From contig NZ_PTJS01000001.1 of assembly GCF_002941025.1 (NCBI RefSeq), forward strand, positions 62,001-126,000: a stretch of 64,000 bases of DNA. Reading direction: 5' to 3'. Numbering within the stretch: position 1 is the first letter of the stretch; every line of letters starts with the position of its first letter. Under the pieces are notes generated by a model. That model was not told the DNA's origin, did no database searches, and saw only the letters and a list, made by a program, of their open reading frames with translations. This stretch comes from Streptomyces sp. QL37. Lineage in GTDB: Bacteria; Actinomycetota; Actinomycetes; Streptomycetales; Streptomycetaceae. Positions 1 through 64,000 of the stretch are shown here, in pieces. A program made the translations under genes and the position numbers.

Positions 1-732
1 CGTGACGTCCTCATCGAGGGCGTCACCGTCCGCAACTCCCCGATGTGGAACATCCATCCGGTCCTGTGCACCAATGTCACCGTCCGCGGTGTGACCGTGG
101 ACAGCCCGGTCGGCCCCAACAACGACGGTGTCGACCCCGAGTCCTGTTCCTACGTCCTCATCCAGGACTGCCTCTTCGACACCGGCGACGACTGCATCGC
201 CTTCAAGGCGGGCAAGAACACCGACGGGCGGCGGGTCGGCGTGCCCATGCAGCACGCCCTGGTCGAGCGCTGCGAGATGCGCGACGGCCACGGCGGCGTG
301 ACCATCGGCAGTGAGACCTCGGGCGGCGTCTCTGACATCGTCGCGCGGGACTGTGTGATGGACAGCCCTCGCCTCGACCGGGCCATCCGTCTCAAGTCCA
401 GTCCGCTGCGCGGTGGTTACATCCGCGACGTACTGTGCCACGACATCACGGTGGGCGAGGTCGGTGACGCGGTCGTGGAGATCGCCCTCGACTACGAGCG
501 TGTGGAGACCGGCGACTTCTATCCCGATGTGCGCGACATCGCGATCCACCGGGTCACCACCACGGCGGGGCCCCGCGCCTGGACCTTCATCGGCAACGAC
601 GCGAACCCGATCCGCGACGTGCTGCTGAGCGACTGTGTCTTCGACGGCATGACGGGGCCGAACGAGCAGCGGAACATCGAGGGCCTGGTCCTGCGCCGCG
701 TCACGATCAACGGCCAGGAGGCGTCGTCTTGA
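1..732 (+). CDS. GH28 polygalacturonase-family glycosidase, C-terminal part (5' end outside window)
   Basis: The first 243 codons in the window are an open frame ending at TGA 730-732; the start lies upstream. The fragment carries the right-handed beta-helix core of family GH28: NNDGVDPESC at about residues 40-50, GDDCIAFKAG about 25 residues later, GHGGVTIGSE, and RLKSSP. These match the family's catalytic NTD, DD, GHG and RIK motifs, so the enzyme should hydrolyse galacturonic-acid-containing glycans (pectin backbone). It is a close relative of the next gene and of the one at 34363. It overlaps the next gene by 4 bp (TTGA), so both are probably one operon with the acetyltransferase-like fusion at 2062. 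Whether it has a signal peptide cannot be seen. Exact substrate (homogalacturonan, rhamnogalacturonan or a side chain) is not readable from the sequence. Confidence 0.9.
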   Translation, partial: RDVLIEGVTVRNSPMWNIHPVLCTNVTVRGVTVDSPVGPNNDGVDPESCSYVLIQDCLFDTGDDCIAFKAGKNTDGRRVGVPMQHALVERCEMRDGHGGVTIGSETSGGVSDIVARDCVMDSPRLDRAIRLKSSPLRGGYIRDVLCHDITVGEVGDAVVEIALDYERVETGDFYPDVRDIAIHRVTTTAGPRAWTFIGNDANPIRDVLLSDCVFDGMTGPNEQRNIEGLVLRRVTINGQEASS

Positions 733-2081
733 CGGGCCCGACGCACGCCCCCGGCGCGGCGGGGGTGCCCCGGGATCCTTGGCGCGAGGCCGACGCGGTC
801 GTCGCCCGCGTCGTGCCGCCCCGGTTTCCCGGCCGTACCTTTCCGGTGACCTCGTTCGGAGCGATCGGCGACGGCCGGACCGACTGCACGTCGGCGCTCC
901 GGCGCGCGGTGGCCGCCTGCCACTCGGCGGGGGGCGGGCGGGTCGCCGTTCCTCCGGGGGTCTTCCTCACCGGCCCCGTGCGGCTGCGCAGCCATGTCGA
1001 ACTCCACCTGGAGGAGGGCGCCACGCTGCGCTTCAGCCAGGACCCGGATCGTTACCTGCCGCCGGTGCTCACCCGTTTCCAGGGCGTCGAGTGCTACGGC
1101 TACTCCCCGTTCGTCTACGCCCGGGACGAGCGTGACATCGCGGTCACGGGTCCCGGGACCCTGGACGGCCAGGCCGACGAGGAGCACTGGTGGCCGTGGT
1201 CGGGCCAGGAGGAGTTCGGCTGGCGGCCCGGTATGCGTCACCAGGAGGAGGACTGGCCGGACCTGTGGCGACAGGCCGAGGACGGTGATCCGGTCGAGCA
1301 GCGGGTGTACGCCGACGGGCGGTACTTCCGGCCGAACTTCATCGAGTTCCAGCGGTGCCACGGCGTCCTGATCGAGGGCGTGACGATCGTCCGGTCCCCC
1401 ATGTGGGAGATCCACCCGGTGCTGTGCGGCAACGTCACCGTCCAGGACGTCGTCATCGACAGCCCCGGACCCAACAACGACGGCATCGACCCCGAGTCCT
1501 GCCACGACGTCGTGATCCGGCGCTGCGACATCACGGCGGGGGACGACTGCATCGCCATCAAGTCGGGCCGCGAGGCCGACGGGCGCCGCGTGGCGACGCC
1601 CAGCGAGAACATCGTGATCGAGGACTGCGTGCTGCGCCACCGCTACGGGGCGGTCACGCTGGGCAGTGACATGACCGGAGGCATCCGCAACGTGTACGTA
1701 CGCCGCTGCCGCGTCGGCGGCCCCGGCCTCTACTTCGGCCTCTACATCAAGACGAACTCGGTACGCGGCGGCTTCGCCGAGAACGTCCATCTCGCGGATC
1801 TCACGGTCACGCACCTCACCAAGGAGTTCATCACCTGCGACTTCGAGCGGGGAGAGGGGGACGCGGGGGCGTACCCGCCTCGGGTACGGAACGTCAGCGT
1901 GAGCCGGACGACGGTTGAGCGGGCGCGCCGCGGTGTCCTGGCCCGCGGCTACGCGCACGCTCCCATCCGTGAACTGCGGCTGGAGGAATGCCACTTCGTG
2001 AATCTCGCGGAGGACGACATCGTCGAGCACGTGGACGGATACGTGAGGGAGAAGGTGACCGGTGGGTCCGACGGACGGTGA
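729..2081 (+). CDS. GH28 family glycosidase, apparently cytoplasmic
   Basis: This 450-residue GH28 protein starts at TTG 729, overlapping the stop of the previous gene; a GTG at 765 is the main alternative. The N-terminus has no hydrophobic or twin-arginine segment, so it is probably intracellular and works on imported oligogalacturonides or pectin side chains. The N-terminal VTSFGAIGDGRTDCT segment (about residues 38-52) is typical of pectate-lyase-like beta-helix starts. Catalytic motifs are NNDGIDPESC (about 250-260) and GDDCIAIKSG (about 270-280), with YIKTNSVRGG near 340 in place of RIK. The usual GHG histidine is missing: the segment reads RYGAVTLGSD near 305. It may therefore be an exo-acting or rhamnogalacturonan-type member. 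The gene overlaps the next one by 20 bp. Confidence 0.88.
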   Translation: MTGPTHAPGAAGVPRDPWREADAVVARVVPPRFPGRTFPVTSFGAIGDGRTDCTSALRRAVAACHSAGGGRVAVPPGVFLTGPVRLRSHVELHLEEGATLRFSQDPDRYLPPVLTRFQGVECYGYSPFVYARDERDIAVTGPGTLDGQADEEHWWPWSGQEEFGWRPGMRHQEEDWPDLWRQAEDGDPVEQRVYADGRYFRPNFIEFQRCHGVLIEGVTIVRSPMWEIHPVLCGNVTVQDVVIDSPGPNNDGIDPESCHDVVIRRCDITAGDDCIAIKSGREADGRRVATPSENIVIEDCVLRHRYGAVTLGSDMTGGIRNVYVRRCRVGGPGLYFGLYIKTNSVRGGFAENVHLADLTVTHLTKEFITCDFERGEGDAGAYPPRVRNVSVSRTTVERARRGVLARGYAHAPIRELRLEECHFVNLAEDDIVEHVDGYVREKVTGGSDGR

Positions 2082-3741
2082 GACGCGCCCCGGACGGTAC
2101 GACTACTGCCCGTGGGAGTTCTGGAGCAGGAGCGACGAGGAGGAACGGGCCGCCCAGCTGTCCCACCAGGCGGCGCTCGTGCGGCGTTCCGAGGCGGACG
2201 GGGGCACGGCGGAGTTCGGTGACCGGGTGTTCGTGTCGCCGTGGGCGGGGGTTCACACCGACTCCCTGCGGCTCGGCGACCGCTCGTACATCGGGGCGCA
2301 CGCCGTGGTCACCGACGAGGTCGTCATGGGTCGCAACTGCACGCTCAACCCGTTCTCCACGGCACGTGGCAAGGTCGTGATGGGGGACGGTGTACGGGTG
2401 GGGGCGCACACCTCGCTGCTCGGCTTCAACCACGGTTTCGCCCCGCACGAGCCGGTCCACCGACAGCCCCTCGTCTCGAAGGGCATCGTTCTCGGCGACG
2501 ACGTCTGGATCGGCTCGCACGCCGTCGTCGTGGACGGGGTGACCATCGGCGACCACTGTGTCGTCGGGGCGGGCGCGGTCGTCACGAAGGACCTGCCGGC
2601 CTGGTCGGTGGCGGCGGGCAGCCCGGCGCGCCGGCTGCGCGACCGGCGGGACACCGCCCCGGCGGGCCCGCGTGCGCCGTCGGTGTCCGGGTCGCCGGCG
2701 GGCAGCCTGGACGCCCGGCTGGAACGCTTCGCGCGACGCGCCGGGGAGCAGGCGGGTGAGGTCCTGGGGCGCTGCCGTACGGACGGTTCCTGGACGGAAC
2801 GTCCCGGGGCCGCGCCGACGGTGCGCGCCGTGTGCGACGCGGTGGAGATCGCGGACCTGCTGCTGGGCGGTCCCCCGCCCGGCGAGGACCGTGACGCGCT
2901 GGTGGAGCGGCTGCGTGCCCTCCAGGATCCGGAGACGGGTCTGGTGCCGGAGTTCGGGCGGCCCGCCCCGTCCCTCGACGACCACAGCGCGATGTACCAC
3001 ATCCTCTGCGCCGGCTACGCGCTCGAACTGCTCGGCTCGCGCTTCGCGCACCCTGTGCGGGCGGTCACCGAGCTGCCTGCGGAGCGGCTGGTGGAACGTC
3101 TGGACGGCCTGCCGTGGCGGACCGAGGCCTGGCGCAGCGGCAACTGGGTGGACGGTGTCGCCACCGCGTTGCACTTCGCCTCCCCCGCCGCCTCGCCGCA
3201 GACCGAGGCGCTGTTCGGCTGGCTGCTGACGCGGGCCGACCCCCGGCACGGTCTGTGGGGCGCCCCGGACGCGAAGGAGGGGTGGCGGCAGCCGGTGAAC
3301 GGTTTCTACCGGACGTCGCGCGGGTCCTTCGCGCAGTTCGGGCTGCCCGTGCCGTATCCGGAGCGGACCGTGGACACCGTGCTCGCCCACAGCCTCGACC
3401 CGGCGTGGTTCGGCCCGGACCGCGGGACGGCGTGCGATGTCCTCGACGTCATCCATCCGCTGTGGCTCTGCGCCAGGAGCACGGGGCACCGGCTCGGCGA
3501 GGGCCGGGACTGGGCCCGGGGGCAGCTGGAGCGGGTTCTGACCCGGTGGCAGGACGGGGCCGGGTTCTCCTTCGCCCTGGAGCCCGGGGAGCGGCCGGAC
3601 CGTCTCGCCGGACTCCAGGGGACGGAGATGTGGCTCGCGGTCACCTGGCTCCTCGCCGACCACCTCGGGGCCGGCGAGGCGCTCGGCTACCGCCCGAGGG
3701 GGGTGCACCGGCCCGAGCCGGCGCGCACGGGACTCGGCTGA
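2062..3741 (+). CDS. Acetyltransferase (left-handed beta-helix) fused to an alpha/alpha-toroid-like domain
   Basis: The protein has 559 residues from GTG 2062. Residues about 45-200 show hexapeptide-repeat sequence (IGAHAVVTDEVVMG, VVMGDGVRVGAHTSL, IVLGDDVWIGSHAVVVDGVTIG, VVGAGAVVTKDLP, then SVAAGSPARRL). This is the signature of left-handed parallel beta-helix O-acetyltransferases of the maltose/galactoside acetyltransferase type, with the histidine of LLGFNHGFAPHEP as a likely catalytic base. From about residue 215 to the end it becomes alpha-helical with repeated W-rich segments (TEAWRSGNWVDGVATALHFA, LWGAPDAKEGWRQPVNGFYRTS) like terpenoid-cyclase or six-hairpin glycosidase toroids. I do not recognise this fusion. 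It lies in the GH28 operon and has no signal peptide, so it could modify or process imported pectic sugars. The 3' end overlaps the convergent gene at 3687 by 55 bp. Confidence 0.8.
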   Translation: MGPTDGETRPGRYDYCPWEFWSRSDEEERAAQLSHQAALVRRSEADGGTAEFGDRVFVSPWAGVHTDSLRLGDRSYIGAHAVVTDEVVMGRNCTLNPFSTARGKVVMGDGVRVGAHTSLLGFNHGFAPHEPVHRQPLVSKGIVLGDDVWIGSHAVVVDGVTIGDHCVVGAGAVVTKDLPAWSVAAGSPARRLRDRRDTAPAGPRAPSVSGSPAGSLDARLERFARRAGEQAGEVLGRCRTDGSWTERPGAAPTVRAVCDAVEIADLLLGGPPPGEDRDALVERLRALQDPETGLVPEFGRPAPSLDDHSAMYHILCAGYALELLGSRFAHPVRAVTELPAERLVERLDGLPWRTEAWRSGNWVDGVATALHFASPAASPQTEALFGWLLTRADPRHGLWGAPDAKEGWRQPVNGFYRTSRGSFAQFGLPVPYPERTVDTVLAHSLDPAWFGPDRGTACDVLDVIHPLWLCARSTGHRLGEGRDWARGQLERVLTRWQDGAGFSFALEPGERPDRLAGLQGTEMWLAVTWLLADHLGAGEALGYRPRGVHRPEPARTGLG

Positions 3742-5744
3742 GCGGACGGGCGGGACCGCATCCGCAGCACCTGGGACAGCACCTGGGCGGTGACCCAGGA
3801 CGGGTTCCAGGTGTTGCTGTTTCCACGGTCCTGCCAGTTGGTGGGGAAGAACCCCTCGGCCTGCTCGCCCGGTCCCTCGAAGCCCCATTCCCCGGGCCGG
3901 GTGCAGACGCCCTGTCCGAAGGCGTTCAGGACCAGCTCTCCCAGCTCGCGGTAGACCGGCCGTTCCACCAGGTCTCCCAGGCGGGCGAGTTCGTACGCCG
4001 GGAAGAACACGTCGACGTGGTGGTTCTGGACGCTGACACCCGGCCAGCCGGTGGTGGCGAACCCGTGCTTGAAGGGTGGGTTCCACTGGTAGACCCAGGT
4101 GAGGAGCCAGTCGGCGGCCTCCTGGGCGCGGGTGCGCCACCGCTCCGCGCCGGTGAGCCTCAGCAGCTCGTACGCGCACAGGAAGTAGGCCATGCCCCCT
4201 TCCTTGTCCTCGCAGGCGGCGTCGAGGGTGGCGCGTGCGAAGGGGGTCGCGTAGTCGTCGGCGTAACGCCGGTGGTAGTCGTCCACGAGTGCCTCCGCCC
4301 CGCGGAGCAGGTCCTGCTCCCCCGTGACGCGGTGGGCCTTCAGCATCGCCAGTACGCAGGGCAGGCCGGCCGTCCCCGGGAACGAGGCGAGGGGGGATCC
4401 GTCCGGACGCCAGCCGAAGGGGGGCGGGCCGTCGCCGCAGGCGGCCCGCACACCTTCGGTGAGCGCCCGCACCCATGTGTCGGGGACGTCGATTCCGTGC
4501 AGGCGGAAGAGACGCACGATGTCGGCGAGGTCGCAGAGGTTGTCGCCGAGGGCGCGGGCCGAGACGTACGGCCCCTCCTCCCCGTCGAACCCTGTCCAGG
4601 TGCGGTCCTCGGTGGCGTAGAAGCTCAGGCGCAGTCCCGGGGCGCCCGGGAGCGAGCTGCCCGCGAGGTAGAACTCGACGGCCCGGCGGCAGCGTTCGAC
4701 GCGCCCCGGTTCGTCGTTCTCGACACCCAGGCGGGCGTCGCACCAGGCGAGCCGAAGGCTCTGCCCGGTCCACCCGTACATGAAGCCGGGGGTGTGGCCG
4801 GGGCCGACGAACTTCAGGTAGCCGGCGGCGTCGCCGTCCTCGTGCCAACGCCGGTCGAGCGCTGCCGTCTTGAGCCGTACGAGTTGGTCCAGGGACAGCG
4901 GGCTCGCTCCGCGCGGCCGGTACAGGGCGCGGCCGCGGTGCACGAGCGCCCGGAAGCCGTGGCCGGGCCGGGCGGGGTGTCCCCAGTCCAGGGCGTGATG
5001 GGCGTGGTACTCGGTGCCGGGCGCGAGATCGCGGTACCCCTCCTCGCAGGGCGCGGTGCGGGACTTGTGCACGTAGGCCGTGTCGGGGCGCCCGTCGAAC
5101 AGCAGCGCTCCGCTCACACCGAGCAGGGTCACCCCCTCGGGGCGGTGTGTCGCGCCGAGGGAGCCCGGCCCGGGGCGAGCGGCGTAGAGGGTGGCATACC
5201 GGCTCCGGCCGTCCGCCTCCCACTCCGCGTGCGCACAGGGGACGGGCAGCCGGTGGTCCTCCACGACGAGACCGCCGTTGTCCGCCGCGAGACGCGGGAC
5301 GGTGCGTCCGGGGTCGGCCGACGGATTGCCCCGGTAGAGGACCTGGGGCAGGGTGACCGCTTCGGGCCGCAGGGAGGGCAGCGGCAGTGCGATGCCCAGC
5401 ACGGCGTCCGCGCGTGGTGTTCTGCCGGTATTGCGCCAGGCGGTCCGCAGGTGCAGCAGACCGTCCTCGAACACCAGGGAGAGCGATACCTCGAGTCCGG
5501 GGTGGCCGGCGAGGGTGCAGCGGGCCTCCAGGCCGTCCCCGGCGCGCGCGAGCGCACAGGAGCGCACGCCGGGCCTGGAAGGCCCCCAGGGACGCCCCAG
5601 GGACACCACGAACAGATCGTCCAGCGGGAGGTCGAGGAGGCCGCCCCCCTCCCCCGCGGTGTGTCCGAGCACCAGGTGGGGTGCCCCCTGGGCGGGGCTC
5701 TCGGTGAACTCGGCGTACCTGCGCCCGTCGTTGATCCGGAACAT
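3687..5744 (-). CDS. Unrecognised cytoplasmic protein: beta-sandwich plus alpha/alpha-toroid, candidate glycosidase
   Basis: A 685-residue protein from ATG 5744. I cannot place it in a named family. Residues 1 to about 290 look all-beta (an extended carbohydrate-binding-like sandwich). Residues about 300-680 are helical with W/Y/N-rich loops (GYLKFVGPGHTPGFMYGWTG, DAACEDKEGGMAYFLCAYELL, GWPGVSVQNHHVDVFFPAYELARL, GFFPTNWQDRGNSNTWNPSW), resembling (alpha/alpha)6 glycoside hydrolases or lyases. Acidic residues in DAACEDKEGG and the NHHVD segment are plausible active-site parts, but this is a guess. There is no signal peptide. It converges on and overlaps the end of the acetyltransferase fusion, and shares a 147-bp divergent promoter region with the binding-protein gene at 5892, where a TGGCATACCA site lies, so it may belong to the same regulon. 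Confidence 0.72.
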   Translation of the reverse strand: MFRINDGRRYAEFTESPAQGAPHLVLGHTAGEGGGLLDLPLDDLFVVSLGRPWGPSRPGVRSCALARAGDGLEARCTLAGHPGLEVSLSLVFEDGLLHLRTAWRNTGRTPRADAVLGIALPLPSLRPEAVTLPQVLYRGNPSADPGRTVPRLAADNGGLVVEDHRLPVPCAHAEWEADGRSRYATLYAARPGPGSLGATHRPEGVTLLGVSGALLFDGRPDTAYVHKSRTAPCEEGYRDLAPGTEYHAHHALDWGHPARPGHGFRALVHRGRALYRPRGASPLSLDQLVRLKTAALDRRWHEDGDAAGYLKFVGPGHTPGFMYGWTGQSLRLAWCDARLGVENDEPGRVERCRRAVEFYLAGSSLPGAPGLRLSFYATEDRTWTGFDGEEGPYVSARALGDNLCDLADIVRLFRLHGIDVPDTWVRALTEGVRAACGDGPPPFGWRPDGSPLASFPGTAGLPCVLAMLKAHRVTGEQDLLRGAEALVDDYHRRYADDYATPFARATLDAACEDKEGGMAYFLCAYELLRLTGAERWRTRAQEAADWLLTWVYQWNPPFKHGFATTGWPGVSVQNHHVDVFFPAYELARLGDLVERPVYRELGELVLNAFGQGVCTRPGEWGFEGPGEQAEGFFPTNWQDRGNSNTWNPSWVTAQVLSQVLRMRSRPSAQPSPVRAGSGRCTPLGR

Positions 5745-5813
5745 TTACAACTCCCATATCTGTAGGGACTGTTGACCGCATCTATCGTCAGGTGAACCAT
5801 TGTGGCATTCGCC

Positions 5814-5823
5814 TGGCATACCA
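5814..5823. promoter_or_regulatory. TGGCATACCA operator-like site (copy 1)
   Basis: TGGCATACCA flanked by CC and GT, 68 bp before the binding-protein start at 5892 and 70 bp from the divergent start at 5744. A partial copy (TGTGGCATTC) sits 13 bp to the left. The same 10-mer recurs at 18240 and 23883, and a symmetric version at 23533, each time in front of genes of this locus. It is inferred to bind the GntR/FCD protein encoded at 23963. Confidence 0.6.
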
Positions 5824-5891
5824 GTGGCGTTCCTTCGCCGATCGCGTCTCTCCGACCGTCGGCGCTCCCCCTCCGAAGGAGAGGCACCCGC

Positions 5892-7376
5892 ATGACCTCA
5901 CAACCGCAGCAGAGCGAACAGCCGCCGCCCAGCCGACGGAAGTTCGTCGGCGGTGCCGCCGCGGCGGTGGGCGCGGCCGCGCTCACCGGCGTCACACTCG
6001 GCGCGTCCGCTCCGGCTCAGGCTCGTCCGGCCACCGGGCGGGCAGCGGCGGCCTCTTCGGCCGCCACCTGCACCGTCATCCCGAACAAGTACGGCGAGCC
6101 GTTCGAAGTCTGCGACGACGAGCTGTTCATCTTCATGGCCAACTACAAGCCCTTCGAGAACCCGGGCTTCTTCGACACGGTCATCGGCGACGCGATGCGC
6201 GCGGCCTTCCCTGGGGTCAAGATCAAGGCGGTGGCCTGGGACCAGCCCGTGCGGTACGAGGACCTCGAGAAGGCCGGTGTCGTACCCGACATCATCCTCG
6301 AGGACCCCCGCCGGCGTATCGACCGCGACCTGGAACCGCTCGGCTGGACCCGCGATCTCACCGAGGACCTCCGCACCACCGGCATCGACCTCGGCTCGCT
6401 CAACCCGGCCGCGGTCGCCACGATCAAGGCCCGCTCGGACGGCGGGATGTACGGCGTTCCCGTGTTCGTGGACGAGTACGTCATGTTCCACAACAAGAAG
6501 ATCTTCGACATGAAGGGACTGAGAACACCGGCCAACGGCGTCACCTACGACGAGGCGTTCCGCCTCGCCAAGAAGCTGACCTTCGAGAAGAACCTGGTGG
6601 CGTACAAGGGGTATCTCCAGCACCCGGACCTCTACCTGGAGTTCAACCAGCTGGGGCTGTACCCGTTCGTGCCGGGCCCGGGCGGGACGCCTGCGCCCGA
6701 GGACGTGAAGGTGAACATCACCTCGGAGGGCTGGCAGCGGCTCGGCAGCAACCTGGAGCGCTTCCTGCTCCACCCCCACAACATCTTCACCACGGTGGAC
6801 GACTACCTGCTGACCGGCCATGTGGCCATGGCGGTCGACAGCCTCTGGAAGCTCAACGCCTACGCTCTCAGCCCTCTGTACCTCCAGGAGGACGACGCCG
6901 AGGAGTGGCGCGGGCTCGCCGACGGCATCGAACTGGGCATCACGTCCGTGCCGGTCCTCGGCAGCGGCGACAACGCGGTCTACCAGCCCAACAGCATCGC
7001 GGCGTTCCTGCCCCCGCAGTCGGCCAAGAAGGCCCAGGCCCTCCAGGTCCTCAAGTGGCTGGTGTCCCAGGAGGGGCAGGTCGAGCTGGCCCGGCACGGA
7101 ATGAAGCCAGCGCTGCGCTCGCGCGCCGTCGAGGCGGCCTTCGGGACAGCGATCCCCGAGCTCGACGGGATCGACACCTCGGCGGTCTTCTGGGGGGACA
7201 ACGCCGTCCTGCAGAACTACGAGAACACCGAGTACTGGGACCTGCCCATGTACTCGGTGTTCCGGCAGCACGTCCTCCAGGACGGTCTGAGGGTCTCCTC
7301 GGCACTGAAGGTCACCGAGACGGTCGACATCCCCGCCTACATCAAGTCGCAGGTGGCGGCCGGCTTCGACTGGTGA
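5892..7376 (+). CDS. Secreted ABC-transporter sugar-binding protein (family 1), orphan
   Basis: I chose ATG 5892 (494 residues), which follows an AAGGAGAGG ribosome-binding site; longer upstream starts lack one. The N-terminus has a twin-arginine motif (SRRKFVGG) and an alanine-rich hydrophobic stretch ending in APAQA, so it is a Tat export signal. No lipobox cysteine is present, which is unusual for a Gram-positive binding protein that must stay at the membrane. The mature part fits the extracellular solute-binding family 1 (MalE-like), with an inner half GVPVFVDEYVMFHNKKIFD and a C-terminal NSIAAFLPPQSAKKAQALQVLKWLV. No permease genes adjoin it, so it must use a distant or shared transporter. 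It ends 1 bp before the end of the convergent gene at 7378. A TGGCATACCA site lies 68 bp upstream. Confidence 0.87.
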   Translation: MTSQPQQSEQPPPSRRKFVGGAAAAVGAAALTGVTLGASAPAQARPATGRAAAASSAATCTVIPNKYGEPFEVCDDELFIFMANYKPFENPGFFDTVIGDAMRAAFPGVKIKAVAWDQPVRYEDLEKAGVVPDIILEDPRRRIDRDLEPLGWTRDLTEDLRTTGIDLGSLNPAAVATIKARSDGGMYGVPVFVDEYVMFHNKKIFDMKGLRTPANGVTYDEAFRLAKKLTFEKNLVAYKGYLQHPDLYLEFNQLGLYPFVPGPGGTPAPEDVKVNITSEGWQRLGSNLERFLLHPHNIFTTVDDYLLTGHVAMAVDSLWKLNAYALSPLYLQEDDAEEWRGLADGIELGITSVPVLGSGDNAVYQPNSIAAFLPPQSAKKAQALQVLKWLVSQEGQVELARHGMKPALRSRAVEAAFGTAIPELDGIDTSAVFWGDNAVLQNYENTEYWDLPMYSVFRQHVLQDGLRVSSALKVTETVDIPAYIKSQVAAGFDW

Positions 7377-7377
7377 G

Positions 7378-8355
7378 TCACCGCCTGCGGAGCCGTACCG
7401 CGAGATACGGCTCCGCAGGCAGCTCGACCGTCACCTCGCCACCGCCGGCGTCGTCCAGGGACCGGACCGTCATGTTCCAGGTGTCCAGGATCTCCACGCT
7501 CCACCGGCCCCCGGGCAGCACGAAGGGCCGACGGGGATAGCGGTGCGGGCCGAGATACTGCAGGACGTATTCGCCCGGCGCCTCCAGTGTCGAGGCGTCG
7601 TGCGTCTCGGGTGTGTGGCCGAGACCGGCGGGTGCCTCGTCGAGCACCGTCCGCAGGAAGGCGACGCGTTCGACGGCGGTACCGCTGAGCCGCCCACCGC
7701 CCGCGCTCCACGGCGCCGGCCCCCACGACTCGGCGTGCGAGCCGTAGCCGCCGCGGCACACCGCCTCCCAGATTCTGCACAGCAACTCGTGACCGGGCAG
7801 GGCCTGTTCCGGGTCCTCGGGGTCGTCCCCCTCGGCCCCGCAGTCGTCGACGACGACCGGCTTGCACAGGTCTTGGACCAGTCCGGACACGGCCCGCGTC
7901 TGCGGGTGCGCCACGGAGGCGTGCGTGAGCCAGGGAGCGCCGAAGTCGGTGTCCGGGGCGCCGTGCACGGTGAGCGGGTGATGGCCGTGGTCGTGTTCCT
8001 GGATGTCGGTCTGCACTTCTGGGTCGGGCGGCGCGCACCACCACACGTTGGACCGGCCGGCGAGGCGCGTGACGGTCTCCGGGACGTCGCGTCCGTGCAG
8101 CCGGACCTCCGCCTGGACGCCCAGCGCCCCGAGCGCTCCGACCTGGTGGTCGAGGCGGTCCAGGGGAAGGGAGGCGTCGAGGATACGCACCCTGTTGAAG
8201 GGGGACGCCGCCAGCGCGCGCAGGGTGTCGTCGCCTGCCTGCGGGACGCTGGTGGTCCAGGGGTGGAAGGCAGTGCCGTCGGCGTGCCGGAAGCGGGTGC
8301 CGTGCACCCGCACGGGGCCGTGGTCGGTGTACGGGGTCGCCGGGTGAGTGGTCAT
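7378..8355 (-). CDS. Degenerate DUF4038/apiosidase-like paralogue lacking the catalytic glutamates
   Basis: From ATG 8355, 325 residues; the start overlaps the stop of the upstream gene (ATGA). It is a shortened paralogue of that gene: HGPVRVHGTRFRHADGT, ALAASPFNRVRI, NVWW, CKPVVVDD and VEILDTWNMTV all have counterparts there, but the N-terminal DUF5060 sandwich is absent. At the two sites where the neighbour has NEYD and DEIGYE, this protein reads PPDPE (about residue 105) and DDCGAE (about 168), so both candidate catalytic glutamates are replaced by aspartate and the surroundings changed. It may be a non-catalytic partner, a binding protein or an enzyme with altered chemistry. It is the last gene of the transporter operon; its final codons form half of a strong hairpin. 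Confidence 0.75.
   Translation of the reverse strand: MTTHPATPYTDHGPVRVHGTRFRHADGTAFHPWTTSVPQAGDDTLRALAASPFNRVRILDASLPLDRLDHQVGALGALGVQAEVRLHGRDVPETVTRLAGRSNVWWCAPPDPEVQTDIQEHDHGHHPLTVHGAPDTDFGAPWLTHASVAHPQTRAVSGLVQDLCKPVVVDDCGAEGDDPEDPEQALPGHELLCRIWEAVCRGGYGSHAESWGPAPWSAGGGRLSGTAVERVAFLRTVLDEAPAGLGHTPETHDASTLEAPGEYVLQYLGPHRYPRRPFVLPGGRWSVEILDTWNMTVRSLDDAGGGEVTVELPAEPYLAVRLRRR
7383..7420. terminator. Bidirectional terminator hairpin inside the 3' end of the convergent gene
   Basis: Perfect 15-bp stem (left arm 7383-7397, loop CCGCGAGA, right arm 7406-7420). It begins 7 bp after the stop of the binding-protein gene (7376). It lies wholly within the last codons of the minus-strand gene ending at 7378, so one structure could terminate transcription from both sides. 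Confidence 0.7.
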
Positions 8356-9773
8356 GTCGCCTTCCGGATGCGGAGTGCCAGGTCCGGCCGGTGATCCAGC
8401 GGCACGCGCAGCGTGCCGCCGTGCGGCCCGCCGGGCAGCGGGGTCACCGTCATGTCCCAGGTGTCGATCAGGTCCACGGCCCACGGGCCGCCGTCCCCGG
8501 GCAGCGTCACGTCGCGGTGGCGGTGGCGCCGGTCACCGAAGTAGACGAACTCGTCCTCGGCGGACTCCTCCCACAGCCGCCGCAGGAACGCGATGCGGGA
8601 CGGGATCTCGCCGTGCAGCCTGCCGCCCCGGGAGATCCAGGCCCAGTCGTCCGGGTCCTGCTCCGGGAAGCACTCGCCATGACCGACGTAGGCGCCGGCG
8701 GTCATGCCGTGCCAGAACTGCCGCAGCAGCACCCTTCCCGACAGGTTGCCCCAGCGGCGGCCGAGGATCCCCTCGTAACCGATCTCGTCGATCACCACCG
8801 GTTTGGGTACCCGCTCCAGCCAGTCCCGGGCGAATCTCGCGTCCCAGTGCTGGATCGACTGGTGGGTCGTCCAGGCGGTGCGGAAGTCGTAGATCCGCTC
8901 GTACTCGTACATCCGGGTGCCGTTGTGGATGGACCTGAGGTGCTGGTAGGGGTCGGAACGCTGGACGTACTGCCCGATGCGGTCCCAGTCCTCCACGGTC
9001 TTCGCGGTGTTGAAGTCGTACTCGTTGGCGACCGACCACCACACGTTGCGGTACGCGGCGAGGCGTGCGACGACGTGGCGGACGAGGAACAGGTCCTCGT
9101 CCCGGCTCATGTCGTCGACGCCCCAGTGCCCCTTGTCGTACGGGTGGAGGATGATCACGTCCGCCTCGACGCCCAGGTCCCGCAGGTCCCGCACCCTGCG
9201 CTCGAAACGGTCGAAGAAGGCCGGGTCGAAGCGGGTCCTGTCGAGCCGCCCGGGCGTGGGCGGCCCCGGGACGGTGCCCGGGAACACGAGTCGGGGCGGG
9301 TTCATGTCACGGGTCGGCAGCAGGCACATGCGGACCTTGTTGAACGGGGACGCGGCGAGGGTGCGCAGCGTCTGCTCCTCCGCCTTGTCGTCCTCGTCGT
9401 GGGTCCAGTGGTAGCAGGTGGTGCCGAAGGGCAGGTACGGCGTGCCGTCCGCGTACCTGAAGGTGCGCGGCCCCGCCACACGGACCGGGCCGTGGTTGCC
9501 GGGGCCGGCCGGTGTGCAGATGAACCCGCCCTCGGAGCCGTCCAGGGCGGGGGCCGAGGAGCGCGTCGTGTACGTCCACGGGCCCTCGCGGTCCGGCATG
9601 AACCGCACCCGGTGGGCTCCGTCGCCGTCGTAGAACCCGTCGACGCGCACCACCCGGTGGCCGTGCCGGAAGTCGGCTCCGAACGCGACGTCCTGGTAGG
9701 GGTTGCCCTCGGACGGGCCGTCCAGCGTCAGTTCGAACGTGCCCCACCGCTCCACCGTCCCGCCGGCTGTCAT
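8352..9773 (-). CDS. DUF5060/DUF4038 glycoside hydrolase (apiosidase-like, clan GH-A fold)
   Basis: ATG 9773 gives 473 residues and overlaps the upstream stop by 4 bp. Residues about 5-95 match DUF5060 (WGTFELTLDG, NPYQDVAFGADF, FYDGDGAHRVRFMPD, GPWTYTT). Residues about 105-385 form a TIM-barrel of the DUF4038 type with FGTTCYHWTH, ILHPYDKGHWG, NVWWSVANEYDF (about 247-258) and PKPVVIDEIGYEG (about 325-337). The last about 80 residues form a beta-sandwich (VDLIDTWDMTVTPLP). The glutamates in NEYD and DEIGYE are the likely acid/base and nucleophile. DUF4038 includes family GH140 apiosidase, which acts on rhamnogalacturonan-II side chains. No signal peptide is seen, so it acts on imported oligosaccharides. 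The exact substrate is unproven. Confidence 0.82.
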   Translation of the reverse strand: MTAGGTVERWGTFELTLDGPSEGNPYQDVAFGADFRHGHRVVRVDGFYDGDGAHRVRFMPDREGPWTYTTRSSAPALDGSEGGFICTPAGPGNHGPVRVAGPRTFRYADGTPYLPFGTTCYHWTHDEDDKAEEQTLRTLAASPFNKVRMCLLPTRDMNPPRLVFPGTVPGPPTPGRLDRTRFDPAFFDRFERRVRDLRDLGVEADVIILHPYDKGHWGVDDMSRDEDLFLVRHVVARLAAYRNVWWSVANEYDFNTAKTVEDWDRIGQYVQRSDPYQHLRSIHNGTRMYEYERIYDFRTAWTTHQSIQHWDARFARDWLERVPKPVVIDEIGYEGILGRRWGNLSGRVLLRQFWHGMTAGAYVGHGECFPEQDPDDWAWISRGGRLHGEIPSRIAFLRRLWEESAEDEFVYFGDRRHRHRDVTLPGDGGPWAVDLIDTWDMTVTPLPGGPHGGTLRVPLDHRPDLALRIRKAT

Positions 9774-10872
9774 GAGCCGCCCTCCCTGACCCACTCCTCG
9801 GTCACCGTCACGTGCTTGATCGTCTTGCGGAGGTAGGAGTAGGCGATGTGCAGCAGGCCGTCGCGGCCCTGCATGACGCACGGGTAGGAGTAGCCGTACT
9901 CGGTGTCCCAGTACTCCTCGTCGGCGGTCTGCAGGTCGCGGCGCCAGGGCCAGGTGCGTCCGTCGTCGTCGGACAGGGCCACCGTGAGCGGGGTGCGCAG
10001 CGCCTTCCTGCGGCGGCCCGCGCCCTCCCCCACCCAGCGGAACTCGCCGCGTTCCAGACTCGCGTGGTTGTAGACCAGGGCCAGCGCGCCGCTGCTGAGC
10101 CGGGTGAGCTGGACCCCCGAGTTGTTGTTCGGCAGCTCGGTGGGCACCGCGCGGCTCCAGGTGCGGCCCGCGTCGGTGGAGGTGACGGAGTGGATGCGGT
10201 CGGCCGCACGGCTTCGCAGCAGGCCGAACAGTGATCCGTCGACGCGGCGGACGACGCTCAGCTGGACCAGGTGGTCGGTCCCGGCGACGTCGTACTCCTT
10301 CCAGCCGGCTCCCTCGTCCTCGCTGATCAGGACGGTGCTGTGCTCACCCTCGCGGGCGCAGCGGTAGGCGGGCAGCAGCCAGGTGCCGTCGCCGGGATCC
10401 AGCGGGGGGTTGCGCACGTAGACTCCGGGCCCCCCGTGGGCGGTGTGCGGGGGGTCCCAGGTGCGGCCGCGGTCGTGCGAGACGCGGGCGACCAGGTGCG
10501 CGGTCTTCTGGTCGTGCGGTTCGTTCGAAGGGTGGAAGAGCCACACCGTTCCGTCGGGCCGCTGGGCGAGGACGGGATTCTGTTCGGAGCGGTCCGGGTC
10601 GGCGGACAGCCCCATGGCGTCGGTCCAGCGGTCCCCGCCCAGCGGCAGCCGGGAGAGTACGACGTTGGTGTCCCGGTCGCCCTCGTCCGGGCCGTTGAAC
10701 CAGGCGCACAGCACGTCGCCGTCGTCGAGCTCGAGGAGACTCGCGGCGTGGCTGTCGCCCGGATGCGGGGCCGGCAGCAGCGCCTCCCGGACGGCGGGGT
10801 CGCCTGCCCGCGGGCGCAGCACGCCGTCGAATCTCGGGTCGCGCTCCGGCCGGCTCCCCTGTTCCGTCTCCG

Positions 10873-10876
<4 letters not shown>
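9770..10876 (-). CDS. Sialidase-fold (BNR repeat) putative glycosidase, cytoplasmic
   Basis: A 368-residue six-bladed beta-propeller of the BNR/sialidase superfamily. Three Asp-box motifs are visible: SHDRGRTW (about 133), STDAGRTW (about 225) and SDDDGRTW (about 304). The N-terminal region GDSHAASLLELDDGDVLCAWF takes the place where true sialidases have RIP and an arginine, so it is unlikely to be a classical neuraminidase. Related folds act on Kdo/Dha-like acids or rhamnose-uronic acid linkages in plant glycans. It has no signal peptide. It overlaps both neighbours by 4 bp and sits between a NanA-type aldolase/transporter set and an apiosidase-like enzyme, which suggests a plant acidic sugar as substrate. 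Annotation as exo-sialidase would be only by fold. Confidence 0.78.
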
Positions 10877-11921
<1,045 letters not shown>

Positions 11922-11925
<4 letters not shown>

Positions 11926-12962
11926 GTGGTGGTCTCCTCGTACAACAGGCAGCTCACTGCGCCGGCCCGTCCGGGATCCGGTACCGGCCGCGGCACCGTC
12001 ACGTCGCAACGGCCGGCCATGAACTCGTCGCAGCGCGGGTGGAAGGGGCAGCCCGGCGGTCGCCGGTAGGAGTGCGGGACCATGCCGCGCACGGGGCGCA
12101 GACGCTCGCGCGATCCGGAGCCCAGCTTGGGCACGGACCGTAGGAGCGCCTTGGTGTACGGATGGCGCGGTGCCCGGAAGACGTCTTCGACGCGTCCTTC
12201 CTCGACCACCGTCCCCAGGTACATCACGGCGACGCGGTCGGCCATCTGGGCGGCGACCCCGAGGTCGTGGGTGATGAGCATGACCGACATCCCGGTCTCC
12301 CGTTGGAGGGAGCGCAGCAGATCGAGGATCTGGGCCTGGGTGGTGACGTCGAGGGCCGTCGTCGGTTCGTCGGCGATGAGCAGTTGCGGTCCGCAGGAGA
12401 GCGCCATGGCGATCATGACGCGTTGCAGCATGCCTCCGCTCATCTGGAACGGGTACTCGTCGACGCGCCGCTCGGGGGCGGGGATGCCGACGCGGCCGAG
12501 GAGCTCCACGGCGCGGGTACGTGCCTCGGCCTTGGTCACGGGCTCGTGCAGCCGGATCGCCTCGCCGATCTGGTTGCCGAGCGTGTGCATGGGGCTCATC
12601 GAGGACATGGGCTCCTGGAAGACCATGGCCACGCGCTTGCCGCGAACCTCCCGCACCGTGGCCGGATCGGCCGTGACCATCTCGGCCGTGCCCTCGTCGG
12701 TGATGACCCGGATCTGCCCTGCGGTGATCCGGCCGGGCCGGTCGACCAGGCGCAGGACCGAGCGGGCCATGACGCTCTTGCCGCAGCCCGACTCCCCCAC
12801 GACGGCGAGTACTTCGCCGTGCCCGATGGTGAGGTCGACCCCGCTGACCGCGTGGACCACGCCGTCCTCGAGCTCGAACCGGGTGTGCAGGCCCTCGACT
12901 TCGAGGATGTTCCGCGGCGGTCGCGTCAGCTCCTGCTCCCGCGATGCTTCCGTTGCGGGCAT
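11922..12962 (-). CDS. ABC transporter ATP-binding protein, OppD/DppD type
   Basis: 346 residues from ATG 12962. Walker [10 protein letters not shown] (about residue 57), signature MSGGMLQR, Walker [13 protein letters not shown], switch histidine in MLITHDLG, and the Opp-type C-terminal motif [16 protein letters not shown] are present. The start is 9 bp downstream of the permease stop at 12972. It is the partner ATPase of the OppF-type protein, with a 4-bp overlap. Together with the 668-residue binding protein this is a peptide/nickel/oligosaccharide-class importer; the company of glycosidases makes oligosaccharide or sugar-acid uptake more likely than peptide uptake. Confidence 0.93.
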
Positions 12963-12971
12963 CGCGCCCCC

Positions 12972-14129
12972 TTACTGTTTGTACGGGTCCGCGGAGTCCC
13001 GCAGCCCGTCGCCGACGAAATTCATGGCGAGCACGGTCACGAAGACCGCCGCTCCGGGGATCAGCAGCCACGGCGCGGTCTCCAGCGTCCGTACGTTCTG
13101 CGCTTCCTGGAGCAGAACGCCCCAGCTGACGGCGGGCGACTGGAGGCCGAGACCGAGGAAGCTCATGGCGGTCTCGCCGAGGATCATCGCGGGGACCGCC
13201 ATGGTGAGCGAGGCGATGACGTGGCTCGACATCGAGGGCACCATGTGCCGGAAGATGATCCGGACACGTCCGCAGCCGTCGAGGCGGGCCGCGGTCACGA
13301 AGTCCTCCTCGCGCAGGGAGAGGAAGCGCCCGCGCACCACCCGGGCGAGCCCGGTCCAGCCGATCACGGAGAGGATGGTGGTGATGGCGAAGTACCGCAT
13401 CATCGGCCCCCAGTCGGCCGGCACGGCGGCGGACAGCGACAGCCACAGCGGAAGCGTCGGGATGGCCATCAGGAACTCGATGATCCGCTGGATGAGTGTG
13501 TCCGGTGCTCCGCCGAAGTATCCGGAGATCCCGCCGAAGAAGAGGCCCAGGAGGAAGCTGACGGCGACTCCGATGAGGCCGATGGAGAGCGAGACCCGCG
13601 ATCCGTGGATGATCAGCGACAACAGGTCGCGTCCGGACCTGTCGCTGCCGAGGAAGTACACGCTGTCGTCCGCGTGGACGGCGCCGATCAGATGGCGGTC
13701 CCAGGGGATCAGCCCCCACATGTCGTAGGAGTCGCCCCGGGCAAGGAACCGCACGGGGACGCGCCGGTCCGGGTCGACGGTGTGGATCTGTTCGAAGGTC
13801 TCCGGGTCGCGGACCGTGCGGTAGCCGTTCACGTACATGTGCAGGCCGTCGTCCCAGCTGAGGTCGACCTTGACCATCTGGGGAGGTGCGTAGGTGTGTT
13901 CCGAGTCGCCGGAGCTCGGCGAGCCCGGTGCGAGGAACTCCGCGAAGACGACGACGAAGTAGGCGAGCAGCACGACCACGGCGCCTGCCACCGCCAGCTT
14001 GTGCTTGCGGAACTTGCGCCACACCAGACGCCAGGGGGAGTTGTTCCGGCCGGACGCGACGTCGAGGTCGGCGTCGGGGTACCCGTCGGCCTCCGGCGCC
14101 GCGGCCGGCTTCTTGGTCCTGGTCAGCAC
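12972..14129 (-). CDS. ABC transporter permease, OppC type, with large extracytoplasmic insertion
   Basis: 385 residues from ATG 14129. A cytoplasmic N-terminus is followed by a first membrane segment near residues 50-70 (AVVVLLAYFVVVFAEFL). About 110 extracytoplasmic residues follow (SGDSEHTYAPPQMVKVDLSW to LIGAVHADDSVYFLGSDRSGRD), longer than in typical OppC. Five further membrane spans carry the EAA-type loop (LVVRGRFLSLREEDFVTAARLDG). A similar long loop is known in the rhizobial alpha-galactoside transporter group, so the cargo is probably an oligosaccharide. It forms the channel with the OppB-type protein; only 6 bp separate the two genes. Confidence 0.92.
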   Translation of the reverse strand: MLTRTKKPAAAPEADGYPDADLDVASGRNNSPWRLVWRKFRKHKLAVAGAVVVLLAYFVVVFAEFLAPGSPSSGDSEHTYAPPQMVKVDLSWDDGLHMYVNGYRTVRDPETFEQIHTVDPDRRVPVRFLARGDSYDMWGLIPWDRHLIGAVHADDSVYFLGSDRSGRDLLSLIIHGSRVSLSIGLIGVAVSFLLGLFFGGISGYFGGAPDTLIQRIIEFLMAIPTLPLWLSLSAAVPADWGPMMRYFAITTILSVIGWTGLARVVRGRFLSLREEDFVTAARLDGCGRVRIIFRHMVPSMSSHVIASLTMAVPAMILGETAMSFLGLGLQSPAVSWGVLLQEAQNVRTLETAPWLLIPGAAVFVTVLAMNFVGDGLRDSADPYKQ

Positions 14130-14135
14130 GGCGGC

Positions 14136-15137
14136 TCACCCTCCCTCGTAGCGGTGCCGGATTCTGGGGTCCCACCAGGCGAGGGCGAGGTCGCTGACCA
14201 GGGTCCCGATGACGGTCAGGGTGGACAGGATCAGGATGAAGCTGCCCACGAGGTACATGTCCTGGTTCTCCACGCCGCTCAGCAGGAGCGGTCCGGTGGT
14301 CGGCAGGCTCATGACGATGGAGATGATCGTCTCGCCGCTGATGAGTCCCGGGAGCAGCCATCCGACGGTGGAGAAGAACGGGCTCAGGGACATCCGCACC
14401 GGGTATTTGAGCAGCAGCTTCCACTCGGGCATGCCCCGGGCCCTGGCGGCGACCACATACGGTTTGTACAGCTCGTCGAGGAGGTTGGCGCGTGTGATGC
14501 GGATGAGGCCGGCGGTGCCGGACAGGCCGATGATCAGGATCGGCAGCCAGAGGTGTCCGGCAAGGTCGAGCAGTTTTCCGAGGTTCCAGGCGGCGTCCTG
14601 GTACTCCGGGGAGAACAGGCCGCCGGGGCTCTGCCCGAAGAAGCGCATGCCGGCCCACATGAAGACCAGGGCTAGCAGGAACTCGGGCACCGCCATCCCG
14701 AAGAATCCGAAGAACGTGGCCACGTAGTCGCCGGGCGAGTACTGGCGTACGGCGGAGAAGATCCCGATCGGGAAGGCGATGGCCCAGACGAACAGCAGCG
14801 TGGAGACGGAGAGGAAGAAGGACAGGCCGACCCGGTCCCAGATGAGGTCCGAGACAGGACGGCTGTTCCAGGCGAAGGCCTGTCCGAAGTCACCGTGGAA
14901 GATGATGTTGGAGATCCACTTCCAGTACTGGGCGAGGAAGGGCTGGTCCAGTCCGTACCGTGACCGCAGGGCGGACAGCTGTGCGGTGCTCATCAGCTCG
15001 CCGCGGCTCTCCGCCTCGGCCTGGAGGGTCGAGACGTAGTCGCCGGGTGGCAGGCTGATGATGAAGAACGAGGCCAGCGAGACCGCCCACAGGGTGACGG
15101 CCATCCACAGGACCCGGCGCGCGAGGAACGAGAGCAT
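14136..15137 (-). CDS. ABC transporter permease, OppB type
   Basis: 333 residues from ATG 15137. The first membrane segment (VLWMAVTLWAVSLASFFIISL, residues 9-29) is followed by an extracytoplasmic section. About five more spans follow, including FLSVSTLLFVWAIAFPIGIFS and MAVPEFLLALVFMWAGM. The conserved cytoplasmic loop reads YVVAARARGMPEWKLLLKY, the contact site for the ATPases. It lies 18 bp after the binding-protein gene and 6 bp before the OppC-type gene in the same operon. Confidence 0.92.
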   Translation of the reverse strand: MLSFLARRVLWMAVTLWAVSLASFFIISLPPGDYVSTLQAEAESRGELMSTAQLSALRSRYGLDQPFLAQYWKWISNIIFHGDFGQAFAWNSRPVSDLIWDRVGLSFFLSVSTLLFVWAIAFPIGIFSAVRQYSPGDYVATFFGFFGMAVPEFLLALVFMWAGMRFFGQSPGGLFSPEYQDAAWNLGKLLDLAGHLWLPILIIGLSGTAGLIRITRANLLDELYKPYVVAARARGMPEWKLLLKYPVRMSLSPFFSTVGWLLPGLISGETIISIVMSLPTTGPLLLSGVENQDMYLVGSFILILSTLTVIGTLVSDLALAWWDPRIRHRYEGG

Positions 15138-15155
15138 GGGTGTCTCCCGTCCGCG

Positions 15156-17162
15156 TCAGGCTCTGCCCGAGATGAAGTACGTCGACGGATTGCTCGGCCC
15201 GGGGGCCTGGTGCGCCACCGCCGCGCTGAACTCCTCGGGCACGTTGTGCACGTTGTTCCTGACGATGCCGTACTCGGCCGGCGGGGTGGAGATCCCTATG
15301 TAGTAGAACTCCTCCTTGGTGATCTCCAGGATCTGCTTCGCCAGGCCGAGCGCCTGGGCCGAGTCGAAGGTGAGGCGCATCCGGTCGAAGAGTTCGAGCT
15401 GCTCGCGCACCCGGGCCGGCGGCCGCTCCCCCGCCTTGCCGCCGCGGGTGTACCACTTGGCCCACTGCCCGCCGAACCGGGAGGAGCCCCGGGGATTGGA
15501 GGGGAGGTAGTAGTGGTTGCCGCCCTCGCCGGTGCGCACGTCGAAGGAGCTGCCCTGCCAGGTCGCGCCCTCCGACTCGCCGGCCTCGACGCGCTCCCAG
15601 TACAGGGTCTCGGCGAGTCGCTGGATGTTCGCCTTGACTCCGACCTTCTGCCAGTCGGTCCGGATCAGGTCGAGGGCGTCCACCTGGTCCGGCTGGTCGG
15701 AGACGACGAGCACGGTGAAGGAGAGCGGGTCCCCGTCCCTCGTGAGCCGCGTGCCGTCGCCGTTCCTCCGGGTGAAGCCGGCTCTGTCGAGGTACTCGTT
15801 CGCCCGGGCGGCGCTGTACTCGGTGTACTGGCTCCCGAGTTCGCGGTCGTAGAGCTCGTCGCCCTCGGCCGGACCGCACTGCCAGGGGGTGCCCTGGCCG
15901 CCGTAGATGGTGTCGATGATCTTCTGCCGGTCGATCGCGTGGGAGAGCCCGATCCTGAAGTCCTTGTTCGCGAACAGCTTGCGCTTCTTCGCGTCGGGGT
16001 GGGTCTGGTTGAACCCGATGATCATCGTGTTGGCGAGGGCGGACCTCACCTCGATGAGCCGGTAGCCGCCCTTCTGCCGGTTGCGGGCGATCACTGGCTT
16101 GTTGCGGATCGTCCCGAAGTGGGTGAGCTGCATGTCGAGGTCGCCGTTGGTGACCTTGAGCACCTCGACCTCGACGTCCTGGATGTTCTCGACGACCACC
16201 TTGTCGATGTAAGGGAGCTGGCTCCCGTCGGGGTCGACCTTCCAGTAGTACGGGTTGCGTTCGGCGACGAGACTGCTGCCCTTGCCGACCTCGTTCCTGG
16301 CCACCCAGGCGTTGAGGGTGGGCAGGTCCGGGTTGGCCCAGCAGTCCGCCCGCAGGGGCATGTAGTCGATCCAGCTCGCCAGGCCGGCCTTCTTCGCGAG
16401 GGCTTCCGCACTCCTGCCGTGCTTGGGATGGAACTGTCCCAGGTAGTGCGCGGGCAGGAACATGACGACGCCCGAGGTCCCCGCGATCTCCTCCAGGAAG
16501 CCGGGCTTCGGCTCCTCGTAGACGTACCGCACGGTGTGCTGGTCCACCGCCTCGAACCGCGCGGGCTTGCCGGACCGGGACAGCCACAGGCCGTAGACGC
16601 CGTCCTGGTGGAGGTCCGGGTCTATGTTGTAGTCGTTGAAGGCGAACGCGAAGTCGTCCGTGGTCACCGGTTTGCCGTCCGACCACTTCAGGCCCCTGCG
16701 GAGGGTGAAGACGAACTCCTTCCCTCCGCCCTTGACCTCGTACTTCTCGCAGACGTTCGGCAGCATCTTCGTCTTGGTCATGCCCTGCCAGTCGGGCGCC
16801 CAGGAGACGAGCGGCTCGTAGCCCATGCTGTAGCGGAGCCACATCACGTCTTCCTGGGTGATCATCGCGGAGTGCCAGGTCCCGCCGTAGACGCCCGTCT
16901 TCTCCAACGGGGACAGCTTCAACGGTGTGCCGGGAAGCCGCTCGGCGACCTTCGGCAGCTTGCCGGCGTCCACGAGCTTCTTCAGCGCCGGCGCCTCCTT
17001 CCCCTTCGCGCCGCCGGTGGCCGCGATCCCCTCGGGCTCGGTGTCGAAGAACCCGCAGCCGGACAGCGACGCGGCCACCAGGAGGCCACCGCCGGCCCGC
17101 AGCAGGGTGCGCCGGTCGAGCACACCGCGCTGCGCCGGGGATGACGTGCGGTCAAGATTCAT
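15156..17162 (-). CDS. ABC transporter substrate-binding lipoprotein, OppA/AgpA type (family 5)
   Basis: I chose ATG 17162 (668 residues), which overlaps the upstream stop by 4 bp (ATGA) and follows an AAGGAG site; GTG 17168 is possible. The signal peptide has DRRTLLRAGGG (residues 16-26) and a lipobox LSGC with Cys36, so the protein is a Tat-like lipoprotein on the outer face of the membrane. The body is a family-5 binding protein (LRRGLKWSDGKPVTTDDFAFAFNDY near 140, then PTLNAWVARNEVG and the long C-terminal lobe). The length, well above typical OppA (about 540), matches oligosaccharide-type members. The downstream permease pair and two ATPases complete the importer. Confidence 0.92.
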   Translation of the reverse strand: MNLDRTSSPAQRGVLDRRTLLRAGGGLLVAASLSGCGFFDTEPEGIAATGGAKGKEAPALKKLVDAGKLPKVAERLPGTPLKLSPLEKTGVYGGTWHSAMITQEDVMWLRYSMGYEPLVSWAPDWQGMTKTKMLPNVCEKYEVKGGGKEFVFTLRRGLKWSDGKPVTTDDFAFAFNDYNIDPDLHQDGVYGLWLSRSGKPARFEAVDQHTVRYVYEEPKPGFLEEIAGTSGVVMFLPAHYLGQFHPKHGRSAEALAKKAGLASWIDYMPLRADCWANPDLPTLNAWVARNEVGKGSSLVAERNPYYWKVDPDGSQLPYIDKVVVENIQDVEVEVLKVTNGDLDMQLTHFGTIRNKPVIARNRQKGGYRLIEVRSALANTMIIGFNQTHPDAKKRKLFANKDFRIGLSHAIDRQKIIDTIYGGQGTPWQCGPAEGDELYDRELGSQYTEYSAARANEYLDRAGFTRRNGDGTRLTRDGDPLSFTVLVVSDQPDQVDALDLIRTDWQKVGVKANIQRLAETLYWERVEAGESEGATWQGSSFDVRTGEGGNHYYLPSNPRGSSRFGGQWAKWYTRGGKAGERPPARVREQLELFDRMRLTFDSAQALGLAKQILEITKEEFYYIGISTPPAEYGIVRNNVHNVPEEFSAAVAHQAPGPSNPSTYFISGRA

Positions 17163-18118
17163 GTCCACGCTCCTTTGCGTGTACGTGCCGCTTCTTCCAG
17201 CTCACGGACCTTGGGGACGACGGTGGCGGTCAGCTTGCGCCGCTCCTCGTCGTCGAGGTGTGCCAGCGGAACGGCGGCGTGGGCTTCGTCGATGCGGCCC
17301 AGGGCGGCCAGGACGAACTTGAAGGTGCTGACGAGTGCGAGCAGCGTCGGCTCGTGGCGTGCCGCGCGCATCAGCTCGAGCAGATCCTCCAGCTGTTCCT
17401 GGAGCATCCGGGCGTGCGGCCAGTCCCCGGCGCGTGCCGCGTCGTACAGATCGACCAGCAGACGGGGTGTCACATTGGCGAGGGAGGACGTGGCGCCGAC
17501 GACGCCGGCGTAGAGGGACAGGTCGGTCAGGCTGCTGCCGCCGGCGAAGCAGCGCACATCGACCCCCTCGCCGTCGGCCCGGCGCAACAGTCTGCGCAGC
17601 CAGGTCATGTCGCCCGCGCTGTCCTTGATCCCGCAGAGCACGCCTTCGCGGGTGAGGTCGATCACGCATTCCACGGTCAGGGAGCACCGGGTGAGCTGGG
17701 GCATGTGGTAGGCGAGGACGGGGAAGCCCACGGCCTCCGCCACGGCGCGGTAGTGGTCGCGGAGCTCCTCCCTGCCGTAGTTGGCGAAGTAGGGGGCGAT
17801 GACGGCGACTTCGTCGGCCCCAGCGTCCAGCGCCGCCCGGGCGTGACGCACGGTCACCGCGGTCGCCGTGTCACCGACGTGTGCGATGACGGGCAGCCGG
17901 CCTCCGGCGGTCTCGGCGGCGACGGTCACGGCGAGCGCGCGCTCGACGGCGTCCAGCGCGTGGAACTCCCCCGTGGTGCCGTTGATCCAGAGGCCGTGGA
18001 CGCCTGCCTCGATCAGTCCGTTCAGGTGGCGTTCCAGCGAGGACCGGGCGAGGGAGCCCTTGGCGTTCATGGGCAGAACGGTTGGTGCGATGATCCCGTG
18101 GAGCTCGTGTCTCGGCAT
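17159..18118 (-). CDS. DapA/NanA-superfamily aldolase or dehydratase (2-keto-3-deoxy sugar acid lyase)
   Basis: ATG 18118 gives 319 residues; an in-frame ATG at 18133 is an alternative. It is a class I TIM-barrel of the dihydrodipicolinate synthase/N-acetylneuraminate lyase family. GTTGEF is at residues 47-52, Tyr137 in AYHMP, and the Schiff-base Lys165 in GIKDSAG. Relatives split or dehydrate 2-keto-3-deoxy acids (sialate, Kdo-like acids, KDG, L-2-keto-3-deoxyarabonate). As the first gene of the operon with the importer, the BNR protein and the apiosidase-like enzyme, it probably handles the acid sugar that this system brings in. The histidine in YHMP, where asparagine is common, is a family variation. 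Which substrate it uses cannot be read from sequence. Confidence 0.88.
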   Translation of the reverse strand: MPRHELHGIIAPTVLPMNAKGSLARSSLERHLNGLIEAGVHGLWINGTTGEFHALDAVERALAVTVAAETAGGRLPVIAHVGDTATAVTVRHARAALDAGADEVAVIAPYFANYGREELRDHYRAVAEAVGFPVLAYHMPQLTRCSLTVECVIDLTREGVLCGIKDSAGDMTWLRRLLRRADGEGVDVRCFAGGSSLTDLSLYAGVVGATSSLANVTPRLLVDLYDAARAGDWPHARMLQEQLEDLLELMRAARHEPTLLALVSTFKFVLAALGRIDEAHAAVPLAHLDDEERRKLTATVVPKVRELEEAARTRKGAWT

Positions 18119-18239
18119 GGTACCTCGCGGCATGTCGATGGAATGCCATGAGTCTCTTGAGCGCGACATCGGTCGTCAACCCTTTCGACACAGGCAATAG
18201 GTCAGCGCACGTGACCTTCGATCAGACCTGGTCGACCTG

Positions 18240-18249
18240 TGGCATACCA
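18240..18249. promoter_or_regulatory. TGGCATACCA operator-like site (copy 2)
   Basis: Identical 10-mer to the site at 5814, here inside TGTGGCATACCACA (arms TGTGG and CCACA). It lies 122 bp upstream of the aldolase start at 18118, in the only intergenic gap before the transporter operon. Confidence 0.6.
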
Positions 18250-18330
18250 CAGGGGTCCGCCCGTCGGGCACGGCGTCGTACGGGCCACGCGACGCGACGC
18301 ATCGGGGCGGCCTTGCGGTGAGCGTTTCCG

Positions 18331-18359
18331 GGCGCGGCCGACGGTCCGGCAGCCGCGCC
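18331..18359 (-). terminator. Possible terminator after the pectate lyase gene
   Basis: 8-bp G/C stem (18331-18338 with 18352-18359) and a 13-nt loop, starting 4 bp after the stop of the minus-strand lyase gene. It has no T-run, as usual in this kind of genome. Confidence 0.45.
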
Positions 18360-18363
18360 GCGG

Positions 18364-20655
18364 TCAGTTGTTGATCTTCACTTGGCTGAACTCGGCTGTC
18401 ACGTAGTGCGCGATGCCGTTGGCCTCCTTGTTGCCGTCCACGAACATCCCGGCGTAGACCTTGTCGCCCATCGGGATCCGCTCGTAGCCGACACGGGTCC
18501 ACTGCAGGGAGTCCGGGGAGATCTCAGAGGTGAACTCGTCGCCTCGCAGGGTGATGCGCAGCCAGTACGGCCCGTCGTCGAGCTTCTCGTCCTCTTCGTA
18601 GGGGTAGGTGCCGGCGCTCACCTCCGTGCCGTTCGCGTGGATGCGTTTGACGACGGCCTTGATGCCGCCCTTGGCGGCGTAGATGGCGAGGAGGTTGAAG
18701 GGCGAATCGGCGGTGAGGTTCTCGCGGATCATGATGCCCGCCAGGACGTCCTCGTAGACGGCGCTGAGCGAGTCGAGCCGGGCGATCAGTTCCACGACCT
18801 CGTCGCCCGGCGCGTCGACGGTACGGTGGACGAACAGGCCCGAGTCCTTGCGCCCCCTGAGTTTGCCCGAGCCACGCAGGGTGAACACCTTGCCGTTCAG
18901 TGCGGCCGCCCCCTCGATGGGTACCTTGCCGATGTCCTTGGCGGTCCAGCCCCCCAGCGTCGTCACGCGGTTGACGTGTACGGGTACCAAGCTGGACGTC
19001 GTGGACGTGCCCGTGCTGTCCGTGACCCGCGCGGTGAGGTGGTGGGTGCCCTCCGGGGCGTTGCTCCAGAGGACCTGGTACGGGGCGGAGGCCGTCTCCC
19101 CGAGCTTCTTGTCATCGGCGTAGAAGACCACCGAGGCGATGGTCGCGCCGTCCTGCGCCTCGACGTCGGCACGCAGGGTGATGTCGTGGGTGCCTGCCGA
19201 AGAGGCGAACACGGCGTCGGCGGCCGGAGCGGTCAGTGTCACCGTGGGGTTCGCCGCACCGGTCCGCCCCAGGGAGTTCAGGTACAGCTCCAGGTTGCTG
19301 TAGCCGGTTTCCGGGTCGATGCCGCCACCGTCCGCGGGATCGCTCTTGACGAGGCCGTGCTTCTTCTCCCAGGCGTCCGGAATGCCGTCGTGGTCGCTGT
19401 CCCGGGGCGCCTCGGCCGAGACGAGCGGGACGATTCCGCCGACCTCCTTCTGTGAGTTGATCATGCGCCCGGTGCCCTGGCGCACGTCGTTGACCACACG
19501 CGCGTCGACGGCGTCCCGGCGCGGCAGGGTCGCACCGACTCCGGCCAGGACCGCCTGGTACGCGTCCTTGGCCGACTGCGCCTCGATCGGGTCGGGGACG
19601 TCGAGCGGTTCCTTGCTCAGAGTGGCCCCGCCGACCGGGAGGTCGACGCCCCGGATGTTGTCCGCCGTGATGTCGGAATGGCCTTCGACGACGTTGCCGC
19701 CGACGTGCCAGATTCCGCCGCGGTCGGGTGAGACGATGACCGGCGCGATGGTGGAGAGGGTGTTCGGGCCCGGCTTGTAGTAGTTGCCGACCATGTTGAC
19801 GCCGTCGGCCCACTCGCCTCCGTAGCACGAGGTGTATCCGTAGTTGTAGATGACGTTGTTCCGGTGGTCGGCCCGCTGGGGCACGTCCTCGACGAAGCTG
19901 AAGCGCGGGTTGCGCCCGCCCTGGTGGACCAGCAGGTTGTGGTGGTAGCTCGCGTTGTCGCCGCCCCACAGCCCGCCGTAGCCGTGCAGGCCCTTCTCGT
20001 GGACGGACATCGCGAGCCCTTCGGCGATGATGCACCACTGCAGGGTGAAGTTCTCGTTGCCGTAGGCGGAGCAGACCTCGTCGACCGCCCAGCTGAAGGA
20101 GCAGTGGTCGACGATGACGTTGCGGCAGCGCTCCATGCCGAAGGTGTCGATGGGGGTGCCGAGGGTGTCCGTGCCGCGGAACCGCAGGTGACGGATGATG
20201 ATGTTCTCGACGTCCTTGGCCTTGGTCTCGTTGCCGACGACGCAGATGCCGTCGCCCGGCGCGGTCTGTCCGGCGATGGTGATGTTCGACCCCGTGATGT
20301 CCAGGCCGCCCTCGAGTTCGATGTTCCCCGAGACCCGGAAGACGATGGTGCGGTCGCTGCCGGACACGGCGTCGCGCAGGGAGCCGGGCCCGGCGTCGGC
20401 GAGGGTGGTGACCTCGTAGACCGAGCCGCCGCGTCCGCCGGTGGCGTACCGTCCGCCGCCCTCGGCTCCGGGGAAGGCGAGGACGCCACCGGCGGCCTCG
20501 GCGGCGGCGGCGAGCTTCCCGGACGCCCGGGCGGAGGGTATCCGGAGCGCGGCGGTGCCGAGGATGACACCGGCACCGACGACGAACGCGCGCCGTGCCA
20601 TCGGTCTGTCCGTCCCGTCGCTCGTGCCGGTGGCGGTTCCGTTCAGTGGGTTCAT
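18364..20655 (-). CDS. Secreted pectate lyase-type enzyme (PL1-like beta-helix) with Ig-like and C-terminal domains
   Basis: 763 residues from ATG 20655. A twin-arginine signal (MARRAFVVGAG, residues 19-29) ends near SARA, so it is exported by Tat. The catalytic beta-helix spans about 55-400: FPGAEGGGRYATGGRGGSVYEVT, GPGSLRDAV, ITIAGQTAPGDG, then IVDHCSFSWAVDE and HHNLLVHQGGRNPRF (about 225-250) with the basic residues typical of polysaccharide lyase family 1. A DSDHDGIPDAWE calcium-binding turn (about 420) leads to an Ig-like domain (about 465-560). The last 190 residues form a DUF1349/LamG-like beta-sandwich, likely carbohydrate binding. It should cleave de-esterified polygalacturonate outside the cell, after the CE8 enzyme at 21983. 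Confidence 0.86.
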   Translation of the reverse strand: MNPLNGTATGTSDGTDRPMARRAFVVGAGVILGTAALRIPSARASGKLAAAAEAAGGVLAFPGAEGGGRYATGGRGGSVYEVTTLADAGPGSLRDAVSGSDRTIVFRVSGNIELEGGLDITGSNITIAGQTAPGDGICVVGNETKAKDVENIIIRHLRFRGTDTLGTPIDTFGMERCRNVIVDHCSFSWAVDEVCSAYGNENFTLQWCIIAEGLAMSVHEKGLHGYGGLWGGDNASYHHNLLVHQGGRNPRFSFVEDVPQRADHRNNVIYNYGYTSCYGGEWADGVNMVGNYYKPGPNTLSTIAPVIVSPDRGGIWHVGGNVVEGHSDITADNIRGVDLPVGGATLSKEPLDVPDPIEAQSAKDAYQAVLAGVGATLPRRDAVDARVVNDVRQGTGRMINSQKEVGGIVPLVSAEAPRDSDHDGIPDAWEKKHGLVKSDPADGGGIDPETGYSNLELYLNSLGRTGAANPTVTLTAPAADAVFASSAGTHDITLRADVEAQDGATIASVVFYADDKKLGETASAPYQVLWSNAPEGTHHLTARVTDSTGTSTTSSLVPVHVNRVTTLGGWTAKDIGKVPIEGAAALNGKVFTLRGSGKLRGRKDSGLFVHRTVDAPGDEVVELIARLDSLSAVYEDVLAGIMIRENLTADSPFNLLAIYAAKGGIKAVVKRIHANGTEVSAGTYPYEEDEKLDDGPYWLRITLRGDEFTSEISPDSLQWTRVGYERIPMGDKVYAGMFVDGNKEANGIAHYVTAEFSQVKINN

Positions 20656-20688
20656 GACGAGTCTCTCCTCAGGGGGTGGAGGGTGTTC

Positions 20689-20720
20689 CGGCGTGCCGGG
20701 CGACGGGGTCCGGCACGCCG
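20689..20720 (-). terminator. Terminator hairpin between esterase and lyase genes
   Basis: Perfect 11-bp stem (20689-20699 with 20710-20720) and a 10-nt loop, 35 bp past the stop of the minus-strand esterase gene at 20755 and before the lyase start. This separates the lyase from the CE8/esterase transcript. Confidence 0.6.
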
Positions 20721-20754
20721 CCGTAAGGGTGTGCGCGTCTCGCGGGCAGCCGGT

Positions 20755-21972
20755 TCAGGGTTCGTCGGAGCAGTTCACGTCGAGGTCCCAGAGGATGACG
20801 TCGAGGGCGTGCGGGCTGATCGTGTGTTCGGCGTGCGTGGCGTCCTCCAGGAGCTCCCAGTGGCCGTTGCCGATGACCTCGACGCGCTGGCGCACCACGG
20901 GCTCGTAGCTCCGGTGCCCCACACCGTTGAAGCAGCAGGCGTCGAAGCGGTTGAGGATCTGCATCTGACGCCGGTGGCGCCCGACGGACGCCAGCGCGTA
21001 GATGTCCGGGAAGTCGCTGATGCCGTAGAACACCGGATGCCTGTCGAGGCGTTGCTCCCAGTCGCCGGTGGTCGGGCTCGGCTTGGGCGGGGCGGACCTC
21101 AGGAAGAACGGCAGTGATCCTGCCGTCGGGTAGCTGCGGGTGATGCGCGGGTCGAGCGCCGGATACACGGTGGCCGTCCAGCCACCGCCGGACAGACCGA
21201 TCATCTGGAGGGAGGGGGGACGGTAGGTCCGGCTGACGTGGTTCACCGCGACGGTGAGCGGTTCCAGGAAGAACCGGAGGGTGGAGAACGTCTCGCTCTC
21301 CCAGGGCCCCAGGTCGTTGTGGGACTCGGGGGTCACCATGGTGTCCGGGTCGGTGGGGCTGCGCAGTTGTTTGGGGTTCCAGTGGTAGAGGGGCATCGCG
21401 CACAGCAGCACGCCGTAGCCGGCGTCCACGAGAGCCTGCGCGGTGCGCTGCATGGTCTCGGGCGTCTCTCCGTGACCGTTGTGGTAGAGGGCGAAGCGCC
21501 CGTGGCCGGCGGGGCGGCGCGGCAGGAGGAGGTGGACCACGGACTTCAGGTCGTACGGGAGGGTCACGGTGAGTCTGTCGATGCGCCGCAGTCCGGTGAA
21601 GGCGGGCAGTTCGGGGGCGGCGATCCCCTGTTCCACTTCGGGCAGGGTGTCGGGCAGCCGGCCGTCGGCGGATTTCCACACTTCGGCGACGAGCAGGGCG
21701 CGCAGGCGTTCCGTGTCCGCCTCGGTGTGTACGGTCATCAGCTGTTCGACGTCGACTCCGACGACCTGCTGGGGCAGGGCCCTGTAGTCGATGCTGTGGG
21801 CGGCGGCCGCCTCCTGGTCGACGGGTGCGACGGGGCGCGGGCGGGCGGGGCGGGCGCCCGGGGAGCCTTCCAGGGCGTACGCGGCCCGGCTCGCTCCGAA
21901 GTCTCCGAGCGCGGCGGTGGTAGCTGCGGCTCCCACGGTTCCCAGGAGTGCTCTGCGGCTGACGGTTGACAT
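20755..21972 (-). CDS. Secreted alpha/beta-hydrolase, candidate pectin or glycan acetyl/acyl esterase
   Basis: 405 residues from ATG 21972. The Tat signal SRRALLGTVGAAATTAALG (residues 5-23) shows export. The fold is an alpha/beta hydrolase: oxyanion-side segment FALYHNGHGETPETMQ, nucleophile elbow GLSGGGW with Ser near residue 262, and C-terminal histidines in DATHAEHTISPHALD. Only 10 bp separate it from the pectinesterase gene, so they share a transcript, and it probably removes acetyl or other ester groups from pectin. A family assignment (for example acetyl xylan esterase-like) is not certain. The terminator at 20689 ends this two-gene unit. Confidence 0.75.
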   Translation of the reverse strand: MSTVSRRALLGTVGAAATTAALGDFGASRAAYALEGSPGARPARPRPVAPVDQEAAAAHSIDYRALPQQVVGVDVEQLMTVHTEADTERLRALLVAEVWKSADGRLPDTLPEVEQGIAAPELPAFTGLRRIDRLTVTLPYDLKSVVHLLLPRRPAGHGRFALYHNGHGETPETMQRTAQALVDAGYGVLLCAMPLYHWNPKQLRSPTDPDTMVTPESHNDLGPWESETFSTLRFFLEPLTVAVNHVSRTYRPPSLQMIGLSGGGWTATVYPALDPRITRSYPTAGSLPFFLRSAPPKPSPTTGDWEQRLDRHPVFYGISDFPDIYALASVGRHRRQMQILNRFDACCFNGVGHRSYEPVVRQRVEVIGNGHWELLEDATHAEHTISPHALDVILWDLDVNCSDEP

Positions 21973-21982
21973 GACGGGCCCC

Positions 21983-23503
21983 TCAGTTGCCTCGGCTGTG
22001 GTCGGGTGCGGCGGACGGGTCCCAGCCGTCCAGCAGGTGGGCCGGGTCGCGCCAGGTGCGCGCCTCGGCGTCGGTCAGTTGCCGTGAGCAGGACAGTCGC
22101 TCGGAGGTGTCCACCGGGGCCCCGCCCATGTCCTTGCTGTGGTACTCCCAGAAGCGCAGTTGCTGTGCCGTGGTGCAGTCGAACCCGGTCAGGCCCCAGC
22201 CCACGGGCGCCACATGGGAGTCCATGGTGGTGTCGATGAAGACGGCCTGGCTGGCGGGGAAGCGGCTGTCGATGCGGCTGAGCAGGACGCTGCCGTCGGC
22301 CACGGAGTCGGCGCGGGTGAGCCTGGTGTCGACGAAGACGGCGCCGGGTGCGTCCGGAGCGTTGCGGATCTGGCTGATGTAGCCGAGGTCGAGCGCCTTG
22401 AGCTCGGAGTCCTGGACGAAGACTCCCCCTGTCCCCCAGAGGAAGTCGACGTCCCCCTCGACGTAGGAGTCGTTGACGTAGGCACGTCCCTGGATGCGCA
22501 GGCTGTCCTGGTAGCTGAGGACGCGTACGCGGTCGAGGACGATGCGGTCGCCGTTGCCCCGGAACGCCTCGGACTGGGACCCGCCCTCGGGTGTGAGGTT
22601 GTGGACGGTGATGTCCCGTATGCGGAAGTCGTCCGCGTCGACGCCGAACGCGGCGCGCCAGCAGTTGAACCGGTCGGGCTGCGGCAGTACCCGGTGCGGA
22701 CAGTAGCTCTGCTCGGGGGGCACCTCGGCCATCGCGGAGTCGCCGTTGAGCACGCTGTTGTTCGGGTATCCGACGACGGTGCGGCCGGCTCCGGCACCGG
22801 TCACCCTCAGATGCGGCCGGTTCCGTCCGATGTAGACGATCTCCCGGTACATACCGGGGGCCACGTCGATGGCGACTTCGTGCCGGTTCCCCTCCGGTAC
22901 GAAGTCGACCGCGCCCTGCACGGTGCAGAAGTCACCGCCGCCGCGCGCGTCCACCCGCAGGTCCCGTGTTCCGGGACGGGGGCCGTCCGCCGTGCGGAAC
23001 CGCCAGGTGCGGGGAGAGGTGATGCCCGGGTGGCCTTCGAAGAAGCCCGGGTCCACGGTGACGTAGTACTGCCGCCCGGGTTCCAGGGAGCGGTGCAGCA
23101 GGACGGTGGCCGTGCGGCCGGCGACGACGACCGGCTCGTAGGTCCAGCGGTGGAGTTCACCGTAGTCGGACCGGGCGCCGCCGATGAAGCGCTGGTTCGT
23201 CGCCGGGTCGGCGAGGTCGATGGTGTCGACGGTGCTGCCGTCGGGGCGGTGCACGGTCAGGCGTCCTTCGGTGCCGACCCGGACGTCCGAACCGAAGGTG
23301 AGGCGCAGGGGTGTGTCGGCGCAGACGGCCCGCGCGGTCCCGCTGGGCGTGACCACCGCCGGGGCGGCACCTTCGGTGGTGGCGACGGTCCCGGCCGCGG
23401 CGGGCGGGGTCACGATCGCGGGGACGAGCAGGACGGCGAGGACCGGACCGGCACGGAGCACCGGTCGTACGCGGGTCACGAGCTGACGGAACTTCGATCG
23501 CAT
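21983..23503 (-). CDS. Secreted pectinesterase (CE8 pectin methylesterase)
   Basis: I chose ATG 23503 (506 residues), which has a GAGGAG site 8 bp before it. An N-terminal hydrophobic segment (VLRAGPVLAVLLVPAIVTPPAAA) is a Sec signal. About 110 residues of Ig-like sequence precede the CE8 beta-helix, which starts near VDARGGGDFCTVQGAVDFVPEG. Catalytic motifs are GSQSEAF, YQDSLRIQGRAYVNDSYVEGDVDFLWGTG (the aspartates of QDS and VDFLWG) and the RFPASQAVFIDT region. It removes methyl esters from homogalacturonan so that PL1 and GH28 can act. Two operator-like sites lie between the start codon and the divergent GntR gene. Confidence 0.9.
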   Translation of the reverse strand: MRSKFRQLVTRVRPVLRAGPVLAVLLVPAIVTPPAAAGTVATTEGAAPAVVTPSGTARAVCADTPLRLTFGSDVRVGTEGRLTVHRPDGSTVDTIDLADPATNQRFIGGARSDYGELHRWTYEPVVVAGRTATVLLHRSLEPGRQYYVTVDPGFFEGHPGITSPRTWRFRTADGPRPGTRDLRVDARGGGDFCTVQGAVDFVPEGNRHEVAIDVAPGMYREIVYIGRNRPHLRVTGAGAGRTVVGYPNNSVLNGDSAMAEVPPEQSYCPHRVLPQPDRFNCWRAAFGVDADDFRIRDITVHNLTPEGGSQSEAFRGNGDRIVLDRVRVLSYQDSLRIQGRAYVNDSYVEGDVDFLWGTGGVFVQDSELKALDLGYISQIRNAPDAPGAVFVDTRLTRADSVADGSVLLSRIDSRFPASQAVFIDTTMDSHVAPVGWGLTGFDCTTAQQLRFWEYHSKDMGGAPVDTSERLSCSRQLTDAEARTWRDPAHLLDGWDPSAAPDHSRGN

Positions 23504-23521
23504 GGGAGCGGCTCCTCGGTC

Positions 23522-23542
23522 CGGCATACCTATGGCATGCCA
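23522..23542. promoter_or_regulatory. Tandem operator-like sites CGGCATACCT and TGGCATGCCA (copy 3)
   Basis: Two related 10-mers with centres 11 bp apart, about one helical turn. TGGCATGCCA at 23533-23542 is a perfect palindrome. They lie 19-39 bp before the pectinesterase start, where binding would block transcription initiation or elongation. Confidence 0.62.
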
Positions 23543-23882
23543 GCGATGGAAGCACATCACTCACGGGGTGAACACCCCTTGTGCGGGCCGAACCCGGGTC
23601 TCCTCGGGGGAAGTTGTGACCCGTCGGACAGAGTGGGCCTGCCGCCCCGTCCTCCCCACCGGCGTCCTGCCGGGTGCCTTCCCGCCAGGCGCGCTCCAAC
23701 ACGTCAGCAGGGCGCCGACCAGCTCGACCGCCTTGCCCTCGCCCCCTCCGGAACACGGCCCGACGGCTCTGGCGTGCGAGGATCCGGGGCGCGGCGGGAG
23801 GCCTCCGAAACCCGGTGGAGACGGCCTCGTTCGCATCGGAGGGGAGTCGTTCTGCTCGACGGGCAGACACTTGGCCCACCAG

Positions 23883-23892
23883 TGGCATACCA
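23883..23892. promoter_or_regulatory. TGGCATACCA operator-like site (copy 4)
   Basis: Identical to copies 1 and 2, 71 bp before the ATG of the GntR gene at 23963; its position suggests autoregulation. Confidence 0.62.
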
Positions 23893-23962
23893 TGCGTCGA
23901 GTGCGCGTGGGACGGACGGTACGGTGACCCGGACAGCAGTCACGGAGTGCCAGGAGGACGGC

Positions 23963-24694
23963 ATGACCCCACCGAAGGCGGTTTCGGCCCCGCGCGAACC
24001 GGCCACGTCGTCGATGACGAGCGTGGCTGAGGAGAGCTTGGAGACCCGGGCACGCAAGGCGCTCGTGGACTGGTTGACTAAGGAGCACCCGGCTCCCGGA
24101 CAGCCCGTTCCCGTCCGGGAGTTCGCCAGGCGTCTGGGGATGAGCCGGACCCCGGTACGCAGTGCGGTCGGCCGCCTCTACGAGCGGGGGCTGCTCGCCT
24201 ACGACCCGGTGGCCGGCTTCACCGTCGCCATCCCCTCGCTCTCCAGCATCTACGAGCTGTTCGAGCTGCGGTTGATGCTCGAATCGCACGCCCTGCGGCT
24301 CTTCGGGGAACGCACCGACCGCGAGCCGCCGGCCCGGCTCCGCGAACTGGTGGACGAGGCCGACGTACTGGCCCGGGAGTCGGTGGAGGACCACACGCGC
24401 TACATCGACTTCCGGGAGAACGACAGCCGCTTCCACCGCGCCATGGTGGAACTGGGGGGTCTCCCCCGGCTGCTGGAGCTCCACGACGACCTGCATCTCA
24501 GCATTCATGTGACCCGCACCGGTATGGAGGCTCCCATCACGGCGTCCAGGCTGAACACCGCCGTCTCGGAACACCGCGCCGTGGTCGACGCGCTGGAACG
24601 CGGCGACCGGTCGGCGGCCCGGGACCTGCTGGAGGCCCACATCCTGCGGGTCCGCGACCAGACCATCGCCTTTCTCGCCAGGCCCACGATCTAG
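23963..24694 (+). CDS. GntR-family transcriptional regulator with FCD domain, likely local regulator
   Basis: 243 residues from ATG 23963, preceded by AGGAGG. A winged helix-turn-helix covers about residues 30-95 (VREFARRLGMSRTPVRSAVGRLYERGLLAYDPVAGFTV). An FCD effector domain covers about 105-235, with the metal-site helix ENDSRFHRAMVELGG and a late SEHRAVVDALERGD. FCD proteins usually bind sugar acids or other carboxylates and repress catabolic genes. Its own promoter and those of the binding protein (5892), the aldolase-transporter operon (18118) and CE8 (23503) carry TGGCATRCCA sites, so I infer it controls all four. GH127 follows after 8 bp and is likely co-transcribed. Confidence 0.9.
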   Translation: MTPPKAVSAPREPATSSMTSVAEESLETRARKALVDWLTKEHPAPGQPVPVREFARRLGMSRTPVRSAVGRLYERGLLAYDPVAGFTVAIPSLSSIYELFELRLMLESHALRLFGERTDREPPARLRELVDEADVLARESVEDHTRYIDFRENDSRFHRAMVELGGLPRLLELHDDLHLSIHVTRTGMEAPITASRLNTAVSEHRAVVDALERGDRSAARDLLEAHILRVRDQTIAFLARPTI

Positions 24695-24702
24695 GGGAGA
24701 CC

Positions 24703-26634
24703 ATGTCGGGACCAGCGGTACCCACTCGCACCGCGCACACGGCGCACCGTCCGCCGCATCTGGAGCACTCCGAGCTGACCGGCGGGCTGTGGCGCCGGTG
24801 GCGTGACGTCAACCGCACCGTCAGCCTGCCGATGGCCCGGCAGTGGCTGGAGCGGGCGGGCAACCTGGACAACCTCCGCGTCGCCGCCGGGGAGGCCGAG
24901 GGCGGGTACCGCGGCCCGGTCTACATGGACTCGGACGTGTACAAGGTCCTCGAGACCGCGGCCTGGGAGCTGGGGTGCGGCCACGACCCCGCGGCGGCGG
25001 AGTTCGTGGACGGCACGGCCCGGCTGCTGGAACGCGCCCAGCAGGAGGACGGCTATCTCGACTCCCACTACCAGGTGGTGAATCCTGATGCCCGCTACAC
25101 GAGACTGGTCGACAGCCATGAGCTGTACTGCGCCGGCCATCTGATACAGGCGGCGGTGGCCGCCCACCGGACCGGCGCGGACACCCGGCTGCTCGGCGTG
25201 GCACAACGGTTCGCCGACCACCTCGCGGATGTGTTCCTGGACGACGCCGGCCCCGGGCTGGACGGCCACCCCGAGATCGAGACCGCTCTGGTCGAGCTGT
25301 ACCGGGTGACGGGCGAGGAGCGCCACCTCGAACTGGCGTCCGCCTTCGTCGAGCGGCGCGGACGTGGCCTGGTCGGCACGCACAAGCACGGCAACCGGCA
25401 CCGCCAGGACCATCTGCCGGTGCGAGAGGCACCCGCCGTCACCGGTCACGCCGTGCGGGGACTCTACCTGGAGGCCGGAATCGTCGACGTCGCGGCCGAG
25501 ACCGGCGACCGTTCGCTTCTCGCGGCGTCCGAGCACCGCTGGCAGGACATGGTGGCCACCCGGACCTCGCTGACCGGCGGGCTCGGCTCGCGCCAGGTGG
25601 GCGAGGTGTTCGGCGAACGGTACGAACTGCCACCGGACCTGTCGTACAACGAGACCTGCGCGTCGGCGGCGAGCATCCAGTGGAGCTGGCGGCTGTTGCT
25701 CGCCACCGGCCGGGCCCGTTACGCCGACCTGATCGAGCGCACGCTCTACAACGCCTTCGCCGCGGCGCGGTCCGACGACGGCCGGACGTACTACAAGGGC
25801 AATCCGCTGCAGCGGCGCACCGACCACGCCGAAGCGGTGGGCGATCCCCGCTGCCGTGACGAGTGGTTCTTCTCCGCGTGCTGCCCGCCCGCCGTCACCC
25901 GCCTGGTCGCCTCGTTGGAGCACTACGCGGCGACCGTGTCCGAGCATGCCGGTGTGCCCACCTTCCACCTGCATCAGTACACCTCGGCCGACCTGGCCTA
26001 CGTCTTCGCGGACGGCCGGCTGCGACTGCGGGTCGAGACCGACTACCCCTGGCGCGGCCAGGTCGCTGTCACCGTCACCGAGGCGCCCGGCGGGCCGTGG
26101 GCGCTCGCCCTGCGCGTTCCGCCGTGGAGCGTGACGACCCGCCTGGACACCCCTGACCGGAAGGACCTCGCGGTCACCGCCGATGAGGACGGCTATGTGG
26201 TGCTGCGCCGGTCCTGGCGGGCGGGTGACACCGTCGTGCTGCACCTGGACATGACTCCCCGCATGACACTGCCCCATCCCCGCATCGACGCCGTGCGCGG
26301 ATGCGCCGCCGTGGAACGCGGCCCACTGGTCTACTGCTTCGAGCAGACGGACCAGCGGGAGGGGGTCGCTGTCGACGACCTCGCCATCTCCCCGGACGCG
26401 GTGTTCGAGGAGGTCGCGCACGACGACCTGGACGGTCTCGGCCCCACGGTGACGCTCCGTACCCCGGCTGTCGCGGTCACCGGCGCCCACGAGGCGGGAC
26501 TGCCCTACCGCACCCGCGGTGGGCCGGACAGCGCCGATTCCGTCCGGCCCGCGACCGCCACCGCGGTGCCCTACTTCCAGTGGGACAACCGCGGCGACGG
26601 CGCGATGCGGGTCTGGATGCCTCTGCGCGACTGA
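24703..26634 (+). CDS. GH127 beta-L-arabinofuranosidase-family glycosidase, cytoplasmic
   Basis: 643 residues from ATG 24703. The sequence shows the GH127 (alpha/alpha)6 barrel: GGYRGPVYMDSDVYKVLE, GHPEIETALVELYRVTG (about 187), NETCAS with Glu317 and Cys319, and Cys393-Cys394 in ACCPPAV. Glu-x-Cys and the Cys pair have the spacing of the zinc-binding cysteines and nucleophile in characterised GH127 enzymes. It releases beta-linked L-arabinofuranose, known from arabinan-type and rhamnogalacturonan-II side chains. No signal peptide is present, so the substrate must be imported. It follows the GntR gene by 8 bp and converges on GH95 with a 7-bp gap. Confidence 0.92.
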   Translation: MSGPAVPTRTAHTAHRPPHLEHSELTGGLWRRWRDVNRTVSLPMARQWLERAGNLDNLRVAAGEAEGGYRGPVYMDSDVYKVLETAAWELGCGHDPAAAEFVDGTARLLERAQQEDGYLDSHYQVVNPDARYTRLVDSHELYCAGHLIQAAVAAHRTGADTRLLGVAQRFADHLADVFLDDAGPGLDGHPEIETALVELYRVTGEERHLELASAFVERRGRGLVGTHKHGNRHRQDHLPVREAPAVTGHAVRGLYLEAGIVDVAAETGDRSLLAASEHRWQDMVATRTSLTGGLGSRQVGEVFGERYELPPDLSYNETCASAASIQWSWRLLLATGRARYADLIERTLYNAFAAARSDDGRTYYKGNPLQRRTDHAEAVGDPRCRDEWFFSACCPPAVTRLVASLEHYAATVSEHAGVPTFHLHQYTSADLAYVFADGRLRLRVETDYPWRGQVAVTVTEAPGGPWALALRVPPWSVTTRLDTPDRKDLAVTADEDGYVVLRRSWRAGDTVVLHLDMTPRMTLPHPRIDAVRGCAAVERGPLVYCFEQTDQREGVAVDDLAISPDAVFEEVAHDDLDGLGPTVTLRTPAVAVTGAHEAGLPYRTRGGPDSADSVRPATATAVPYFQWDNRGDGAMRVWMPLRD

Positions 26635-26641
26635 CGGCCGG

Positions 26642-29071
26642 TCAGCGGCCGGTCTTCGACGCGTTCAGCCGGTACCGGCCGCCCCGGCGGGTGTCGAAGG
26701 ACACCACGCACTCCTCGGGCCGGCCGGCCACGGCTCCGGTGACGTCCACCGGGTGCGGCGTGCGGACGCGGACCGGGTTGCCGAGCAGGGAGCGGATCTC
26801 CGCGTGCGTGATCCCGTCGGCCGTCCACGCGAGGTCGACCTCGAAGCCGCCACGGGCGCGGAGTCCGCGGAAGGAGCCGGTGGGCCACGCCTCGGGCAGC
26901 GCGGGCAGCAGGTCGATCTCGTCGGCGTGGCTCTGCAGCAGCATCTCGGTGATGCCGGATACGCCGCCGAAGTTCCCGTCGATCTGGAACGGCGGGTGCA
27001 GGTCGAAGAGGTTGGGGGCGGTACGCGCCGGGGTGAGCAGGTCCGACAGGTGCTTGTAGGCGCGCGCGGGGTCCAGGAGCCTGGCCCACATGTTGATCTT
27101 CCAGGCGAGCGACCAGCCCTGCCCTGCCGTTCCCCGCAGTTCCAGGCTCTTCACCGCGGCGGCGGCGAGTTCCGGCGTCGTCCGAGGGTTGATCTGCGCG
27201 CTGGGGAACACCCCGTACAGATGGGACACGTGGCGGCTCCGCACGAGAGCCGCTTCCTCCCAGTCCTCCAGCCACTCCTGGATCTGGCCGAGGTAGCCGA
27301 TCTTCGTGGGCGCGAGCCGGTCGCGTACCTCGCTGACCCGTTCGACGAGTCCGGGGTCCCGGCCCAGCACCTTGGCGGCCTGACGGTAGGCATCGAACAG
27401 ATCCCGGAGGAGCTGCATGTCCATGGTGGGGCCGACGCAGATGCTGACGCTCTCACCCTCGTCCTGGTGGTGGGTGACCTCGGGCGACTGCGAGGGGTTG
27501 GTGACGAGCGTGCCCGTCTTCGCGTCCACGACCAGCGTGTCGAGGAAGAACTCCACGGCGCCCTTGATCACCGGGTAGTTGCGGCTGAGCGCGCCGGTCT
27601 CACCGGTGAAGCGGTAGTGGTCCCAGAGCATCACGCACAGCCAGGCGCCACCGGTCGGCCACATGCCGTACTGCGCGGCGTCCACCGGCGCCGTCCCGCG
27701 CCAGCCGTCCGTGTTGTGGTGCAGCACCCAGCCCGGGGCGTCGTACATCGCCTTGGCGGTGCGGGCGCCGGACTCGGCGAGCTCGTGGACCATCTGCACC
27801 GCGGGATCCCAGCACTCCGCCAGGTTGGCCGGGCCTGCGGGCCAGTAGTTCATCTCGAAGTTGATGTTGACGGTGTACTTGGATTCCCAGGCGGGGTTCA
27901 AGCTGTCGTTCCACAGGCCCTGGAGGTTGGCGGCCTGCCCGGGCGAGCGGGAGCAGGAGGCCAGCAGGTAGCGGCCGTACTGGAAGTAGAGGGCTGCCAG
28001 GTGCGGGTCCTTGCCGTCGGCGAAGAGGGGGATGCGCTGGTCGGTGGGCAGACCGGCCCGCTCCGAGGGGCCGAGGTCGATCCCGACCCGGGAGTACAGC
28101 CGCCGGTAGTCGTCCACGTGCCTGGCGCGCAGCTGCTCGAACCGCCGCTTCGCGGCCGGGTCGAGGTGGCGGCGGGCTCTCGCCTTCGGGTCGGCGTCGG
28201 CGTCGAGGTAGTTGCGGTAGCTGGTCGCCATGGAGATCAGCAGGGTGACCGAGTCGGCGCCGTCCACGGTCAGCGCCCCCTGGTCGGTGGTGACCCGTCC
28301 GCCCTCGGCCTCGGCCCGCGCCAGGGCGCGGAACCGCACGGAGCCGGGGAGCCCGAACCAGTCGCCGCTGACGCCGTCGAGCGCGACGGTACGCGTGTCG
28401 ACGGCGGAGTGGGTGGCCCGCTGGGGGGTGGTGAAGCGGGCGGTGAAGCCGATGCTGCCCGGGGTGTCCGTGGTCATCCGTACGACGATGACCTGATCGG
28501 GGGTGCTCGCGAAGACCTCCCGCACATGACGTACGCCGCCTCGGGTGTAACGCGTGCGGACGACCGCGGACTCCAGATCGAGTTCACGCTCGTAGTCGGT
28601 GGTCTCCCCGGTGCCCGCGAAGGCGAGTTCGAGATCGCCGAGCACCTGGTAGGCGACCTGCTCGGAGGGGCTGCCGATGAACTTGGTGTCGATCAGCCTC
28701 TGTGCCTGGTTCCACTTCTCCTCCACCACCAGGCGACGGATCTCGTCCAGGTGCTCCCCCGCACCGGGACGGACGTAGTCGTGCGGGCCGCCTGCCCACA
28801 CACTGTCCTCGTTGAGCTGGAGGCGCTCGGTCTCCGTGCCGCCGAAGACCATGGCGCCGATCCGCCCGTTGCCGACCGGCAGGGCCTCCAGCCACTCGGC
28901 CGCCGGGGCCCGGTACCAGAGCCGCATGGGCTGGGATCCGGTGCCGACGGCCGGCACGGCGGTGGTCCCGGCCGTTCCGGCCGCGGCCTGTGCGACGCCG
29001 GTGCTCAACGCGGTCGCCGCTGCGGACGCGCCGGCCGCCGCAAGGATGTGTCGTCGGGACAGCTCAGACAT
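26642..29071 (-). CDS. Secreted GH95 glycosidase (alpha-L-fucosidase or alpha-L-galactosidase)
   Basis: ATG 29071 gives 809 residues; upstream open frame is not supported. The Tat signal [19 protein letters not shown] (residues 4-22) is followed by the GH95 N-terminal domain ([39 protein letters not shown]). The catalytic toroid has [20 protein letters not shown] near 400 (the paired asparagines of the family), [18 protein letters not shown], and [13 protein letters not shown] with a histidine. GH95 members remove alpha-L-fucose, or alpha-L-galactose from plant glycans, outside the cell. The neighbouring fucose/galactose-like oxidation genes at 36-45 kb could use the product. Confidence 0.9.
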
Positions 29072-29182
29072 GGTGCCTCCAGATTCGTCGTGCGGACAGG
29101 GAGGCCGCCGGCCTCGCGCCGCGCCCGTGACGGGGTGCGGCTCGTGCGGTAGCGCCGGGCATGGCCGTTGTGCGGGGGTGCT

Positions 29183-29206
29183 GTGGCGCGCCGGGGGGGG
29201 CGCCAC
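29183..29206 (-). terminator. Possible terminator after the signal-less binding-protein-like gene
   Basis: 7-bp perfect stem (GTGGCGC with GCGCCAC) around a 10-nt G-rich loop, 18 bp past the stop of the minus-strand gene at 29224. Confidence 0.4.
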
Positions 29207-29223
29207 GGCGATCTGCAGGGCGG

Positions 29224-30417
29224 TCAGCGCCAACTCCCCCGGCGGTGCCAGGTGTCGAGGGCGTCGAGCAGGGCCGGGTGCGGGGCGCCCGCTTCCAGTC
29301 CGTCGCGCAGCAGCTCCGAAGCGTGCTCCTGGAAGGCGTGGAAGCCGGGGCGGCGGGGCCGGAGCCACGCGCCCTCGACGGTGGTCAGGGTGTCGCGGGA
29401 GAAGTCCTGCCAGTGCCGGTCGCCCGACCGGCCGGTCCACGCGGACCGGGCGGCGGGCTGCCCTCCGGTCATCGGGAAGAGCTCCCGCTGCACCGGCTCG
29501 GACAGCAGGCGGCGCAGATGGTCACGGATGGCGTCGAGCGTCCCGGCGTCGCGCCCCCGGCCGGCGGACACCGCGAGGCCGGCCCCGCCCAGTACGCTGC
29601 CCGCCGGGCCACCGGGCCGCCAGCCGGGCGGACGCGAGAAGGCCAGCGGATACGCCCCGGACCAGGTGTACGCGGCGTTGCCGTACACCAGGGGACAGTA
29701 GGCGGGGCCTGTGCCCCGCGCCATGGCCCGCAGCGCACAGGAGGGGTCCGCGGTGCGCAGCGGGGGCGGTGTGCGGGCCCGGAGCCGGGCCATCATGTCG
29801 AGCGCGGCGAGGCCCGCACTCCGGGAGACCACCGGTCCGGTGTCCTCCCGCATGGGTTCCTCGCCCTGGGCGAGGCTCAGCGCGCACAGGGTGAGGAAGG
29901 CGTGCGGGCCCCCGAGGCAGAGGGCCACCGGGACCTGCTCGGCCAGTGCGCACACCTCGTCCCAGGTACGGGGCGGGTTGCTGCGGTCCACCAGGTCAGG
30001 CCGCAGGGCGGCCAGTTGGGTGGCCGCGTCGAGCGGCAGCGCCCAGGACCGGCCGTCCAGCCGGTAGCTCTCGTAACTCGCCCCGACCGACCGCCGCTTC
30101 CAGCTGGTCAGCTCCGCCGGGGCGAAGAGGGCATCCATCGGCATCAGGCAGCCGGACTCCACGGCTGAGCCGAGGCCCGGGTGGGCGACGACGATGATGT
30201 CGTAGTCGTCCGCGTATCCACTGACCGGCATCGACTCGGACTCGGCGGCCGGCATCCGTTCCCAGCGCAGCGGCAGGCCGACCGTCTCGCAGCCGTCCGG
30301 GAGCGAGGCGTCGAGTCGGGTGAGTTCCTCCAGGGGAGCGTAGACGCGTGGGTGGTCCCAGGCCAGCCCGCGCAGTTCGGCGGTGCCGGTGCGCACCGCG
30401 GCCGGGGGGTTCCTCAC
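29224..30417 (-). CDS. Solute-binding-protein-like protein with no signal peptide (paralogue of 54837)
   Basis: 397 residues from GTG 30417, which has AAGGAGG upstream. Sequence features match family-1 extracellular binding proteins: [66 protein letters not shown] and [18 protein letters not shown]. It has no signal peptide or lipobox, and begins directly with [18 protein letters not shown]. Its paralogue at 54837 also lacks one and lies inside a CoA-transferase/enoyl-CoA hydratase operon. The likeliest location is therefore the cytoplasm, where it may bind a metabolite, carry or present a substrate, or act as an enzyme. Here it stands alone between GH95 and a beta-helix enzyme. I know of no defined function. 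Confidence 0.75.
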
Positions 30418-30606
30418 GGTCCCGCCTCCTTCTCAGCTGGTCGGGGCGCTCGCCATGCCCTGGACTGGGGCGGCGGGCGCGGACTCCGCGGGCCTGTCCT
30501 CGCGGGGCTCGGGCAGTGGCGGGTGCGCGACCGGTCCGGGTCCTCGGAACCGTGACCGCCGCCGGTCCGGCTGCCGGGACCTGCGGGGCGGCGCCGCCGG
30601 GGTGCG

Positions 30607-30649
30607 TACGGACCCGTCCGGCCGGTGGATTCCGGCGGCCGGGTCCGTA
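30607..30649 (-). terminator. Terminator hairpin downstream of the beta-helix gene
   Basis: A 9-bp perfect outer stem (30607-30615 with 30641-30649) continues inward with a mismatch and more G/C pairs. It starts 29 bp past the minus-strand stop at 30679. Confidence 0.55.
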
Positions 30650-30678
30650 TCGCTCGGTGGTGTCAGGTCAGCGACGGG

Positions 30679-32559
30679 TCACTGGGTGTCGCCCTCGGGC
30701 AGGGGGTACGGGAAGGTGTCGGTGACGCCGATCTTGTCGTACTCCATCTTCGACGCGTCGTAGCCTTCCTCCCAGTTGGCGTTCTTGACGTCGTTGCACT
30801 GGTAGCTCTGGTACGACTGGTCGGTGGTCTTGCCGACCTCGATGTCCTCGAAGCTGAAGCCGCAGCCGCCCGCGTCCATGTGGATGCCTCGTGTGCCGCT
30901 GTCCGGCATCGAGCCGTCCGGGATCACGTCTCCGATGACGACCTGGCGGACGTGGTTGTCGATCTTGTGCGGTTCGAAGTTGCTGACGCCGTAGGTGTAG
31001 AAGGCGCCCATGTCCCCGCTGTCCAGACCGGCTTCGTCGATGCGCAGGTACTCGAAGGTGTTGTTGCGGGCGTAGTCGTCCTCGATGGCCACTTCAGGGC
31101 GCACTTCGAGGCTCACGCCGTAGCGGGCACTGTGCTTGACGTGGATGTGGCTGACGGTGTTGTTCCCGGTGTTCTGCAGCTCGATGCCGGAGGCGTCACC
31201 GGGCACCAGCTCGCCGACGTGGGTGATGTAGTTGTTGGTGAGCAGATGGCCGTTGGAGGTGTTCCCCTCTCCCGGGTACGGCCCCTCGACCTTGATCCCG
31301 TCGGCGCCGGTGTTCTCCAGCAGGCTGTCCCGTACCGTGAGCCCGTCGTTGGCGAAGAGGGCGTAGACCGCGTGGTAGCCGGTGTCGGAGATGTGCAGCC
31401 GGGACAGGGTGATGTCCTTGCTGTTGGTGACCGTCACCGCACCGAAACGGTTGCGCGGCATCTCGATCTGCCGGTCGTACTCGGGGTACTTCCGGGGCTC
31501 GCCTGAGTCCCCGTCACTGATCCAGCCGTAGCGGTACCAGTCGACGAAGTCGGTGTACTGGAGGGAGAGCCCGTCGAGGGTGATGTTCTGGACGCGGCGG
31601 TCCGGGTCGGCGCCGGCCAGGTTGAACAGGGTCTTCACCGTGGGCCGCAGGACGGTGACGTCGTTGATGTCGCCGCGCGGCTTGTAGTAGACCTGCCCCT
31701 TCTTGAAGTCCATGTAGTACTCGCCCGCCTGGTCCAGGAAGTCCAGCGAGTTCTGCAAGAAGTAGCGTGAGCCGCCGCGCGAGTTGATGAGCGCGTAGCG
31801 GGTCCAGTACTTCAGTGTCATCTGATTCTTCGCGGCGTTCCAGTCCCGGATCGGGACGGTGTCGGTGAACCAGCTCCAGCTGCCGCCCGACCAGACGACC
31901 GCGGAGGCCTGGTCCAGGTTCCAGTTCGCGTCCCACTCACCGGGGTTGGAGTACAGCCACTGACGGACGGCCTCCTTCTCCGGCTCCTTGAGGACGGAGG
32001 TCAGGTAAGGGGCCCACTCCTCGTCGGACTTGCGGTTGGGGTAGCGGGCGGTGGTGGCGCGCTTGCCGTCCTCGAAGAGGGTGTAGAAGGGGTTGTCCGT
32101 GCCGACGTCGGCACGGTAGATGCCGTCCTTGTACTCCTCCCAGCCCGTGACCGGCGCGGCGCCCGTCACACGGGCCTTGCCGGCCCCGTCGTAGGAGCGG
32201 TAGACGACCTTGTGGCCACCGGCGCCCGAGTCGCGGTCGTCGAAGTCGATCGTCCTGCTCACCGGGTAGTCGCCGGCGCGCAGGTTGACGTTGATGTCGC
32301 AGCGCATCCGGCCGGCCCGGTTGAGCCCCTTGTCGCGGATGTGGTCGCGTGCGCCCTCGATCGTCTTGAAGGGCCGGCTCTTCGTTCCCGCGGCCTTGTC
32401 GCTCCCGCCGGGCGCGACGAAGAGCTCGGTCGCCTTGCAGCCGGCCGGCTTCGCGCTGGCGTCGGGGACGTTCAGCGTCGCGCCGCTGACCAGCAGGGCG
32501 CCGGCCGCGAGCAGCAGCGGAAGTCTGGACCTCTGTCTTACGAAGGTGGTGATGGGCAT
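30679..32559 (-). CDS. Secreted right-handed parallel beta-helix carbohydrate-active enzyme
   Basis: ATG 32559 (626 residues) follows AAGGAGG. The Sec signal (LPLLLAAGALLVSGATL) ends near ASA. The start of the mature part, LFVAPGGSDKAAGTKSRPFKTIEGARDHIRDKG, is the typical entrance of beta-helix glycosidases of the GH120/GH141-like group. A mixed insert follows, then helix coils (ITLDGLSLQYTD, ITLSRLHISDTGYHAVYALF, LTVRDSLLENTGADGIKVEG, NYITHVGEL, RIDEAGLDSGDMGAFYTYG). The acidic DSGDMGAFYTYG and GIHMDAGGCGFSFED segments are candidate active-site regions. GH141 includes an alpha-L-fucosidase of rhamnogalacturonan-II, but I cannot assign a family with certainty. It is distantly similar to the larger protein at 45594. 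Confidence 0.78.
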   Translation of the reverse strand: MPITTFVRQRSRLPLLLAAGALLVSGATLNVPDASAKPAGCKATELFVAPGGSDKAAGTKSRPFKTIEGARDHIRDKGLNRAGRMRCDINVNLRAGDYPVSRTIDFDDRDSGAGGHKVVYRSYDGAGKARVTGAAPVTGWEEYKDGIYRADVGTDNPFYTLFEDGKRATTARYPNRKSDEEWAPYLTSVLKEPEKEAVRQWLYSNPGEWDANWNLDQASAVVWSGGSWSWFTDTVPIRDWNAAKNQMTLKYWTRYALINSRGGSRYFLQNSLDFLDQAGEYYMDFKKGQVYYKPRGDINDVTVLRPTVKTLFNLAGADPDRRVQNITLDGLSLQYTDFVDWYRYGWISDGDSGEPRKYPEYDRQIEMPRNRFGAVTVTNSKDITLSRLHISDTGYHAVYALFANDGLTVRDSLLENTGADGIKVEGPYPGEGNTSNGHLLTNNYITHVGELVPGDASGIELQNTGNNTVSHIHVKHSARYGVSLEVRPEVAIEDDYARNNTFEYLRIDEAGLDSGDMGAFYTYGVSNFEPHKIDNHVRQVVIGDVIPDGSMPDSGTRGIHMDAGGCGFSFEDIEVGKTTDQSYQSYQCNDVKNANWEEGYDASKMEYDKIGVTDTFPYPLPEGDTQ

Positions 32560-33152
32560 GGAGCCTCCTTGCCATGTGCTTTGTGTGGCTTCGTCGTTCG
32601 GCCCGGTACGCGTGGACGACATGAGCGGGCACAGGTGCGTGCCGCACCGGAACGTGCCGGTCCACGGCGATGACGATGTCCGCGCGGTCACCGCGGATCC
32701 ACGTCCGGCTGCCGTCGCTCGCGGTCGCCGGGGGCGGGCATGCTCCGCCCGGGCCGCGGACACGTCATGGGCGCGGGAGATGATTCGGCCGGGTACACGC
32801 GGGCACGGGTGGTGCTGTCGCGCGGGCCGTCATTGCCGGGGGCCGCTGCCCCCGTCGGTGGGTCGTCCCGGGTGTTCCGGGCCGGGCCGGGGATGGTGTT
32901 CAGAGACGGACGGACGGGGTGGCTCCGGCCCTTCCGGGCCCCACCTGTCCGGTCCTTCGTTCACGCAGCGTTTCCTCCTCGGGAGCATCGCTGAGCACGA
33001 TCTAGTGGGTCACTGATCGAGCACGATAAGTAAGATGTTCGCGCCCGGGTGCCGTCAATACGCCTGGCGCGAGCAATAAGTTGATGTGTGCTGGGCGACA
33101 TCACCAGGGCCCTCCGAGTCATAAATTCACGCATCCAGGAGGCGGCGACGCC
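32560..33152. other. 593-bp divergent intergenic region with short repeats
   Basis: No supported gene. About 170 bp nearest the plus-strand gene are distinctly A/T-richer than the surroundings and hold the sequence GAGCACGAT twice (32993-33001 and 33019-33027, start to start 26 bp) plus a related GAGCAATAAGT at 33071. This is a plausible regulatory region for the GntR hybrid gene at 33153. The left two thirds is G/C-rich with nothing recognisable. Confidence 0.6.
32993..33027. repeat. Direct repeat GAGCACGAT, possible operator
   Basis: Two exact copies 26 bp apart (about 2.5 helical turns) in the A/T-rich part of the promoter region of the regulator gene at 33153; both are followed by A/T-rich sequence (CTAGT and AAGTA). 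Confidence 0.4.
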
Positions 33153-34307
33153 ATGGCAGTTCCCGATCCGCCATCGTTTCCCCAGCTCAGCGAGGGTGAC
33201 AGGGCGGCCCTGTCCGACTACTCCCGTCAGCCGCCCGGGACGCTGCGGCTGCGCAGCAGCATCGTCCTGGCCTGCGCCGAGGGACTGACCAACGCGGAGG
33301 TGGCCCAGCGGCTCCAGGTCAGTCCCGCCACCGTGGCCAAGTGGCGGGATCGCTATCTGCGCCGGGGCATGGCCGGTCTGAGCGACGCGCCCCGCTCCGG
33401 GCGACCGCGCAGCGTCACCAGGCGGGAGGCGGAGGCGCACATCGCGGCCGTGCTCGAACAGGCCGGGAACGGCTCACCGGTACCCTCCACCCGCTCCCTC
33501 TCGGACACCCTCGGCCTGTCGCAGTCCACGGTGGCCCGCATCTGGCGCGAGCAGGCGGCCGAGCTCGACGGGGCGCCGGAGCCTCGGCACCGCCCGGAGG
33601 CCGGGGAGGGCGGCGGGGGCCCGGCACCGGTCCCGCCGCGCATGCCGCGCCAGCTGCTCTCCGACCACGTGTACGCGCTGTTGCGCGACTGGATCGTCGG
33701 CGGCGAACTCGTGCCGGGGCAGCGGCTGGTGGAGTCGGAGATCGCCCGCCGGGTCGGAACCAGCCAGGCCCCGCCCCGGGAGGCGATCAAGCGGCTGGCC
33801 TACGAAGGTCTGGTGATCTCCCAGCCGCACCGCGGCAGTTACGTGGCCCGGATCTCGGAGCGGCAGGCCCAGGACGTCCGGGACATCCGCGTCATGTTCG
33901 AGGAGTACGTGGCGCGCCGTACGGCCGGCCATCTGGACGCCGTGCACACGCGGCTGCTGACCGAGGACGTGGAGCAATTGCGCAGAGCTGCGGACAAGGG
34001 CGACATCGCGGCCTTCCGCAGCGCCGACATGTCCTTTCACCGCCATGTGTGCGAGGCTGCGCGCAACGACGCGCTGATCCGCCTGTGGCGCATGATCGAG
34101 TCCAGCCTGTGGGATCTGCACGTGCTGGGCGACCCCCGCTACGTCGGCGGATGGGGCGCGTTGGCCGAGCACCACGCGGAGCTTCTGGACGTCCTGCGCT
34201 CCGGTGACCCCGATGTCGCCGGGCCGATGTTCGCCGCCCATGCCGCGGGTGAGGTGGAGCGCTACCTCCCCGGTCCGGCCGGGCCCGGCGCCCCTTCCGG
34301 GCAGTGA
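33153..34307 (+). CDS. GntR/FCD regulator with an extra transposase-type helix-turn-helix at its N-terminus
   Basis: ATG 33153 gives 384 residues, after AGGAGG. Residues about 15-75 (LRLRSSIVLACAEGLTNAEVAQRLQVSPATVAKWRDRYLRRG, then LSDAPRSGRPRSV) match the homeodomain-like HTH found at the front of IS630-type transposases, and a further HTH-like stretch (LSDTLGLSQSTVARIWREQ) follows to about 135. A proline/glycine linker leads to a GntR winged helix (about 170-240: YALLRDWIVGGELVPGQRLVESEIARRVGTSQAPPREAIKRL). The FCD domain covers about 245-375 with ADMSFHRHVCEAARND. Fusions of this kind are uncommon; the double DNA-binding module could recognise a longer operator. It likely controls the GH28 gene that starts 55 bp downstream, and itself. 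Confidence 0.85.
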   Translation: MAVPDPPSFPQLSEGDRAALSDYSRQPPGTLRLRSSIVLACAEGLTNAEVAQRLQVSPATVAKWRDRYLRRGMAGLSDAPRSGRPRSVTRREAEAHIAAVLEQAGNGSPVPSTRSLSDTLGLSQSTVARIWREQAAELDGAPEPRHRPEAGEGGGGPAPVPPRMPRQLLSDHVYALLRDWIVGGELVPGQRLVESEIARRVGTSQAPPREAIKRLAYEGLVISQPHRGSYVARISERQAQDVRDIRVMFEEYVARRTAGHLDAVHTRLLTEDVEQLRRAADKGDIAAFRSADMSFHRHVCEAARNDALIRLWRMIESSLWDLHVLGDPRYVGGWGALAEHHAELLDVLRSGDPDVAGPMFAAHAAGEVERYLPGPAGPGAPSGQ

Positions 34308-34362
34308 AGCGACCAGGGAAGCCACCGCGGACCACCATCCCATCTCACCGAGGGACACATCC

Positions 34363-35766
34363 GTGACTGATCCGGTACGCAGACAACTCCTCCGCCTCGG
34401 GACACTGGCGGCAGCGGCGGCACCCTTGGCACAGGCCACCGGCACGGCGGTCGCCGCCGGCCGGGAACGCTCCCGCTTCCCCGACACCTGGTTCCCCGTC
34501 ACCGACCACGGTGCCGTCGGCGACGGCGTCACCGACTGCACCGCCGCCGTCCGTTCGGCCGTGCGAGCCTGCCACGCCGCCGGCGGTGGGCACGTCCTGA
34601 TCCCGCCCGGCCGCTGGGCCACAGGCGCGATCCATCTCCTCAGCGGGGTCGACCTGCACGTCGCGGAGGGAGCGACGCTGCTGTTCAGCACCGATCCGGC
34701 CGCGTACCTGCCGGTGGTGCGGACCCGCTGGCAGGGCATCGAGGTGTACAACTACTCGCCGATGATCTACGCCTACGGGCAGCACGGCATCGCGGTCACC
34801 GGGCGAGGGGTGCTCGACGCCCAGAGCGACAACGCGCACTGGTGGCCCTGGAAGGGCTCCGGGCAGTACGGGTGGGAGCCCGGAATGCCCGACGAGCGGG
34901 CGGACTGGGCGACTTTGGAGCGGTGGGGCGCGGAGGGAGTTCCGGTCACCGAGCGTGTTCTCGGCGACGGACACCATCTGCGTCCGAGCTTCATCCAGCC
35001 CTACGGCTGCACCGACGTCCTGATCGAGGGCGTCACTCTGCGCAACTCGGCGTTCTGGAACATCCATCCGGTCCTGAGCCGCGACATCGCCGTCCGCGAC
35101 GTCCGGATCGAGTGCGAGGGGCCCAACAGCGACGGCTGCGACCCCGACTCGTGCGAGAACGTCACCATCGAGCGCGTCACGTTCGCCACGCACGACGACT
35201 GCATCGCGATCAAGTCCGGCCGCGACCAGGACGGCCGTCGGGTGGGCGTGCCGTCGCGGCGGATCCGGATCCAGGACTGCGTGTACCTCAGCGGCGGTGC
35301 GGCGGTGGCGATCGGCAGCGAGATGAGCGGCGGGGTGTCGGACGTGATCGCCCGGCGGCTGCGACTGCCGTTCGACCCGGACCTGGGAGAGGCCTCCGTC
35401 GCCTCGGTCCTGGTGGTCAAGTCCACCCCGACCCGGGGCGGTTACGTACGGGATGTCCGGGTGACCGACGTCGACGCGCCCGCCTGGACGTATGTGCCGT
35501 TCGAGGTCACGTTCCAGTACGCCGGGGGCACGGGCGGGGATCTGCTCGCCGAGGTGTCCCGACTGTCGGCCGCGCGCTGGTCGGTGAGCGGCCACTGCGA
35601 GTACCCGATGCGCGTCCGTGCTCGCCCCGAAGCGCCGGTCAGCGACATCCGTCTGGACCGGCTCACCTTCGGGGACGCCGCGCAGGACATGCTGCTCCAG
35701 TCCGTCACGGATCTGTCCCTGCACCGCGTGACGGTCAACGGCCGCCTCCAGGAAGGCCCGGCGTGA
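34363..35766 (+). CDS. Secreted GH28 polygalacturonase-family glycosidase
   Basis: GTG 34363 (467 residues) is the start that gives a complete Tat-like signal (VRRQLLRLGTLAAAAAPLAQATGTAVAA). The beta-helix core has VTDHGAVGDGVTDCT (about 45-60), NSDGCDPDSC (about 252), HDDCIAIKSG (about 277) and VVKSTPTRGG (about 353). As in the gene at 729, the GHG motif is lost: the position reads SGGAAVAIGSE (about 310). It should act outside the cell on pectin or a related polymer, possibly with exo or rhamnogalacturonan specificity. It follows the hybrid regulator by 55 bp. Its last 35 bp are duplicated in tandem just past the stop. Confidence 0.88.
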   Translation: MTDPVRRQLLRLGTLAAAAAPLAQATGTAVAAGRERSRFPDTWFPVTDHGAVGDGVTDCTAAVRSAVRACHAAGGGHVLIPPGRWATGAIHLLSGVDLHVAEGATLLFSTDPAAYLPVVRTRWQGIEVYNYSPMIYAYGQHGIAVTGRGVLDAQSDNAHWWPWKGSGQYGWEPGMPDERADWATLERWGAEGVPVTERVLGDGHHLRPSFIQPYGCTDVLIEGVTLRNSAFWNIHPVLSRDIAVRDVRIECEGPNSDGCDPDSCENVTIERVTFATHDDCIAIKSGRDQDGRRVGVPSRRIRIQDCVYLSGGAAVAIGSEMSGGVSDVIARRLRLPFDPDLGEASVASVLVVKSTPTRGGYVRDVRVTDVDAPAWTYVPFEVTFQYAGGTGGDLLAEVSRLSAARWSVSGHCEYPMRVRARPEAPVSDIRLDRLTFGDAAQDMLLQSVTDLSLHRVTVNGRLQEGPA

Positions 35767-35795
35767 CGGTCAACGGCCGCCTCCAGGAAGGCCCG
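35726..35795 (+). repeat. Perfect tandem duplication, 2 x 35 bp, at the end of the GH28 gene
   Basis: Copy 1 (35726-35760) encodes the last residues of the GH28 protein; copy 2 (35761-35795) follows immediately and is identical, starting with the GCG and TGA of the gene end. The next seven bases begin a third copy (GCGTGAC). Because 35 is not a multiple of three the duplicate is read in another frame and lies outside the gene. Confidence 0.95.
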
Positions 35796-35834
35796 GCGTG
35801 ACAGCCGGGAGCCGTCCACCGGCATAGTCCGAAC

Positions 35835-35866
35835 CCCGCGCCCCCGGCATCTGCCGGGGGCGCGGG
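35835..35866. terminator. Strong terminator hairpin after GH28
   Basis: Perfect 15-bp stem (35835-35849 with 35852-35866) and a 2-nt apex; in practice the loop will open to at least 4 nt. It lies 69 bp past the GH28 stop and insulates the next operon. Confidence 0.75.
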
Positions 35867-36006
35867 CCGGTCGGTGCCGGCCTCCGGTGGTGCGCCCCCG
35901 ACATCGGCGACGCCCGGGGCGCACCACCTGTCGTACCTTCCGACGTGGGGTTTCTCGCCTCCGGCCCGCCCCCGCCGCCGAAATCAGCTGTTAACAAGGG
36001 GCTTCC

Positions 36007-36037
36007 AGGTCGTCACTTGTATGATACGTTACGACTG
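36007..36037 (+). promoter_or_regulatory. Conserved 31-bp element upstream of dehydratase operon 1
   Basis: Matches the element at 49658-49688 at 25 of 31 positions; both lie upstream of paralogous enolase-superfamily genes (257 bp and 155 bp from their starts). The centre contains GTATGATAC, the kind of short inverted repeat bound by FadR/FCD-type GntR proteins, and TATGAT could double as a -10 box. Confidence 0.65.
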
Positions 36038-36293
36038 TTGAGGGCGCGGTCCGGGGTCTCTCCCCGGAGGCGCACAACGCCCTTCCCGCCCCGACGAAGA
36101 GACACCCCGAAACATCAGCAAGTTGCGGTCGTCGACCGCGAGCCACGTGTCCCGGCACTCCCCCACGGCCCGCGCCACGACCCGCGTCCGAGGACGACCG
36201 GAGCCGGAGACGGACCGGCCGCCCCGGTGTCACCCCGGAGGCAGAAGCGCCTCCGCCCGAGGGACGGCGAACGAGCACGCAGAGGGGGAGCAG

Positions 36294-37490
36294 ATGAAGA
36301 TCACCGGATACCGGACCCTCCGGACGGTGCACCACTGGGGCCGCCCGGTCGGAGACGCGAACGGCGTCGTCGCGAGCGGCAGCACCGAAGTCCCACTCCT
36401 GCTGGTCGAGACCGACGCAGGTCTCACGGGTGTGGGCCTCGGGGCCCACACCGAGGCGCACCGGATATTCCCCGCCGTCGAGGGCCAGGATCCGCGTGCC
36501 GTCACGGCGATCTACGACCGCATGCTGGCCCACACGTTCAAGAGCGGTCACGGCGGCACCGTCTTCGGCACCATAGGCGCCTTCGACATGGCGCTCTGGG
36601 ATCTCAAGGCGAAGATGGCCGACGAGCCGCTGTGGCGCACACTCGGTGCGGCCGACCGCTTCGTACCCGGTTACGCCTCCGGTCTCGACATCGCTCTCGG
36701 CGACGACGAACTGGTGGCCCTGTACACCGGCTGGGCCGAACGCGGCTTCACCGGTGCCAAGATCAAGGGCGGTCTCGACACGGACCGCGACATCCGTCGG
36801 CTGCACGCGGTGGCGGACGTGCTGCGGACCAACACCCCCTCCCCCGCCCTGATGCTCGACGTCAACGAGACCTGGGGCAGGCATCAGGCCGTCCGGCTCC
36901 TCGCCCGCATCGAGAACCGGATCGAGATCGCCTGGATCGAGGAACCGGTGCGCCGTTGGGACGTGGCAGGCAACCGGGCGGTGGCCCGGGCGGCGCGCAG
37001 CGCCGTCGCGACCGGCGAGAACCTGACCGGTCTCGAACAGTTCCGTCCGCTCCTGGCCGCGGACGCCGTCCAGGTGGTGCAGACCGGCAGCGTCTGGGGC
37101 ATCACGCACTTCCTGCGGGTCGCGACCCTCGCCCACGGGCACGACCTGCCGGTGAGCCCGGTCGGCTACGAGGGGAACCCGGTCGCACACGCCGCGGCGG
37201 CGGCCCCCAACCATCTCGTGACCGAGGTGCAGGACACCTCCACACCGGTGGGCCTGACCGTCGACCAGGTCGTCGCGGACGGCGGCATCGTCCTCGGCGA
37301 CGCCCCGGGCCTCGGAATCTCGGTCGACGAAGCCGCGCTCGCGCGGCTCGAGGCGACGGCCGGATGGGCCCAGCCCGCCGGGCCACACGTACGGCCCGCC
37401 GTCGCCGGGCTGCGTCTGGTCGCCGAATCCGGCCCGGGCGCCGGACACCTTCCGAGCGAAGGACGCACAGAGAGGGAGACCACCCCGTGA
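36294..37490 (+). CDS. Enolase-superfamily sugar-acid dehydratase, copy 1
   Basis: ATG 36294 (398 residues) follows AGAGGGGGAG. It has the mandelate racemase/muconate lactonising layout: N-terminal capping domain, then barrel. The KxK pair is in AKIKGG (about residue 160). Metal ligands are Asp in MLDVNETWG, Glu in WIEEPVRRWD and Glu in TGENLTGLEQF. The His-Asp dyad of the family is not recognisable: the places read VQTGSVWGIT and SPVGYEGNPVAH. A dehydratase acting on a sugar acid such as L-fuconate, L-rhamnonate or a pentonate fits the operon, which also has an aldose dehydrogenase and a lactonase. Copy 2 at 49843 is very similar throughout. The gene overlaps the next one by 4 bp (GTGA). Confidence 0.85.
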   Translation: MKITGYRTLRTVHHWGRPVGDANGVVASGSTEVPLLLVETDAGLTGVGLGAHTEAHRIFPAVEGQDPRAVTAIYDRMLAHTFKSGHGGTVFGTIGAFDMALWDLKAKMADEPLWRTLGAADRFVPGYASGLDIALGDDELVALYTGWAERGFTGAKIKGGLDTDRDIRRLHAVADVLRTNTPSPALMLDVNETWGRHQAVRLLARIENRIEIAWIEEPVRRWDVAGNRAVARAARSAVATGENLTGLEQFRPLLAADAVQVVQTGSVWGITHFLRVATLAHGHDLPVSPVGYEGNPVAHAAAAAPNHLVTEVQDTSTPVGLTVDQVVADGGIVLGDAPGLGISVDEAALARLEATAGWAQPAGPHVRPAVAGLRLVAESGPGAGHLPSEGRTERETTP

Positions 37491-38506
37491 CGCGACCACG
37501 CGCCGTCCTCGCGATGAACCCGCCGCGGCTGGCCCGGTCCCTCTTCGACGAGGCCGCACTGGCCCGCCTGCGCCGTGTCACCGACATCGACACCGATGTC
37601 GTCCTCACCGAGCTGGAGTCGGAGCGGTCCCGGGACACACTGGCGGGAGCGGACATCCTCGTCGCCGGCTGGGACGCACCCGTCGTCGCCGCCCGCCTGC
37701 CCTGCGCCTCCCGGCTGCGGGCCGTGGTCTACGCGGGCGGGGTCGCCGCGACCTGCCTGGCGGACCCGGAGGTGTTCGCCGCCCGTGGGGTGGTCGCCGC
37801 CAACGCCCGCGTCGCCAACTCCGGGCCGGTGGCCGAGTACGCACTCGCCATGATCCTCCTCGCCGGAAAACGGGTGCTTCCCGCGGGGCACGCGTACCGC
37901 AGGAAGCGCAGCCTCCCGGACAATCTCGCCGTCCCCACGAGGTTCGGCAACTACCGGCAGACCGTGGGCATCGTCGGCGCCTCCACCGTGGGCCGCGCGG
38001 TCCTCGCCCTGTTGCGCCCCTTCGACCTCGACGTGCTGCTGTACGACCCCACGCTCACGGCGGAAGAAGCCGTCGGCCTCGGTGCTCGGCCGGTCGAGCT
38101 CGACGAACTCATGAGGAGCAGTCAGGTGATCTCGCTGCACCAGCCCCTGACCCCCGGAACACGGGGCCAGATAGACGCGGGGCGGCTCGCCCTGATGCGG
38201 GACGGAGCGACGCTGGTGAACACCGCGCGCGGCGCAGTCGTCGACCAGGAGGCCCTGGTCGCGGAGTTGCGCACCGGCCGGATCGACGCCGTACTCGACG
38301 TCACCGATCCGGAGCCGCCCGCCGCCGACAGCGACCTGTGGACGCTCGGCAACGTGGTACTGACCCCGCACATGGCCGGTTCCATGGGTGGTGAGCTGCA
38401 CCGCGTCGGCGACGCCGTCGCCGGCGAGGTGGAGCGGTTCGCCGCGGGCCTCCCGTTCGCCCACCCGGAGGACCTGGCGTCGTCCGGGCGTAACGGGGTC
38501 CGGTGA
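37487..38506 (+). CDS. D-isomer-specific 2-hydroxyacid dehydrogenase family protein
   Basis: GTG 37487 (339 residues) overlaps the dehydratase stop. The NAD-binding motif is VGIVGASTVGRAV (about 158-170, a GxSxxG variant). The catalytic set is Arg in LVNTARGAVVD, Glu in DVTDPEPP and His in LTPHMAGS, as in phosphoglycerate or formate dehydrogenase relatives. It interconverts a 2-keto acid and a 2-hydroxy acid with NAD(P)H. In this operon it may reduce a keto acid produced from the sugar (for example pyruvate, hydroxypyruvate or a 2-keto-3-deoxy acid), but the exact step is unknown. Confidence 0.88.
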   Translation: MTRPRAVLAMNPPRLARSLFDEAALARLRRVTDIDTDVVLTELESERSRDTLAGADILVAGWDAPVVAARLPCASRLRAVVYAGGVAATCLADPEVFAARGVVAANARVANSGPVAEYALAMILLAGKRVLPAGHAYRRKRSLPDNLAVPTRFGNYRQTVGIVGASTVGRAVLALLRPFDLDVLLYDPTLTAEEAVGLGARPVELDELMRSSQVISLHQPLTPGTRGQIDAGRLALMRDGATLVNTARGAVVDQEALVAELRTGRIDAVLDVTDPEPPAADSDLWTLGNVVLTPHMAGSMGGELHRVGDAVAGEVERFAAGLPFAHPEDLASSGRNGVR

Positions 38507-39513
38507 ACGCGATGCGTACCCGTAGCTCCGCACGCCTCCCCGAGCTGACCGAACTCGGCCTCGGTGCGGCCCAGTTGGGGAATCTGGCCCGGATGACGAG
38601 CGACGAGGACGCCCGTGGCGCCGTCGACGCGGCCTGGGAGAGCGGCGTCCGTTACTTCGACACGGCGCCGCACTACGGCCTCGGGCTGTCCGAACGCCGC
38701 CTCGGTTCCGCGCTCGCGGGCCGGTGCCGCGACGAGTTCGTCGTCTCCACCAAGGTGGGACGGCTGCTGGAACCGAGTCCGGAGACGGCACACCTCCAGG
38801 ACGACGGGGGGTTCGCGGTGCCGGCGGCGTTCCGCCGGAGCTGGGACTTCAGCCGCGACGGAATCCTGCGCTCGCTGGAGAGCAGCCTTGACCGGCTCGG
38901 TCTGGACCGCGTCGACGTCGTCTACCTGCACGATCCCGACCACCACTGGGTGGAGGCCTCCACCACCGGCGTCGACGCCCTCGTGGAACTCCGTGAACAG
39001 GGTGTGGTGAAGGCGGTGGGCGCCGGTATGAACCAGGCAGCGATGCTGACCGAGTTCGTCCGCAGGTGCGACATCGACGTCGTCATGGTGGCCGGCCGTC
39101 ACACCCTGCTCGACCACTCCGCCCAGGACGAGCTCCTGCCTCTCGCCCAGGAGCGTGGAGTGGGCGTCGTCGCCGCCGCGGTCTACAACTCGGGGCTGCT
39201 GGCGGCCCCGCGGCCACCGGCCGGGGCCACCTACGACTACCAGCCCGCCTCCCACGAACTGACGGTCCGGGCCGCGGCGATCGCGGACGTCTGCGAACGT
39301 CACGGCACCAGCCTCCCCGAGGCCGCCATCGCCTATCCCCTGCTGCACCCCGGGGTCACGTCGGTGGTGCTCGGCGCGCGGGACGCCGGCCAGTCCCGGA
39401 CCAACGCCGACCGGCTGGCGGCCGTGGTGCCCGCCGCCCTCTGGGCCGAACTGGTGGCGCTCGGGCTGCTCCCCCACGCGACCGTGACACCGACCGGAGG
39501 GGAGCGGCGATGA
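38503..39513 (+). CDS. Aldo/keto reductase, probable L-fucose/L-galactose-type aldose 1-dehydrogenase
   Basis: GTG 38503 gives 336 residues with a 4-bp overlap upstream. The AKR tetrad is visible: Asp53 and Tyr58 in YFDTAPHYG, Lys84 in VSTKVG, and His in VVYLHDPDHHW (about 143). GLGLSERRLGSAL and the overall length fit the D-threo-aldose 1-dehydrogenase/L-fucose dehydrogenase/plant L-galactose dehydrogenase group. It would oxidise the free sugar at C1 to a lactone with NAD(P)+. The lactonase that would open that lactone is encoded by the next gene. Other L-sugars (L-rhamnose, L-arabinose) are possible. Confidence 0.86.
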   Translation: MNAMRTRSSARLPELTELGLGAAQLGNLARMTSDEDARGAVDAAWESGVRYFDTAPHYGLGLSERRLGSALAGRCRDEFVVSTKVGRLLEPSPETAHLQDDGGFAVPAAFRRSWDFSRDGILRSLESSLDRLGLDRVDVVYLHDPDHHWVEASTTGVDALVELREQGVVKAVGAGMNQAAMLTEFVRRCDIDVVMVAGRHTLLDHSAQDELLPLAQERGVGVVAAAVYNSGLLAAPRPPAGATYDYQPASHELTVRAAAIADVCERHGTSLPEAAIAYPLLHPGVTSVVLGARDAGQSRTNADRLAAVVPAALWAELVALGLLPHATVTPTGGERR

Positions 39514-40394
39514 ACGTCGTCGACGCGCACCAGCACGTCTGGGATCCCGCGCGCGCCCGCTACGACTGGCTCGGGCCGGAGATGGCGCCGATCGACGGCG
39601 CCATGGGTTTCGAGGACGTCCGACCGGCGCTGGAGGCGGCCGGGGTCACGGCGACCGTGCTCGTCCAAGCCGCCGACAACGACGCGGACACCGATCACAT
39701 GCTGGCGACCGCGGACGCGCACCGGGAGGTCGTCGCCGTCGTCGCCTGGGTTCCGCTCGACGACCCCGGGCGGGCCCGCGTCCGGCTCGCCGAGCTGGCC
39801 CACGACCCGCATGTGGTGGGCGTACGCACCCTGCTCCACGAGATCCCCGACCCGGAGTGGGTACTGCGGCCGGAGGTCACCCGCGGGCTGGAGCTGGTCG
39901 CTGAGGCCGGGCTCACCTTCGACCTGGTGACGTCGTCGCCGCGGGCCCTGGCCCTGGTACCCGAGCTGACGGCTCGCCACCCGGAGTTGCGGCTGGTGAT
40001 CGACCACCTCGGGAAGCCCCCGGTCGGCGGCGGCTCCGAGGAGCACACGGCGTGGCGGAAGCTGATCGCCGTCGCCGCGCACCACCCTCTCGTGCACGCC
40101 AAGCTCTCCGGGCTGTACTCCGCCTCAGGGCCTCTCGACGCGTGGACGACCGCTCAGGTGCGTCCGTTCGTCGAGGACGCCCTGGAGCTGTTCGGTCCGG
40201 ACCGCCTGATGTACGGCGGTGACTGGCCGGTGTCGGTGCTCGCCGGAGGCTACGGGCGGGCCTGGGAGTCGTACGGGGAACTGCTCGCCCCGCTGGGCCC
40301 CGACGAGCGGGCGGCCGTGCTGGGCGGGACGGCGGCCCGCTTCTACCGCATCGACGCCACCCTGCTGGACGCCGCACGCCACGCGGCCGTGTGA
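39510..40394 (+). CDS. Amidohydrolase-family sugar lactonase (L-fuconolactonase-like)
   Basis: ATG 39510 gives 294 residues, overlapping the AKR stop (ATGA). Metal site motifs are His7 and His9 in DAHQHVWD, His in LVIDHLGKPP (about 170) and Asp in YGGDWPVS (about 238). These mark the amidohydrolase_2 lactonases that open L-fucono- or L-rhamnono-lactones. RARYDWLGPEMAPID near the N-terminus is typical. It follows the aldose dehydrogenase and feeds the dehydratase at 36294, so the three genes form consecutive steps of a non-phosphorylative sugar pathway. Confidence 0.88.
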   Translation: MNVVDAHQHVWDPARARYDWLGPEMAPIDGAMGFEDVRPALEAAGVTATVLVQAADNDADTDHMLATADAHREVVAVVAWVPLDDPGRARVRLAELAHDPHVVGVRTLLHEIPDPEWVLRPEVTRGLELVAEAGLTFDLVTSSPRALALVPELTARHPELRLVIDHLGKPPVGGGSEEHTAWRKLIAVAAHHPLVHAKLSGLYSASGPLDAWTTAQVRPFVEDALELFGPDRLMYGGDWPVSVLAGGYGRAWESYGELLAPLGPDERAAVLGGTAARFYRIDATLLDAARHAAV

Positions 40395-40414
40395 ACCATC
40401 CCGGAAGGAACGCC

Positions 40415-41860
40415 ATGGAACACCGCACGACCAGGCCGGACACGGCCGCGCTGGCCGGCTGGCTGCACAGCTGGGTGACGGACGAAGGGGCGGTCAACGG
40501 CTTCCACAACCACAGCGTGTGGGGGACGAATCCGTTCACCTTCCTCGACTTCACCAGCGGACACACCACCTTCGCCGGTCCGGCCGTGGGCGCCTTCGCC
40601 CAGGCACTGGCCGAGCAGCCGGACGAACGGGGCATCGCGCTGCTGCGACGGCTGCTGCGCTACCAGTCCACCGAGCTGCAGGCCGACGGGCAGTACCAGC
40701 ACATCGGCTTCCAGGTGGGCGAGTCGGCCACGACCGGGCTCATCCACAACGCCGTCGGCAGCCTCGGCATGCTTCTCGCGCTCAAGCACGCTCGTCATCT
40801 GCTGCCGGCCGGCGAGGTGAGCGACGCGCTTGCGGCTGTCCGGCGCAATCTGGACGCCTGCGAGATCTACGGCGGCGGCCGGGCCGGGGAGGACGGCACC
40901 TGCAATCAGGAGTACGCGCGGGTCTGGGTCAAGCAGCTCTACACCGAACTGACCGACGACAAGACCTACGCGGACCAGATACCCGAGGATCTCGCCACCC
41001 TGGTCCGCCTCTTCCACCACCGGGGAGTGCCCGACGCGGACAGCGCCGGCACCTTCCGCACGGCCCGGGACCGCGCGGAGGGCGGCATCCTGGAGCCCGC
41101 CGAGTACTACGGCCTGATGATCGTCCCTCTGGTGCTCGGCTATCGCGCCCAGGGCGACCCCGGTCTTCTGGCGGAGGCGAGGCGCCTGTGCCGGCACGTG
41201 GCCCGCTCGGCCTGGACGGACACCGCCGGAGCCACCCGCTACCACCGCTACTGGTATGTCCAGGGCGGCCGTTCCCTGAAGACGGACACGCCCATGCTGA
41301 TCGCGGGCATGGGACTGACTCTGTACGGCATCCACGAGGTGCTGGCCGAAGGGCCGGACCCCGAACTGGAGGCCTTCACGGAGGCATGTCTGGCGACGTA
41401 CGCCCATTACCAGACGCCGGCCGGCTACTTCGCGTCCGCGAGCGGCTGGCACAACGAGGCCGACATCGCGCCCAGCACCGCCTGGCACGCCCACGACCTC
41501 ATGTTCCTGATGGCCAGACTCGGTCCGGGGGAAGGCTTCTGGGACAGCGTGCTCGCGCCCAGGGAGCGCCAGTCGGTGCTGGTCAGCGACCGGGCCTTCT
41601 GGGCCGAGTCCGGTGTCCACTGGTGCGTACGCTCCCCGCTCACCGCCGGAGACCTGCACATCTACGGCCGTAAGGACAAGGACACGTTCACGCGGGAGTT
41701 CTTCTCCTGGACGGACCGCGAACCGCTGCCCGAGGACCTTCACTACCCGGGCGTACCCGAATTCTTCGTCGCCAACGACGGCATCTACCGCGTCGACGGC
41801 GACGAGGCGCCCACCGATGTCACAGCCGTCGGCCCCCTGCCCTACTGGGGCCGTCTGTGA
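40415..41860 (+). CDS. Unrecognised cytoplasmic protein of alpha/alpha-toroid type
   Basis: I prefer ATG 40415 (481 residues) because GGAAGGAA lies just before it; GTG 40391, which overlaps the lactonase stop, would add 8 residues. The protein is rich in helices with aromatic and His/Asp loops (VNGFHNHSVWGTNPFTFLDF, FQVGESATTGLIHNAVG, EDGTCNQEYARVWVKQLY, SASGWHNEADIAPSTAWHAHDLMFLMARLG), as in six-hairpin glycosidases or lyases. It has no signal peptide. I cannot assign a family. Position between the lactonase and the transporter suggests that it processes the imported substrate before oxidation. Confidence 0.78.
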   Translation: MEHRTTRPDTAALAGWLHSWVTDEGAVNGFHNHSVWGTNPFTFLDFTSGHTTFAGPAVGAFAQALAEQPDERGIALLRRLLRYQSTELQADGQYQHIGFQVGESATTGLIHNAVGSLGMLLALKHARHLLPAGEVSDALAAVRRNLDACEIYGGGRAGEDGTCNQEYARVWVKQLYTELTDDKTYADQIPEDLATLVRLFHHRGVPDADSAGTFRTARDRAEGGILEPAEYYGLMIVPLVLGYRAQGDPGLLAEARRLCRHVARSAWTDTAGATRYHRYWYVQGGRSLKTDTPMLIAGMGLTLYGIHEVLAEGPDPELEAFTEACLATYAHYQTPAGYFASASGWHNEADIAPSTAWHAHDLMFLMARLGPGEGFWDSVLAPRERQSVLVSDRAFWAESGVHWCVRSPLTAGDLHIYGRKDKDTFTREFFSWTDREPLPEDLHYPGVPEFFVANDGIYRVDGDEAPTDVTAVGPLPYWGRL

Positions 41861-41941
41861 CGCCGGGCCGCCAGTCCCGCACCTCACTGTCCAGTGGATG
41901 TTGATCCCCAGCTTTCCCCACGCAGGAAAAGAGAGACGACA

Positions 41942-43210
41942 ATGATGTCTGCCCACAGAGGGAGCAAGGCCCGCCTCGCCGCCCTTGCCGCCGTGGTCCC
42001 GCTGACGCTCCTCGCGGCCTGTTCGCAGGGCACCGGTTCGTCCGGCGGCGAGGACGGCGAGATCAGGATGATGGTCAACCTGACCGACAACCTGGACCAG
42101 GCCTACTGGGAGAAGCTGGTCAAGCCGTTCGAGGACAAGACGGGTCTGAAGGTGAAGATCGAGGGGCCGACCGGCAAGTCCGTCGCCGAGTCCTTCCCCC
42201 AGCAGCTGGCCGCCGGCACCGCGCCCGACGTCATCCAGTCGATCTTCCCCGACGACGACACGGCCCCCGAGCTGCTCGACCTCAGCGGCGAGGCCTGGGC
42301 GAAGGACACGTCGATGTTCGACGAGTACGCGATCGGCGACGCCCACTACGCCGTCGGCGTCGGCACCCAGACGCAGTCACTCGTCTATTACAACAAGACC
42401 GCGTTCGAGAAGGCCGGTATCAAGACGCCGCCCACGACATGGGACGCGCTGGCGGACGACATGGCCGAGCTGAAGAAGGCGGGCTACACGCCGATGCAGA
42501 CCGCCGGGGACTACATGACCGGTCTCCAGCTCCAGCAGATCTTCCACCCCACGCTGAACCAGGCGCACCCCAAGTGGCAGAGCGACGTCAAGGGCGAGAA
42601 GCTGACCGTCGGCAAGGCCTATGAGCCCGCCTTCGAGAAGTACGCGGACTGGATCGACTCCGGCTACATAGCCAAGACCGACGTGGGCCTCAACCCCTCG
42701 CAGGCGGACGGCAACTTCGTCGCGGGCAAGGTGGGCCTGTACACCAACGGCAGCTGGTTCGCCGCCACTCTGGACAAGGCGGGCAAGCTCCCCTTCGAGG
42801 TGGGTGTGTTCTCCCCGCCGGTCGACGACGGCGAGAGTTACCCGGGCCCTCAGGGCGCCACCATGGCCAACCCGTACATGGTGAACAAGGGAGCGGCCGA
42901 CGCGGACGGCGCCAAGCAGCTGGTGGAGTACCTGGTCACCGATCCCGCGGCCGTGGAGACCCAGCTCGGCTCCGACGGGGTGTTCCGGCAGGGTTCGAAG
43001 GTCGAGCAGACCGGTGTGGGCTCCCAGATCCAGGGCGTCCTGGACGACGCACCCGAGCTGGTCGCCGTGGGTGAGGGCCAGGGCAACGTCCGACTGCCCG
43101 TGACGGGCTTCAACCCGAAGTTCACCGAGGTCGCGCAGAGCCTCTACACCGGAGCGAGCCCGGCCGACGCGGCCAAGGCCATCGACCAGTGGGTCGACGA
43201 GAACCGCTGA
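41942..43210 (+). CDS. ABC transporter sugar-binding lipoprotein (family 1, MalE-like)
   Basis: 422 residues from ATG 41942 (a second ATG follows directly). The signal peptide has basic residues, a hydrophobic stretch and the lipobox LAAC with Cys27, so it is membrane-anchored. The body has typical features of sugar-binding proteins: TAPDVIQSIF, LVYYNKTAFEKAGIKTPPTTWDAL, VGLYTNGSWFA, NPYMVNKGAADADGAKQLVEYL. It is followed by two permeases. No ATPase is encoded nearby; in these bacteria such importers use a shared MsiK-type ATPase (established for related systems, inferred here). Confidence 0.93.
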   Translation: MMSAHRGSKARLAALAAVVPLTLLAACSQGTGSSGGEDGEIRMMVNLTDNLDQAYWEKLVKPFEDKTGLKVKIEGPTGKSVAESFPQQLAAGTAPDVIQSIFPDDDTAPELLDLSGEAWAKDTSMFDEYAIGDAHYAVGVGTQTQSLVYYNKTAFEKAGIKTPPTTWDALADDMAELKKAGYTPMQTAGDYMTGLQLQQIFHPTLNQAHPKWQSDVKGEKLTVGKAYEPAFEKYADWIDSGYIAKTDVGLNPSQADGNFVAGKVGLYTNGSWFAATLDKAGKLPFEVGVFSPPVDDGESYPGPQGATMANPYMVNKGAADADGAKQLVEYLVTDPAAVETQLGSDGVFRQGSKVEQTGVGSQIQGVLDDAPELVAVGEGQGNVRLPVTGFNPKFTEVAQSLYTGASPADAAKAIDQWVDENR

Positions 43211-43212
43211 TC

Positions 43213-44124
43213 ATGGCACTGAAATCCACTGGGAAGCCGCGGGGACGGCGCAACGCGGCAGCCGCCGTCAGCATGGTCGTCCCCGCCGTTCTCCTCTACA
43301 CCGCTCTGCTGGTCGTACCGGTGATCTACGCGATCTACTACAGCTTCACCGAGTACAACGGATTCCCCAGCCGCGTACCCGAGTTCATCGGTCTGGAGAA
43401 CTACCGGACGATCTTCGGCTCCGACGACATGACCGGCACCATGGTGATCACCGCCGTGGTGGCCGTGGTGGGCGCGATCGCCGTCAACCTGGCCGCGCTG
43501 GGTCTGGCGCTGCTGCTGCAACGCACGAACCGCTTCAACACCTTCGGCCGTGTGGTCATGTTCTACCCGCACGTGCTGAGCGCGCTGGTCGTCGGCTTCC
43601 TGTGGCAGGCCATCCTCGGGCCGCAGGGCGTGGTCAACACGCTGCTCGAGAAGGTCGGGACCGATGCCCTGCCCTTCCTCAGCGACCCCGACTGGGCGCT
43701 GTGGTCGATGATCGTCGTCATCGTCTGGTCCCTGTTCGGCGTCCAGCTGATCCTCTACCTGGCCGGCCTCCAGACCGTGTCCGCGGACCTGCTGGAGGCG
43801 GCCAGACTGGACGGAGCCAGCCGGTGGCAGACCTTCCGGGCCGTCACCTGGCCTTCGCTGGCATCCACGACGACGGTGGCCGTGATCACTTCGGGCATCT
43901 CGCTGCTGAAGACGTACGACGTCGTCGTGTCGCTGACCGGAGGCGGTCCCGCCGGGTCCACCAAGACCCTCGCCTACTCGATCCTCGCAGTCTCGTTCCC
44001 CCAGCGGGACATCGGCCTCGCATCGGCCCAGGCCGTGCTGCTGATACTCGCGGCTGCGGTCCTGTCCCTCACGGTCCTCTTCCTGCGCAGGCGCGCCGAG
44101 GACGACGCGGAGTCCATCGGATGA
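43213..44124 (+). CDS. ABC sugar transporter permease, MalF type
   Basis: 303 residues from ATG 43213, 2 bp after the binding-protein stop. Six membrane spans are visible, starting with VPAVLLYTALLVVPVIYAIYYSF. The cytoplasmic EAA loop reads EAARLDGASRWQTFRAVTWPSL (about 195-216). It forms the channel with the next gene's product; the two genes overlap by 4 bp. Substrate is unknown, probably the sugar or oligosaccharide that feeds the upstream oxidative genes. Confidence 0.93.
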   Translation: MALKSTGKPRGRRNAAAAVSMVVPAVLLYTALLVVPVIYAIYYSFTEYNGFPSRVPEFIGLENYRTIFGSDDMTGTMVITAVVAVVGAIAVNLAALGLALLLQRTNRFNTFGRVVMFYPHVLSALVVGFLWQAILGPQGVVNTLLEKVGTDALPFLSDPDWALWSMIVVIVWSLFGVQLILYLAGLQTVSADLLEAARLDGASRWQTFRAVTWPSLASTTTVAVITSGISLLKTYDVVVSLTGGGPAGSTKTLAYSILAVSFPQRDIGLASAQAVLLILAAAVLSLTVLFLRRRAEDDAESIG

Positions 44125-44963
44125 AGAAAACACTCACCTCGGCCGCCCTCGTCCGGGTGGCGTTCATAGGCCTGGTGTCCCTCGGCATGCTCGTGCCGAT
44201 GTACATCCTGGTGGTCAACGCGTTCAAGAGCCAGCAGGACATCCTCGCCAACCCGTTCACGCTGGACTTCGGCTCGGCCACCTTCCAGCACCTCGCGGAC
44301 GCCTGGAACAACCCGGACTTCAGCATCCTGAAGGGCTACGGCACGACCATCGCGCTGGTGCTCTGCGTCAACGTCCTGGCGATGGGGGTCTGCGCCCCGG
44401 CGGCGTACGTTCTGGCCCGCACGCCGAGGACGGTCTCCAGGATCCTGCTGTTCTTCTTCATCGCGGGCATGTTCATCCCGACCCAGGTGATCCTGGTGCC
44501 GGTCATCTTCGTGCTGAGGGCGATCGGCCTGATGGGCACCATGCCAGGGCTCATCCTGTTCATGACCGCCACCACCGTGCCCTTCACGCTGTTCGTGTTC
44601 TTCGGCTACATCAAGGTGCTGCCGAGGTCGCTGGACGAGGCGGCGGCCATCGACGGGGCCGGCAGGTACTACACCCTGTGGCGCATCATCCTTCCGCTGA
44701 TGCGGCCGATCCTCGCCACGGTGTTCATCCTGAACTCGCTCAGCGTCTGGAACGACTTCGCCAGCCCGCAGATGATCCTCGGTCCTGGCAGCGGCGTCTA
44801 CACGGTGACCACCGGGGTGTACGCGGCCGTCGGCCAGTACTCCACGGACTACACCAAGGTGTTCCCGACCCTGCTGCTCGCGGTGATCCCGATCCTGGTG
44901 ATCTTCGTCGTGATGCAGCGTCATGTCATGAGCGGCCTCGCGGCGGGAGCCGTCAAGGGCTGA
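44121..44963 (+). CDS. ABC sugar transporter permease, MalG type
   Basis: 280 residues from ATG 44121. Six spans with VAFIGLVSLGMLVPMYILVVNAF first, and the EAA loop DEAAAIDGAGRYYTLWRIILPLM (about 173-195). Ends with SGLAAGAVKG, a common C-terminus of MalG-type permeases in actinomycetes. Co-transcribed with the binding protein and MalF-type permease. Confidence 0.93.
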   Translation: MKKTLTSAALVRVAFIGLVSLGMLVPMYILVVNAFKSQQDILANPFTLDFGSATFQHLADAWNNPDFSILKGYGTTIALVLCVNVLAMGVCAPAAYVLARTPRTVSRILLFFFIAGMFIPTQVILVPVIFVLRAIGLMGTMPGLILFMTATTVPFTLFVFFGYIKVLPRSLDEAAAIDGAGRYYTLWRIILPLMRPILATVFILNSLSVWNDFASPQMILGPGSGVYTVTTGVYAAVGQYSTDYTKVFPTLLLAVIPILVIFVVMQRHVMSGLAAGAVKG

Positions 44964-44989
44964 CCGCCACGACGCCTCAGCTCAGGAGT

Positions 44990-45026
44990 CTCCGACCGGC
45001 CCGGCCACTACGCCCGGCCGGCGGAG
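44990..45026 (+). terminator. Possible terminator or attenuator after the transporter genes
   Basis: 11-bp G/C-rich stem with one bulged A (44990-45001 with 45016-45026) and a 14-nt loop, 27 bp past the permease stop and 54 bp before the mutarotase gene. It may reduce read-through. Confidence 0.45.
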
Positions 45027-45080
45027 TCCGTTCCCCCGCCTCTCACCAGTCGTTTCCGCCCCCACGGAGGAGCCCTCGCC

Positions 45081-45422
45081 ATGTCCGCACCCCGAGCCCC
45101 CCGCCGCATCGCGTCCGTGATCCATCTGCGCCCTGAACAGGAGGTCCGCTACCGGGAGTTGCACCGGGCGGTGCCCCAGCAGGTGCTGGACACGCTCTCC
45201 CGCGCCCACATCACCTCCTACTCCATCTTCCTGCGCGATCACACACTGTTCGCCTACTACGAGTACACCGGCGAGGACTACGAGGCCGACATGGCCTCCA
45301 TCGCCGAGGATCCGGCCACCCAGGAGTGGTGGACCCTGACCGACCCCTGCCAGCAGCCGCTGGACTCCGCGGAGCCCGGGGAGCGTTGGGTGGACGCCGA
45401 GGAGGTGTTCCACCTGGACTGA
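45081..45422 (+). CDS. L-rhamnose/L-fucose mutarotase-family protein (DUF718)
   Basis: 113 residues from ATG 45081, preceded by GGAGGA. The short ferredoxin-like fold of the L-rhamnose mutarotase family is evident: IASVIHLRPEQEVRYRELH with its histidine, YSIFLRDHTLFAYYEYTG, and EWWTLTDPCQQPL. It speeds up anomer exchange of a 6-deoxyhexose, so that the aldose dehydrogenase gets the right form. This small gene is the clearest hint that the sugar of this operon is L-rhamnose, L-fucose or similar. Confidence 0.88.
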   Translation: MSAPRAPRRIASVIHLRPEQEVRYRELHRAVPQQVLDTLSRAHITSYSIFLRDHTLFAYYEYTGEDYEADMASIAEDPATQEWWTLTDPCQQPLDSAEPGERWVDAEEVFHLD

Positions 45423-45486
45423 TCCGCCGGGTCCGTTTCCCTTCCGTCCGGATGCTTGTGCCCGGCCCCACGGGGCCCTAGATTGC

Positions 45487-45501
45487 ACATGTCATACATG
45501 T
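45487..45501. promoter_or_regulatory. Operator-like inverted repeat ACATGTCATACATGT
   Basis: Two ACATGT half-sites around CAT, 93 bp before the beta-helix gene start at 45594. Its GTCATAC core resembles the centre of the 31-bp element at 36007 (GTATGATAC), so the GntR/FCD protein at 48832 may bind it. Confidence 0.5.
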
Positions 45502-45593
45502 TCCGTTTGCCTGTGGCCTTCGTCCCGGGCGGTTCCACGGGTTCGCGTATCGCGGCCGTGCCAGGGACATGGCATCCAACGAAAGGCTCCTCC

Positions 45594-48500
45594 ATGGTGA
45601 GAACTGGGAGACGACCGGCGCGGATCGTGGTGGCCTCCGTGGCGCTGGCGCTGATGACCGGCGTCGGCGGGCCGGCGGCCGGTGCGGTGGCAGCGGCCCC
45701 GGCCCCGGCCGCCTCCGCCGCGGACCTGACGGTCTACGTGTCGGCCACCGACGGCGACGACGGCAACAGCGGCAGCGTCGGCGCCCCGCTGAAGACGATC
45801 GCCGCCGCGCGGGACGCCCTGGCCGGCCGCACGTCCGCGGACGCGCGCGGCACGGTGTACATTCGGGGCGGCACGTACGTCCTCGACGACACGATCCGGC
45901 TCAAGGGCACCGACAACTCGTGGGTCACGTACACCGCGTACCGCGACGAGAAGGTGACGATCACCGGCTCGCACGAACTGCCGGCCGACGGCTGGTCCAA
46001 GCTCACCGACCTCTCCGCCGAGAAGCTCGCCGAGCCGCAGTACTCCTCCAACAGCCGCCTGAACACACCCGAGTTGCGCGAGGGGGTGTACGTGTACGAC
46101 CTGGGCGCGCACGGCATCGATCCGGGCACGCTCTACAAGAACGGGTTCAACTGGGTCCAGCAGCCGTTCGCCCCTGAGCTCGTGGTGGACGGCGGCACCC
46201 AGGTGCTCGCCGAGTACCCCGACGGCAACACGTGCTCCACCAAGGAGACGGGGTGCCACCTGTGGGGCACGGGCGCCAAGTGGGACGCGGCCGGTCCCGG
46301 TGACCTGATGAACGTGGATCTCGACGCACGGTTCGGCCCGGAGAGCGCCTGGAACGGTTCCGGCACCACACCACGGGCCCAGTTCGAGGACAAGAAGCAG
46401 CAACTCCCCGAAGGCGCGAACCGGGACACCTGGGCCCCCGAGGAGATGCGGCGCATGACGCCGTCGGTCTTCTCCGTCGGCGGGCGCGCGGCGGAGGGCG
46501 ACCGCTTCAAGAGCTGGGCGCCCGAGGCGGTGCCGACGGTGGACGACCTCGGTACCCGCGGCTTCGGCGACTACGCGGACGTGCCGGTCCAACTGGACCC
46601 GCGGTGGATCGAGGACATCGACAACACGACGTCGGAGACCGAGGGCTGGCTCTCCGGGTACCTCGGCAACAACTACGCCAACGACATGCTGCGCATCCTG
46701 TCGTGGAGCGGCGACACTCTCTATACGAAGTACCCCTCCATGTACATCCCCCAGGACTCCTGGACCAAGGTCAAGGTGCTCAACGTCCTCTCGGAGATGG
46801 ACACGGCCGGTGAGTACTACATCGACCGCTACGACGACAACGACGTCCTCTACTACCGTCCACAGGGCGGCACGATCGAGGGCAGGACCACCACGTTGCA
46901 GACGTTCGACAAGAACTTCATGCTGCTGGACTCCACCCAGGGCGTGACGGTGCGCGGCCTGTCCATGACGGGGTCGCTGATCAGCGGGGTGCAGCTGCTG
47001 GACGCCGTGGGGACGCTCATCGACGGGGTCGACATCTCCAACGTCAGCATGGACGCGATCCGGATCGGCCGTACGACCGACACGATCACCAGCATGCCGG
47101 ACTACGAGACCCTCCAGGGCGGGCACGACAACGTCGTGCAGAACTCCTACCTGCACGACCTGGGCGGCGGAGGTGTCCTGCTCGGGGGAGGCGACCGCCG
47201 TACGCTGGAGCGCGGTGACAACGTCGCCCGCCACAACGAGATCACGCGCTTCTCCAAACTCGCCACCTACACCCCGGCCGGTTACCTGTACGGGGTCGGC
47301 AACACCTTCGAGTACAACTACGTCCACGACGCACCGCACATGGCGGTCCAGATCATGGGCAACGACATGCGCGTCAACCACAACCACTTCTACGACGTGG
47401 TGAAGAACGCGGGCGACCAGGGCGCCGTCTACGCCGGACGTGACTTCACCTATCTCGGGAACGAGATCGCCTACAACCACTTCGAGAAGATCGGCGGGTC
47501 GAACGACGCGCTGTACATGGACGACGGAGCGACCGGTGTCAGGTTCCACCACAACGTGGTGAACGGGTCGAACTCCGGTGTCAACTTCAACTCCGGCCAC
47601 AGCAACACCGCCAATGACAACGTCTTCATCGGCGTGAAGCACGCCGGCCACGGCGGGATCTATCACAAGAACGGCGAGACACGCCTGCCGCTGGCCAACA
47701 GCTGGGTGCTGGAGAGCCGTTACAACGCCTTCCTCGACGTGCGCGAGGGCGAGAAGTACACCGCGACCCCGGAGTCGGTCGCCACCTGGCACGAGCACTA
47801 CACGGACGGGAAGCGGAAGTACTCCGACGGAACCCCGATCACGTACCCGGAGATCACGGAGTGGTACATCCCCCGGGTGACCGCCACGGGCGAGGAGTGC
47901 ACGGCGGCCACCTACTCGACCGACGGGACCGAGGGCTGCAGCCGGGCGACGGTGTGGGACGACCCCGACTCGGTATGGGTGCCGTCCCGGGTCGAGATCG
48001 ACCACGCGGTGGTCGTCGGCTCCTCGCTCGGGTTCGTCGAGACGAACGCGACGTTCGCGGAACCGACGTCCGTCTACAACGTGTCCCGGTGGAGCGACAA
48101 GGTCAACACCGCGACCGTGTTGGCCACTTCGGTCGCGGAGACGGGCCTGGACCTCGACACCCTGAAGTTCTCCGGCTCCGGCACGGTGGCGGCCTCGTAC
48201 GGGGCCGACTGGGTCGCTGAGTGGAACCGCGGAGTCACCGCGGAGGGGATCGGCCGGCCGCAGCGCGGGGACGCCGAGGTGCTGTGGAACACGGTCGACC
48301 AGGCCTGGCGGGTGCTGTCCGACGAGCCGGGCGGGGAGACCGGACCGCTCACCGCGGCGCTGGCCGCCACGACGGGTGTCGGTGAGGCCACCAACTCCTC
48401 CCAGGACCGGATCGACGACGCCGTCACGTCGCTCAAGAAGGCCGTCGAGACGTACCGGAGCGGCCGTTGGTCGGCTTCGAAGGCCTACGGAGAGGGTGAC

Positions 48501-48782
48501 ACCGTCTTCCACGGCGGCCGTGGGTACGAGGCCCTGTGGTACGCACGCGGCGAGGAGCCGGGCACATCCGCCACGGGTGCCTGGGCGGAGATCGGCGCTC
48601 CCGTGAAGTGCGCGGGTGGCACGGAGCCGGCGTGGACGGCCTCCTCGGTCCACCGGGCCGGCGACACGGTCGCGCACGACGGGCGGCTCTGGACCGCGAA
48701 GTGGTGGACAAGGAACGGGACTCCGGGTGCCGCGAACGGCCCGTGGCGGGACGGGGGTGCCTGCGCGGCCACCGGACGGTAG
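45594..48782 (+). CDS. Large secreted beta-helix enzyme with two C-terminal CBM5/12-like modules
   Basis: ATG 45594 gives 1062 residues. The Sec signal (IVVASVALALMTGVGGPAAGAVA) is followed by LTVYVSATDGDDGNSGSVGAPLKTIAAARDAL, the start of a GH120/GH141-like beta-helix protein. Beta-helix coils run to about residue 720 (VTVRGLSMTGSLISGVQLLD, NVVQNSYLHDLGGGGVLLGG, NTFEYNYVHDAPHMAVQI, NHFYDVVKNAGDQGAVYAGR). After a mixed region, a short helical stretch (about 925-960) leads to two modules of about 45 residues with the pattern W-x-GD-x-V-x-x-G-x-x-Y/W-x-A-x-W-W (WSASKAYGEGDTVFHGGRGYEALWYARG and a second after AWTASSVHRAGD). Those match chitin-binding type-3 modules. The target is probably a plant or cell-wall glycan. 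Confidence 0.8.
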   Translation: MVRTGRRPARIVVASVALALMTGVGGPAAGAVAAAPAPAASAADLTVYVSATDGDDGNSGSVGAPLKTIAAARDALAGRTSADARGTVYIRGGTYVLDDTIRLKGTDNSWVTYTAYRDEKVTITGSHELPADGWSKLTDLSAEKLAEPQYSSNSRLNTPELREGVYVYDLGAHGIDPGTLYKNGFNWVQQPFAPELVVDGGTQVLAEYPDGNTCSTKETGCHLWGTGAKWDAAGPGDLMNVDLDARFGPESAWNGSGTTPRAQFEDKKQQLPEGANRDTWAPEEMRRMTPSVFSVGGRAAEGDRFKSWAPEAVPTVDDLGTRGFGDYADVPVQLDPRWIEDIDNTTSETEGWLSGYLGNNYANDMLRILSWSGDTLYTKYPSMYIPQDSWTKVKVLNVLSEMDTAGEYYIDRYDDNDVLYYRPQGGTIEGRTTTLQTFDKNFMLLDSTQGVTVRGLSMTGSLISGVQLLDAVGTLIDGVDISNVSMDAIRIGRTTDTITSMPDYETLQGGHDNVVQNSYLHDLGGGGVLLGGGDRRTLERGDNVARHNEITRFSKLATYTPAGYLYGVGNTFEYNYVHDAPHMAVQIMGNDMRVNHNHFYDVVKNAGDQGAVYAGRDFTYLGNEIAYNHFEKIGGSNDALYMDDGATGVRFHHNVVNGSNSGVNFNSGHSNTANDNVFIGVKHAGHGGIYHKNGETRLPLANSWVLESRYNAFLDVREGEKYTATPESVATWHEHYTDGKRKYSDGTPITYPEITEWYIPRVTATGEECTAATYSTDGTEGCSRATVWDDPDSVWVPSRVEIDHAVVVGSSLGFVETNATFAEPTSVYNVSRWSDKVNTATVLATSVAETGLDLDTLKFSGSGTVAASYGADWVAEWNRGVTAEGIGRPQRGDAEVLWNTVDQAWRVLSDEPGGETGPLTAALAATTGVGEATNSSQDRIDDAVTSLKKAVETYRSGRWSASKAYGEGDTVFHGGRGYEALWYARGEEPGTSATGAWAEIGAPVKCAGGTEPAWTASSVHRAGDTVAHDGRLWTAKWWTRNGTPGAANGPWRDGGACAATGR

Positions 48783-48794
48783 ACGCCCACCCGG

Positions 48795-48828
48795 CCGGGG
48801 CACCCGCCGCAAGGCGGGTGCCCCGGCG
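48795..48828. terminator. Bidirectional terminator with GCAA tetraloop
   Basis: Perfect 15-bp stem (48795-48809 with 48814-48828) and a GCAA loop, filling the 49-bp gap between the convergent beta-helix and GntR genes. Confidence 0.85.
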
Positions 48829-48831
48829 TTC

Positions 48832-49599
48832 TCACACCTCTGTCGTGTCGTGAGGGCGGCGGCGCTCCCACGAGGACGTGATGTGGAACCGCATCGCGTC
48901 GGCGGCGCCCTCCGCGTCCCGGGCGAGCACCGCCGCGGCGACCCGGGCATGCGCCTCGTGGGTGAGATCGATGTCCTCGCGCGTCGGGTCACCGCTGTAC
49001 TGGGGGGACCGGACAGCCTTCCCCTGGATGCTGGAGACGATGGCCCGCCCGAACGCGTCCTGCGAGGCCCGGTGAATGATCTCGTGGAACTCGATGTCCG
49101 CACGGGTGTAGGCCGTGGGGTCGTCCCGCAGGCCGGCGAGTTCGTCGAGCTTGGCCGAGAGGGCGCCCGCCTGGACGTCGTCGATACGCCGGGCCGCCCG
49201 GGCGGCCATGGCGCACTCCAGAGTCGTCCTTATCTCGATGAGGTTGTCCAGGAAGACCAGACGGTCCTTCCGCTGGAAGAGCGCGTCGAGGATCAGCGGA
49301 TCGAGCAGGCTCCACTGCTCCTGGTCGAGTACAACCGTGCCCCAGCCCTGACGAGTTGCGACGAGGCCCTTCTCGGCGAGGGTCGTCGTCGCCTCGCGGA
49401 TCACGGTGCGGCTCACTTCGTACTCGTCGCACAGGTCACCCGCCGACGGCAGAGCCGTCCCGGGGGGGTACTCCCCCAGCACGATGGCCGTCGCGAGGCT
49501 CCGGACGACCGCTGCGGCGAGCGGTGGCCGGCGCCGTTGATGGCGGGACACGGCAACGGTGTCCGCGGATGGCTTACTCATCTGGTCAGAGACTCCCAT
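48832..49599 (-). CDS. GntR-family transcriptional regulator with FCD domain
   Basis: 255 residues from ATG 49599; ATG 49581 is also possible. The winged helix covers about residues 25-95 (GTALPSAGDLCDEYEVSRTVIREATTTLAEKGLVATRQGWGTVV). The FCD domain covers about 105-240 with ADIEFHEIIHRASQDAFG and THEAHARVAAAVLARDAEGA carrying the metal-site residues. It is divergent from the dehydratase at 49843, and the 31-bp element at 49658 lies between them, 59 bp from its own start. I infer that it represses both dehydratase copies and itself, responding to a sugar acid. Confidence 0.9.
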   Translation of the reverse strand: MGVSDQMSKPSADTVAVSRHQRRRPPLAAAVVRSLATAIVLGEYPPGTALPSAGDLCDEYEVSRTVIREATTTLAEKGLVATRQGWGTVVLDQEQWSLLDPLILDALFQRKDRLVFLDNLIEIRTTLECAMAARAARRIDDVQAGALSAKLDELAGLRDDPTAYTRADIEFHEIIHRASQDAFGRAIVSSIQGKAVRSPQYSGDPTREDIDLTHEAHARVAAAVLARDAEGAADAMRFHITSSWERRRPHDTTEV

Positions 49600-49657
49600 G
49601 TGTGTGCAGGTCTGCCGGCCCTGCCGTCCGACGTCCCCAGGCTAGCGGAACATGCTA

Positions 49658-49688
49658 AGGTCATCACTCGTATCACAAGTTATGACTG
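49658..49688 (+). promoter_or_regulatory. Conserved 31-bp element upstream of dehydratase copy 2
   Basis: Second copy of the element at 36007 (25 of 31 identical), located in the divergent region between the GntR gene (start 49599) and the dehydratase (start 49843). Conservation extends beyond the core (AGGTC on the left, ACTG on the right), so it may include promoter as well as operator. Confidence 0.65.
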
Positions 49689-49842
49689 ATAGTCGCGGGA
49701 GAAGCGGGGCCGCGCGGACGCCGCCCCCTCGGCGGGGGCACCGTCGCTCACGGCGGAGACCCCGCGCACATCCGGTCGGACCTCTCGAAGCGCGCGGCGC
49801 ACACGGTGACCGTGCCCCGCGCGCAGACACAGGAGAAGCGCG

Positions 49843-51030
49843 ATGCGAATCACCGGATACCGGTCCCTTGCCACGGTCCACGAGTGGGGGCGACCGGTGG
49901 GCGACGTGAACGGCGTCGTCGCGAGTGGCGTCACCGAGGTGCCCGTCCTGCTGCTGGAGACGGACGAGGGCCTCACCGGCGTCGGCCTCGGAAGTCACCC
50001 GGACGTGCACCGCGTGTTTCCCGCGCTCGAAGCCCAGGACCCGCGGGCGGTCACCTCGCTGTACGACAGGATGCTCTCCTACGTTTTCAAGTCCGGGCAC
50101 GGCGGCCATGTGTTCGGGACCATCGGTGCGCTCGACATGGCACTCTGGGACCTCAAGGCGAAGATCGCTCAGGAGCCGTTGTGGCGGACGTTGGGAGCCG
50201 CCGACCGCTTCGTGCCAGGCTACGCCTCGGGCCTGGAGTACGCACTCACCGACGACGAGTTGGTGTCGTTCTACGGGAGTTGGGCGGAGCGAGGCTTCTC
50301 GGGTGCGAAGGTCAAGGGCGGGCTGGACATCGACCGGGACGTGCGGCGCCTGAACGCCGTCCGTGACGTCCTGCGGGTCAACAGCGAACGCCCCGCGCTG
50401 ATGTACGACGTGAACGAGTCCTGGGGCGCCCACCAGGCGGTGCGTCTCGCCCGGTCCGTCGAGGACCGGGTGGACCTCACCTGGATCGAGGAGCCGGTCC
50501 GGCGGTGGGACGTCGCCGGACACCGCACCGTCGCGGCGGCCATCCGCGCGGCGGTCGCGACGGGTGAGAACCTGACGGGCCTGGAGCACTACCGGGCGCT
50601 GCTCGACGCCGGCGCGGTGGGGGTGGTGCAGACCGGAAGTGTGTGGGGCATCACCCACTTCCTGCGGGTCTCGACGCTCGCGTACGGGCACAACCTGCCG
50701 GTGAGCCCTGTGGGCTACAACGCCAACCCTGTGGCACACGCGGCCGCTTCCGTGCCGAACCATCTGGTCACAGAGGTGCAGGACCTCACCTTCCCGGTCG
50801 GGCTCCGGGTGGACCAGGAGATCGCCGACGGCGGGATCGTCCTGGGCGACGCCCCTGGGCTCGGCATCGAGGTCGACGAGGCGAGGATCGCCGCGCAGGC
50901 CGCTTCCGGACAGTGGTCCGTCCCGGGCGGTCCCCATGTCCGTCCGGTCGATGCCGGTCTGCGGCTGACACCGGGCGCCGCCGCACACACCGCCGGGAGC
51001 CGGCGGCCTTACGAAGGGATCACGAAATGA
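49843..51030 (+). CDS. Enolase-superfamily sugar-acid dehydratase, copy 2
   Basis: 395 residues from ATG 49843 with AGGAGA upstream. It is a close paralogue of the protein at 36294. The KxK is in AKVKGG; metal ligands are in MYDVNESWG, WIEEPVRRWD and TGENLTGLEHY. The expected His-Asp dyad positions again read VQTGSVWGIT and SPVGYNANPVAH. It probably dehydrates the same or a sister sugar acid. Here it is coupled (ATGA overlap) to a ThuA-like gene, not to a hydroxyacid dehydrogenase. A second complete copy in one locus suggests either two sugars or two regulatory settings. Confidence 0.86.
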   Translation: MRITGYRSLATVHEWGRPVGDVNGVVASGVTEVPVLLLETDEGLTGVGLGSHPDVHRVFPALEAQDPRAVTSLYDRMLSYVFKSGHGGHVFGTIGALDMALWDLKAKIAQEPLWRTLGAADRFVPGYASGLEYALTDDELVSFYGSWAERGFSGAKVKGGLDIDRDVRRLNAVRDVLRVNSERPALMYDVNESWGAHQAVRLARSVEDRVDLTWIEEPVRRWDVAGHRTVAAAIRAAVATGENLTGLEHYRALLDAGAVGVVQTGSVWGITHFLRVSTLAYGHNLPVSPVGYNANPVAHAAASVPNHLVTEVQDLTFPVGLRVDQEIADGGIVLGDAPGLGIEVDEARIAAQAASGQWSVPGGPHVRPVDAGLRLTPGAAAHTAGSRRPYEGITK

Positions 51031-51686
51031 GTGCACGCAGGGCCCTGGTGGTCCGCGGGGGGTGGGAAGGGCACGATCCGGTCGGCTGCACCGAGCTGTT
51101 CGTGCCCCGGCTCGAACGCTCCGGCTTCGACGTCACCGTCGCCGAGGACCTGGCGGTGTACGAGGACGCGGACCTGCTCGCCGCCACCGATCTCGTCATC
51201 CACTCCTGGTCCGGCGGGGAACTCACCTCCCTCCAGGAGGCCACCCTGGTATCAGCCGTGGAGGCCGGCACCGGATTCGCCGGCTGGCACGGCGGTATCA
51301 TCGGCACGAACGTGGGTAACGCGCGCTATCTGCGGATGGTGGGAGGACGGTTCCTCTGGCACCCGGACGGCTTCCAGCACTTCACCGTACGGATCACACG
51401 GTCACCGGACCGCGACGGTCGGATCACCGCGGGCATCCAGGACTACGACGTCGTCACCGAGCACTACTGGGTGCTGACGGACGGCCTCAACACCGTGCTG
51501 GCCACCTCGGTGCTCTCCCCCACCGGCGGCCAGTGGGACGAGCCGGTCGAATTCCCCGTGGTGTGGACGCGCCGCTGGGGGGCGGGCAAGGTCTTCGTGT
51601 GTACCCTCGGCCACCGCGTCCCGGATCTCGAAGTCCCGCAGACGGCGACCGTCGTCGAGCGAGGCCTGGAGTGGGCGGCTCGTTGA
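51027..51686 (+). CDS. ThuA-like domain protein
   Basis: 219 residues from ATG 51027, overlapping the dehydratase stop by 4 bp. The ThuA (glutamine-amidotransferase-like) fold is shown by ALVVRGGWEGHDPVGCTELFVPRLERSGFDV, AATDLVIHSWSGGELTS, GTGFAGWHGGIIGTN, RFLWHPDGFQHFTVRI and VVWTRRWGAGKVFVCTLGH. ThuA proteins occur in sugar-catabolic operons (first linked to trehalose use), where they act with oxidoreductases on keto-sugars; the molecular activity is poorly known. It has no signal peptide. Co-transcription with the dehydratase suggests a role in the same sugar-acid path. Confidence 0.85.
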   Translation: MSARRALVVRGGWEGHDPVGCTELFVPRLERSGFDVTVAEDLAVYEDADLLAATDLVIHSWSGGELTSLQEATLVSAVEAGTGFAGWHGGIIGTNVGNARYLRMVGGRFLWHPDGFQHFTVRITRSPDRDGRITAGIQDYDVVTEHYWVLTDGLNTVLATSVLSPTGGQWDEPVEFPVVWTRRWGAGKVFVCTLGHRVPDLEVPQTATVVERGLEWAAR

Positions 51687-51735
51687 GCGTCACCCGGCCG
51701 GGCCCGGCAGGCCCGGCCGTGCTCCCGACGCCCCC

Positions 51736-52854
51736 TCAGGTGCTCTCGCGCGCGACGATCCGGTAGCCCACGTCCCGCCGTGTCACCGCGACCGCGCTGC
51801 CACGCATACGTGTCAGCAGCAGCTCGGCCCCCAACTCCCCTATGAGCGCGCCCGGTACCGCCACCGTGGTCATCGCCGGTACGAGATGGCGCGCGAACTC
51901 GAAGTCGCCGAAGCCGGCCAGGGCGAGCGTGCCCGGTACGGCGATCCCCCGTCGGACGCACGCCTGGAGAGCACCGGCGGCGAACACGTCGCTCGAGAAC
52001 ATCACCGCGTCGGAGTCCGGGAACCGCTCCAGCGCCAGGTCGAGGAGAGCCACCCCGGTGTCCATGGTCACCGGCTCGGGCCCCGCGTCGACCGTGCGCG
52101 GCGCGGCGCCGAGCAGATCACGGGCCGCAGCCGTGTAGCCGTCGAGGCGTTCAGCGGCCCGGGGATCGCCGGAGGTGTGCCGGCCCGCGAACGTGATCCG
52201 GCGCCGGCCTCGCTCCACCAGGTGCGCGACCATGGCCGACGCCGCCGCCGCGTTGGAGAATCCGACCAGCAGGTCCAGCGGCTCGTCCGACCAGCCCCAG
52301 GTCTCGACCACGGGCACCCCGGCAGCTCGCAGCAGTGCGCGGGTGCCCGGGGTGTGGTCCGTGCCGACCATGAGCACTCCGTCCGGCCTGCGGCCGAGGA
52401 AGCTGCGCAGCACCTCCTCCTCGTGCTCCGGCAGGTAGTCGGTCGTCCCGACGAAGATCTGGTAGCCGTGGGCCGCCAGGGCCGTCGAGAAGGCGTGGAC
52501 GGTGTCCGCGAAGACCGAGGCGTTGATCTGCGGCACCAGGACCGCGACCGTACGGCTCCGGTTCGAGGCCAGGTTGCTGGCGGCCAGGTTGGGCACGTAA
52601 CCGGTCGCCTCGATGGCGGCCTCGACCTTCGAGCGGGTGGCGTCCGAGACCGACAGGGGGTCGCGCACGACGCGGGAGACCGTCTGGGCGGACACCCCGG
52701 CCGACGCCGCCACGTCCGACAGGGTCACCGAACGGGTCGCGGAACGCTTGCGAGGGCGGCGGGGCGGTTGAGTCACACCGGAGACGATATCCATCGCCAC
52801 GTCCCCCGCCCCGTCGCCCCGGCCCGGGCCGTCCGCTGTGGGACCCGTCGTCAC
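51736..52854 (-). CDS. LacI-family transcriptional regulator, coupled to the CoA-type operon
   Basis: I chose GTG 52854 (372 residues), which overlaps the FAH-gene stop (GTGA); ATG 52794 is a possible later start and an upstream ATG at 52917 would overlap the FAH gene by 67 bp. The N-terminal HTH reads VTLSDVAASAGVSAQTVSRVVRDPLSVSDATRSKVEAAIEATGYVPN, with the hinge helix LAASNLASNR. The effector domain (VAVLVPQINASVFADTVHAF, DGVLMVGTDHT, DAVMFSSDVFAAGAL) should bind a sugar. The perfect palindrome at 57237, upstream of the operon in which it is the last gene, is a strong candidate operator. Confidence 0.9.
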   Translation of the reverse strand: MTTGPTADGPGRGDGAGDVAMDIVSGVTQPPRRPRKRSATRSVTLSDVAASAGVSAQTVSRVVRDPLSVSDATRSKVEAAIEATGYVPNLAASNLASNRSRTVAVLVPQINASVFADTVHAFSTALAAHGYQIFVGTTDYLPEHEEEVLRSFLGRRPDGVLMVGTDHTPGTRALLRAAGVPVVETWGWSDEPLDLLVGFSNAAAASAMVAHLVERGRRRITFAGRHTSGDPRAAERLDGYTAAARDLLGAAPRTVDAGPEPVTMDTGVALLDLALERFPDSDAVMFSSDVFAAGALQACVRRGIAVPGTLALAGFGDFEFARHLVPAMTTVAVPGALIGELGAELLLTRMRGSAVAVTRRDVGYRIVAREST

Positions 52855-54023
52855 AGTGCTCCCCGCGCGGACAGCGAGCGCATCAGGTCGGCGAGACCGA
52901 AGGTCCACGGCTCGCACGCTTCGCTCGCCCTGATCCGGTTGACGAGCGCGCCGAGCCGGGGCGTCGCGATGGTGACCAGGTCACCGTCGTGATGGGTGAA
53001 TCCCTGACCCGGCGTGTCGCGGTCCTCCACAGGGGCGAACATCGTGCCGAGGTACAGCACCGCGCCGTCGGGGTACCGGTGGTGCGGCCCGGTCAACTGG
53101 GCCGCGAGGTCGAGGGGATCGCGGCTGATGGCGGACATCGAGGACACGGCGTCGAGCCGGTACCCGTCGTCGCCCTCGACGGTCAGCGTCACCGCTGCCT
53201 TGCGCACGTCCTCGATACCGAAACCGGGCTCGAACAACCGCACGAACGGACCGAGTGCCGCCGAGGCGTTGTTGTCCTTCGCCTGGGGCAGGAGCAGCGC
53301 GGAACGGCCCTCCACGTCGCGGAGGTTGACGTCGTTCCCCAGCGTCGCGCCGACGACCTCCCCGGCGGAGGACACGACGATCACCACCTCCGGCTCGGGG
53401 TTGTTCCACCGCGACGCGGAGTGCACCCCGGCATCGGTGGCGCTGCCGACCGCGGCCAGCACGGGGGCCTTGGTGAAGATCTCGGCGTCCGGGCCGATGC
53501 CGACCTCCAGGTACTGGCTCCACACCCCCTGGGCGACCAGGATCTCCTTCAGCGCGGCGGCCTCCTCGGAGCCGGGTCGCAGAGAGGCGATGTCGTCCCC
53601 GATGAGCCCTCGGATACGCTCCCGTGCCTCGGAGGCCCCGGAGGCGTCGCCGCGTACCCTCTCCTCGATCACGCGCTCCAGCATCGACACCACGAAGGTG
53701 ACCCCGGCGGCCTTGACAGCCTGGAGATCCACCGGGGCCAGCAGCCAGGGCAGTTCCGGATCGCGCGTGTCGGGCGGGGTGTTGGCGAGAAGCTCGTCGA
53801 GCCCTGCGACGCGCTCGCCGTCGGCCGCACGCAACTTCCTTGCGGGCTCCGGCGTTTCACAGAGATCCCGTACGGTCGCGAAGTGGGCGGTCACGTCGTG
53901 GACACCGCTGTCACGGACGGCGACGACGGAAGGGCCGAGACCGGGTCGCCAGACCCGTCCGACGAGGGCACCCTCGGTTCCGTCCTCCGGCAGGGTGGCG
54001 GCGGCGTCGGGCCACTGGTTCAT
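52851..54023 (-). CDS. Fumarylacetoacetate hydrolase-family protein (XylX-like 2-keto-3-deoxy-pentonate dehydratase candidate)
   Basis: 390 residues from ATG 54023. The C-terminal FAH fold has the metal-binding and signature stretch EPEVVIVVSSAGEVVGATLGNDVNLRDVEGRSALLLPQAKDNNASAALGPFVRLF (about 215-270), preceded by SQYLEVGIGPDAEIFTKAPVL. Length and the GNDVNLRD/AKDNNAS pattern resemble XylX-type enzymes that dehydrate 2-keto-3-deoxy-xylonate or -arabinonate to alpha-ketoglutarate semialdehyde; smaller FAH relatives hydrolyse 2,4-diketo-3-deoxy-L-fuconate or -rhamnonate. Either would complete a non-phosphorylative sugar pathway. It is coupled to LacI downstream and lies 10 bp after the enoyl-CoA hydratase gene. 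Confidence 0.85.
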   Translation of the reverse strand: MNQWPDAAATLPEDGTEGALVGRVWRPGLGPSVVAVRDSGVHDVTAHFATVRDLCETPEPARKLRAADGERVAGLDELLANTPPDTRDPELPWLLAPVDLQAVKAAGVTFVVSMLERVIEERVRGDASGASEARERIRGLIGDDIASLRPGSEEAAALKEILVAQGVWSQYLEVGIGPDAEIFTKAPVLAAVGSATDAGVHSASRWNNPEPEVVIVVSSAGEVVGATLGNDVNLRDVEGRSALLLPQAKDNNASAALGPFVRLFEPGFGIEDVRKAAVTLTVEGDDGYRLDAVSSMSAISRDPLDLAAQLTGPHHRYPDGAVLYLGTMFAPVEDRDTPGQGFTHHDGDLVTIATPRLGALVNRIRASEACEPWTFGLADLMRSLSARGAL

Positions 54024-54033
54024 GTCGTTCCTC

Positions 54034-54840
54034 TCAGCGTTTACGGAAGACGGGCGGACGCTTCTCGGCGAACGCGCGGCGGCCTTCGGCGGCGTCCTCG
54101 GTGGCGAAGCAGATGGTCTGCAGGTCCCGCTCGTAGGCGAGGGCCTGGTCCTCGGGCAGGTTTCCGGCGGCCCGAAGATTGATCTTCGCGGTCTCGGCGG
54201 CCACCGGGGCCCGGGAGGCGATCACGGCGGCGAGAGCGCGGGCCCGGTCGAGCAGCTTCTCGGGGGCCACCACCTCGCTGACCAGGTGCCACGCCAACGC
54301 CTTTGCGGCGTCGATGCGTTCACCGCTGAGCAGCATGAGTGCGGCGTTGCTCGGGCCCGCCGCACGGTCGAGGAAGGCGGCCATGCCGCCACCGCCGATC
54401 CAGCCGAGCGTGATCTCGGGTGCGCCGAAGGAGGCGGTTTCCGAGGCGATGCGGATGTCGCAGGAGAGCGCGGTCTCCAGTCCGCCGCCGAGGGCGTAGC
54501 CGCCGACCGCGGCGATGGTCGGGGTGCGGGCCTCGCGGATGGCGTCGCAGTAGTCGACGCGGTTGCGGAACTCCCATGGAGTCCGGTAGCCGTCCAGTTC
54601 ACGGATGTCCGAGCCTGCGCTGAAGGCGCGTCCGCCGGAACCGGTGACGACCAGGGCGCGGACGTCGTCGGTGGTGTCGCACCATTCGACGGCCCGGACC
54701 AGCGCGCGGGACATCTCGGGGGTGACGGCGTTGAGCTTCTCGGGCCGGTTGAGGGTGAGAGTGGCCACGCGGCCGGCGACGTCGAGCAGCACATGCTCGG
54801 TGCCGAGGCCGGGCGGGGTACTGGTGGTGGTGTCGTTCAT
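54034..54840 (-). CDS. Enoyl-CoA hydratase/isomerase-family protein
   Basis: 268 residues from ATG 54840, overlapping the upstream stop by 4 bp. Crotonase motifs are present: oxyanion-hole AFSAGSDIREL (about 65-75) and YALGGGLETALSCDIRIASE (about 105-125) with a glutamate, and APEITLGWIGGGG with the second glutamate (about 135). So it should be catalytically competent on an acyl-CoA. It sits between a CaiB/BaiF CoA-transferase gene and an FAH gene, an uncommon setting for a sugar locus, and suggests that a sugar-derived acid is turned into a CoA thioester. Confidence 0.9.
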   Translation of the reverse strand: MNDTTTSTPPGLGTEHVLLDVAGRVATLTLNRPEKLNAVTPEMSRALVRAVEWCDTTDDVRALVVTGSGGRAFSAGSDIRELDGYRTPWEFRNRVDYCDAIREARTPTIAAVGGYALGGGLETALSCDIRIASETASFGAPEITLGWIGGGGMAAFLDRAAGPSNAALMLLSGERIDAAKALAWHLVSEVVAPEKLLDRARALAAVIASRAPVAAETAKINLRAAGNLPEDQALAYERDLQTICFATEDAAEGRRAFAEKRPPVFRKR

Positions 54841-55931
54841 GCTCGTCCTTCCTTCGCTTTCCGGCTCGTCCGGTACAGCGCGCGCATCCGGTCGAGCGCC
54901 GCCCGGTGGCCGGTCTCCTTGGCGAGTGCGTCCCGCACGACGGCGGACGCCGCGGCCTGGAAGCCGATGTAGCCGGGGTGGCGGGGCCGGACCCAGGCTT
55001 GTTCGCAGGTGGCGGTGGTGCGGCGGTAGAAGTCCGCGGCGACGATCGCCGGATCGGCCCACGCGGCGCGCGCACTGGGCTGCCCCCGGTGCTGCGGCAG
55101 GAAGTCGCACTGGGCGGACGGAGACATCAACCAGCGCATGTGGTCCAGGAGTTCGGGTCCGGGTGTACAGCGGGAGCTGACGGCGAGCCCGGTGCCGCCG
55201 AGGGTGGATCCCGGGCGGCCCCCCGGCCGCGCCGTAGGGGCGTCGGTGAAGGCCAGCCGGTCCGCGTAGGTCACATAGCCGTAGACCAGGGGGCAGTGCG
55301 CGAGCCGGTCGGTGCGCGACATCAGCTCGAGCAGGCCGATCGGGTTGAGGGTACGCGTGGAGGCCGGGGCGGCGGAGTCGACGGCCGCCATCAGGTCGAG
55401 CGCCGCCAGTCCGGTCCCGTCACCGATCAGCTCGTCCGGGTCCGCGGCCGGCTCCTCCCCCAGCGCGACCGCGACGGAGGCGAAGGTGAGGAACGCGTGC
55501 GGCCCCGCGAGTGACAGCGCCACCGGTGCCCGCCGGGACAGGCTCCGGACCTCGTCCCAGGTCGCGGGCGCCTCTCCGGCGAGGTCGGTACGGGTGGCCG
55601 CGACCTGGGTGGCCGCGTCCAGCGGGAGCGCCCACTGCCTGCCGTCCATCGCGTACGAACGCATGGTGGGGCCGATCGCACCGGTGCGCCAGAGGTCCAG
55701 TTCCTCGGGGGCGAACAGGTCGTCAAGTGGTAGCAGACATCCGGCTTCCAGTGCCTCGCCGAGGTGCGGATGGTCGAGCACGACGAGGTCGTAGCGGGCG
55801 CAGAGCTCGGGGACGGGGTGGGACTCGAACCCTTCCAGCGGCTGGACGGACCAGTGCACGAGGTCACCCCCCGAAGCCGCCAGGGCATCGTGGCCACGCG
55901 GGTGGTCCCACGTCAGTCCGGCGTAGGTCAC
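54837..55931 (-). CDS. Solute-binding-protein-like protein with no signal peptide, in a CoA-transferase operon
   Basis: 364 residues from GTG 55931, overlapping the CoA-transferase stop by 4 bp (GTGA). It is a paralogue of the protein at 29224: [87 protein letters not shown] and PRHPGYIGFQAAASAVVRDAL all have counterparts there. The fold is that of family-1 extracellular binding proteins, but there is no signal peptide or lipobox, and the start is fixed by the overlap. It is therefore almost certainly cytoplasmic. Fixed linkage with CoA-transferase and enoyl-CoA hydratase genes suggests a metabolic or ligand-delivery role. Confidence 0.8.
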   Translation of the reverse strand: MTYAGLTWDHPRGHDALAASGGDLVHWSVQPLEGFESHPVPELCARYDLVVLDHPHLGEALEAGCLLPLDDLFAPEELDLWRTGAIGPTMRSYAMDGRQWALPLDAATQVAATRTDLAGEAPATWDEVRSLSRRAPVALSLAGPHAFLTFASVAVALGEEPAADPDELIGDGTGLAALDLMAAVDSAAPASTRTLNPIGLLELMSRTDRLAHCPLVYGYVTYADRLAFTDAPTARPGGRPGSTLGGTGLAVSSRCTPGPELLDHMRWLMSPSAQCDFLPQHRGQPSARAAWADPAIVAADFYRRTTATCEQAWVRPRHPGYIGFQAAASAVVRDALAKETGHRAALDRMRALYRTSRKAKEGRA

Positions 55932-57136
55932 GAGGTCTCCGCCACGGTTCCGGAGGCGAACAGATCCTCGATTGCCCGGTCGTCGAGGCCCACTTCGGCG
56001 AGGATCTCACGGGTGTGCTCGCCGGTGAGCGGGGCGCCACGGTCGATGCGCGGCGGGGTCGCGGAGAATCTGTAGGGGAAGCCGGGCACCTTCACGCGAC
56101 CCTCGGTGGGGTGGTCGTAGGTGACGAAGGTGCCGTTGTGCCGGATCTGGGGATCGTCGACCAGGTCCGCGTAGCCGTAGACCGGGCCGGCCCAGATGCC
56201 GGCTGTTTCGAAGGCGTCGAGCCAGTGGCGCGAGGGCCTGGTCAGCAGGCGGGTCGCTGTGCGGGCGAAGATCTCGTCGCGGTGGGTCCAGCTGTGTTCC
56301 TCGTCCTCCATGGAGAGGAAGCTGTCCTCGCCCAGGATCTCGCCCAGCTTCTTCAGCGGGGGGAACGCGAGGACGATGAAACCGTCAGCGGTCTGGAAGG
56401 CGCCGTAGGGCGCGCGGATGTAGACGTGTGCGTGGGGTTCGTCGGAACGGGACTGTGCCAGCCCGCCGACGGTGTGCACCGAGAGTTCCTGCATCTGCAG
56501 GGTCGTGATCGCGTCCAGCATGTTGACCGTCACGAGCTGCCCCTCGCCGGTGCGTTCGCGGTGCAGCAGCGCGGCGAGCACGCCCTCGAAAGCGGTGGAC
56601 GCGGTGACTGCGTCCACGAGGTACTGGCCTGCGGCGCGGGGAGCCTCGCCGGCCCGGCCGGTGGAGAGCATGGCGCCGGACATCGCCTGGAGCAGCAGGT
56701 CCTGGCCGGGCCGTTGGGCGTACGGGCCGTCCTCGCCGTAGCCGGAGATGGAGACGTACACGAGGGACGGGTTGATCTCGGCCAGCGAGGCATGGTCGAC
56801 GCCGAGCCGGGCGGCGACTCCGGGCCGGTAGTTCTGCAGGAACACGTCCGCGTCGGCCACCAGCCGGCGCAGCACCTCCTTGCCTGCCGGATCCTTGAGG
56901 TCGACGGCGAGCGAGCGCTTGTTGCGGTTGAGCGACAGGAAGGACACGTTGATCCGGTTGCCGCCCGCGCCACCGGCCGCGGCGTGCCGCTGCCACTCGC
57001 CGGTGACGGGCTCGACCTTGACCACGTCGGCGCCGAGGTCGCCGAGCCGCTGCGCCGCGAAGGGGCCGGCCATGGCGATGGAGCAGTCGAGGACCCGGTA
57101 CCCGGCGAGTATGCCGGGCTTGTCGCGCGTAGTCAT
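55928..57136 (-). CDS. CaiB/BaiF family (class III) CoA-transferase
   Basis: 402 residues from ATG 57136. The family features are clear: ILAGYRVLDCSIAMAGPFAAQRLGDLGADVVKVEP at the N-terminus, NRNKRSLAVDLKDPAGKEVL, VFLQNYRPGVAARLGVDHASL, SISGYGEDGPYAQRPGQDLLLQAMSG, the catalytic aspartate in GQYLVDAVTA (about 176), and the C-terminal lobe with THRDEIFARTATRLL. It moves CoA between carboxylic acids. As the first gene of the operon it would activate an acid for the enoyl-CoA hydratase. The natural acid here is unknown; a sugar-derived 3-deoxy or keto acid is an inference from context. Confidence 0.9.
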   Translation of the reverse strand: MTTRDKPGILAGYRVLDCSIAMAGPFAAQRLGDLGADVVKVEPVTGEWQRHAAAGGAGGNRINVSFLSLNRNKRSLAVDLKDPAGKEVLRRLVADADVFLQNYRPGVAARLGVDHASLAEINPSLVYVSISGYGEDGPYAQRPGQDLLLQAMSGAMLSTGRAGEAPRAAGQYLVDAVTASTAFEGVLAALLHRERTGEGQLVTVNMLDAITTLQMQELSVHTVGGLAQSRSDEPHAHVYIRAPYGAFQTADGFIVLAFPPLKKLGEILGEDSFLSMEDEEHSWTHRDEIFARTATRLLTRPSRHWLDAFETAGIWAGPVYGYADLVDDPQIRHNGTFVTYDHPTEGRVKVPGFPYRFSATPPRIDRGAPLTGEHTREILAEVGLDDRAIEDLFASGTVAETS

Positions 57137-57236
57137 GGGGCTCCTTGGAGGAGAGGGGGGGGCGAAGAAGGAGAGGAGAGGGTGGAGTGCGCCGAACTCG
57201 TCGCTTCGTGGCTGTATTTGTCGTTCCGCACCCTGT

Positions 57237-57262
57237 TGTTAGCGCTACCGGTAGCGCTAACA
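57237..57262. promoter_or_regulatory. Perfect 26-bp palindrome, LacI-type operator
   Basis: Each 13-bp half is the exact reverse complement of the other (half-site GGTAGCGCTAACA outward from the centre CCGG). It lies in the 214-bp region between the divergent CoA-transferase (start 57136) and SDR (start 57351) genes. The CG-centred symmetric form is the classical shape for LacI-family sites; the LacI gene at 51736 is the last gene of the left operon. It could repress both operons at once. Confidence 0.8.
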
Positions 57263-57350
57263 TGCACGCTAAGCGGGCTCCGCTCGCAGTGTCAATGCCA
57301 CGATCCGCCCCCTCGGCGCCCGGCCGGCACCGGGAAGATGGGACCCACCG

Positions 57351-58097
57351 ATGAAGCAACAGCAAGCCGCACTCGTGACGGGTGCCGGCGGCGCCCTGGG
57401 CCGGGCGATAGCCTCACGCCTGGCCGCCTCGGGACACGATGTCGCCGTACTGGACCGCGACACGGCCTCGTTGAAGGAGACCGTCGAGCAGGTGGAGGGA
57501 GCGGGCGCCCGGGCGCTGGCGCTCGCCACCGACCTGCGCGACCCGCAGGCGATCGAGGACGCCGTCGACCGGACCGCTGCCGAGCTCGGCACGCTGGGCG
57601 TCCTGGTCAACAACGCCGCCGTGTACCCGAGCCGGCCGTTCCTCGAGGTGCCGCTCGCCGAGTACGAGGAGGTGGTGGCGGTCAACCAGCGCGCCTACTG
57701 GGTCGCCGCGCAGGCCGCCGCACGCCGCATGAGCGCCACCGGGGGCGGGGCGATCGTCAACGTCGCGTCGATCACCATGCACGGGGGCTGGGACTCGCTC
57801 GCCGCGTACGTCTCGACCAAGGGCGCCGCCGTCGCGCTCACGCGTGCCCTGGCCCGGGAACTGGGACCGGCGGAGATTCGCGTCAACTGCGTCTCCCCCG
57901 GGGCCTTTCCCACCGCGGCCGAGGAGATCCACGAGGATCCCGATGCCTACCGGCGCCATGTGCTGGAGCGTCAGTCCCTGAAGCGGCGCGGCCGCCCCGA
58001 TGAACTGGCCTCGGTGGTCTCCTTCCTCGCCGGACCCGATGCCTCCTTCGTCACCGGCCAGTGCATCGAGGTCAACGGAGGGTGGGTGATGTCGTGA
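57351..58097 (+). CDS. Short-chain dehydrogenase/reductase, sugar or sugar-acid dehydrogenase
   Basis: 248 residues from ATG 57351. Motifs: nucleotide-binding TGAGGALGRAIA (about 9-20), NNAAV (about 84), catalytic Ser in NVASITMHGG, and YVSTK (Tyr and Lys about 149-153), then NCVSPGAFPT. It uses NAD(P)+. Possible roles are sugar 1-dehydrogenase (as the XylB-type SDR does in XylX pathways) or 2-keto-3-deoxy-L-fuconate/rhamnonate 4-dehydrogenase, the step before a FAH-type hydrolase. The next gene, a sugar epimerase-like protein, overlaps it by 4 bp. Confidence 0.9.
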   Translation: MKQQQAALVTGAGGALGRAIASRLAASGHDVAVLDRDTASLKETVEQVEGAGARALALATDLRDPQAIEDAVDRTAAELGTLGVLVNNAAVYPSRPFLEVPLAEYEEVVAVNQRAYWVAAQAAARRMSATGGGAIVNVASITMHGGWDSLAAYVSTKGAAVALTRALARELGPAEIRVNCVSPGAFPTAAEEIHEDPDAYRRHVLERQSLKRRGRPDELASVVSFLAGPDASFVTGQCIEVNGGWVMS

Positions 58098-59161
58098 AGC
58101 TGAACGGACGTGACTACGACCGCCAGGCCCTCGCGCGGCTCGCCGGCGACCTGAGCGCGGCCGGCGGCGTGCGGTCCGTCGTCCTGGACGACGGTTCCGA
58201 ACGCGGCATCCGCACACTGGAGTTCCGTACCGGTGCGGGTCTCTCCTTCGACGTTCTCGTGGACCGGGCCATGGACCTGGGCGGGGCGGAGTTCGAGGGC
58301 CGCGGCTTCGGCTGGCGTTCGGCGACCGGGTTCCGCCATCCCGGTCTGCACGAGTACCGGGACGACGACGGCCTCTCGATGATGCGCAGCTTCTCGGGAC
58401 TCCTGCTCACCGCGGGCCTCGACCACACACTCTTCGGCGCCGAGGTGGACGCCTCCCAGTACCGCTATCCCCCGCGGCGCACGGTGTCGCACGGGCTGCA
58501 CGGGCGGGTCGCCAACCTGCCCGCCCGGCTGACCGGTTACGGCGAGCAGTGGCAGGACGACGGCCGCTGCGTGCTGTGGGCCGAGGGCGAGGTCCGCCAG
58601 GCCGCGATCTTCGGGGAGCACCTGCGGCTCACCCGTCGGATCGAGGCAGATCTCGGCGGCACGGAGATCCGGCTCACCGACCGGGTGCGAAACGCGGGCT
58701 TCGACGCCACACCGCACATGTACCTGTACCACATCAACATCGGCTGGCCCTTCCTGGACGAGGGCGCGCGTTACGAGATGCCTGTGCGCCGCACACGGTG
58801 GCAGAGCGACAGTGTCGCCGAGCAAGGTGTGTCGAACACCGCGATGCCTGGCCCGCGGTCGGGGTTCGTCGAGCAGGTCTACGAACACGAGCTGGAGCCG
58901 GACTCCGACGGACGGGTCCGGCCCCGCCTGGTGAACGAACGTCTCGGCGTGTACTTCGAGTTGGAGTACGACGCCACACAGTTCCCCGCCTTCTTCCAGT
59001 GGCTGCATCTGCGCGAGGGCGCGTACGCGGTGGGCTTCGAGCCGTCCACCCACCATGTGGAGGGCGAGACCGCGGCACGGGAGAACGGTTCCATGACGTT
59101 CCTGGCTCCCGGTGAGGAACGCACGTACACGACCACCTTCAGAGTGGGGCGGCTCGGCTGA
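58094..59161 (+). CDS. DUF4432-family (aldose 1-epimerase-like) protein
   Basis: 355 residues from GTG 58094, overlapping the SDR stop (GTGA). It is a galactose-mutarotase-like beta-sandwich: IRTLEFRTGAGLSFDVLVDRAMDLGGAEFEGRGFGWRSATGF, GLDHTLFGAEVDASQYRYPPRRTVSHGLHGRVANLPARL, EIRLTDRVRNAGFDATPHMYLYHINIGWPFLDEG and FEPSTHHVEGETAARENG. Histidines in HGLHGR and YHINIGWP are likely catalytic or binding residues. DUF4432 proteins are found in sugar operons and presumably equilibrate anomers or bind sugars. With the SDR it forms a two-gene unit facing the CoA operon, both probably controlled by the LacI palindrome. Confidence 0.85.
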   Translation: MKLNGRDYDRQALARLAGDLSAAGGVRSVVLDDGSERGIRTLEFRTGAGLSFDVLVDRAMDLGGAEFEGRGFGWRSATGFRHPGLHEYRDDDGLSMMRSFSGLLLTAGLDHTLFGAEVDASQYRYPPRRTVSHGLHGRVANLPARLTGYGEQWQDDGRCVLWAEGEVRQAAIFGEHLRLTRRIEADLGGTEIRLTDRVRNAGFDATPHMYLYHINIGWPFLDEGARYEMPVRRTRWQSDSVAEQGVSNTAMPGPRSGFVEQVYEHELEPDSDGRVRPRLVNERLGVYFELEYDATQFPAFFQWLHLREGAYAVGFEPSTHHVEGETAARENGSMTFLAPGEERTYTTTFRVGRLG

Positions 59162-59282
59162 GCTCTCCGCCGGCCCGCTTTTCCGCACCGGCGAAGAGGG
59201 GCGGGCCGAAGGGCCGCCCGACGCGGATGCGCGCGACAGCCCCGGCGTACACTCTGCTCGGTACCGACGGGGGGCGGAACAC

Positions 59283-61331
59283 ATGACGTTCGAGGCAGCG
59301 CACAGGTGGGGGTCGGTTCTCGACTCCGTCGTGGTGTACGGGCAGGGGGCGGTCTGCCGCCGCCTGGCCCGGGGCGTCGTGCCGCCGGGCGGCAGGGTGC
59401 GGGTGGGAGGGCTCCCCCGCGCCCTCGACCCGGGTTCACTGCGCGCCCGCGTTCAGAGGGCGGGCGGAGCCCGCGTCAGCGAGGCCCGGGTGGAGGTCGA
59501 GGCGGAGCCCGTCGGCACGTCCGCGTCCGACGGCTTGCGAAGCCGCGTCGAGCGGCTTCGCGAGGAGTACGCGGCTGCGCAGGGCCGCCGGGACCACCAG
59601 CTGAGCCTCATCGAGGAGGTCAGGGCTCTGCGCCCTGTCCCGCCGGCCCGCAGGCGCGAGGACGGTCACCGCCGCACCCCGGTGGACGCGTGGCTGGAGC
59701 TCGCCGGCTTCGTGGACGAGCGGCTCACGGGCCTGCACGCCCGCCTCGTCGAGTTGGAGGAGGCGCTGCGGCACACCGAGCACGAGCTCGGGATCGCCGT
59801 GGACAGCCTCGCCCACGCCTCCACCGACGCGCCGCCGACGCACGTGGACACCACGGTCTCCGCCGTGCTGCTCATCGACGTCTCCAGCGCCGACGACCCC
59901 GGCGCGGAGGTGGAGATCGAGCTCGAGTACGGGGTGCCGGGTGCCGTCTGGGTCCCGGCCTACCGGCTCACCTACCGTCAGGGCGAGCGCAGCGGCCGCC
60001 TGCTGCTGCGTGCTTCGGTGGCCCAGCGCACCGGCGAGGACTGGACCGGTGTGTCCGTCGGCCTGGCGACGGCCGATCTGCGGCGCGGGACCGACCTCCC
60101 GAGGCTCCACTCGATCCGGATCGGACGTGCTCAGCCCGCCTCCGCACCGTCCGGCTGGCGCGAGCCCCCGGCGGGTCTCGCCGATCTGTTCGCCGGGTAC
60201 GACGCGGCAAGTCCTCAGCCGGCTGCTGCCGCGAGGTCCGTGGCTGCCTCGTCCGGGCCGCCCCTTCCGCCACCACCGCCCGCGCCCCAGGGCTACGGCG
60301 GGCCTCCCCCCGCGTTCTCGGCGCCGAGCGACGTGGGCGGCGCCCCGCCCGAGCTCTTCGCCGGCCACATGCCCGCACCCGCGCAGCCGCTCCGGGCGCG
60401 TAAGGGCGGCGGGCCGAGCGCCGGTGCCGGAACCGCCGCCATGGCGCCCGCGCCCCCCGGCGGAGCTCCGGCACCTCCGCCCCCGGCGGCCGGTCCTCCG
60501 CAGCCGAGCGGCGCCGAGCTCGACTACGCGGAGCTCGTCCTGGACGGCCCCGACGGGCAGGAAGGCCGCAGAGGGAAGCTGTTCCCCGGTTCTCCCTTCG
60601 ACCCGGTGGCGGCCGAGTACCGTCGCCGTGCCGAATCCGTGGCCACGCTGCCGCTGCCCGGGTACGCGGTGCGGCCCCGGGAGTCGGCGGGTTCCTTCGA
60701 CCACCGCTTCGACACCGCCGCCCGCGCCGACATCCCGTCGGACGGCAGCTGGCACACCGTCACGGTCGGCGAGATCGCCGTCGGCATGCACACCGAGTAC
60801 CTCTGTGTACCGTCCGTGGAACAGACCGTGTACGCGACCTTGGTGCTCTCCAACGCCACGGACCAGGCCCTCCTCGCCGGGCCGGTGGAAGTCACGGTCG
60901 ACGACGACTTCCTGCTGACCGCCGCCCTGCCCACGCTCGCCCCCGGCGGCGTACGGAGGGTGGGGCTCGGGCCGGCAGAGGGCATTCAGGTCACCCGTCG
61001 TACGAACGTGCACGAGTCCACCTCGGGTCTGCGCAACAGCACCACCGTGCTCGACCACCGCGTCCACGTGGAGCTGGCCAACCGCCTCCCCGTGCCCGTC
61101 GCTCTGGAGGTCCGCGAGCGGGTACCCGTCACCTCCGATCCGGACGTCCGGATCGAGGAGCGGGCCGACTGGACGGCGCCGGAGGAGGGGCGGGGGCCCG
61201 ATCGCCATGGACCGGGCGCCCGCGTCTGGCGGGTGGAACTGCCCGCCGGCGGCACCACCGTGCTCGACGGCGGCTACGAGATCCGTATGCCGGCCGGCAA
61301 GGCCCTCGTCGGCGGCAACCGCAGGAGCTGA
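59283..61331 (+). CDS. DUF4139 family protein with long proline-rich insertion
   Basis: 682 residues from ATG 59283. The N-terminal DUF4140 part (VVVYGQGAVCRRLARGVVPPGGRVRVGGLP) is followed by a coiled-coil region (about 85-170, many Arg/Glu). The DUF4139 beta-rich part starts near VEIELEYGVPGAVWVPAYRLTY. A low-complexity Pro/Ala/Gly stretch (about 315-415) interrupts it before the C-terminal portion (HTVTVGEIAVGMHTEYLCVPS, VELANRLPVPVALEVRERVPV). No signal peptide is seen. Members were once called mucoidy inhibitor A; function is unknown. It forms a pair with the next gene, 8 bp apart. The pectin locus appears to end before it. Confidence 0.82.
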   Translation: MTFEAAHRWGSVLDSVVVYGQGAVCRRLARGVVPPGGRVRVGGLPRALDPGSLRARVQRAGGARVSEARVEVEAEPVGTSASDGLRSRVERLREEYAAAQGRRDHQLSLIEEVRALRPVPPARRREDGHRRTPVDAWLELAGFVDERLTGLHARLVELEEALRHTEHELGIAVDSLAHASTDAPPTHVDTTVSAVLLIDVSSADDPGAEVEIELEYGVPGAVWVPAYRLTYRQGERSGRLLLRASVAQRTGEDWTGVSVGLATADLRRGTDLPRLHSIRIGRAQPASAPSGWREPPAGLADLFAGYDAASPQPAAAARSVAASSGPPLPPPPPAPQGYGGPPPAFSAPSDVGGAPPELFAGHMPAPAQPLRARKGGGPSAGAGTAAMAPAPPGGAPAPPPPAAGPPQPSGAELDYAELVLDGPDGQEGRRGKLFPGSPFDPVAAEYRRRAESVATLPLPGYAVRPRESAGSFDHRFDTAARADIPSDGSWHTVTVGEIAVGMHTEYLCVPSVEQTVYATLVLSNATDQALLAGPVEVTVDDDFLLTAALPTLAPGGVRRVGLGPAEGIQVTRRTNVHESTSGLRNSTTVLDHRVHVELANRLPVPVALEVRERVPVTSDPDVRIEERADWTAPEEGRGPDRHGPGARVWRVELPAGGTTVLDGGYEIRMPAGKALVGGNRRS

Positions 61332-61339
61332 CACACACC

Positions 61340-62902
61340 ATGACGACGACTCCGAAGCCGATCGCCCTGCCCGTCACCGCTGTTACCTGCCTGGAGGATC
61401 GCGCCCACGTCGAGCGTGCCGTGGTGCTCGACCTGGAGGCAGGGGTCCAGCGGCTGCGTCTCGGCCCGGTCAGTGCGCTGGCCGTCGACCGGACGCTCCA
61501 TGCCGAACTGTCCGCCGATCACCCGGCGACCGTGCTCGACGTCCGGATCACCCGCAGTTGGGTGCCGCGCGGGCCCCTGCCGGACGCCGAGGACGACTCC
61601 GCCCTGCGCCGACGGGTGCACGCCATCCAGGGCGAGCGACTCACCCTGGAGCAGCGGCGCGACCGACTGGACGCCCGCCGGGATCTGCTCGGACGACTCG
61701 CCGCCGATCTGCTGCGGGAGATCGGCGAGGGTGCCGGAGCAGGAGAGACGGACAGGTCCCGCTGGGCGGCTGAACTGGACCGGATCGACGGCGAACGCGC
61801 TTCGTGCGGTGAGGAGTCGCGCGCCGTGGAGACGCGGCTGGCCGTCCTCGCCGACGAGCTCGGGCAGACCGAGCGAGCCATGCACGTGGCCGAGGAGGAG
61901 CCCGCCGAACTCGTCGGCCATATCGAGCTGACCGTGGAGACCGCGGTGGCCGGGCCCGTGGGGCTGCGGCTGAGTCACCTCACCTCGTGTGCGTTGTGGC
62001 GGCCCGCCTACCGGGCGGTGCTAGACGGTGGCTCCCTGACGCTGGAGACCGATGCGATGGTCTGGCAGCGCACCGGTGAGGACTGGTCGGACGTACGGCT
62101 GACGTTGTCGACGGCCCGCTCCGCGCTCGCGGCCGAACCTCCGCGTCTCGGCGAGGACCGGCTGACGCTCACGGACCGCTCCGCCGCGGAGCGCCGCACG
62201 GTCGGCGTCGAGCTGCGCGAGGAGGCGATCGGGACCCTCGGCCCGGCCCCGGTCGTCGGACTGCCGGGGGTGGACGACGGCGGCGAGGCGCGGGTGCTGC
62301 GGTCCCCCGCGCGGGTCTCCGTGCCCGGTGACGGCCGCGCACACCGTGTGCCGCTGTCCGCGTTCACCACGGACGCGCGCAGTGAGTACGCCTGCTCCCC
62401 CGAGCTGTCGCCCCTGGTCACCCGGGTCGTACGGATCGACAACCTGGCCGGCCACGCGCTGCTCGCCGGTCCCGTGGATCTCGTCCGCGACAGCGGGTTC
62501 GCCGGGCGCGGCACGCTGGAGTTCGCCGCCCCGGGCGCCCCGGTCGAGCTCGCTTTCGGCAGCTGCGACGACCACCGGGTGGTCCGGGACGCCGAGGAGT
62601 CACGGGACACCGCGGGAATCACCCAGCGGACCGTGATCACCCGTACGGTCCGACTGCACCTTTCCCGCTTCTCCGCCCCCGGCGAGGAGGACGACCGGGT
62701 GGTGACCCTGCGGGAGCGGATCCCGGTCTCCGAGGTCTCGGCCGTGGAAATACGCCTGCGGAAGGAATCGTGCTCCCCTGAGCCCGATGCGGTCGACGCC
62801 GAAGGCATCGCCCGCTGGGACGTCGCTCTCCCACCCGGCGGCCGGCGCACGGTCACTCTGACCTACGAGTTGTCCGCGAGCGCCAAGGTCACCGGTCTCT
62901 GA
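61340..62902 (+). CDS. DUF4139 family protein, paralogue of the previous gene
   Basis: 520 residues from ATG 61340. It repeats the layout of its neighbour without the proline-rich insertion: N-terminal DUF4140 (VTAVTCLEDRAHVERAVVLDLEAGVQRLRLG), a charged coiled coil (about 85-190), then DUF4139 (LRLSHLTSCALWRPAYRAVLDGGSLTLETDAMVWQRTGEDWSDVRLTLSTARS and RHYTVTLRERIPV-like C-terminal strands). The product probably works together with the upstream protein. No known enzyme activity. Confidence 0.82.
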   Translation: MTTTPKPIALPVTAVTCLEDRAHVERAVVLDLEAGVQRLRLGPVSALAVDRTLHAELSADHPATVLDVRITRSWVPRGPLPDAEDDSALRRRVHAIQGERLTLEQRRDRLDARRDLLGRLAADLLREIGEGAGAGETDRSRWAAELDRIDGERASCGEESRAVETRLAVLADELGQTERAMHVAEEEPAELVGHIELTVETAVAGPVGLRLSHLTSCALWRPAYRAVLDGGSLTLETDAMVWQRTGEDWSDVRLTLSTARSALAAEPPRLGEDRLTLTDRSAAERRTVGVELREEAIGTLGPAPVVGLPGVDDGGEARVLRSPARVSVPGDGRAHRVPLSAFTTDARSEYACSPELSPLVTRVVRIDNLAGHALLAGPVDLVRDSGFAGRGTLEFAAPGAPVELAFGSCDDHRVVRDAEESRDTAGITQRTVITRTVRLHLSRFSAPGEEDDRVVTLRERIPVSEVSAVEIRLRKESCSPEPDAVDAEGIARWDVALPPGGRRTVTLTYELSASAKVTGL

Positions 62903-62908
62903 GCTCTC

Positions 62909-62922
62909 CCCCGGATCCGGGG
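62909..62922. terminator. Possible short terminator between convergent genes
   Basis: Self-complementary CCCCGGATCCGGGG starting 7 bp after the DUF4139 stop, between it and the convergent DUF427 gene. The stem is only about 4-5 bp once a loop is allowed, so it is weak. Confidence 0.35.
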
Positions 62923-62934
62923 CAGCGCGTTGCT

Positions 62935-63711
62935 CTACCCGGCGGGGGCCGAGGGCCGTGGCAGCGGTGTCCCGTCGACGGAAAGATCGACACGTTCGTT
63001 GTAGAACGCGACCATTCCCGCGACGCGATGGGCGTGGATCGTCGGGAAGTCGTACGCCCAGGCGATGTCCGAGTGGGCGGCTGCGTCACCGGTGAACGAC
63101 CAGTAGCCGCTCGTCGTGCCCTTGTACGGGCAGCGGGTCACCGTGTCGGAGCGACGCAACCGGGTCCAGTCGACGTGCGTGCGGTCGAGGTAGTACCGGG
63201 TGGGCAGGCCGGTCTCGAACAGCTTGACGCAGTGGGGGGCTTCCGCCAGCACGACGCCGTCCAGCTCCACGCGGACGCTGCTGGACGAACTCAGCGCGTC
63301 CACCCGGGAGTAGGGGCTCCTCGGATGGACGAAGACCGGCTCGTCCTCCTCGAACCAGGAGTCCAGCGCCTCCCATTCGAAGCGGACGGTGCCTCGCAGA
63401 CGTGCCGGCGCGCCGTGGTCCCACACCCATGCCGCACCATGGCGGACCTCGGATCCGGCCTGCAGAGTGTGCCGCCGCGCAGGCCCGGCACCCAGCTGTT
63501 CCAGGTGGTCGTCGTCGGTGAGCACAGCGTCGACCAAGTCGGCTGCCGGGATGCTGAACTGGGGGTAGGCGGACCATTCCCACACGTACAGCGCACGCCG
63601 GGTGTCGAAGGCGACACGACCACCGATCGTCCCCCTGATACGCCGCGGCACGGGTTCGACATGCCCGACCGGGACGATCGAGCTCGGGTATTGCACACTC
63701 TCGGCCGCCAT
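62935..63711 (-). CDS. DUF427 domain protein
   Basis: ATG 63711 gives 258 residues. A GTG at 63750 with GGAGG 11 nt upstream is a reasonable alternative start, so the N-terminus is uncertain. Two DUF427 repeats are visible: RRIRGTIGGRVAFDTRRALYVWEWSAYPQFSIPAADL (first), and VRVELDGVVLAEAPHCVKLFETGLPTRYYLDRTHVDWTRLRRSDTVTRCPYKGTTSGYWSFTG (second), the latter with the CPYKG motif typical of the family. The family's function is unknown. It is convergent with the DUF4139 pair. Confidence 0.85.
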   Translation of the reverse strand: MAAESVQYPSSIVPVGHVEPVPRRIRGTIGGRVAFDTRRALYVWEWSAYPQFSIPAADLVDAVLTDDDHLEQLGAGPARRHTLQAGSEVRHGAAWVWDHGAPARLRGTVRFEWEALDSWFEEDEPVFVHPRSPYSRVDALSSSSSVRVELDGVVLAEAPHCVKLFETGLPTRYYLDRTHVDWTRLRRSDTVTRCPYKGTTSGYWSFTGDAAAHSDIAWAYDFPTIHAHRVAGMVAFYNERVDLSVDGTPLPRPSAPAG

Positions 63712-63887
63712 GGTCGCCTCGGTCCACTCGTCCTGCTCGCGCCCCGGCACCTGTCCGGGATCCTCCCTTTCGTCCGGAACACTACTCAATACGCAGGTCG
63801 CGGCACCTCAAGCACACGCCCCGCACGATGCCCGGGAGCCCGGATCGCCGCAGGGGAGCTCCCCACCGTGGGCGGGCCGACCCCGCG

Positions 63888-64000
63888 TCATCCGTTCCGT
63901 GACTCCGTCACCGAGGCCTCGACCCGGTTCATCTGCTCGCTGAGGCTCGTCATCCACACCTCGAGATCGACGGACAGGGACGCCGGCGAGTATCCCTCCG
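63888..64000 (-). CDS. C-terminal end of an unidentified protein (5' end outside window)
   Basis: A minus-strand frame enters from the right edge and stops at TGA (63888-63890), giving about 37 residues ending in MTSLSEQMNRVEASVTESRNG. The helical, charged sequence (WMTSLSEQMNRVEASV) looks like a genuine protein end; no family is recognisable from so short a piece. Confidence 0.5.
   Translation of the reverse strand, partial: EGYSPASLSVDLEVWMTSLSEQMNRVEASVTESRNG

Follow-up and report, generated by a model that had tools for sequence, protein, structure and literature searches.

Introduction

A chromosomal stretch of Streptomyces sp. QL37 (the window, 64,000 nucleotides in full) carries many genes for pectin breakdown and raises the question of which pectin they serve. 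How gut Bacteroides break down rhamnogalacturonan-II (RG-II) has been elucidated (PMC12282258; PMC7939467). The first of these also places RG-II loci in organisms of broader niches and describes work on a GH139 from Verrucomicrobium (PMC12282258), and a soil fungus degrading RG-II is cited in PMC12168206. Among the literature matches listed, RG-II use is reported neither for Streptomyces or other actinobacteria nor for Paenibacillus. The gene content and synteny described below are direct observations, from which every substrate and activity is predicted. The window probably holds most of a catabolic island of ~82 kb, whose substrate would be a complex pectin containing apiose, most likely RG-II.

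Extent and Gene Content of the Island

The features of the window are as follows.

1..732, +, GH28a, 3' part; N-terminus left of the window (L099); Tat motif on the plasmid orthologue
729..2081, +, GH28b, signal peptide not seen
2062..3741, +, LbHaa, hexapeptide acetyltransferase fused to an uncharacterised C-terminal half
3687..5744, -, U685, uncharacterised family
5802..7376, +, SBP1, extracellular solute-binding protein, Tat-type motif
7378..8355, -, psApi, Api paralogue without catalytic glutamates; DUF5605 C-terminus
8352..9773, -, Api, DUF5060-PF13204-DUF5605, both Glu residues; candidate apiosidase
9770..10876, -, BNR_2 protein; candidate Kdo-releasing enzyme
10873..11922, -, OppF ATPase, start approximate
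11922..12962, -, OppD ATPase
12972..14129, -, OppC permease
14136..15137, -, OppB permease
15156..17168, -, OppA, SBP family 5
17159..18169, -, DHDPS-family aldolase/dehydratase
18364..20655, -, PelZ-type pectate lyase, predicted exported
20755..21972, -, alpha/beta-hydrolase-like esterase, predicted exported; without Pfam match
21983..23503, -, CE8 pectin methylesterase, predicted exported
23963..24691, +, GntR regulator, 96% to the plasmid orthologue
24703..26634, +, GH127, signal peptide not seen
26642..29071, -, GH95, predicted exported
29224..30417, -, binding-protein-like, start uncertain; paralogue SBPc2 without visible signal peptide
30679..32559, -, beta-helix protein, marginally GH141-like, predicted exported
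33081..34307, +, regulator with extra N-terminal HTH and GntR-FCD, start uncertain
34363..35766, +, GH28c, predicted exported (Tat motif)
36294..37490, +, MR/MLE sugar-acid dehydratase 1
37487..38503, +, 2-hydroxyacid dehydrogenase
38503..39513, +, aldo/keto reductase
40415..41860, +, U489, uncharacterised family, weakly GH127-like
41945..44963, +, SBP2 and two permeases of a sugar ABC importer; no adjoining ATPase
45081..45422, +, L-rhamnose mutarotase
45594..48782, +, beta-helix protein with CBM5/12, predicted exported
48832..49599, -, GntR-FCD regulator
49843..51030, +, MR/MLE dehydratase 2
51027..51683, +, ThuA-domain protein (name from plasmid annotation)
51736..52776, -, LacI regulator
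52851..57136, -, FAH-family, enoyl-CoA hydratase, SBP-like (signal peptide not seen) and CoA-transferase III genes
57351..59161, +, SDR and DUF4432 (aldose-epimerase-like)

An earlier note on this DNA had the locus start at window base 1. It continues leftward to about window position -22,660, a remainder of ~22.7 kb outside the window. On the linear Streptomyces plasmid NBC_00184, 54 of the 59 locus genes are found in nearly the same order, and the right end common to both is at 59161 (SDR and DUF4432). Here the locus lies on the chromosome arm, its left and right halves contiguous and ordered nearly as on the plasmid. The left extension encodes GH78, GH2, GH42 and GH29 enzymes, a second GH78 (from the plasmid comparison), and an adjacent RLP and DUF1537 kinase that form an OiaX/OiaK-like pair.

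The gene list of the note was borne out by Pfam and NCBIfam searches and by reading of the open reading frames. Three GH28 genes (GH28a being truncated at the window boundary), CE8, GH127, GH95, two beta-helix proteins, a DHDPS-type aldolase and two MR/MLE dehydratases of sugar-acid catabolism are present. The pectate lyase is of the PelZ type (NCBIfam E 3e-37, 128 bits, under the 840-bit cut-off), which we take to be PL1. The esterase, with a predicted Tat signal, is alpha/beta-hydrolase-like by a serine motif seen by eye, without a Pfam match. The DUF5060/DUF4038 protein (Api) has the architecture DUF5060-PF13204(Apiosidase)-DUF5605, and the BNR protein contains BNR_2. Of the four regulators, three are GntR-type and one is LacI; the GntR gene at 23963-24691 rests on plasmid annotation. 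U685, psApi, the acetyltransferase fusion LbHaa and U489 had been missing from the list.

Two full ABC importers had also been claimed. OppABCDF is the only one complete with ATPases; the second (SBP2 and two permeases) has no adjoining ATPase, and a third binding protein, SBP1 (5802-7376), stands alone. The neat division of secreted and cytoplasmic enzymes by signal peptide holds under a simple Tat/Sec heuristic, applied instead of a trained predictor to plasmid orthologues with annotated starts. Export is predicted for PelZ, CE8, the esterase, GH28a, GH28c, GH95 and both beta-helix proteins, and not for GH28b, BNR, Api, psApi, U685, LbHaa, GH127, U489, the GH78s, GH2, GH42 or GH29. The complete Opp importer adjoins glycosidases without predicted export, transport itself being predicted from the genes.

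Relationship to RG-II-Type Loci of Bacteroidales

Three Bacteroidales loci, designated RG-II-type by gene content only, were fetched from among 15 genomes with a match. They contain homologues of GH95, GH28, GH127, GH78, PelZ and GH2. In all three, GH78 and the BNR homologue are joined in one fusion protein, and the BNR family profile scores 266-291 bits against these fusions. None of the profiles of U685, psApi, Api, cl8, U489 and LbHaa matched these loci at E 0.01. In terms of the RG-II loci of B. thetaiotaomicron, with gene names as we take them to be and homology measured against the three fetched loci rather than B. thetaiotaomicron itself, the common elements are GH28, GH78, GH95, GH127, GH2, a pectate lyase, a PF13204 enzyme and a BNR domain, along with a beta-helix protein that is marginally GH141-like. 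On the other hand, import here is by ABC (Opp) instead of SusCD, the side-chain enzymes are mostly predicted to remain unexported, Api takes the place of GH140, GH78 and BNR are separate genes, and psApi, U685, cl8, U489, LbHaa and apiose catabolism are added.

The individual assignments proposed in the earlier note fared unequally. The BNR protein, suggested to be GH33, has the BNR_2 domain and only a weak likeness to solved sialidases (best PDB sialidase 29.5 bits). The beta-helix protein at 30679-32559 is GH141-like only marginally: PF21231 (GH141_M) matches at 29.7 bits, just above the cut-off of 27, and the match covers no more than positions 113-156 of its 156. Its PDB match to 5mqp (BT_1002; E 8e-12) is second to 9rx2, and it scores 58 bits to the RG-II-type GH141. 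The GH95 catalytic domain PF22124 is matched at E 1e-165. The nearest PDB chain to GH127 is a GH127 beta-L-arabinofuranosidase. The chain 5mqo (289 bits), presumably the aceric-acid hydrolase BT1003, is not its closest match and scores below 4qjy (391 bits) and 3wkw (312 bits).

For proteins that we take to represent GH137 and GH138, no counterpart was found in this genome, which is a further difference from B. thetaiotaomicron. Neither the GH137-like N-terminus nor the 892-aa GH138-like protein found a match there, in searches that divergent relatives could escape. Both queries work elsewhere: the former scores 753 and 467 bits in the other two Bacteroidales loci, and the family of the latter occurs in 8 of 80 U685 loci. 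The GH106s of this genome lie at 2.9 Mb, outside the locus. GH139, a 2-O-methyl-fucosidase, is described in PMC12282258 as essential for RG-II metabolism and a feature of RG-II-degrading bacteria.

The Api-psApi-U685 Triad

Api, psApi and U685 form a conserved triad, new here. Api matches PF13204 (E 1.2e-20, 74.8 bits, cut-off 26.5), and its sole PDB match at E 0.01 is the DUF5060-type protein 4n0r (E 3e-99, ~400 residues), named merely 'putative glycoside hydrolase'. The proposal that Api is a GH140 did not stand. PF13204 is common to Api and GH140 beta-apiosidase, yet PF12904 was not found by Pfam in Api, which has DUF5060 and DUF5605 instead, and no GH140 chain is among its PDB matches at E 0.01. 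Nor did the Api profile match anything in the three Bacteroidales loci at E 0.01, despite a 375-bit PF13204 plus PF12904 protein there, which we take to be GH140-type. Among 28 Opp-bearing actinobacterial cassettes, three lack Api, and a homologue of GH140 (364-374 bits) is encoded in each of these three genomes; neither of two Api-bearing genomes searched alongside does (best such match 41 bits). From its sequence, Api is a candidate apiosidase.

In psApi the nucleophile Glu is absent in 34/34 copies, and a Glu stands at the acid/base column in three of the 34, without the NE motif. By this residue loss psApi would be a catalytically dead twin of Api. At the margins of GH95-type Paenibacillus loci, five truncated ORFs of Api type retain the nucleophile Glu. 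U685 has no Pfam, NCBIfam or significant PDB match, and a few of 59 family members show weak GH76/GH88/GH127/AGE matches. It is an unclassified family, whose fold is probably an N-terminal beta domain followed by an (alpha/alpha)6 toroid. In the metagenome protein P0051 a psApi-type domain is fused to U685. Residue loss, fusion and co-occurrence are observed, and from these we infer that psApi is most likely an apiose-recognising partner of U685, with U685 doing the chemistry.

The distribution was surveyed in 80 U685 loci with 10-kb flanks around U685. At least three of OppB/C/D/F occur in 28 loci, all of which have BNR and 25 of which have Api and psApi. LbHaa is found in 12 of the 80, and OiaX or OiaK within 10 kb in 13. 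As 20 loci contain no other window protein, U685 extends more widely than the present context.

Predicted Apiose Catabolism

Two D-apiose catabolic pathways, OiaK/OiaX and AplK/AptA/AptB, were reportedly described by Carter and colleagues in 2018. The adjacent RLP and DUF1537 kinase resemble the former, which concerns apiose-acid catabolism: the top-scoring NCBIfam model is OiaX for the RLP (E 2e-118, 395.6 bits) and OiaK for the kinase (E 3e-76, 256.9 bits), both well under the 700-bit equivalog cut-off. Unlike in those pathways, the two genes are placed inside a pectin locus. Among the 59 locus proteins, the E. coli SE15 aplK, aptA and aptB products and a SorC-type regulator match one plasmid operon (41/44/38/38%), a likeness that takes in the FGGY kinase and split transketolase. 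The kinase and two transketolase genes adjoin one another both on the plasmid and in this genome (C1:422.7-428.5 kb), where the operon lies 0.3 Mb from the locus. Against the whole genome, the best AptA match is this operon copy (234 bits; next 117). For the TIM-barrel protein, no apiose-isomerase model matched. Among 392 Streptomyces genomes, U685 occurs in four and the OiaX-like gene in five at E 1e-60, and three have both (P 4e-6, though the genomes are not independent).

Proposed Pathway and Alternatives

Outside the cell, CE8, the esterase, the pectate lyase and two of the GH28s would trim the pectin backbone, and terminal L-galactose or fucose would be taken off by GH95 together with the beta-helix enzyme. 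Oligosaccharides still bearing side chains would enter the cell via OppABCDF, to be dismantled in the cytosol by GH28b, the GH78s, GH2, GH42, GH29, GH127 (beta-L-Araf) and BNR (Kdo). Api would cleave apiose from backbone galacturonate, and apiose may then follow both the OiaK/OiaX-like route and the isomerase/FGGY-kinase/split-transketolase route. A Gram-positive RG-II counterpart with ABC import, as the earlier note proposed, remains the best-supported reading, though its family assignments did not stand in the form it gave them. It is strengthened by the two GH78s, GH2, GH42, GH29 and OiaX/OiaK-like pair of the left extension, by the plasmid operon matching the E. coli D-apiose genes, by the GH78-fused BNR homologue in 3/3 RG-II-type loci, and by the GH140 homologue in 3/3 genomes with an Api-less cassette.

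RG-I seems an unlikely substrate. Its side chains suit GH78, GH42, GH2 (LacZ type), GH127 and GH28, whose exact substrates are not readable from sequence. However, RG-I lyase and GH88/GH105 had no Pfam match among the scanned window and left-flank proteins (part of the ORFs), and BNR is in 28/28 Opp cassettes and OiaX or OiaK near U685 in 13/80 loci. To our knowledge apiose and Kdo are not components of RG-I, which disfavours it. Slightly less probable still as substrates are apiosylated glycosides or apiogalacturonan, a homogalacturonan with apiose substituents found in duckweeds and seagrasses. Apiose is also found in apiogalacturonan of aquatic monocots (PMC6302742). This polymer would account for apiose catabolism, GH28, CE8, the pectate lyase and Api, but leaves unexplained the two GH78s, GH95, GH29, GH127, GH2, GH42 and BNR, as well as the homology to RG-II-type loci.

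A more serious competitor, though still the less probable case, is that two systems adjoin, one of RG-II type on the left (about -22 to 36 kb) and another, unrelated to it, on the right (36-59 kb). The right part comprises U489, an ABC importer, rhamnose mutarotase, dehydratases and CoA genes. Across the 80 loci, its only matches at up to 10 kb from U685 are Per1 (9), MLE2 (2), SDR (1) and GntR (1), with the LacI and permease 2 queries mis-framed in this comparison, and U489 has no match there. Because these matches are few, a role for the right half is weakly supported. Against a division, the two parts adjoin each other with almost identical gene order on the chromosome arm and on NBC_00184, and 10-kb flanks seldom reach the right part. 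Two systems would be compatible with the explanation given for the left part.

Implications

The RG-II reading offers a portable actinobacterial island with an enzyme set unlike that of gut Bacteroides, and ties uncharacterised families (U685, cl8, U489 and the LbHaa C-terminal half) to the most complex pectin. Tentatively, U685 and psApi may constitute a new two-part glycosidase, and the island the first Gram-positive, plasmid-borne complete RG-II system. Here psApi, a duplicated apiosidase without catalytic residues, would be the subunit that binds apiose and offers U685 the stub of an RG-II side chain linked through apiose. U685 would represent a new (alpha/alpha)6 family and cleave a linkage adjoining apiose. 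U685 and psApi are of ordinary size without a visible signal peptide, and the question is therefore directly testable. The island also presents an apparently dead enzyme conserved next to its active parent in both actinobacteria and Paenibacillus.

Extent of the Locus and Its Plasmid Copy

The window (G000:C1:62001-126000) lies near one end of the 8.77-Mb main contig of an 8.78-Mb genome. When its left flank was fetched and compared with relatives, the left boundary of the locus fell at about window position -22,660, and the whole locus covers about 82 kb (C1:39,340-121,161). ORF calling, Pfam and NCBIfam bore out the gene list of the earlier note; the most important genes that it missed are LbHaa, U685, psApi and U489. 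The genes considered here are the following.

Left extension, part 1: N-terminus of GH28a, cl8 (uncharacterised, 601 aa), zinc alcohol dehydrogenase, RuBisCO-like protein (RLP), DUF1537-type kinase
Left extension, part 2: GH78, GH2 (LacZ type), GH42, GH29, second GH78 (named via its plasmid orthologue)
Left extension, part 3: aldo/keto reductase, second DUF1537 kinase, PdxA, DeoR regulator (the last two named via the plasmid)
2062-3741, plus strand: LbHaa, hexapeptide acetyltransferase fused to a C-terminal half (about 350 aa) that is uncharacterised; no visible signal peptide
3687-5744, minus strand: U685, uncharacterised family
7378-8355, minus strand: psApi, paralogue of Api
8352-9773, minus strand: Api, DUF5060-PF13204-DUF5605 enzyme, candidate apiosidase
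9770-10876, minus strand: BNR, a BNR_2 protein
40415-41860, plus strand: U489, uncharacterised family

The same locus is found at 76,286-161,279 of NZ_CP108139.1, a linear 267-kb plasmid of Streptomyces sp. NBC_00184. Our locus has counterparts, 60-96% identical, for 54 of the 59 genes annotated there, and their order is almost unchanged, with GH28c displaced. The remaining five make up a single operon, which in this genome corresponds to genes at C1:422.7-428.5 kb (73-87%). Two genes of the window, those for the second dehydratase and the first signal-less binding protein, are not separately represented on this plasmid. Another plasmid, NZ_CP108854.1 from Streptomyces NBC_00841, has RLP and cl8 about 1.2 kb apart; cl8 was found on two plasmids only. 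The locus is thus an island, carried on a chromosome arm here and on plasmids elsewhere. Synteny common to genome and plasmid is almost the only tie between the window's right half and the remainder.

The island's left end (L100:13340-16424) carries a DUF1537 kinase, PdxA and DeoR, a set reminiscent of a threonate-type pathway. Two close MR/MLE dehydratases (36294-37490 and 49843-51030, plus strand) are encoded here and one only in the plasmid copy. Two ABC binding-protein homologues are situated at 54849-55931 and 29224-30417 (both minus strand). The plasmid copy of the former is 43% identical to the latter, and no signal peptide was seen in it; one homologue shares an operon with CoA-transferase III, enoyl-CoA hydratase and FAH-family genes, with no adjoining permease. 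Both are possibly cytosolic sensors. An exported beta-helix protein (45594-48782, plus strand) has C-terminal CBM5/12 (chitin-type) modules; its plasmid orthologue is 899 aa long, and the match stops at 48284, short of the CBM5/12 region. The regulator at 33081-34307 (plus strand) is a GntR-FCD protein with an additional N-terminal HTH_29/HTH_32 unit. Tandem DUF4140/DUF4139 genes to the right of the locus (59112-62902, plus strand) bear no relation to the pectin finding.

Comparison with Bacteroidales Loci

The suggestion in the earlier note that the locus acts on rhamnogalacturonan-II (RG-II) is largely right, yet for partly different reasons, and the Api-psApi-U685 triad, which is the most interesting part of the locus, was absent from it. 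A GH141_M search of 149 Bacteroidales genomes gave 15 with a match, and three of the five strongest loci were compared; their designation as RG-II loci rests on gene content. One of them, in G527, encodes a GH140-type protein (PF13204, 375.5 bits, and PF12904), GH106, GH141, GH127, GH95, GH28, a pectate lyase and several GH2. It also has a GH78-BNR_2-TIM fusion of 1538 aa and a presumably GH138-like protein of 892 aa. Homologues of GH95, the three GH28, the two GH78, GH127, GH2, the pectate lyase PelZ and BNR of our locus occur in these loci, and the beta-helix protein shows weak homology. Profiles of U685, psApi, Api, cl8, U489 and LbHaa gave no matches in the three loci at E 0.01.

In all three of the Bacteroidales loci compared, the BNR homologue is fused to GH78 (1273-1538 aa). 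Pfam, applied to the G527 fusion, showed its TIM part; the triple fusion lies at L123:13581-18197 (minus strand). BNR of the window shares 33% identity with the fusions, and Asp-box-like segments at 133-140 and 302-309 are invariant across eight aligned sequences. The BNR profile scores 266-291 bits against the fusions, whereas the best solved sialidase scores 29.5 bits against BNR, so that a reading of BNR as an ordinary sialidase is unsupported.

A Conserved Cassette around U685

A genome scan with a U685 alignment gave at least 80 loci, whose ORFs were selected on length, overlap and conservation; genus labels and the two-copy list were compiled manually. Of the 80 listed loci, 28 have three or more of OppB/C/D/F no further than 10 kb from U685; BNR is present in all 28 and the pair of Api and psApi in 25. 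Those with Api and psApi come from Streptomyces, Streptosporangium, Actinopolymorpha, Kribbella, Auraticoccus, Desertihabitans, Nonomuraea, Microlunatus and Ruania. Api and psApi also occur in seven of the listed loci from Paenibacillus, and in another Paenibacillus group U685 is accompanied by GH95, GH2, GH42 and GH106. LbHaa is present in 12 of the 80, and none has a U489 match within 10 kb of U685.

Assignment of U685 or U489 by sequence failed, as Pfam, NCBIfam and the PDB gave nothing significant. Weak six-hairpin matches among U685 relatives are to GH76 (6/59), GH88 (5/59), GH127 (3/59) and AGE (2/59). Alignment A1 comprised the window U685 and 58 of 61 listed proteins, leaving out P0007, P0051 and P0058; alignment A2 comprised the window U489 and 75 of the 120 proteins listed among 189 homologues. 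These U489 homologues are weakly GH127-like and come from Streptomyces, Agromyces, Paenibacillus and an Anaerolineaceae MAG, among others. A relative of U685 at 93% occurs in a Streptomyces and, with the plasmid matches, assigns the window to that genus; a class-level scan of 394 genomes found 16 with a match, three full-length and strong and 13 partial or weak. U685 was the only window protein with a match in 20 of the 80 listed loci, 17 of which are from MAGs, some on short contigs, of Lentisphaerae, Phycisphaerae, Armatimonadetes and other taxa. Such lone U685 genes in MAGs, which indicate a family wider than the RG-II context, are seen in L070, L074-L077, L079-L082, L086, L090, L091, L093, L094, L096 and L097.

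Api and Its Paralogue

The earlier placing of the DUF4038 protein, Api, in GH140 did not survive PDB and profile comparisons: a plain GH140 was rejected on the PDB matches and on the lack of a match between the Api profile and a GH140-type protein. Among the 80 listed loci, L064, L066 and L069 are the only Opp cassettes without Api, and each of their genomes encodes a GH140 match (364-374 bits); in two Api-bearing genomes searched in parallel, the best was 41 bits. Neither Api nor psApi was found in L069, from Pseudactinotalea, where a GH140-type protein (367 bits) immediately follows U685. The Api-less genome G913 has an additional, distant PF13204 protein (68 bits; 72 bits against the Api profile). 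This distribution over five genomes suggests that Api and GH140 have the same role. In Bacteroides thetaiotaomicron, BT1012 removes apiose from backbone GalA and BT1001 removes Rha from apiose (PMC7939467); Api and the GH78s of this locus would parallel this pair.

Api keeps both glutamates (NE motif and DE motif) in the window and in 31 of 32 two-copy loci; in the remaining one, L071, they sit on two separate ORFs. In psApi the nucleophile Glu is missing in all 34 cases (the window, L026 and the 32 two-copy loci), where either a deletion or one of D, A, G, H, V and M stands in its place. An aligned Glu is found in its acid/base column in three of the 34 (L028, L047, L071), where the NE motif is lacking. 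In the metagenome protein P0051, the only one among 46 hits also matching the U685 profile, a psApi-type domain with A and D at the two catalytic positions is fused to U685. The end of psApi meets the start of U685 in most Kribbella loci; in Streptomyces an opposite-strand binding-protein gene separates them. Eight truncated Api-type ORFs lie at the edges of Paenibacillus GH95-type loci (nucleophile Glu in five, D in one, two too short), and those with the Glu count against the psApi reading. We infer from these sequences that psApi is probably a partner of U685 without catalysis.

Proposed RG-II Steps and Candidate Apiose Routes

No GH137-like or GH138-like protein was found in the genome with queries that do find homologues elsewhere. 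Its GH106s are located outside the locus, and the nearest PDB relative of GH127 is a beta-L-arabinofuranosidase. U685, cl8, U489 or GH127 could take on the missing RG-II steps; alternatively, RG-II degradation may be partial.

Apiose is found in RG-II and apiogalacturonan, and RLPs decarboxylate 3-oxo-isoapionate-4-phosphate in D-apiose catabolism (PMC6302742). The best NCBIfam models for the RLP of the left extension and its adjoining kinase are OiaX (395.6 bits) and OiaK (256.9 bits), both below the 700-bit equivalog cut-off. In 13 of the 80 listed loci, U685 has OiaX or OiaK no more than 10 kb away. Among 392 Streptomyces genomes (E 1e-60), U685 is present in four, an OiaX-like gene in five and both in three (hypergeometric 4e-6, the genomes being non-independent).

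PMC13001218 counts a genome as having the D-apiose pathway if five or more of ten genes, aplK, aptA and aptB included, lie within ten genes, and reports E. coli growth tests alongside. AplK, AptA, AptB and the SorC-type regulator of E. coli SE15 each match one operon among the 59 locus proteins (41, 44, 38 and 38%, respectively). The top whole-genome match of AptA is the copy in the same operon (45%, 234 bits), the next reaching 34% and 117 bits. Among NCBIfam models, the TIM-barrel protein of the plasmid scores best with xylose isomerase, at 92 bits (cut-off 447), so that apiose isomerase is a putative label. The OiaX/OiaK-like pair and the Apl/Apt operon therefore represent two candidate apiose routes, one within the island and the other 0.3 Mb away here but inside the island on the plasmid.
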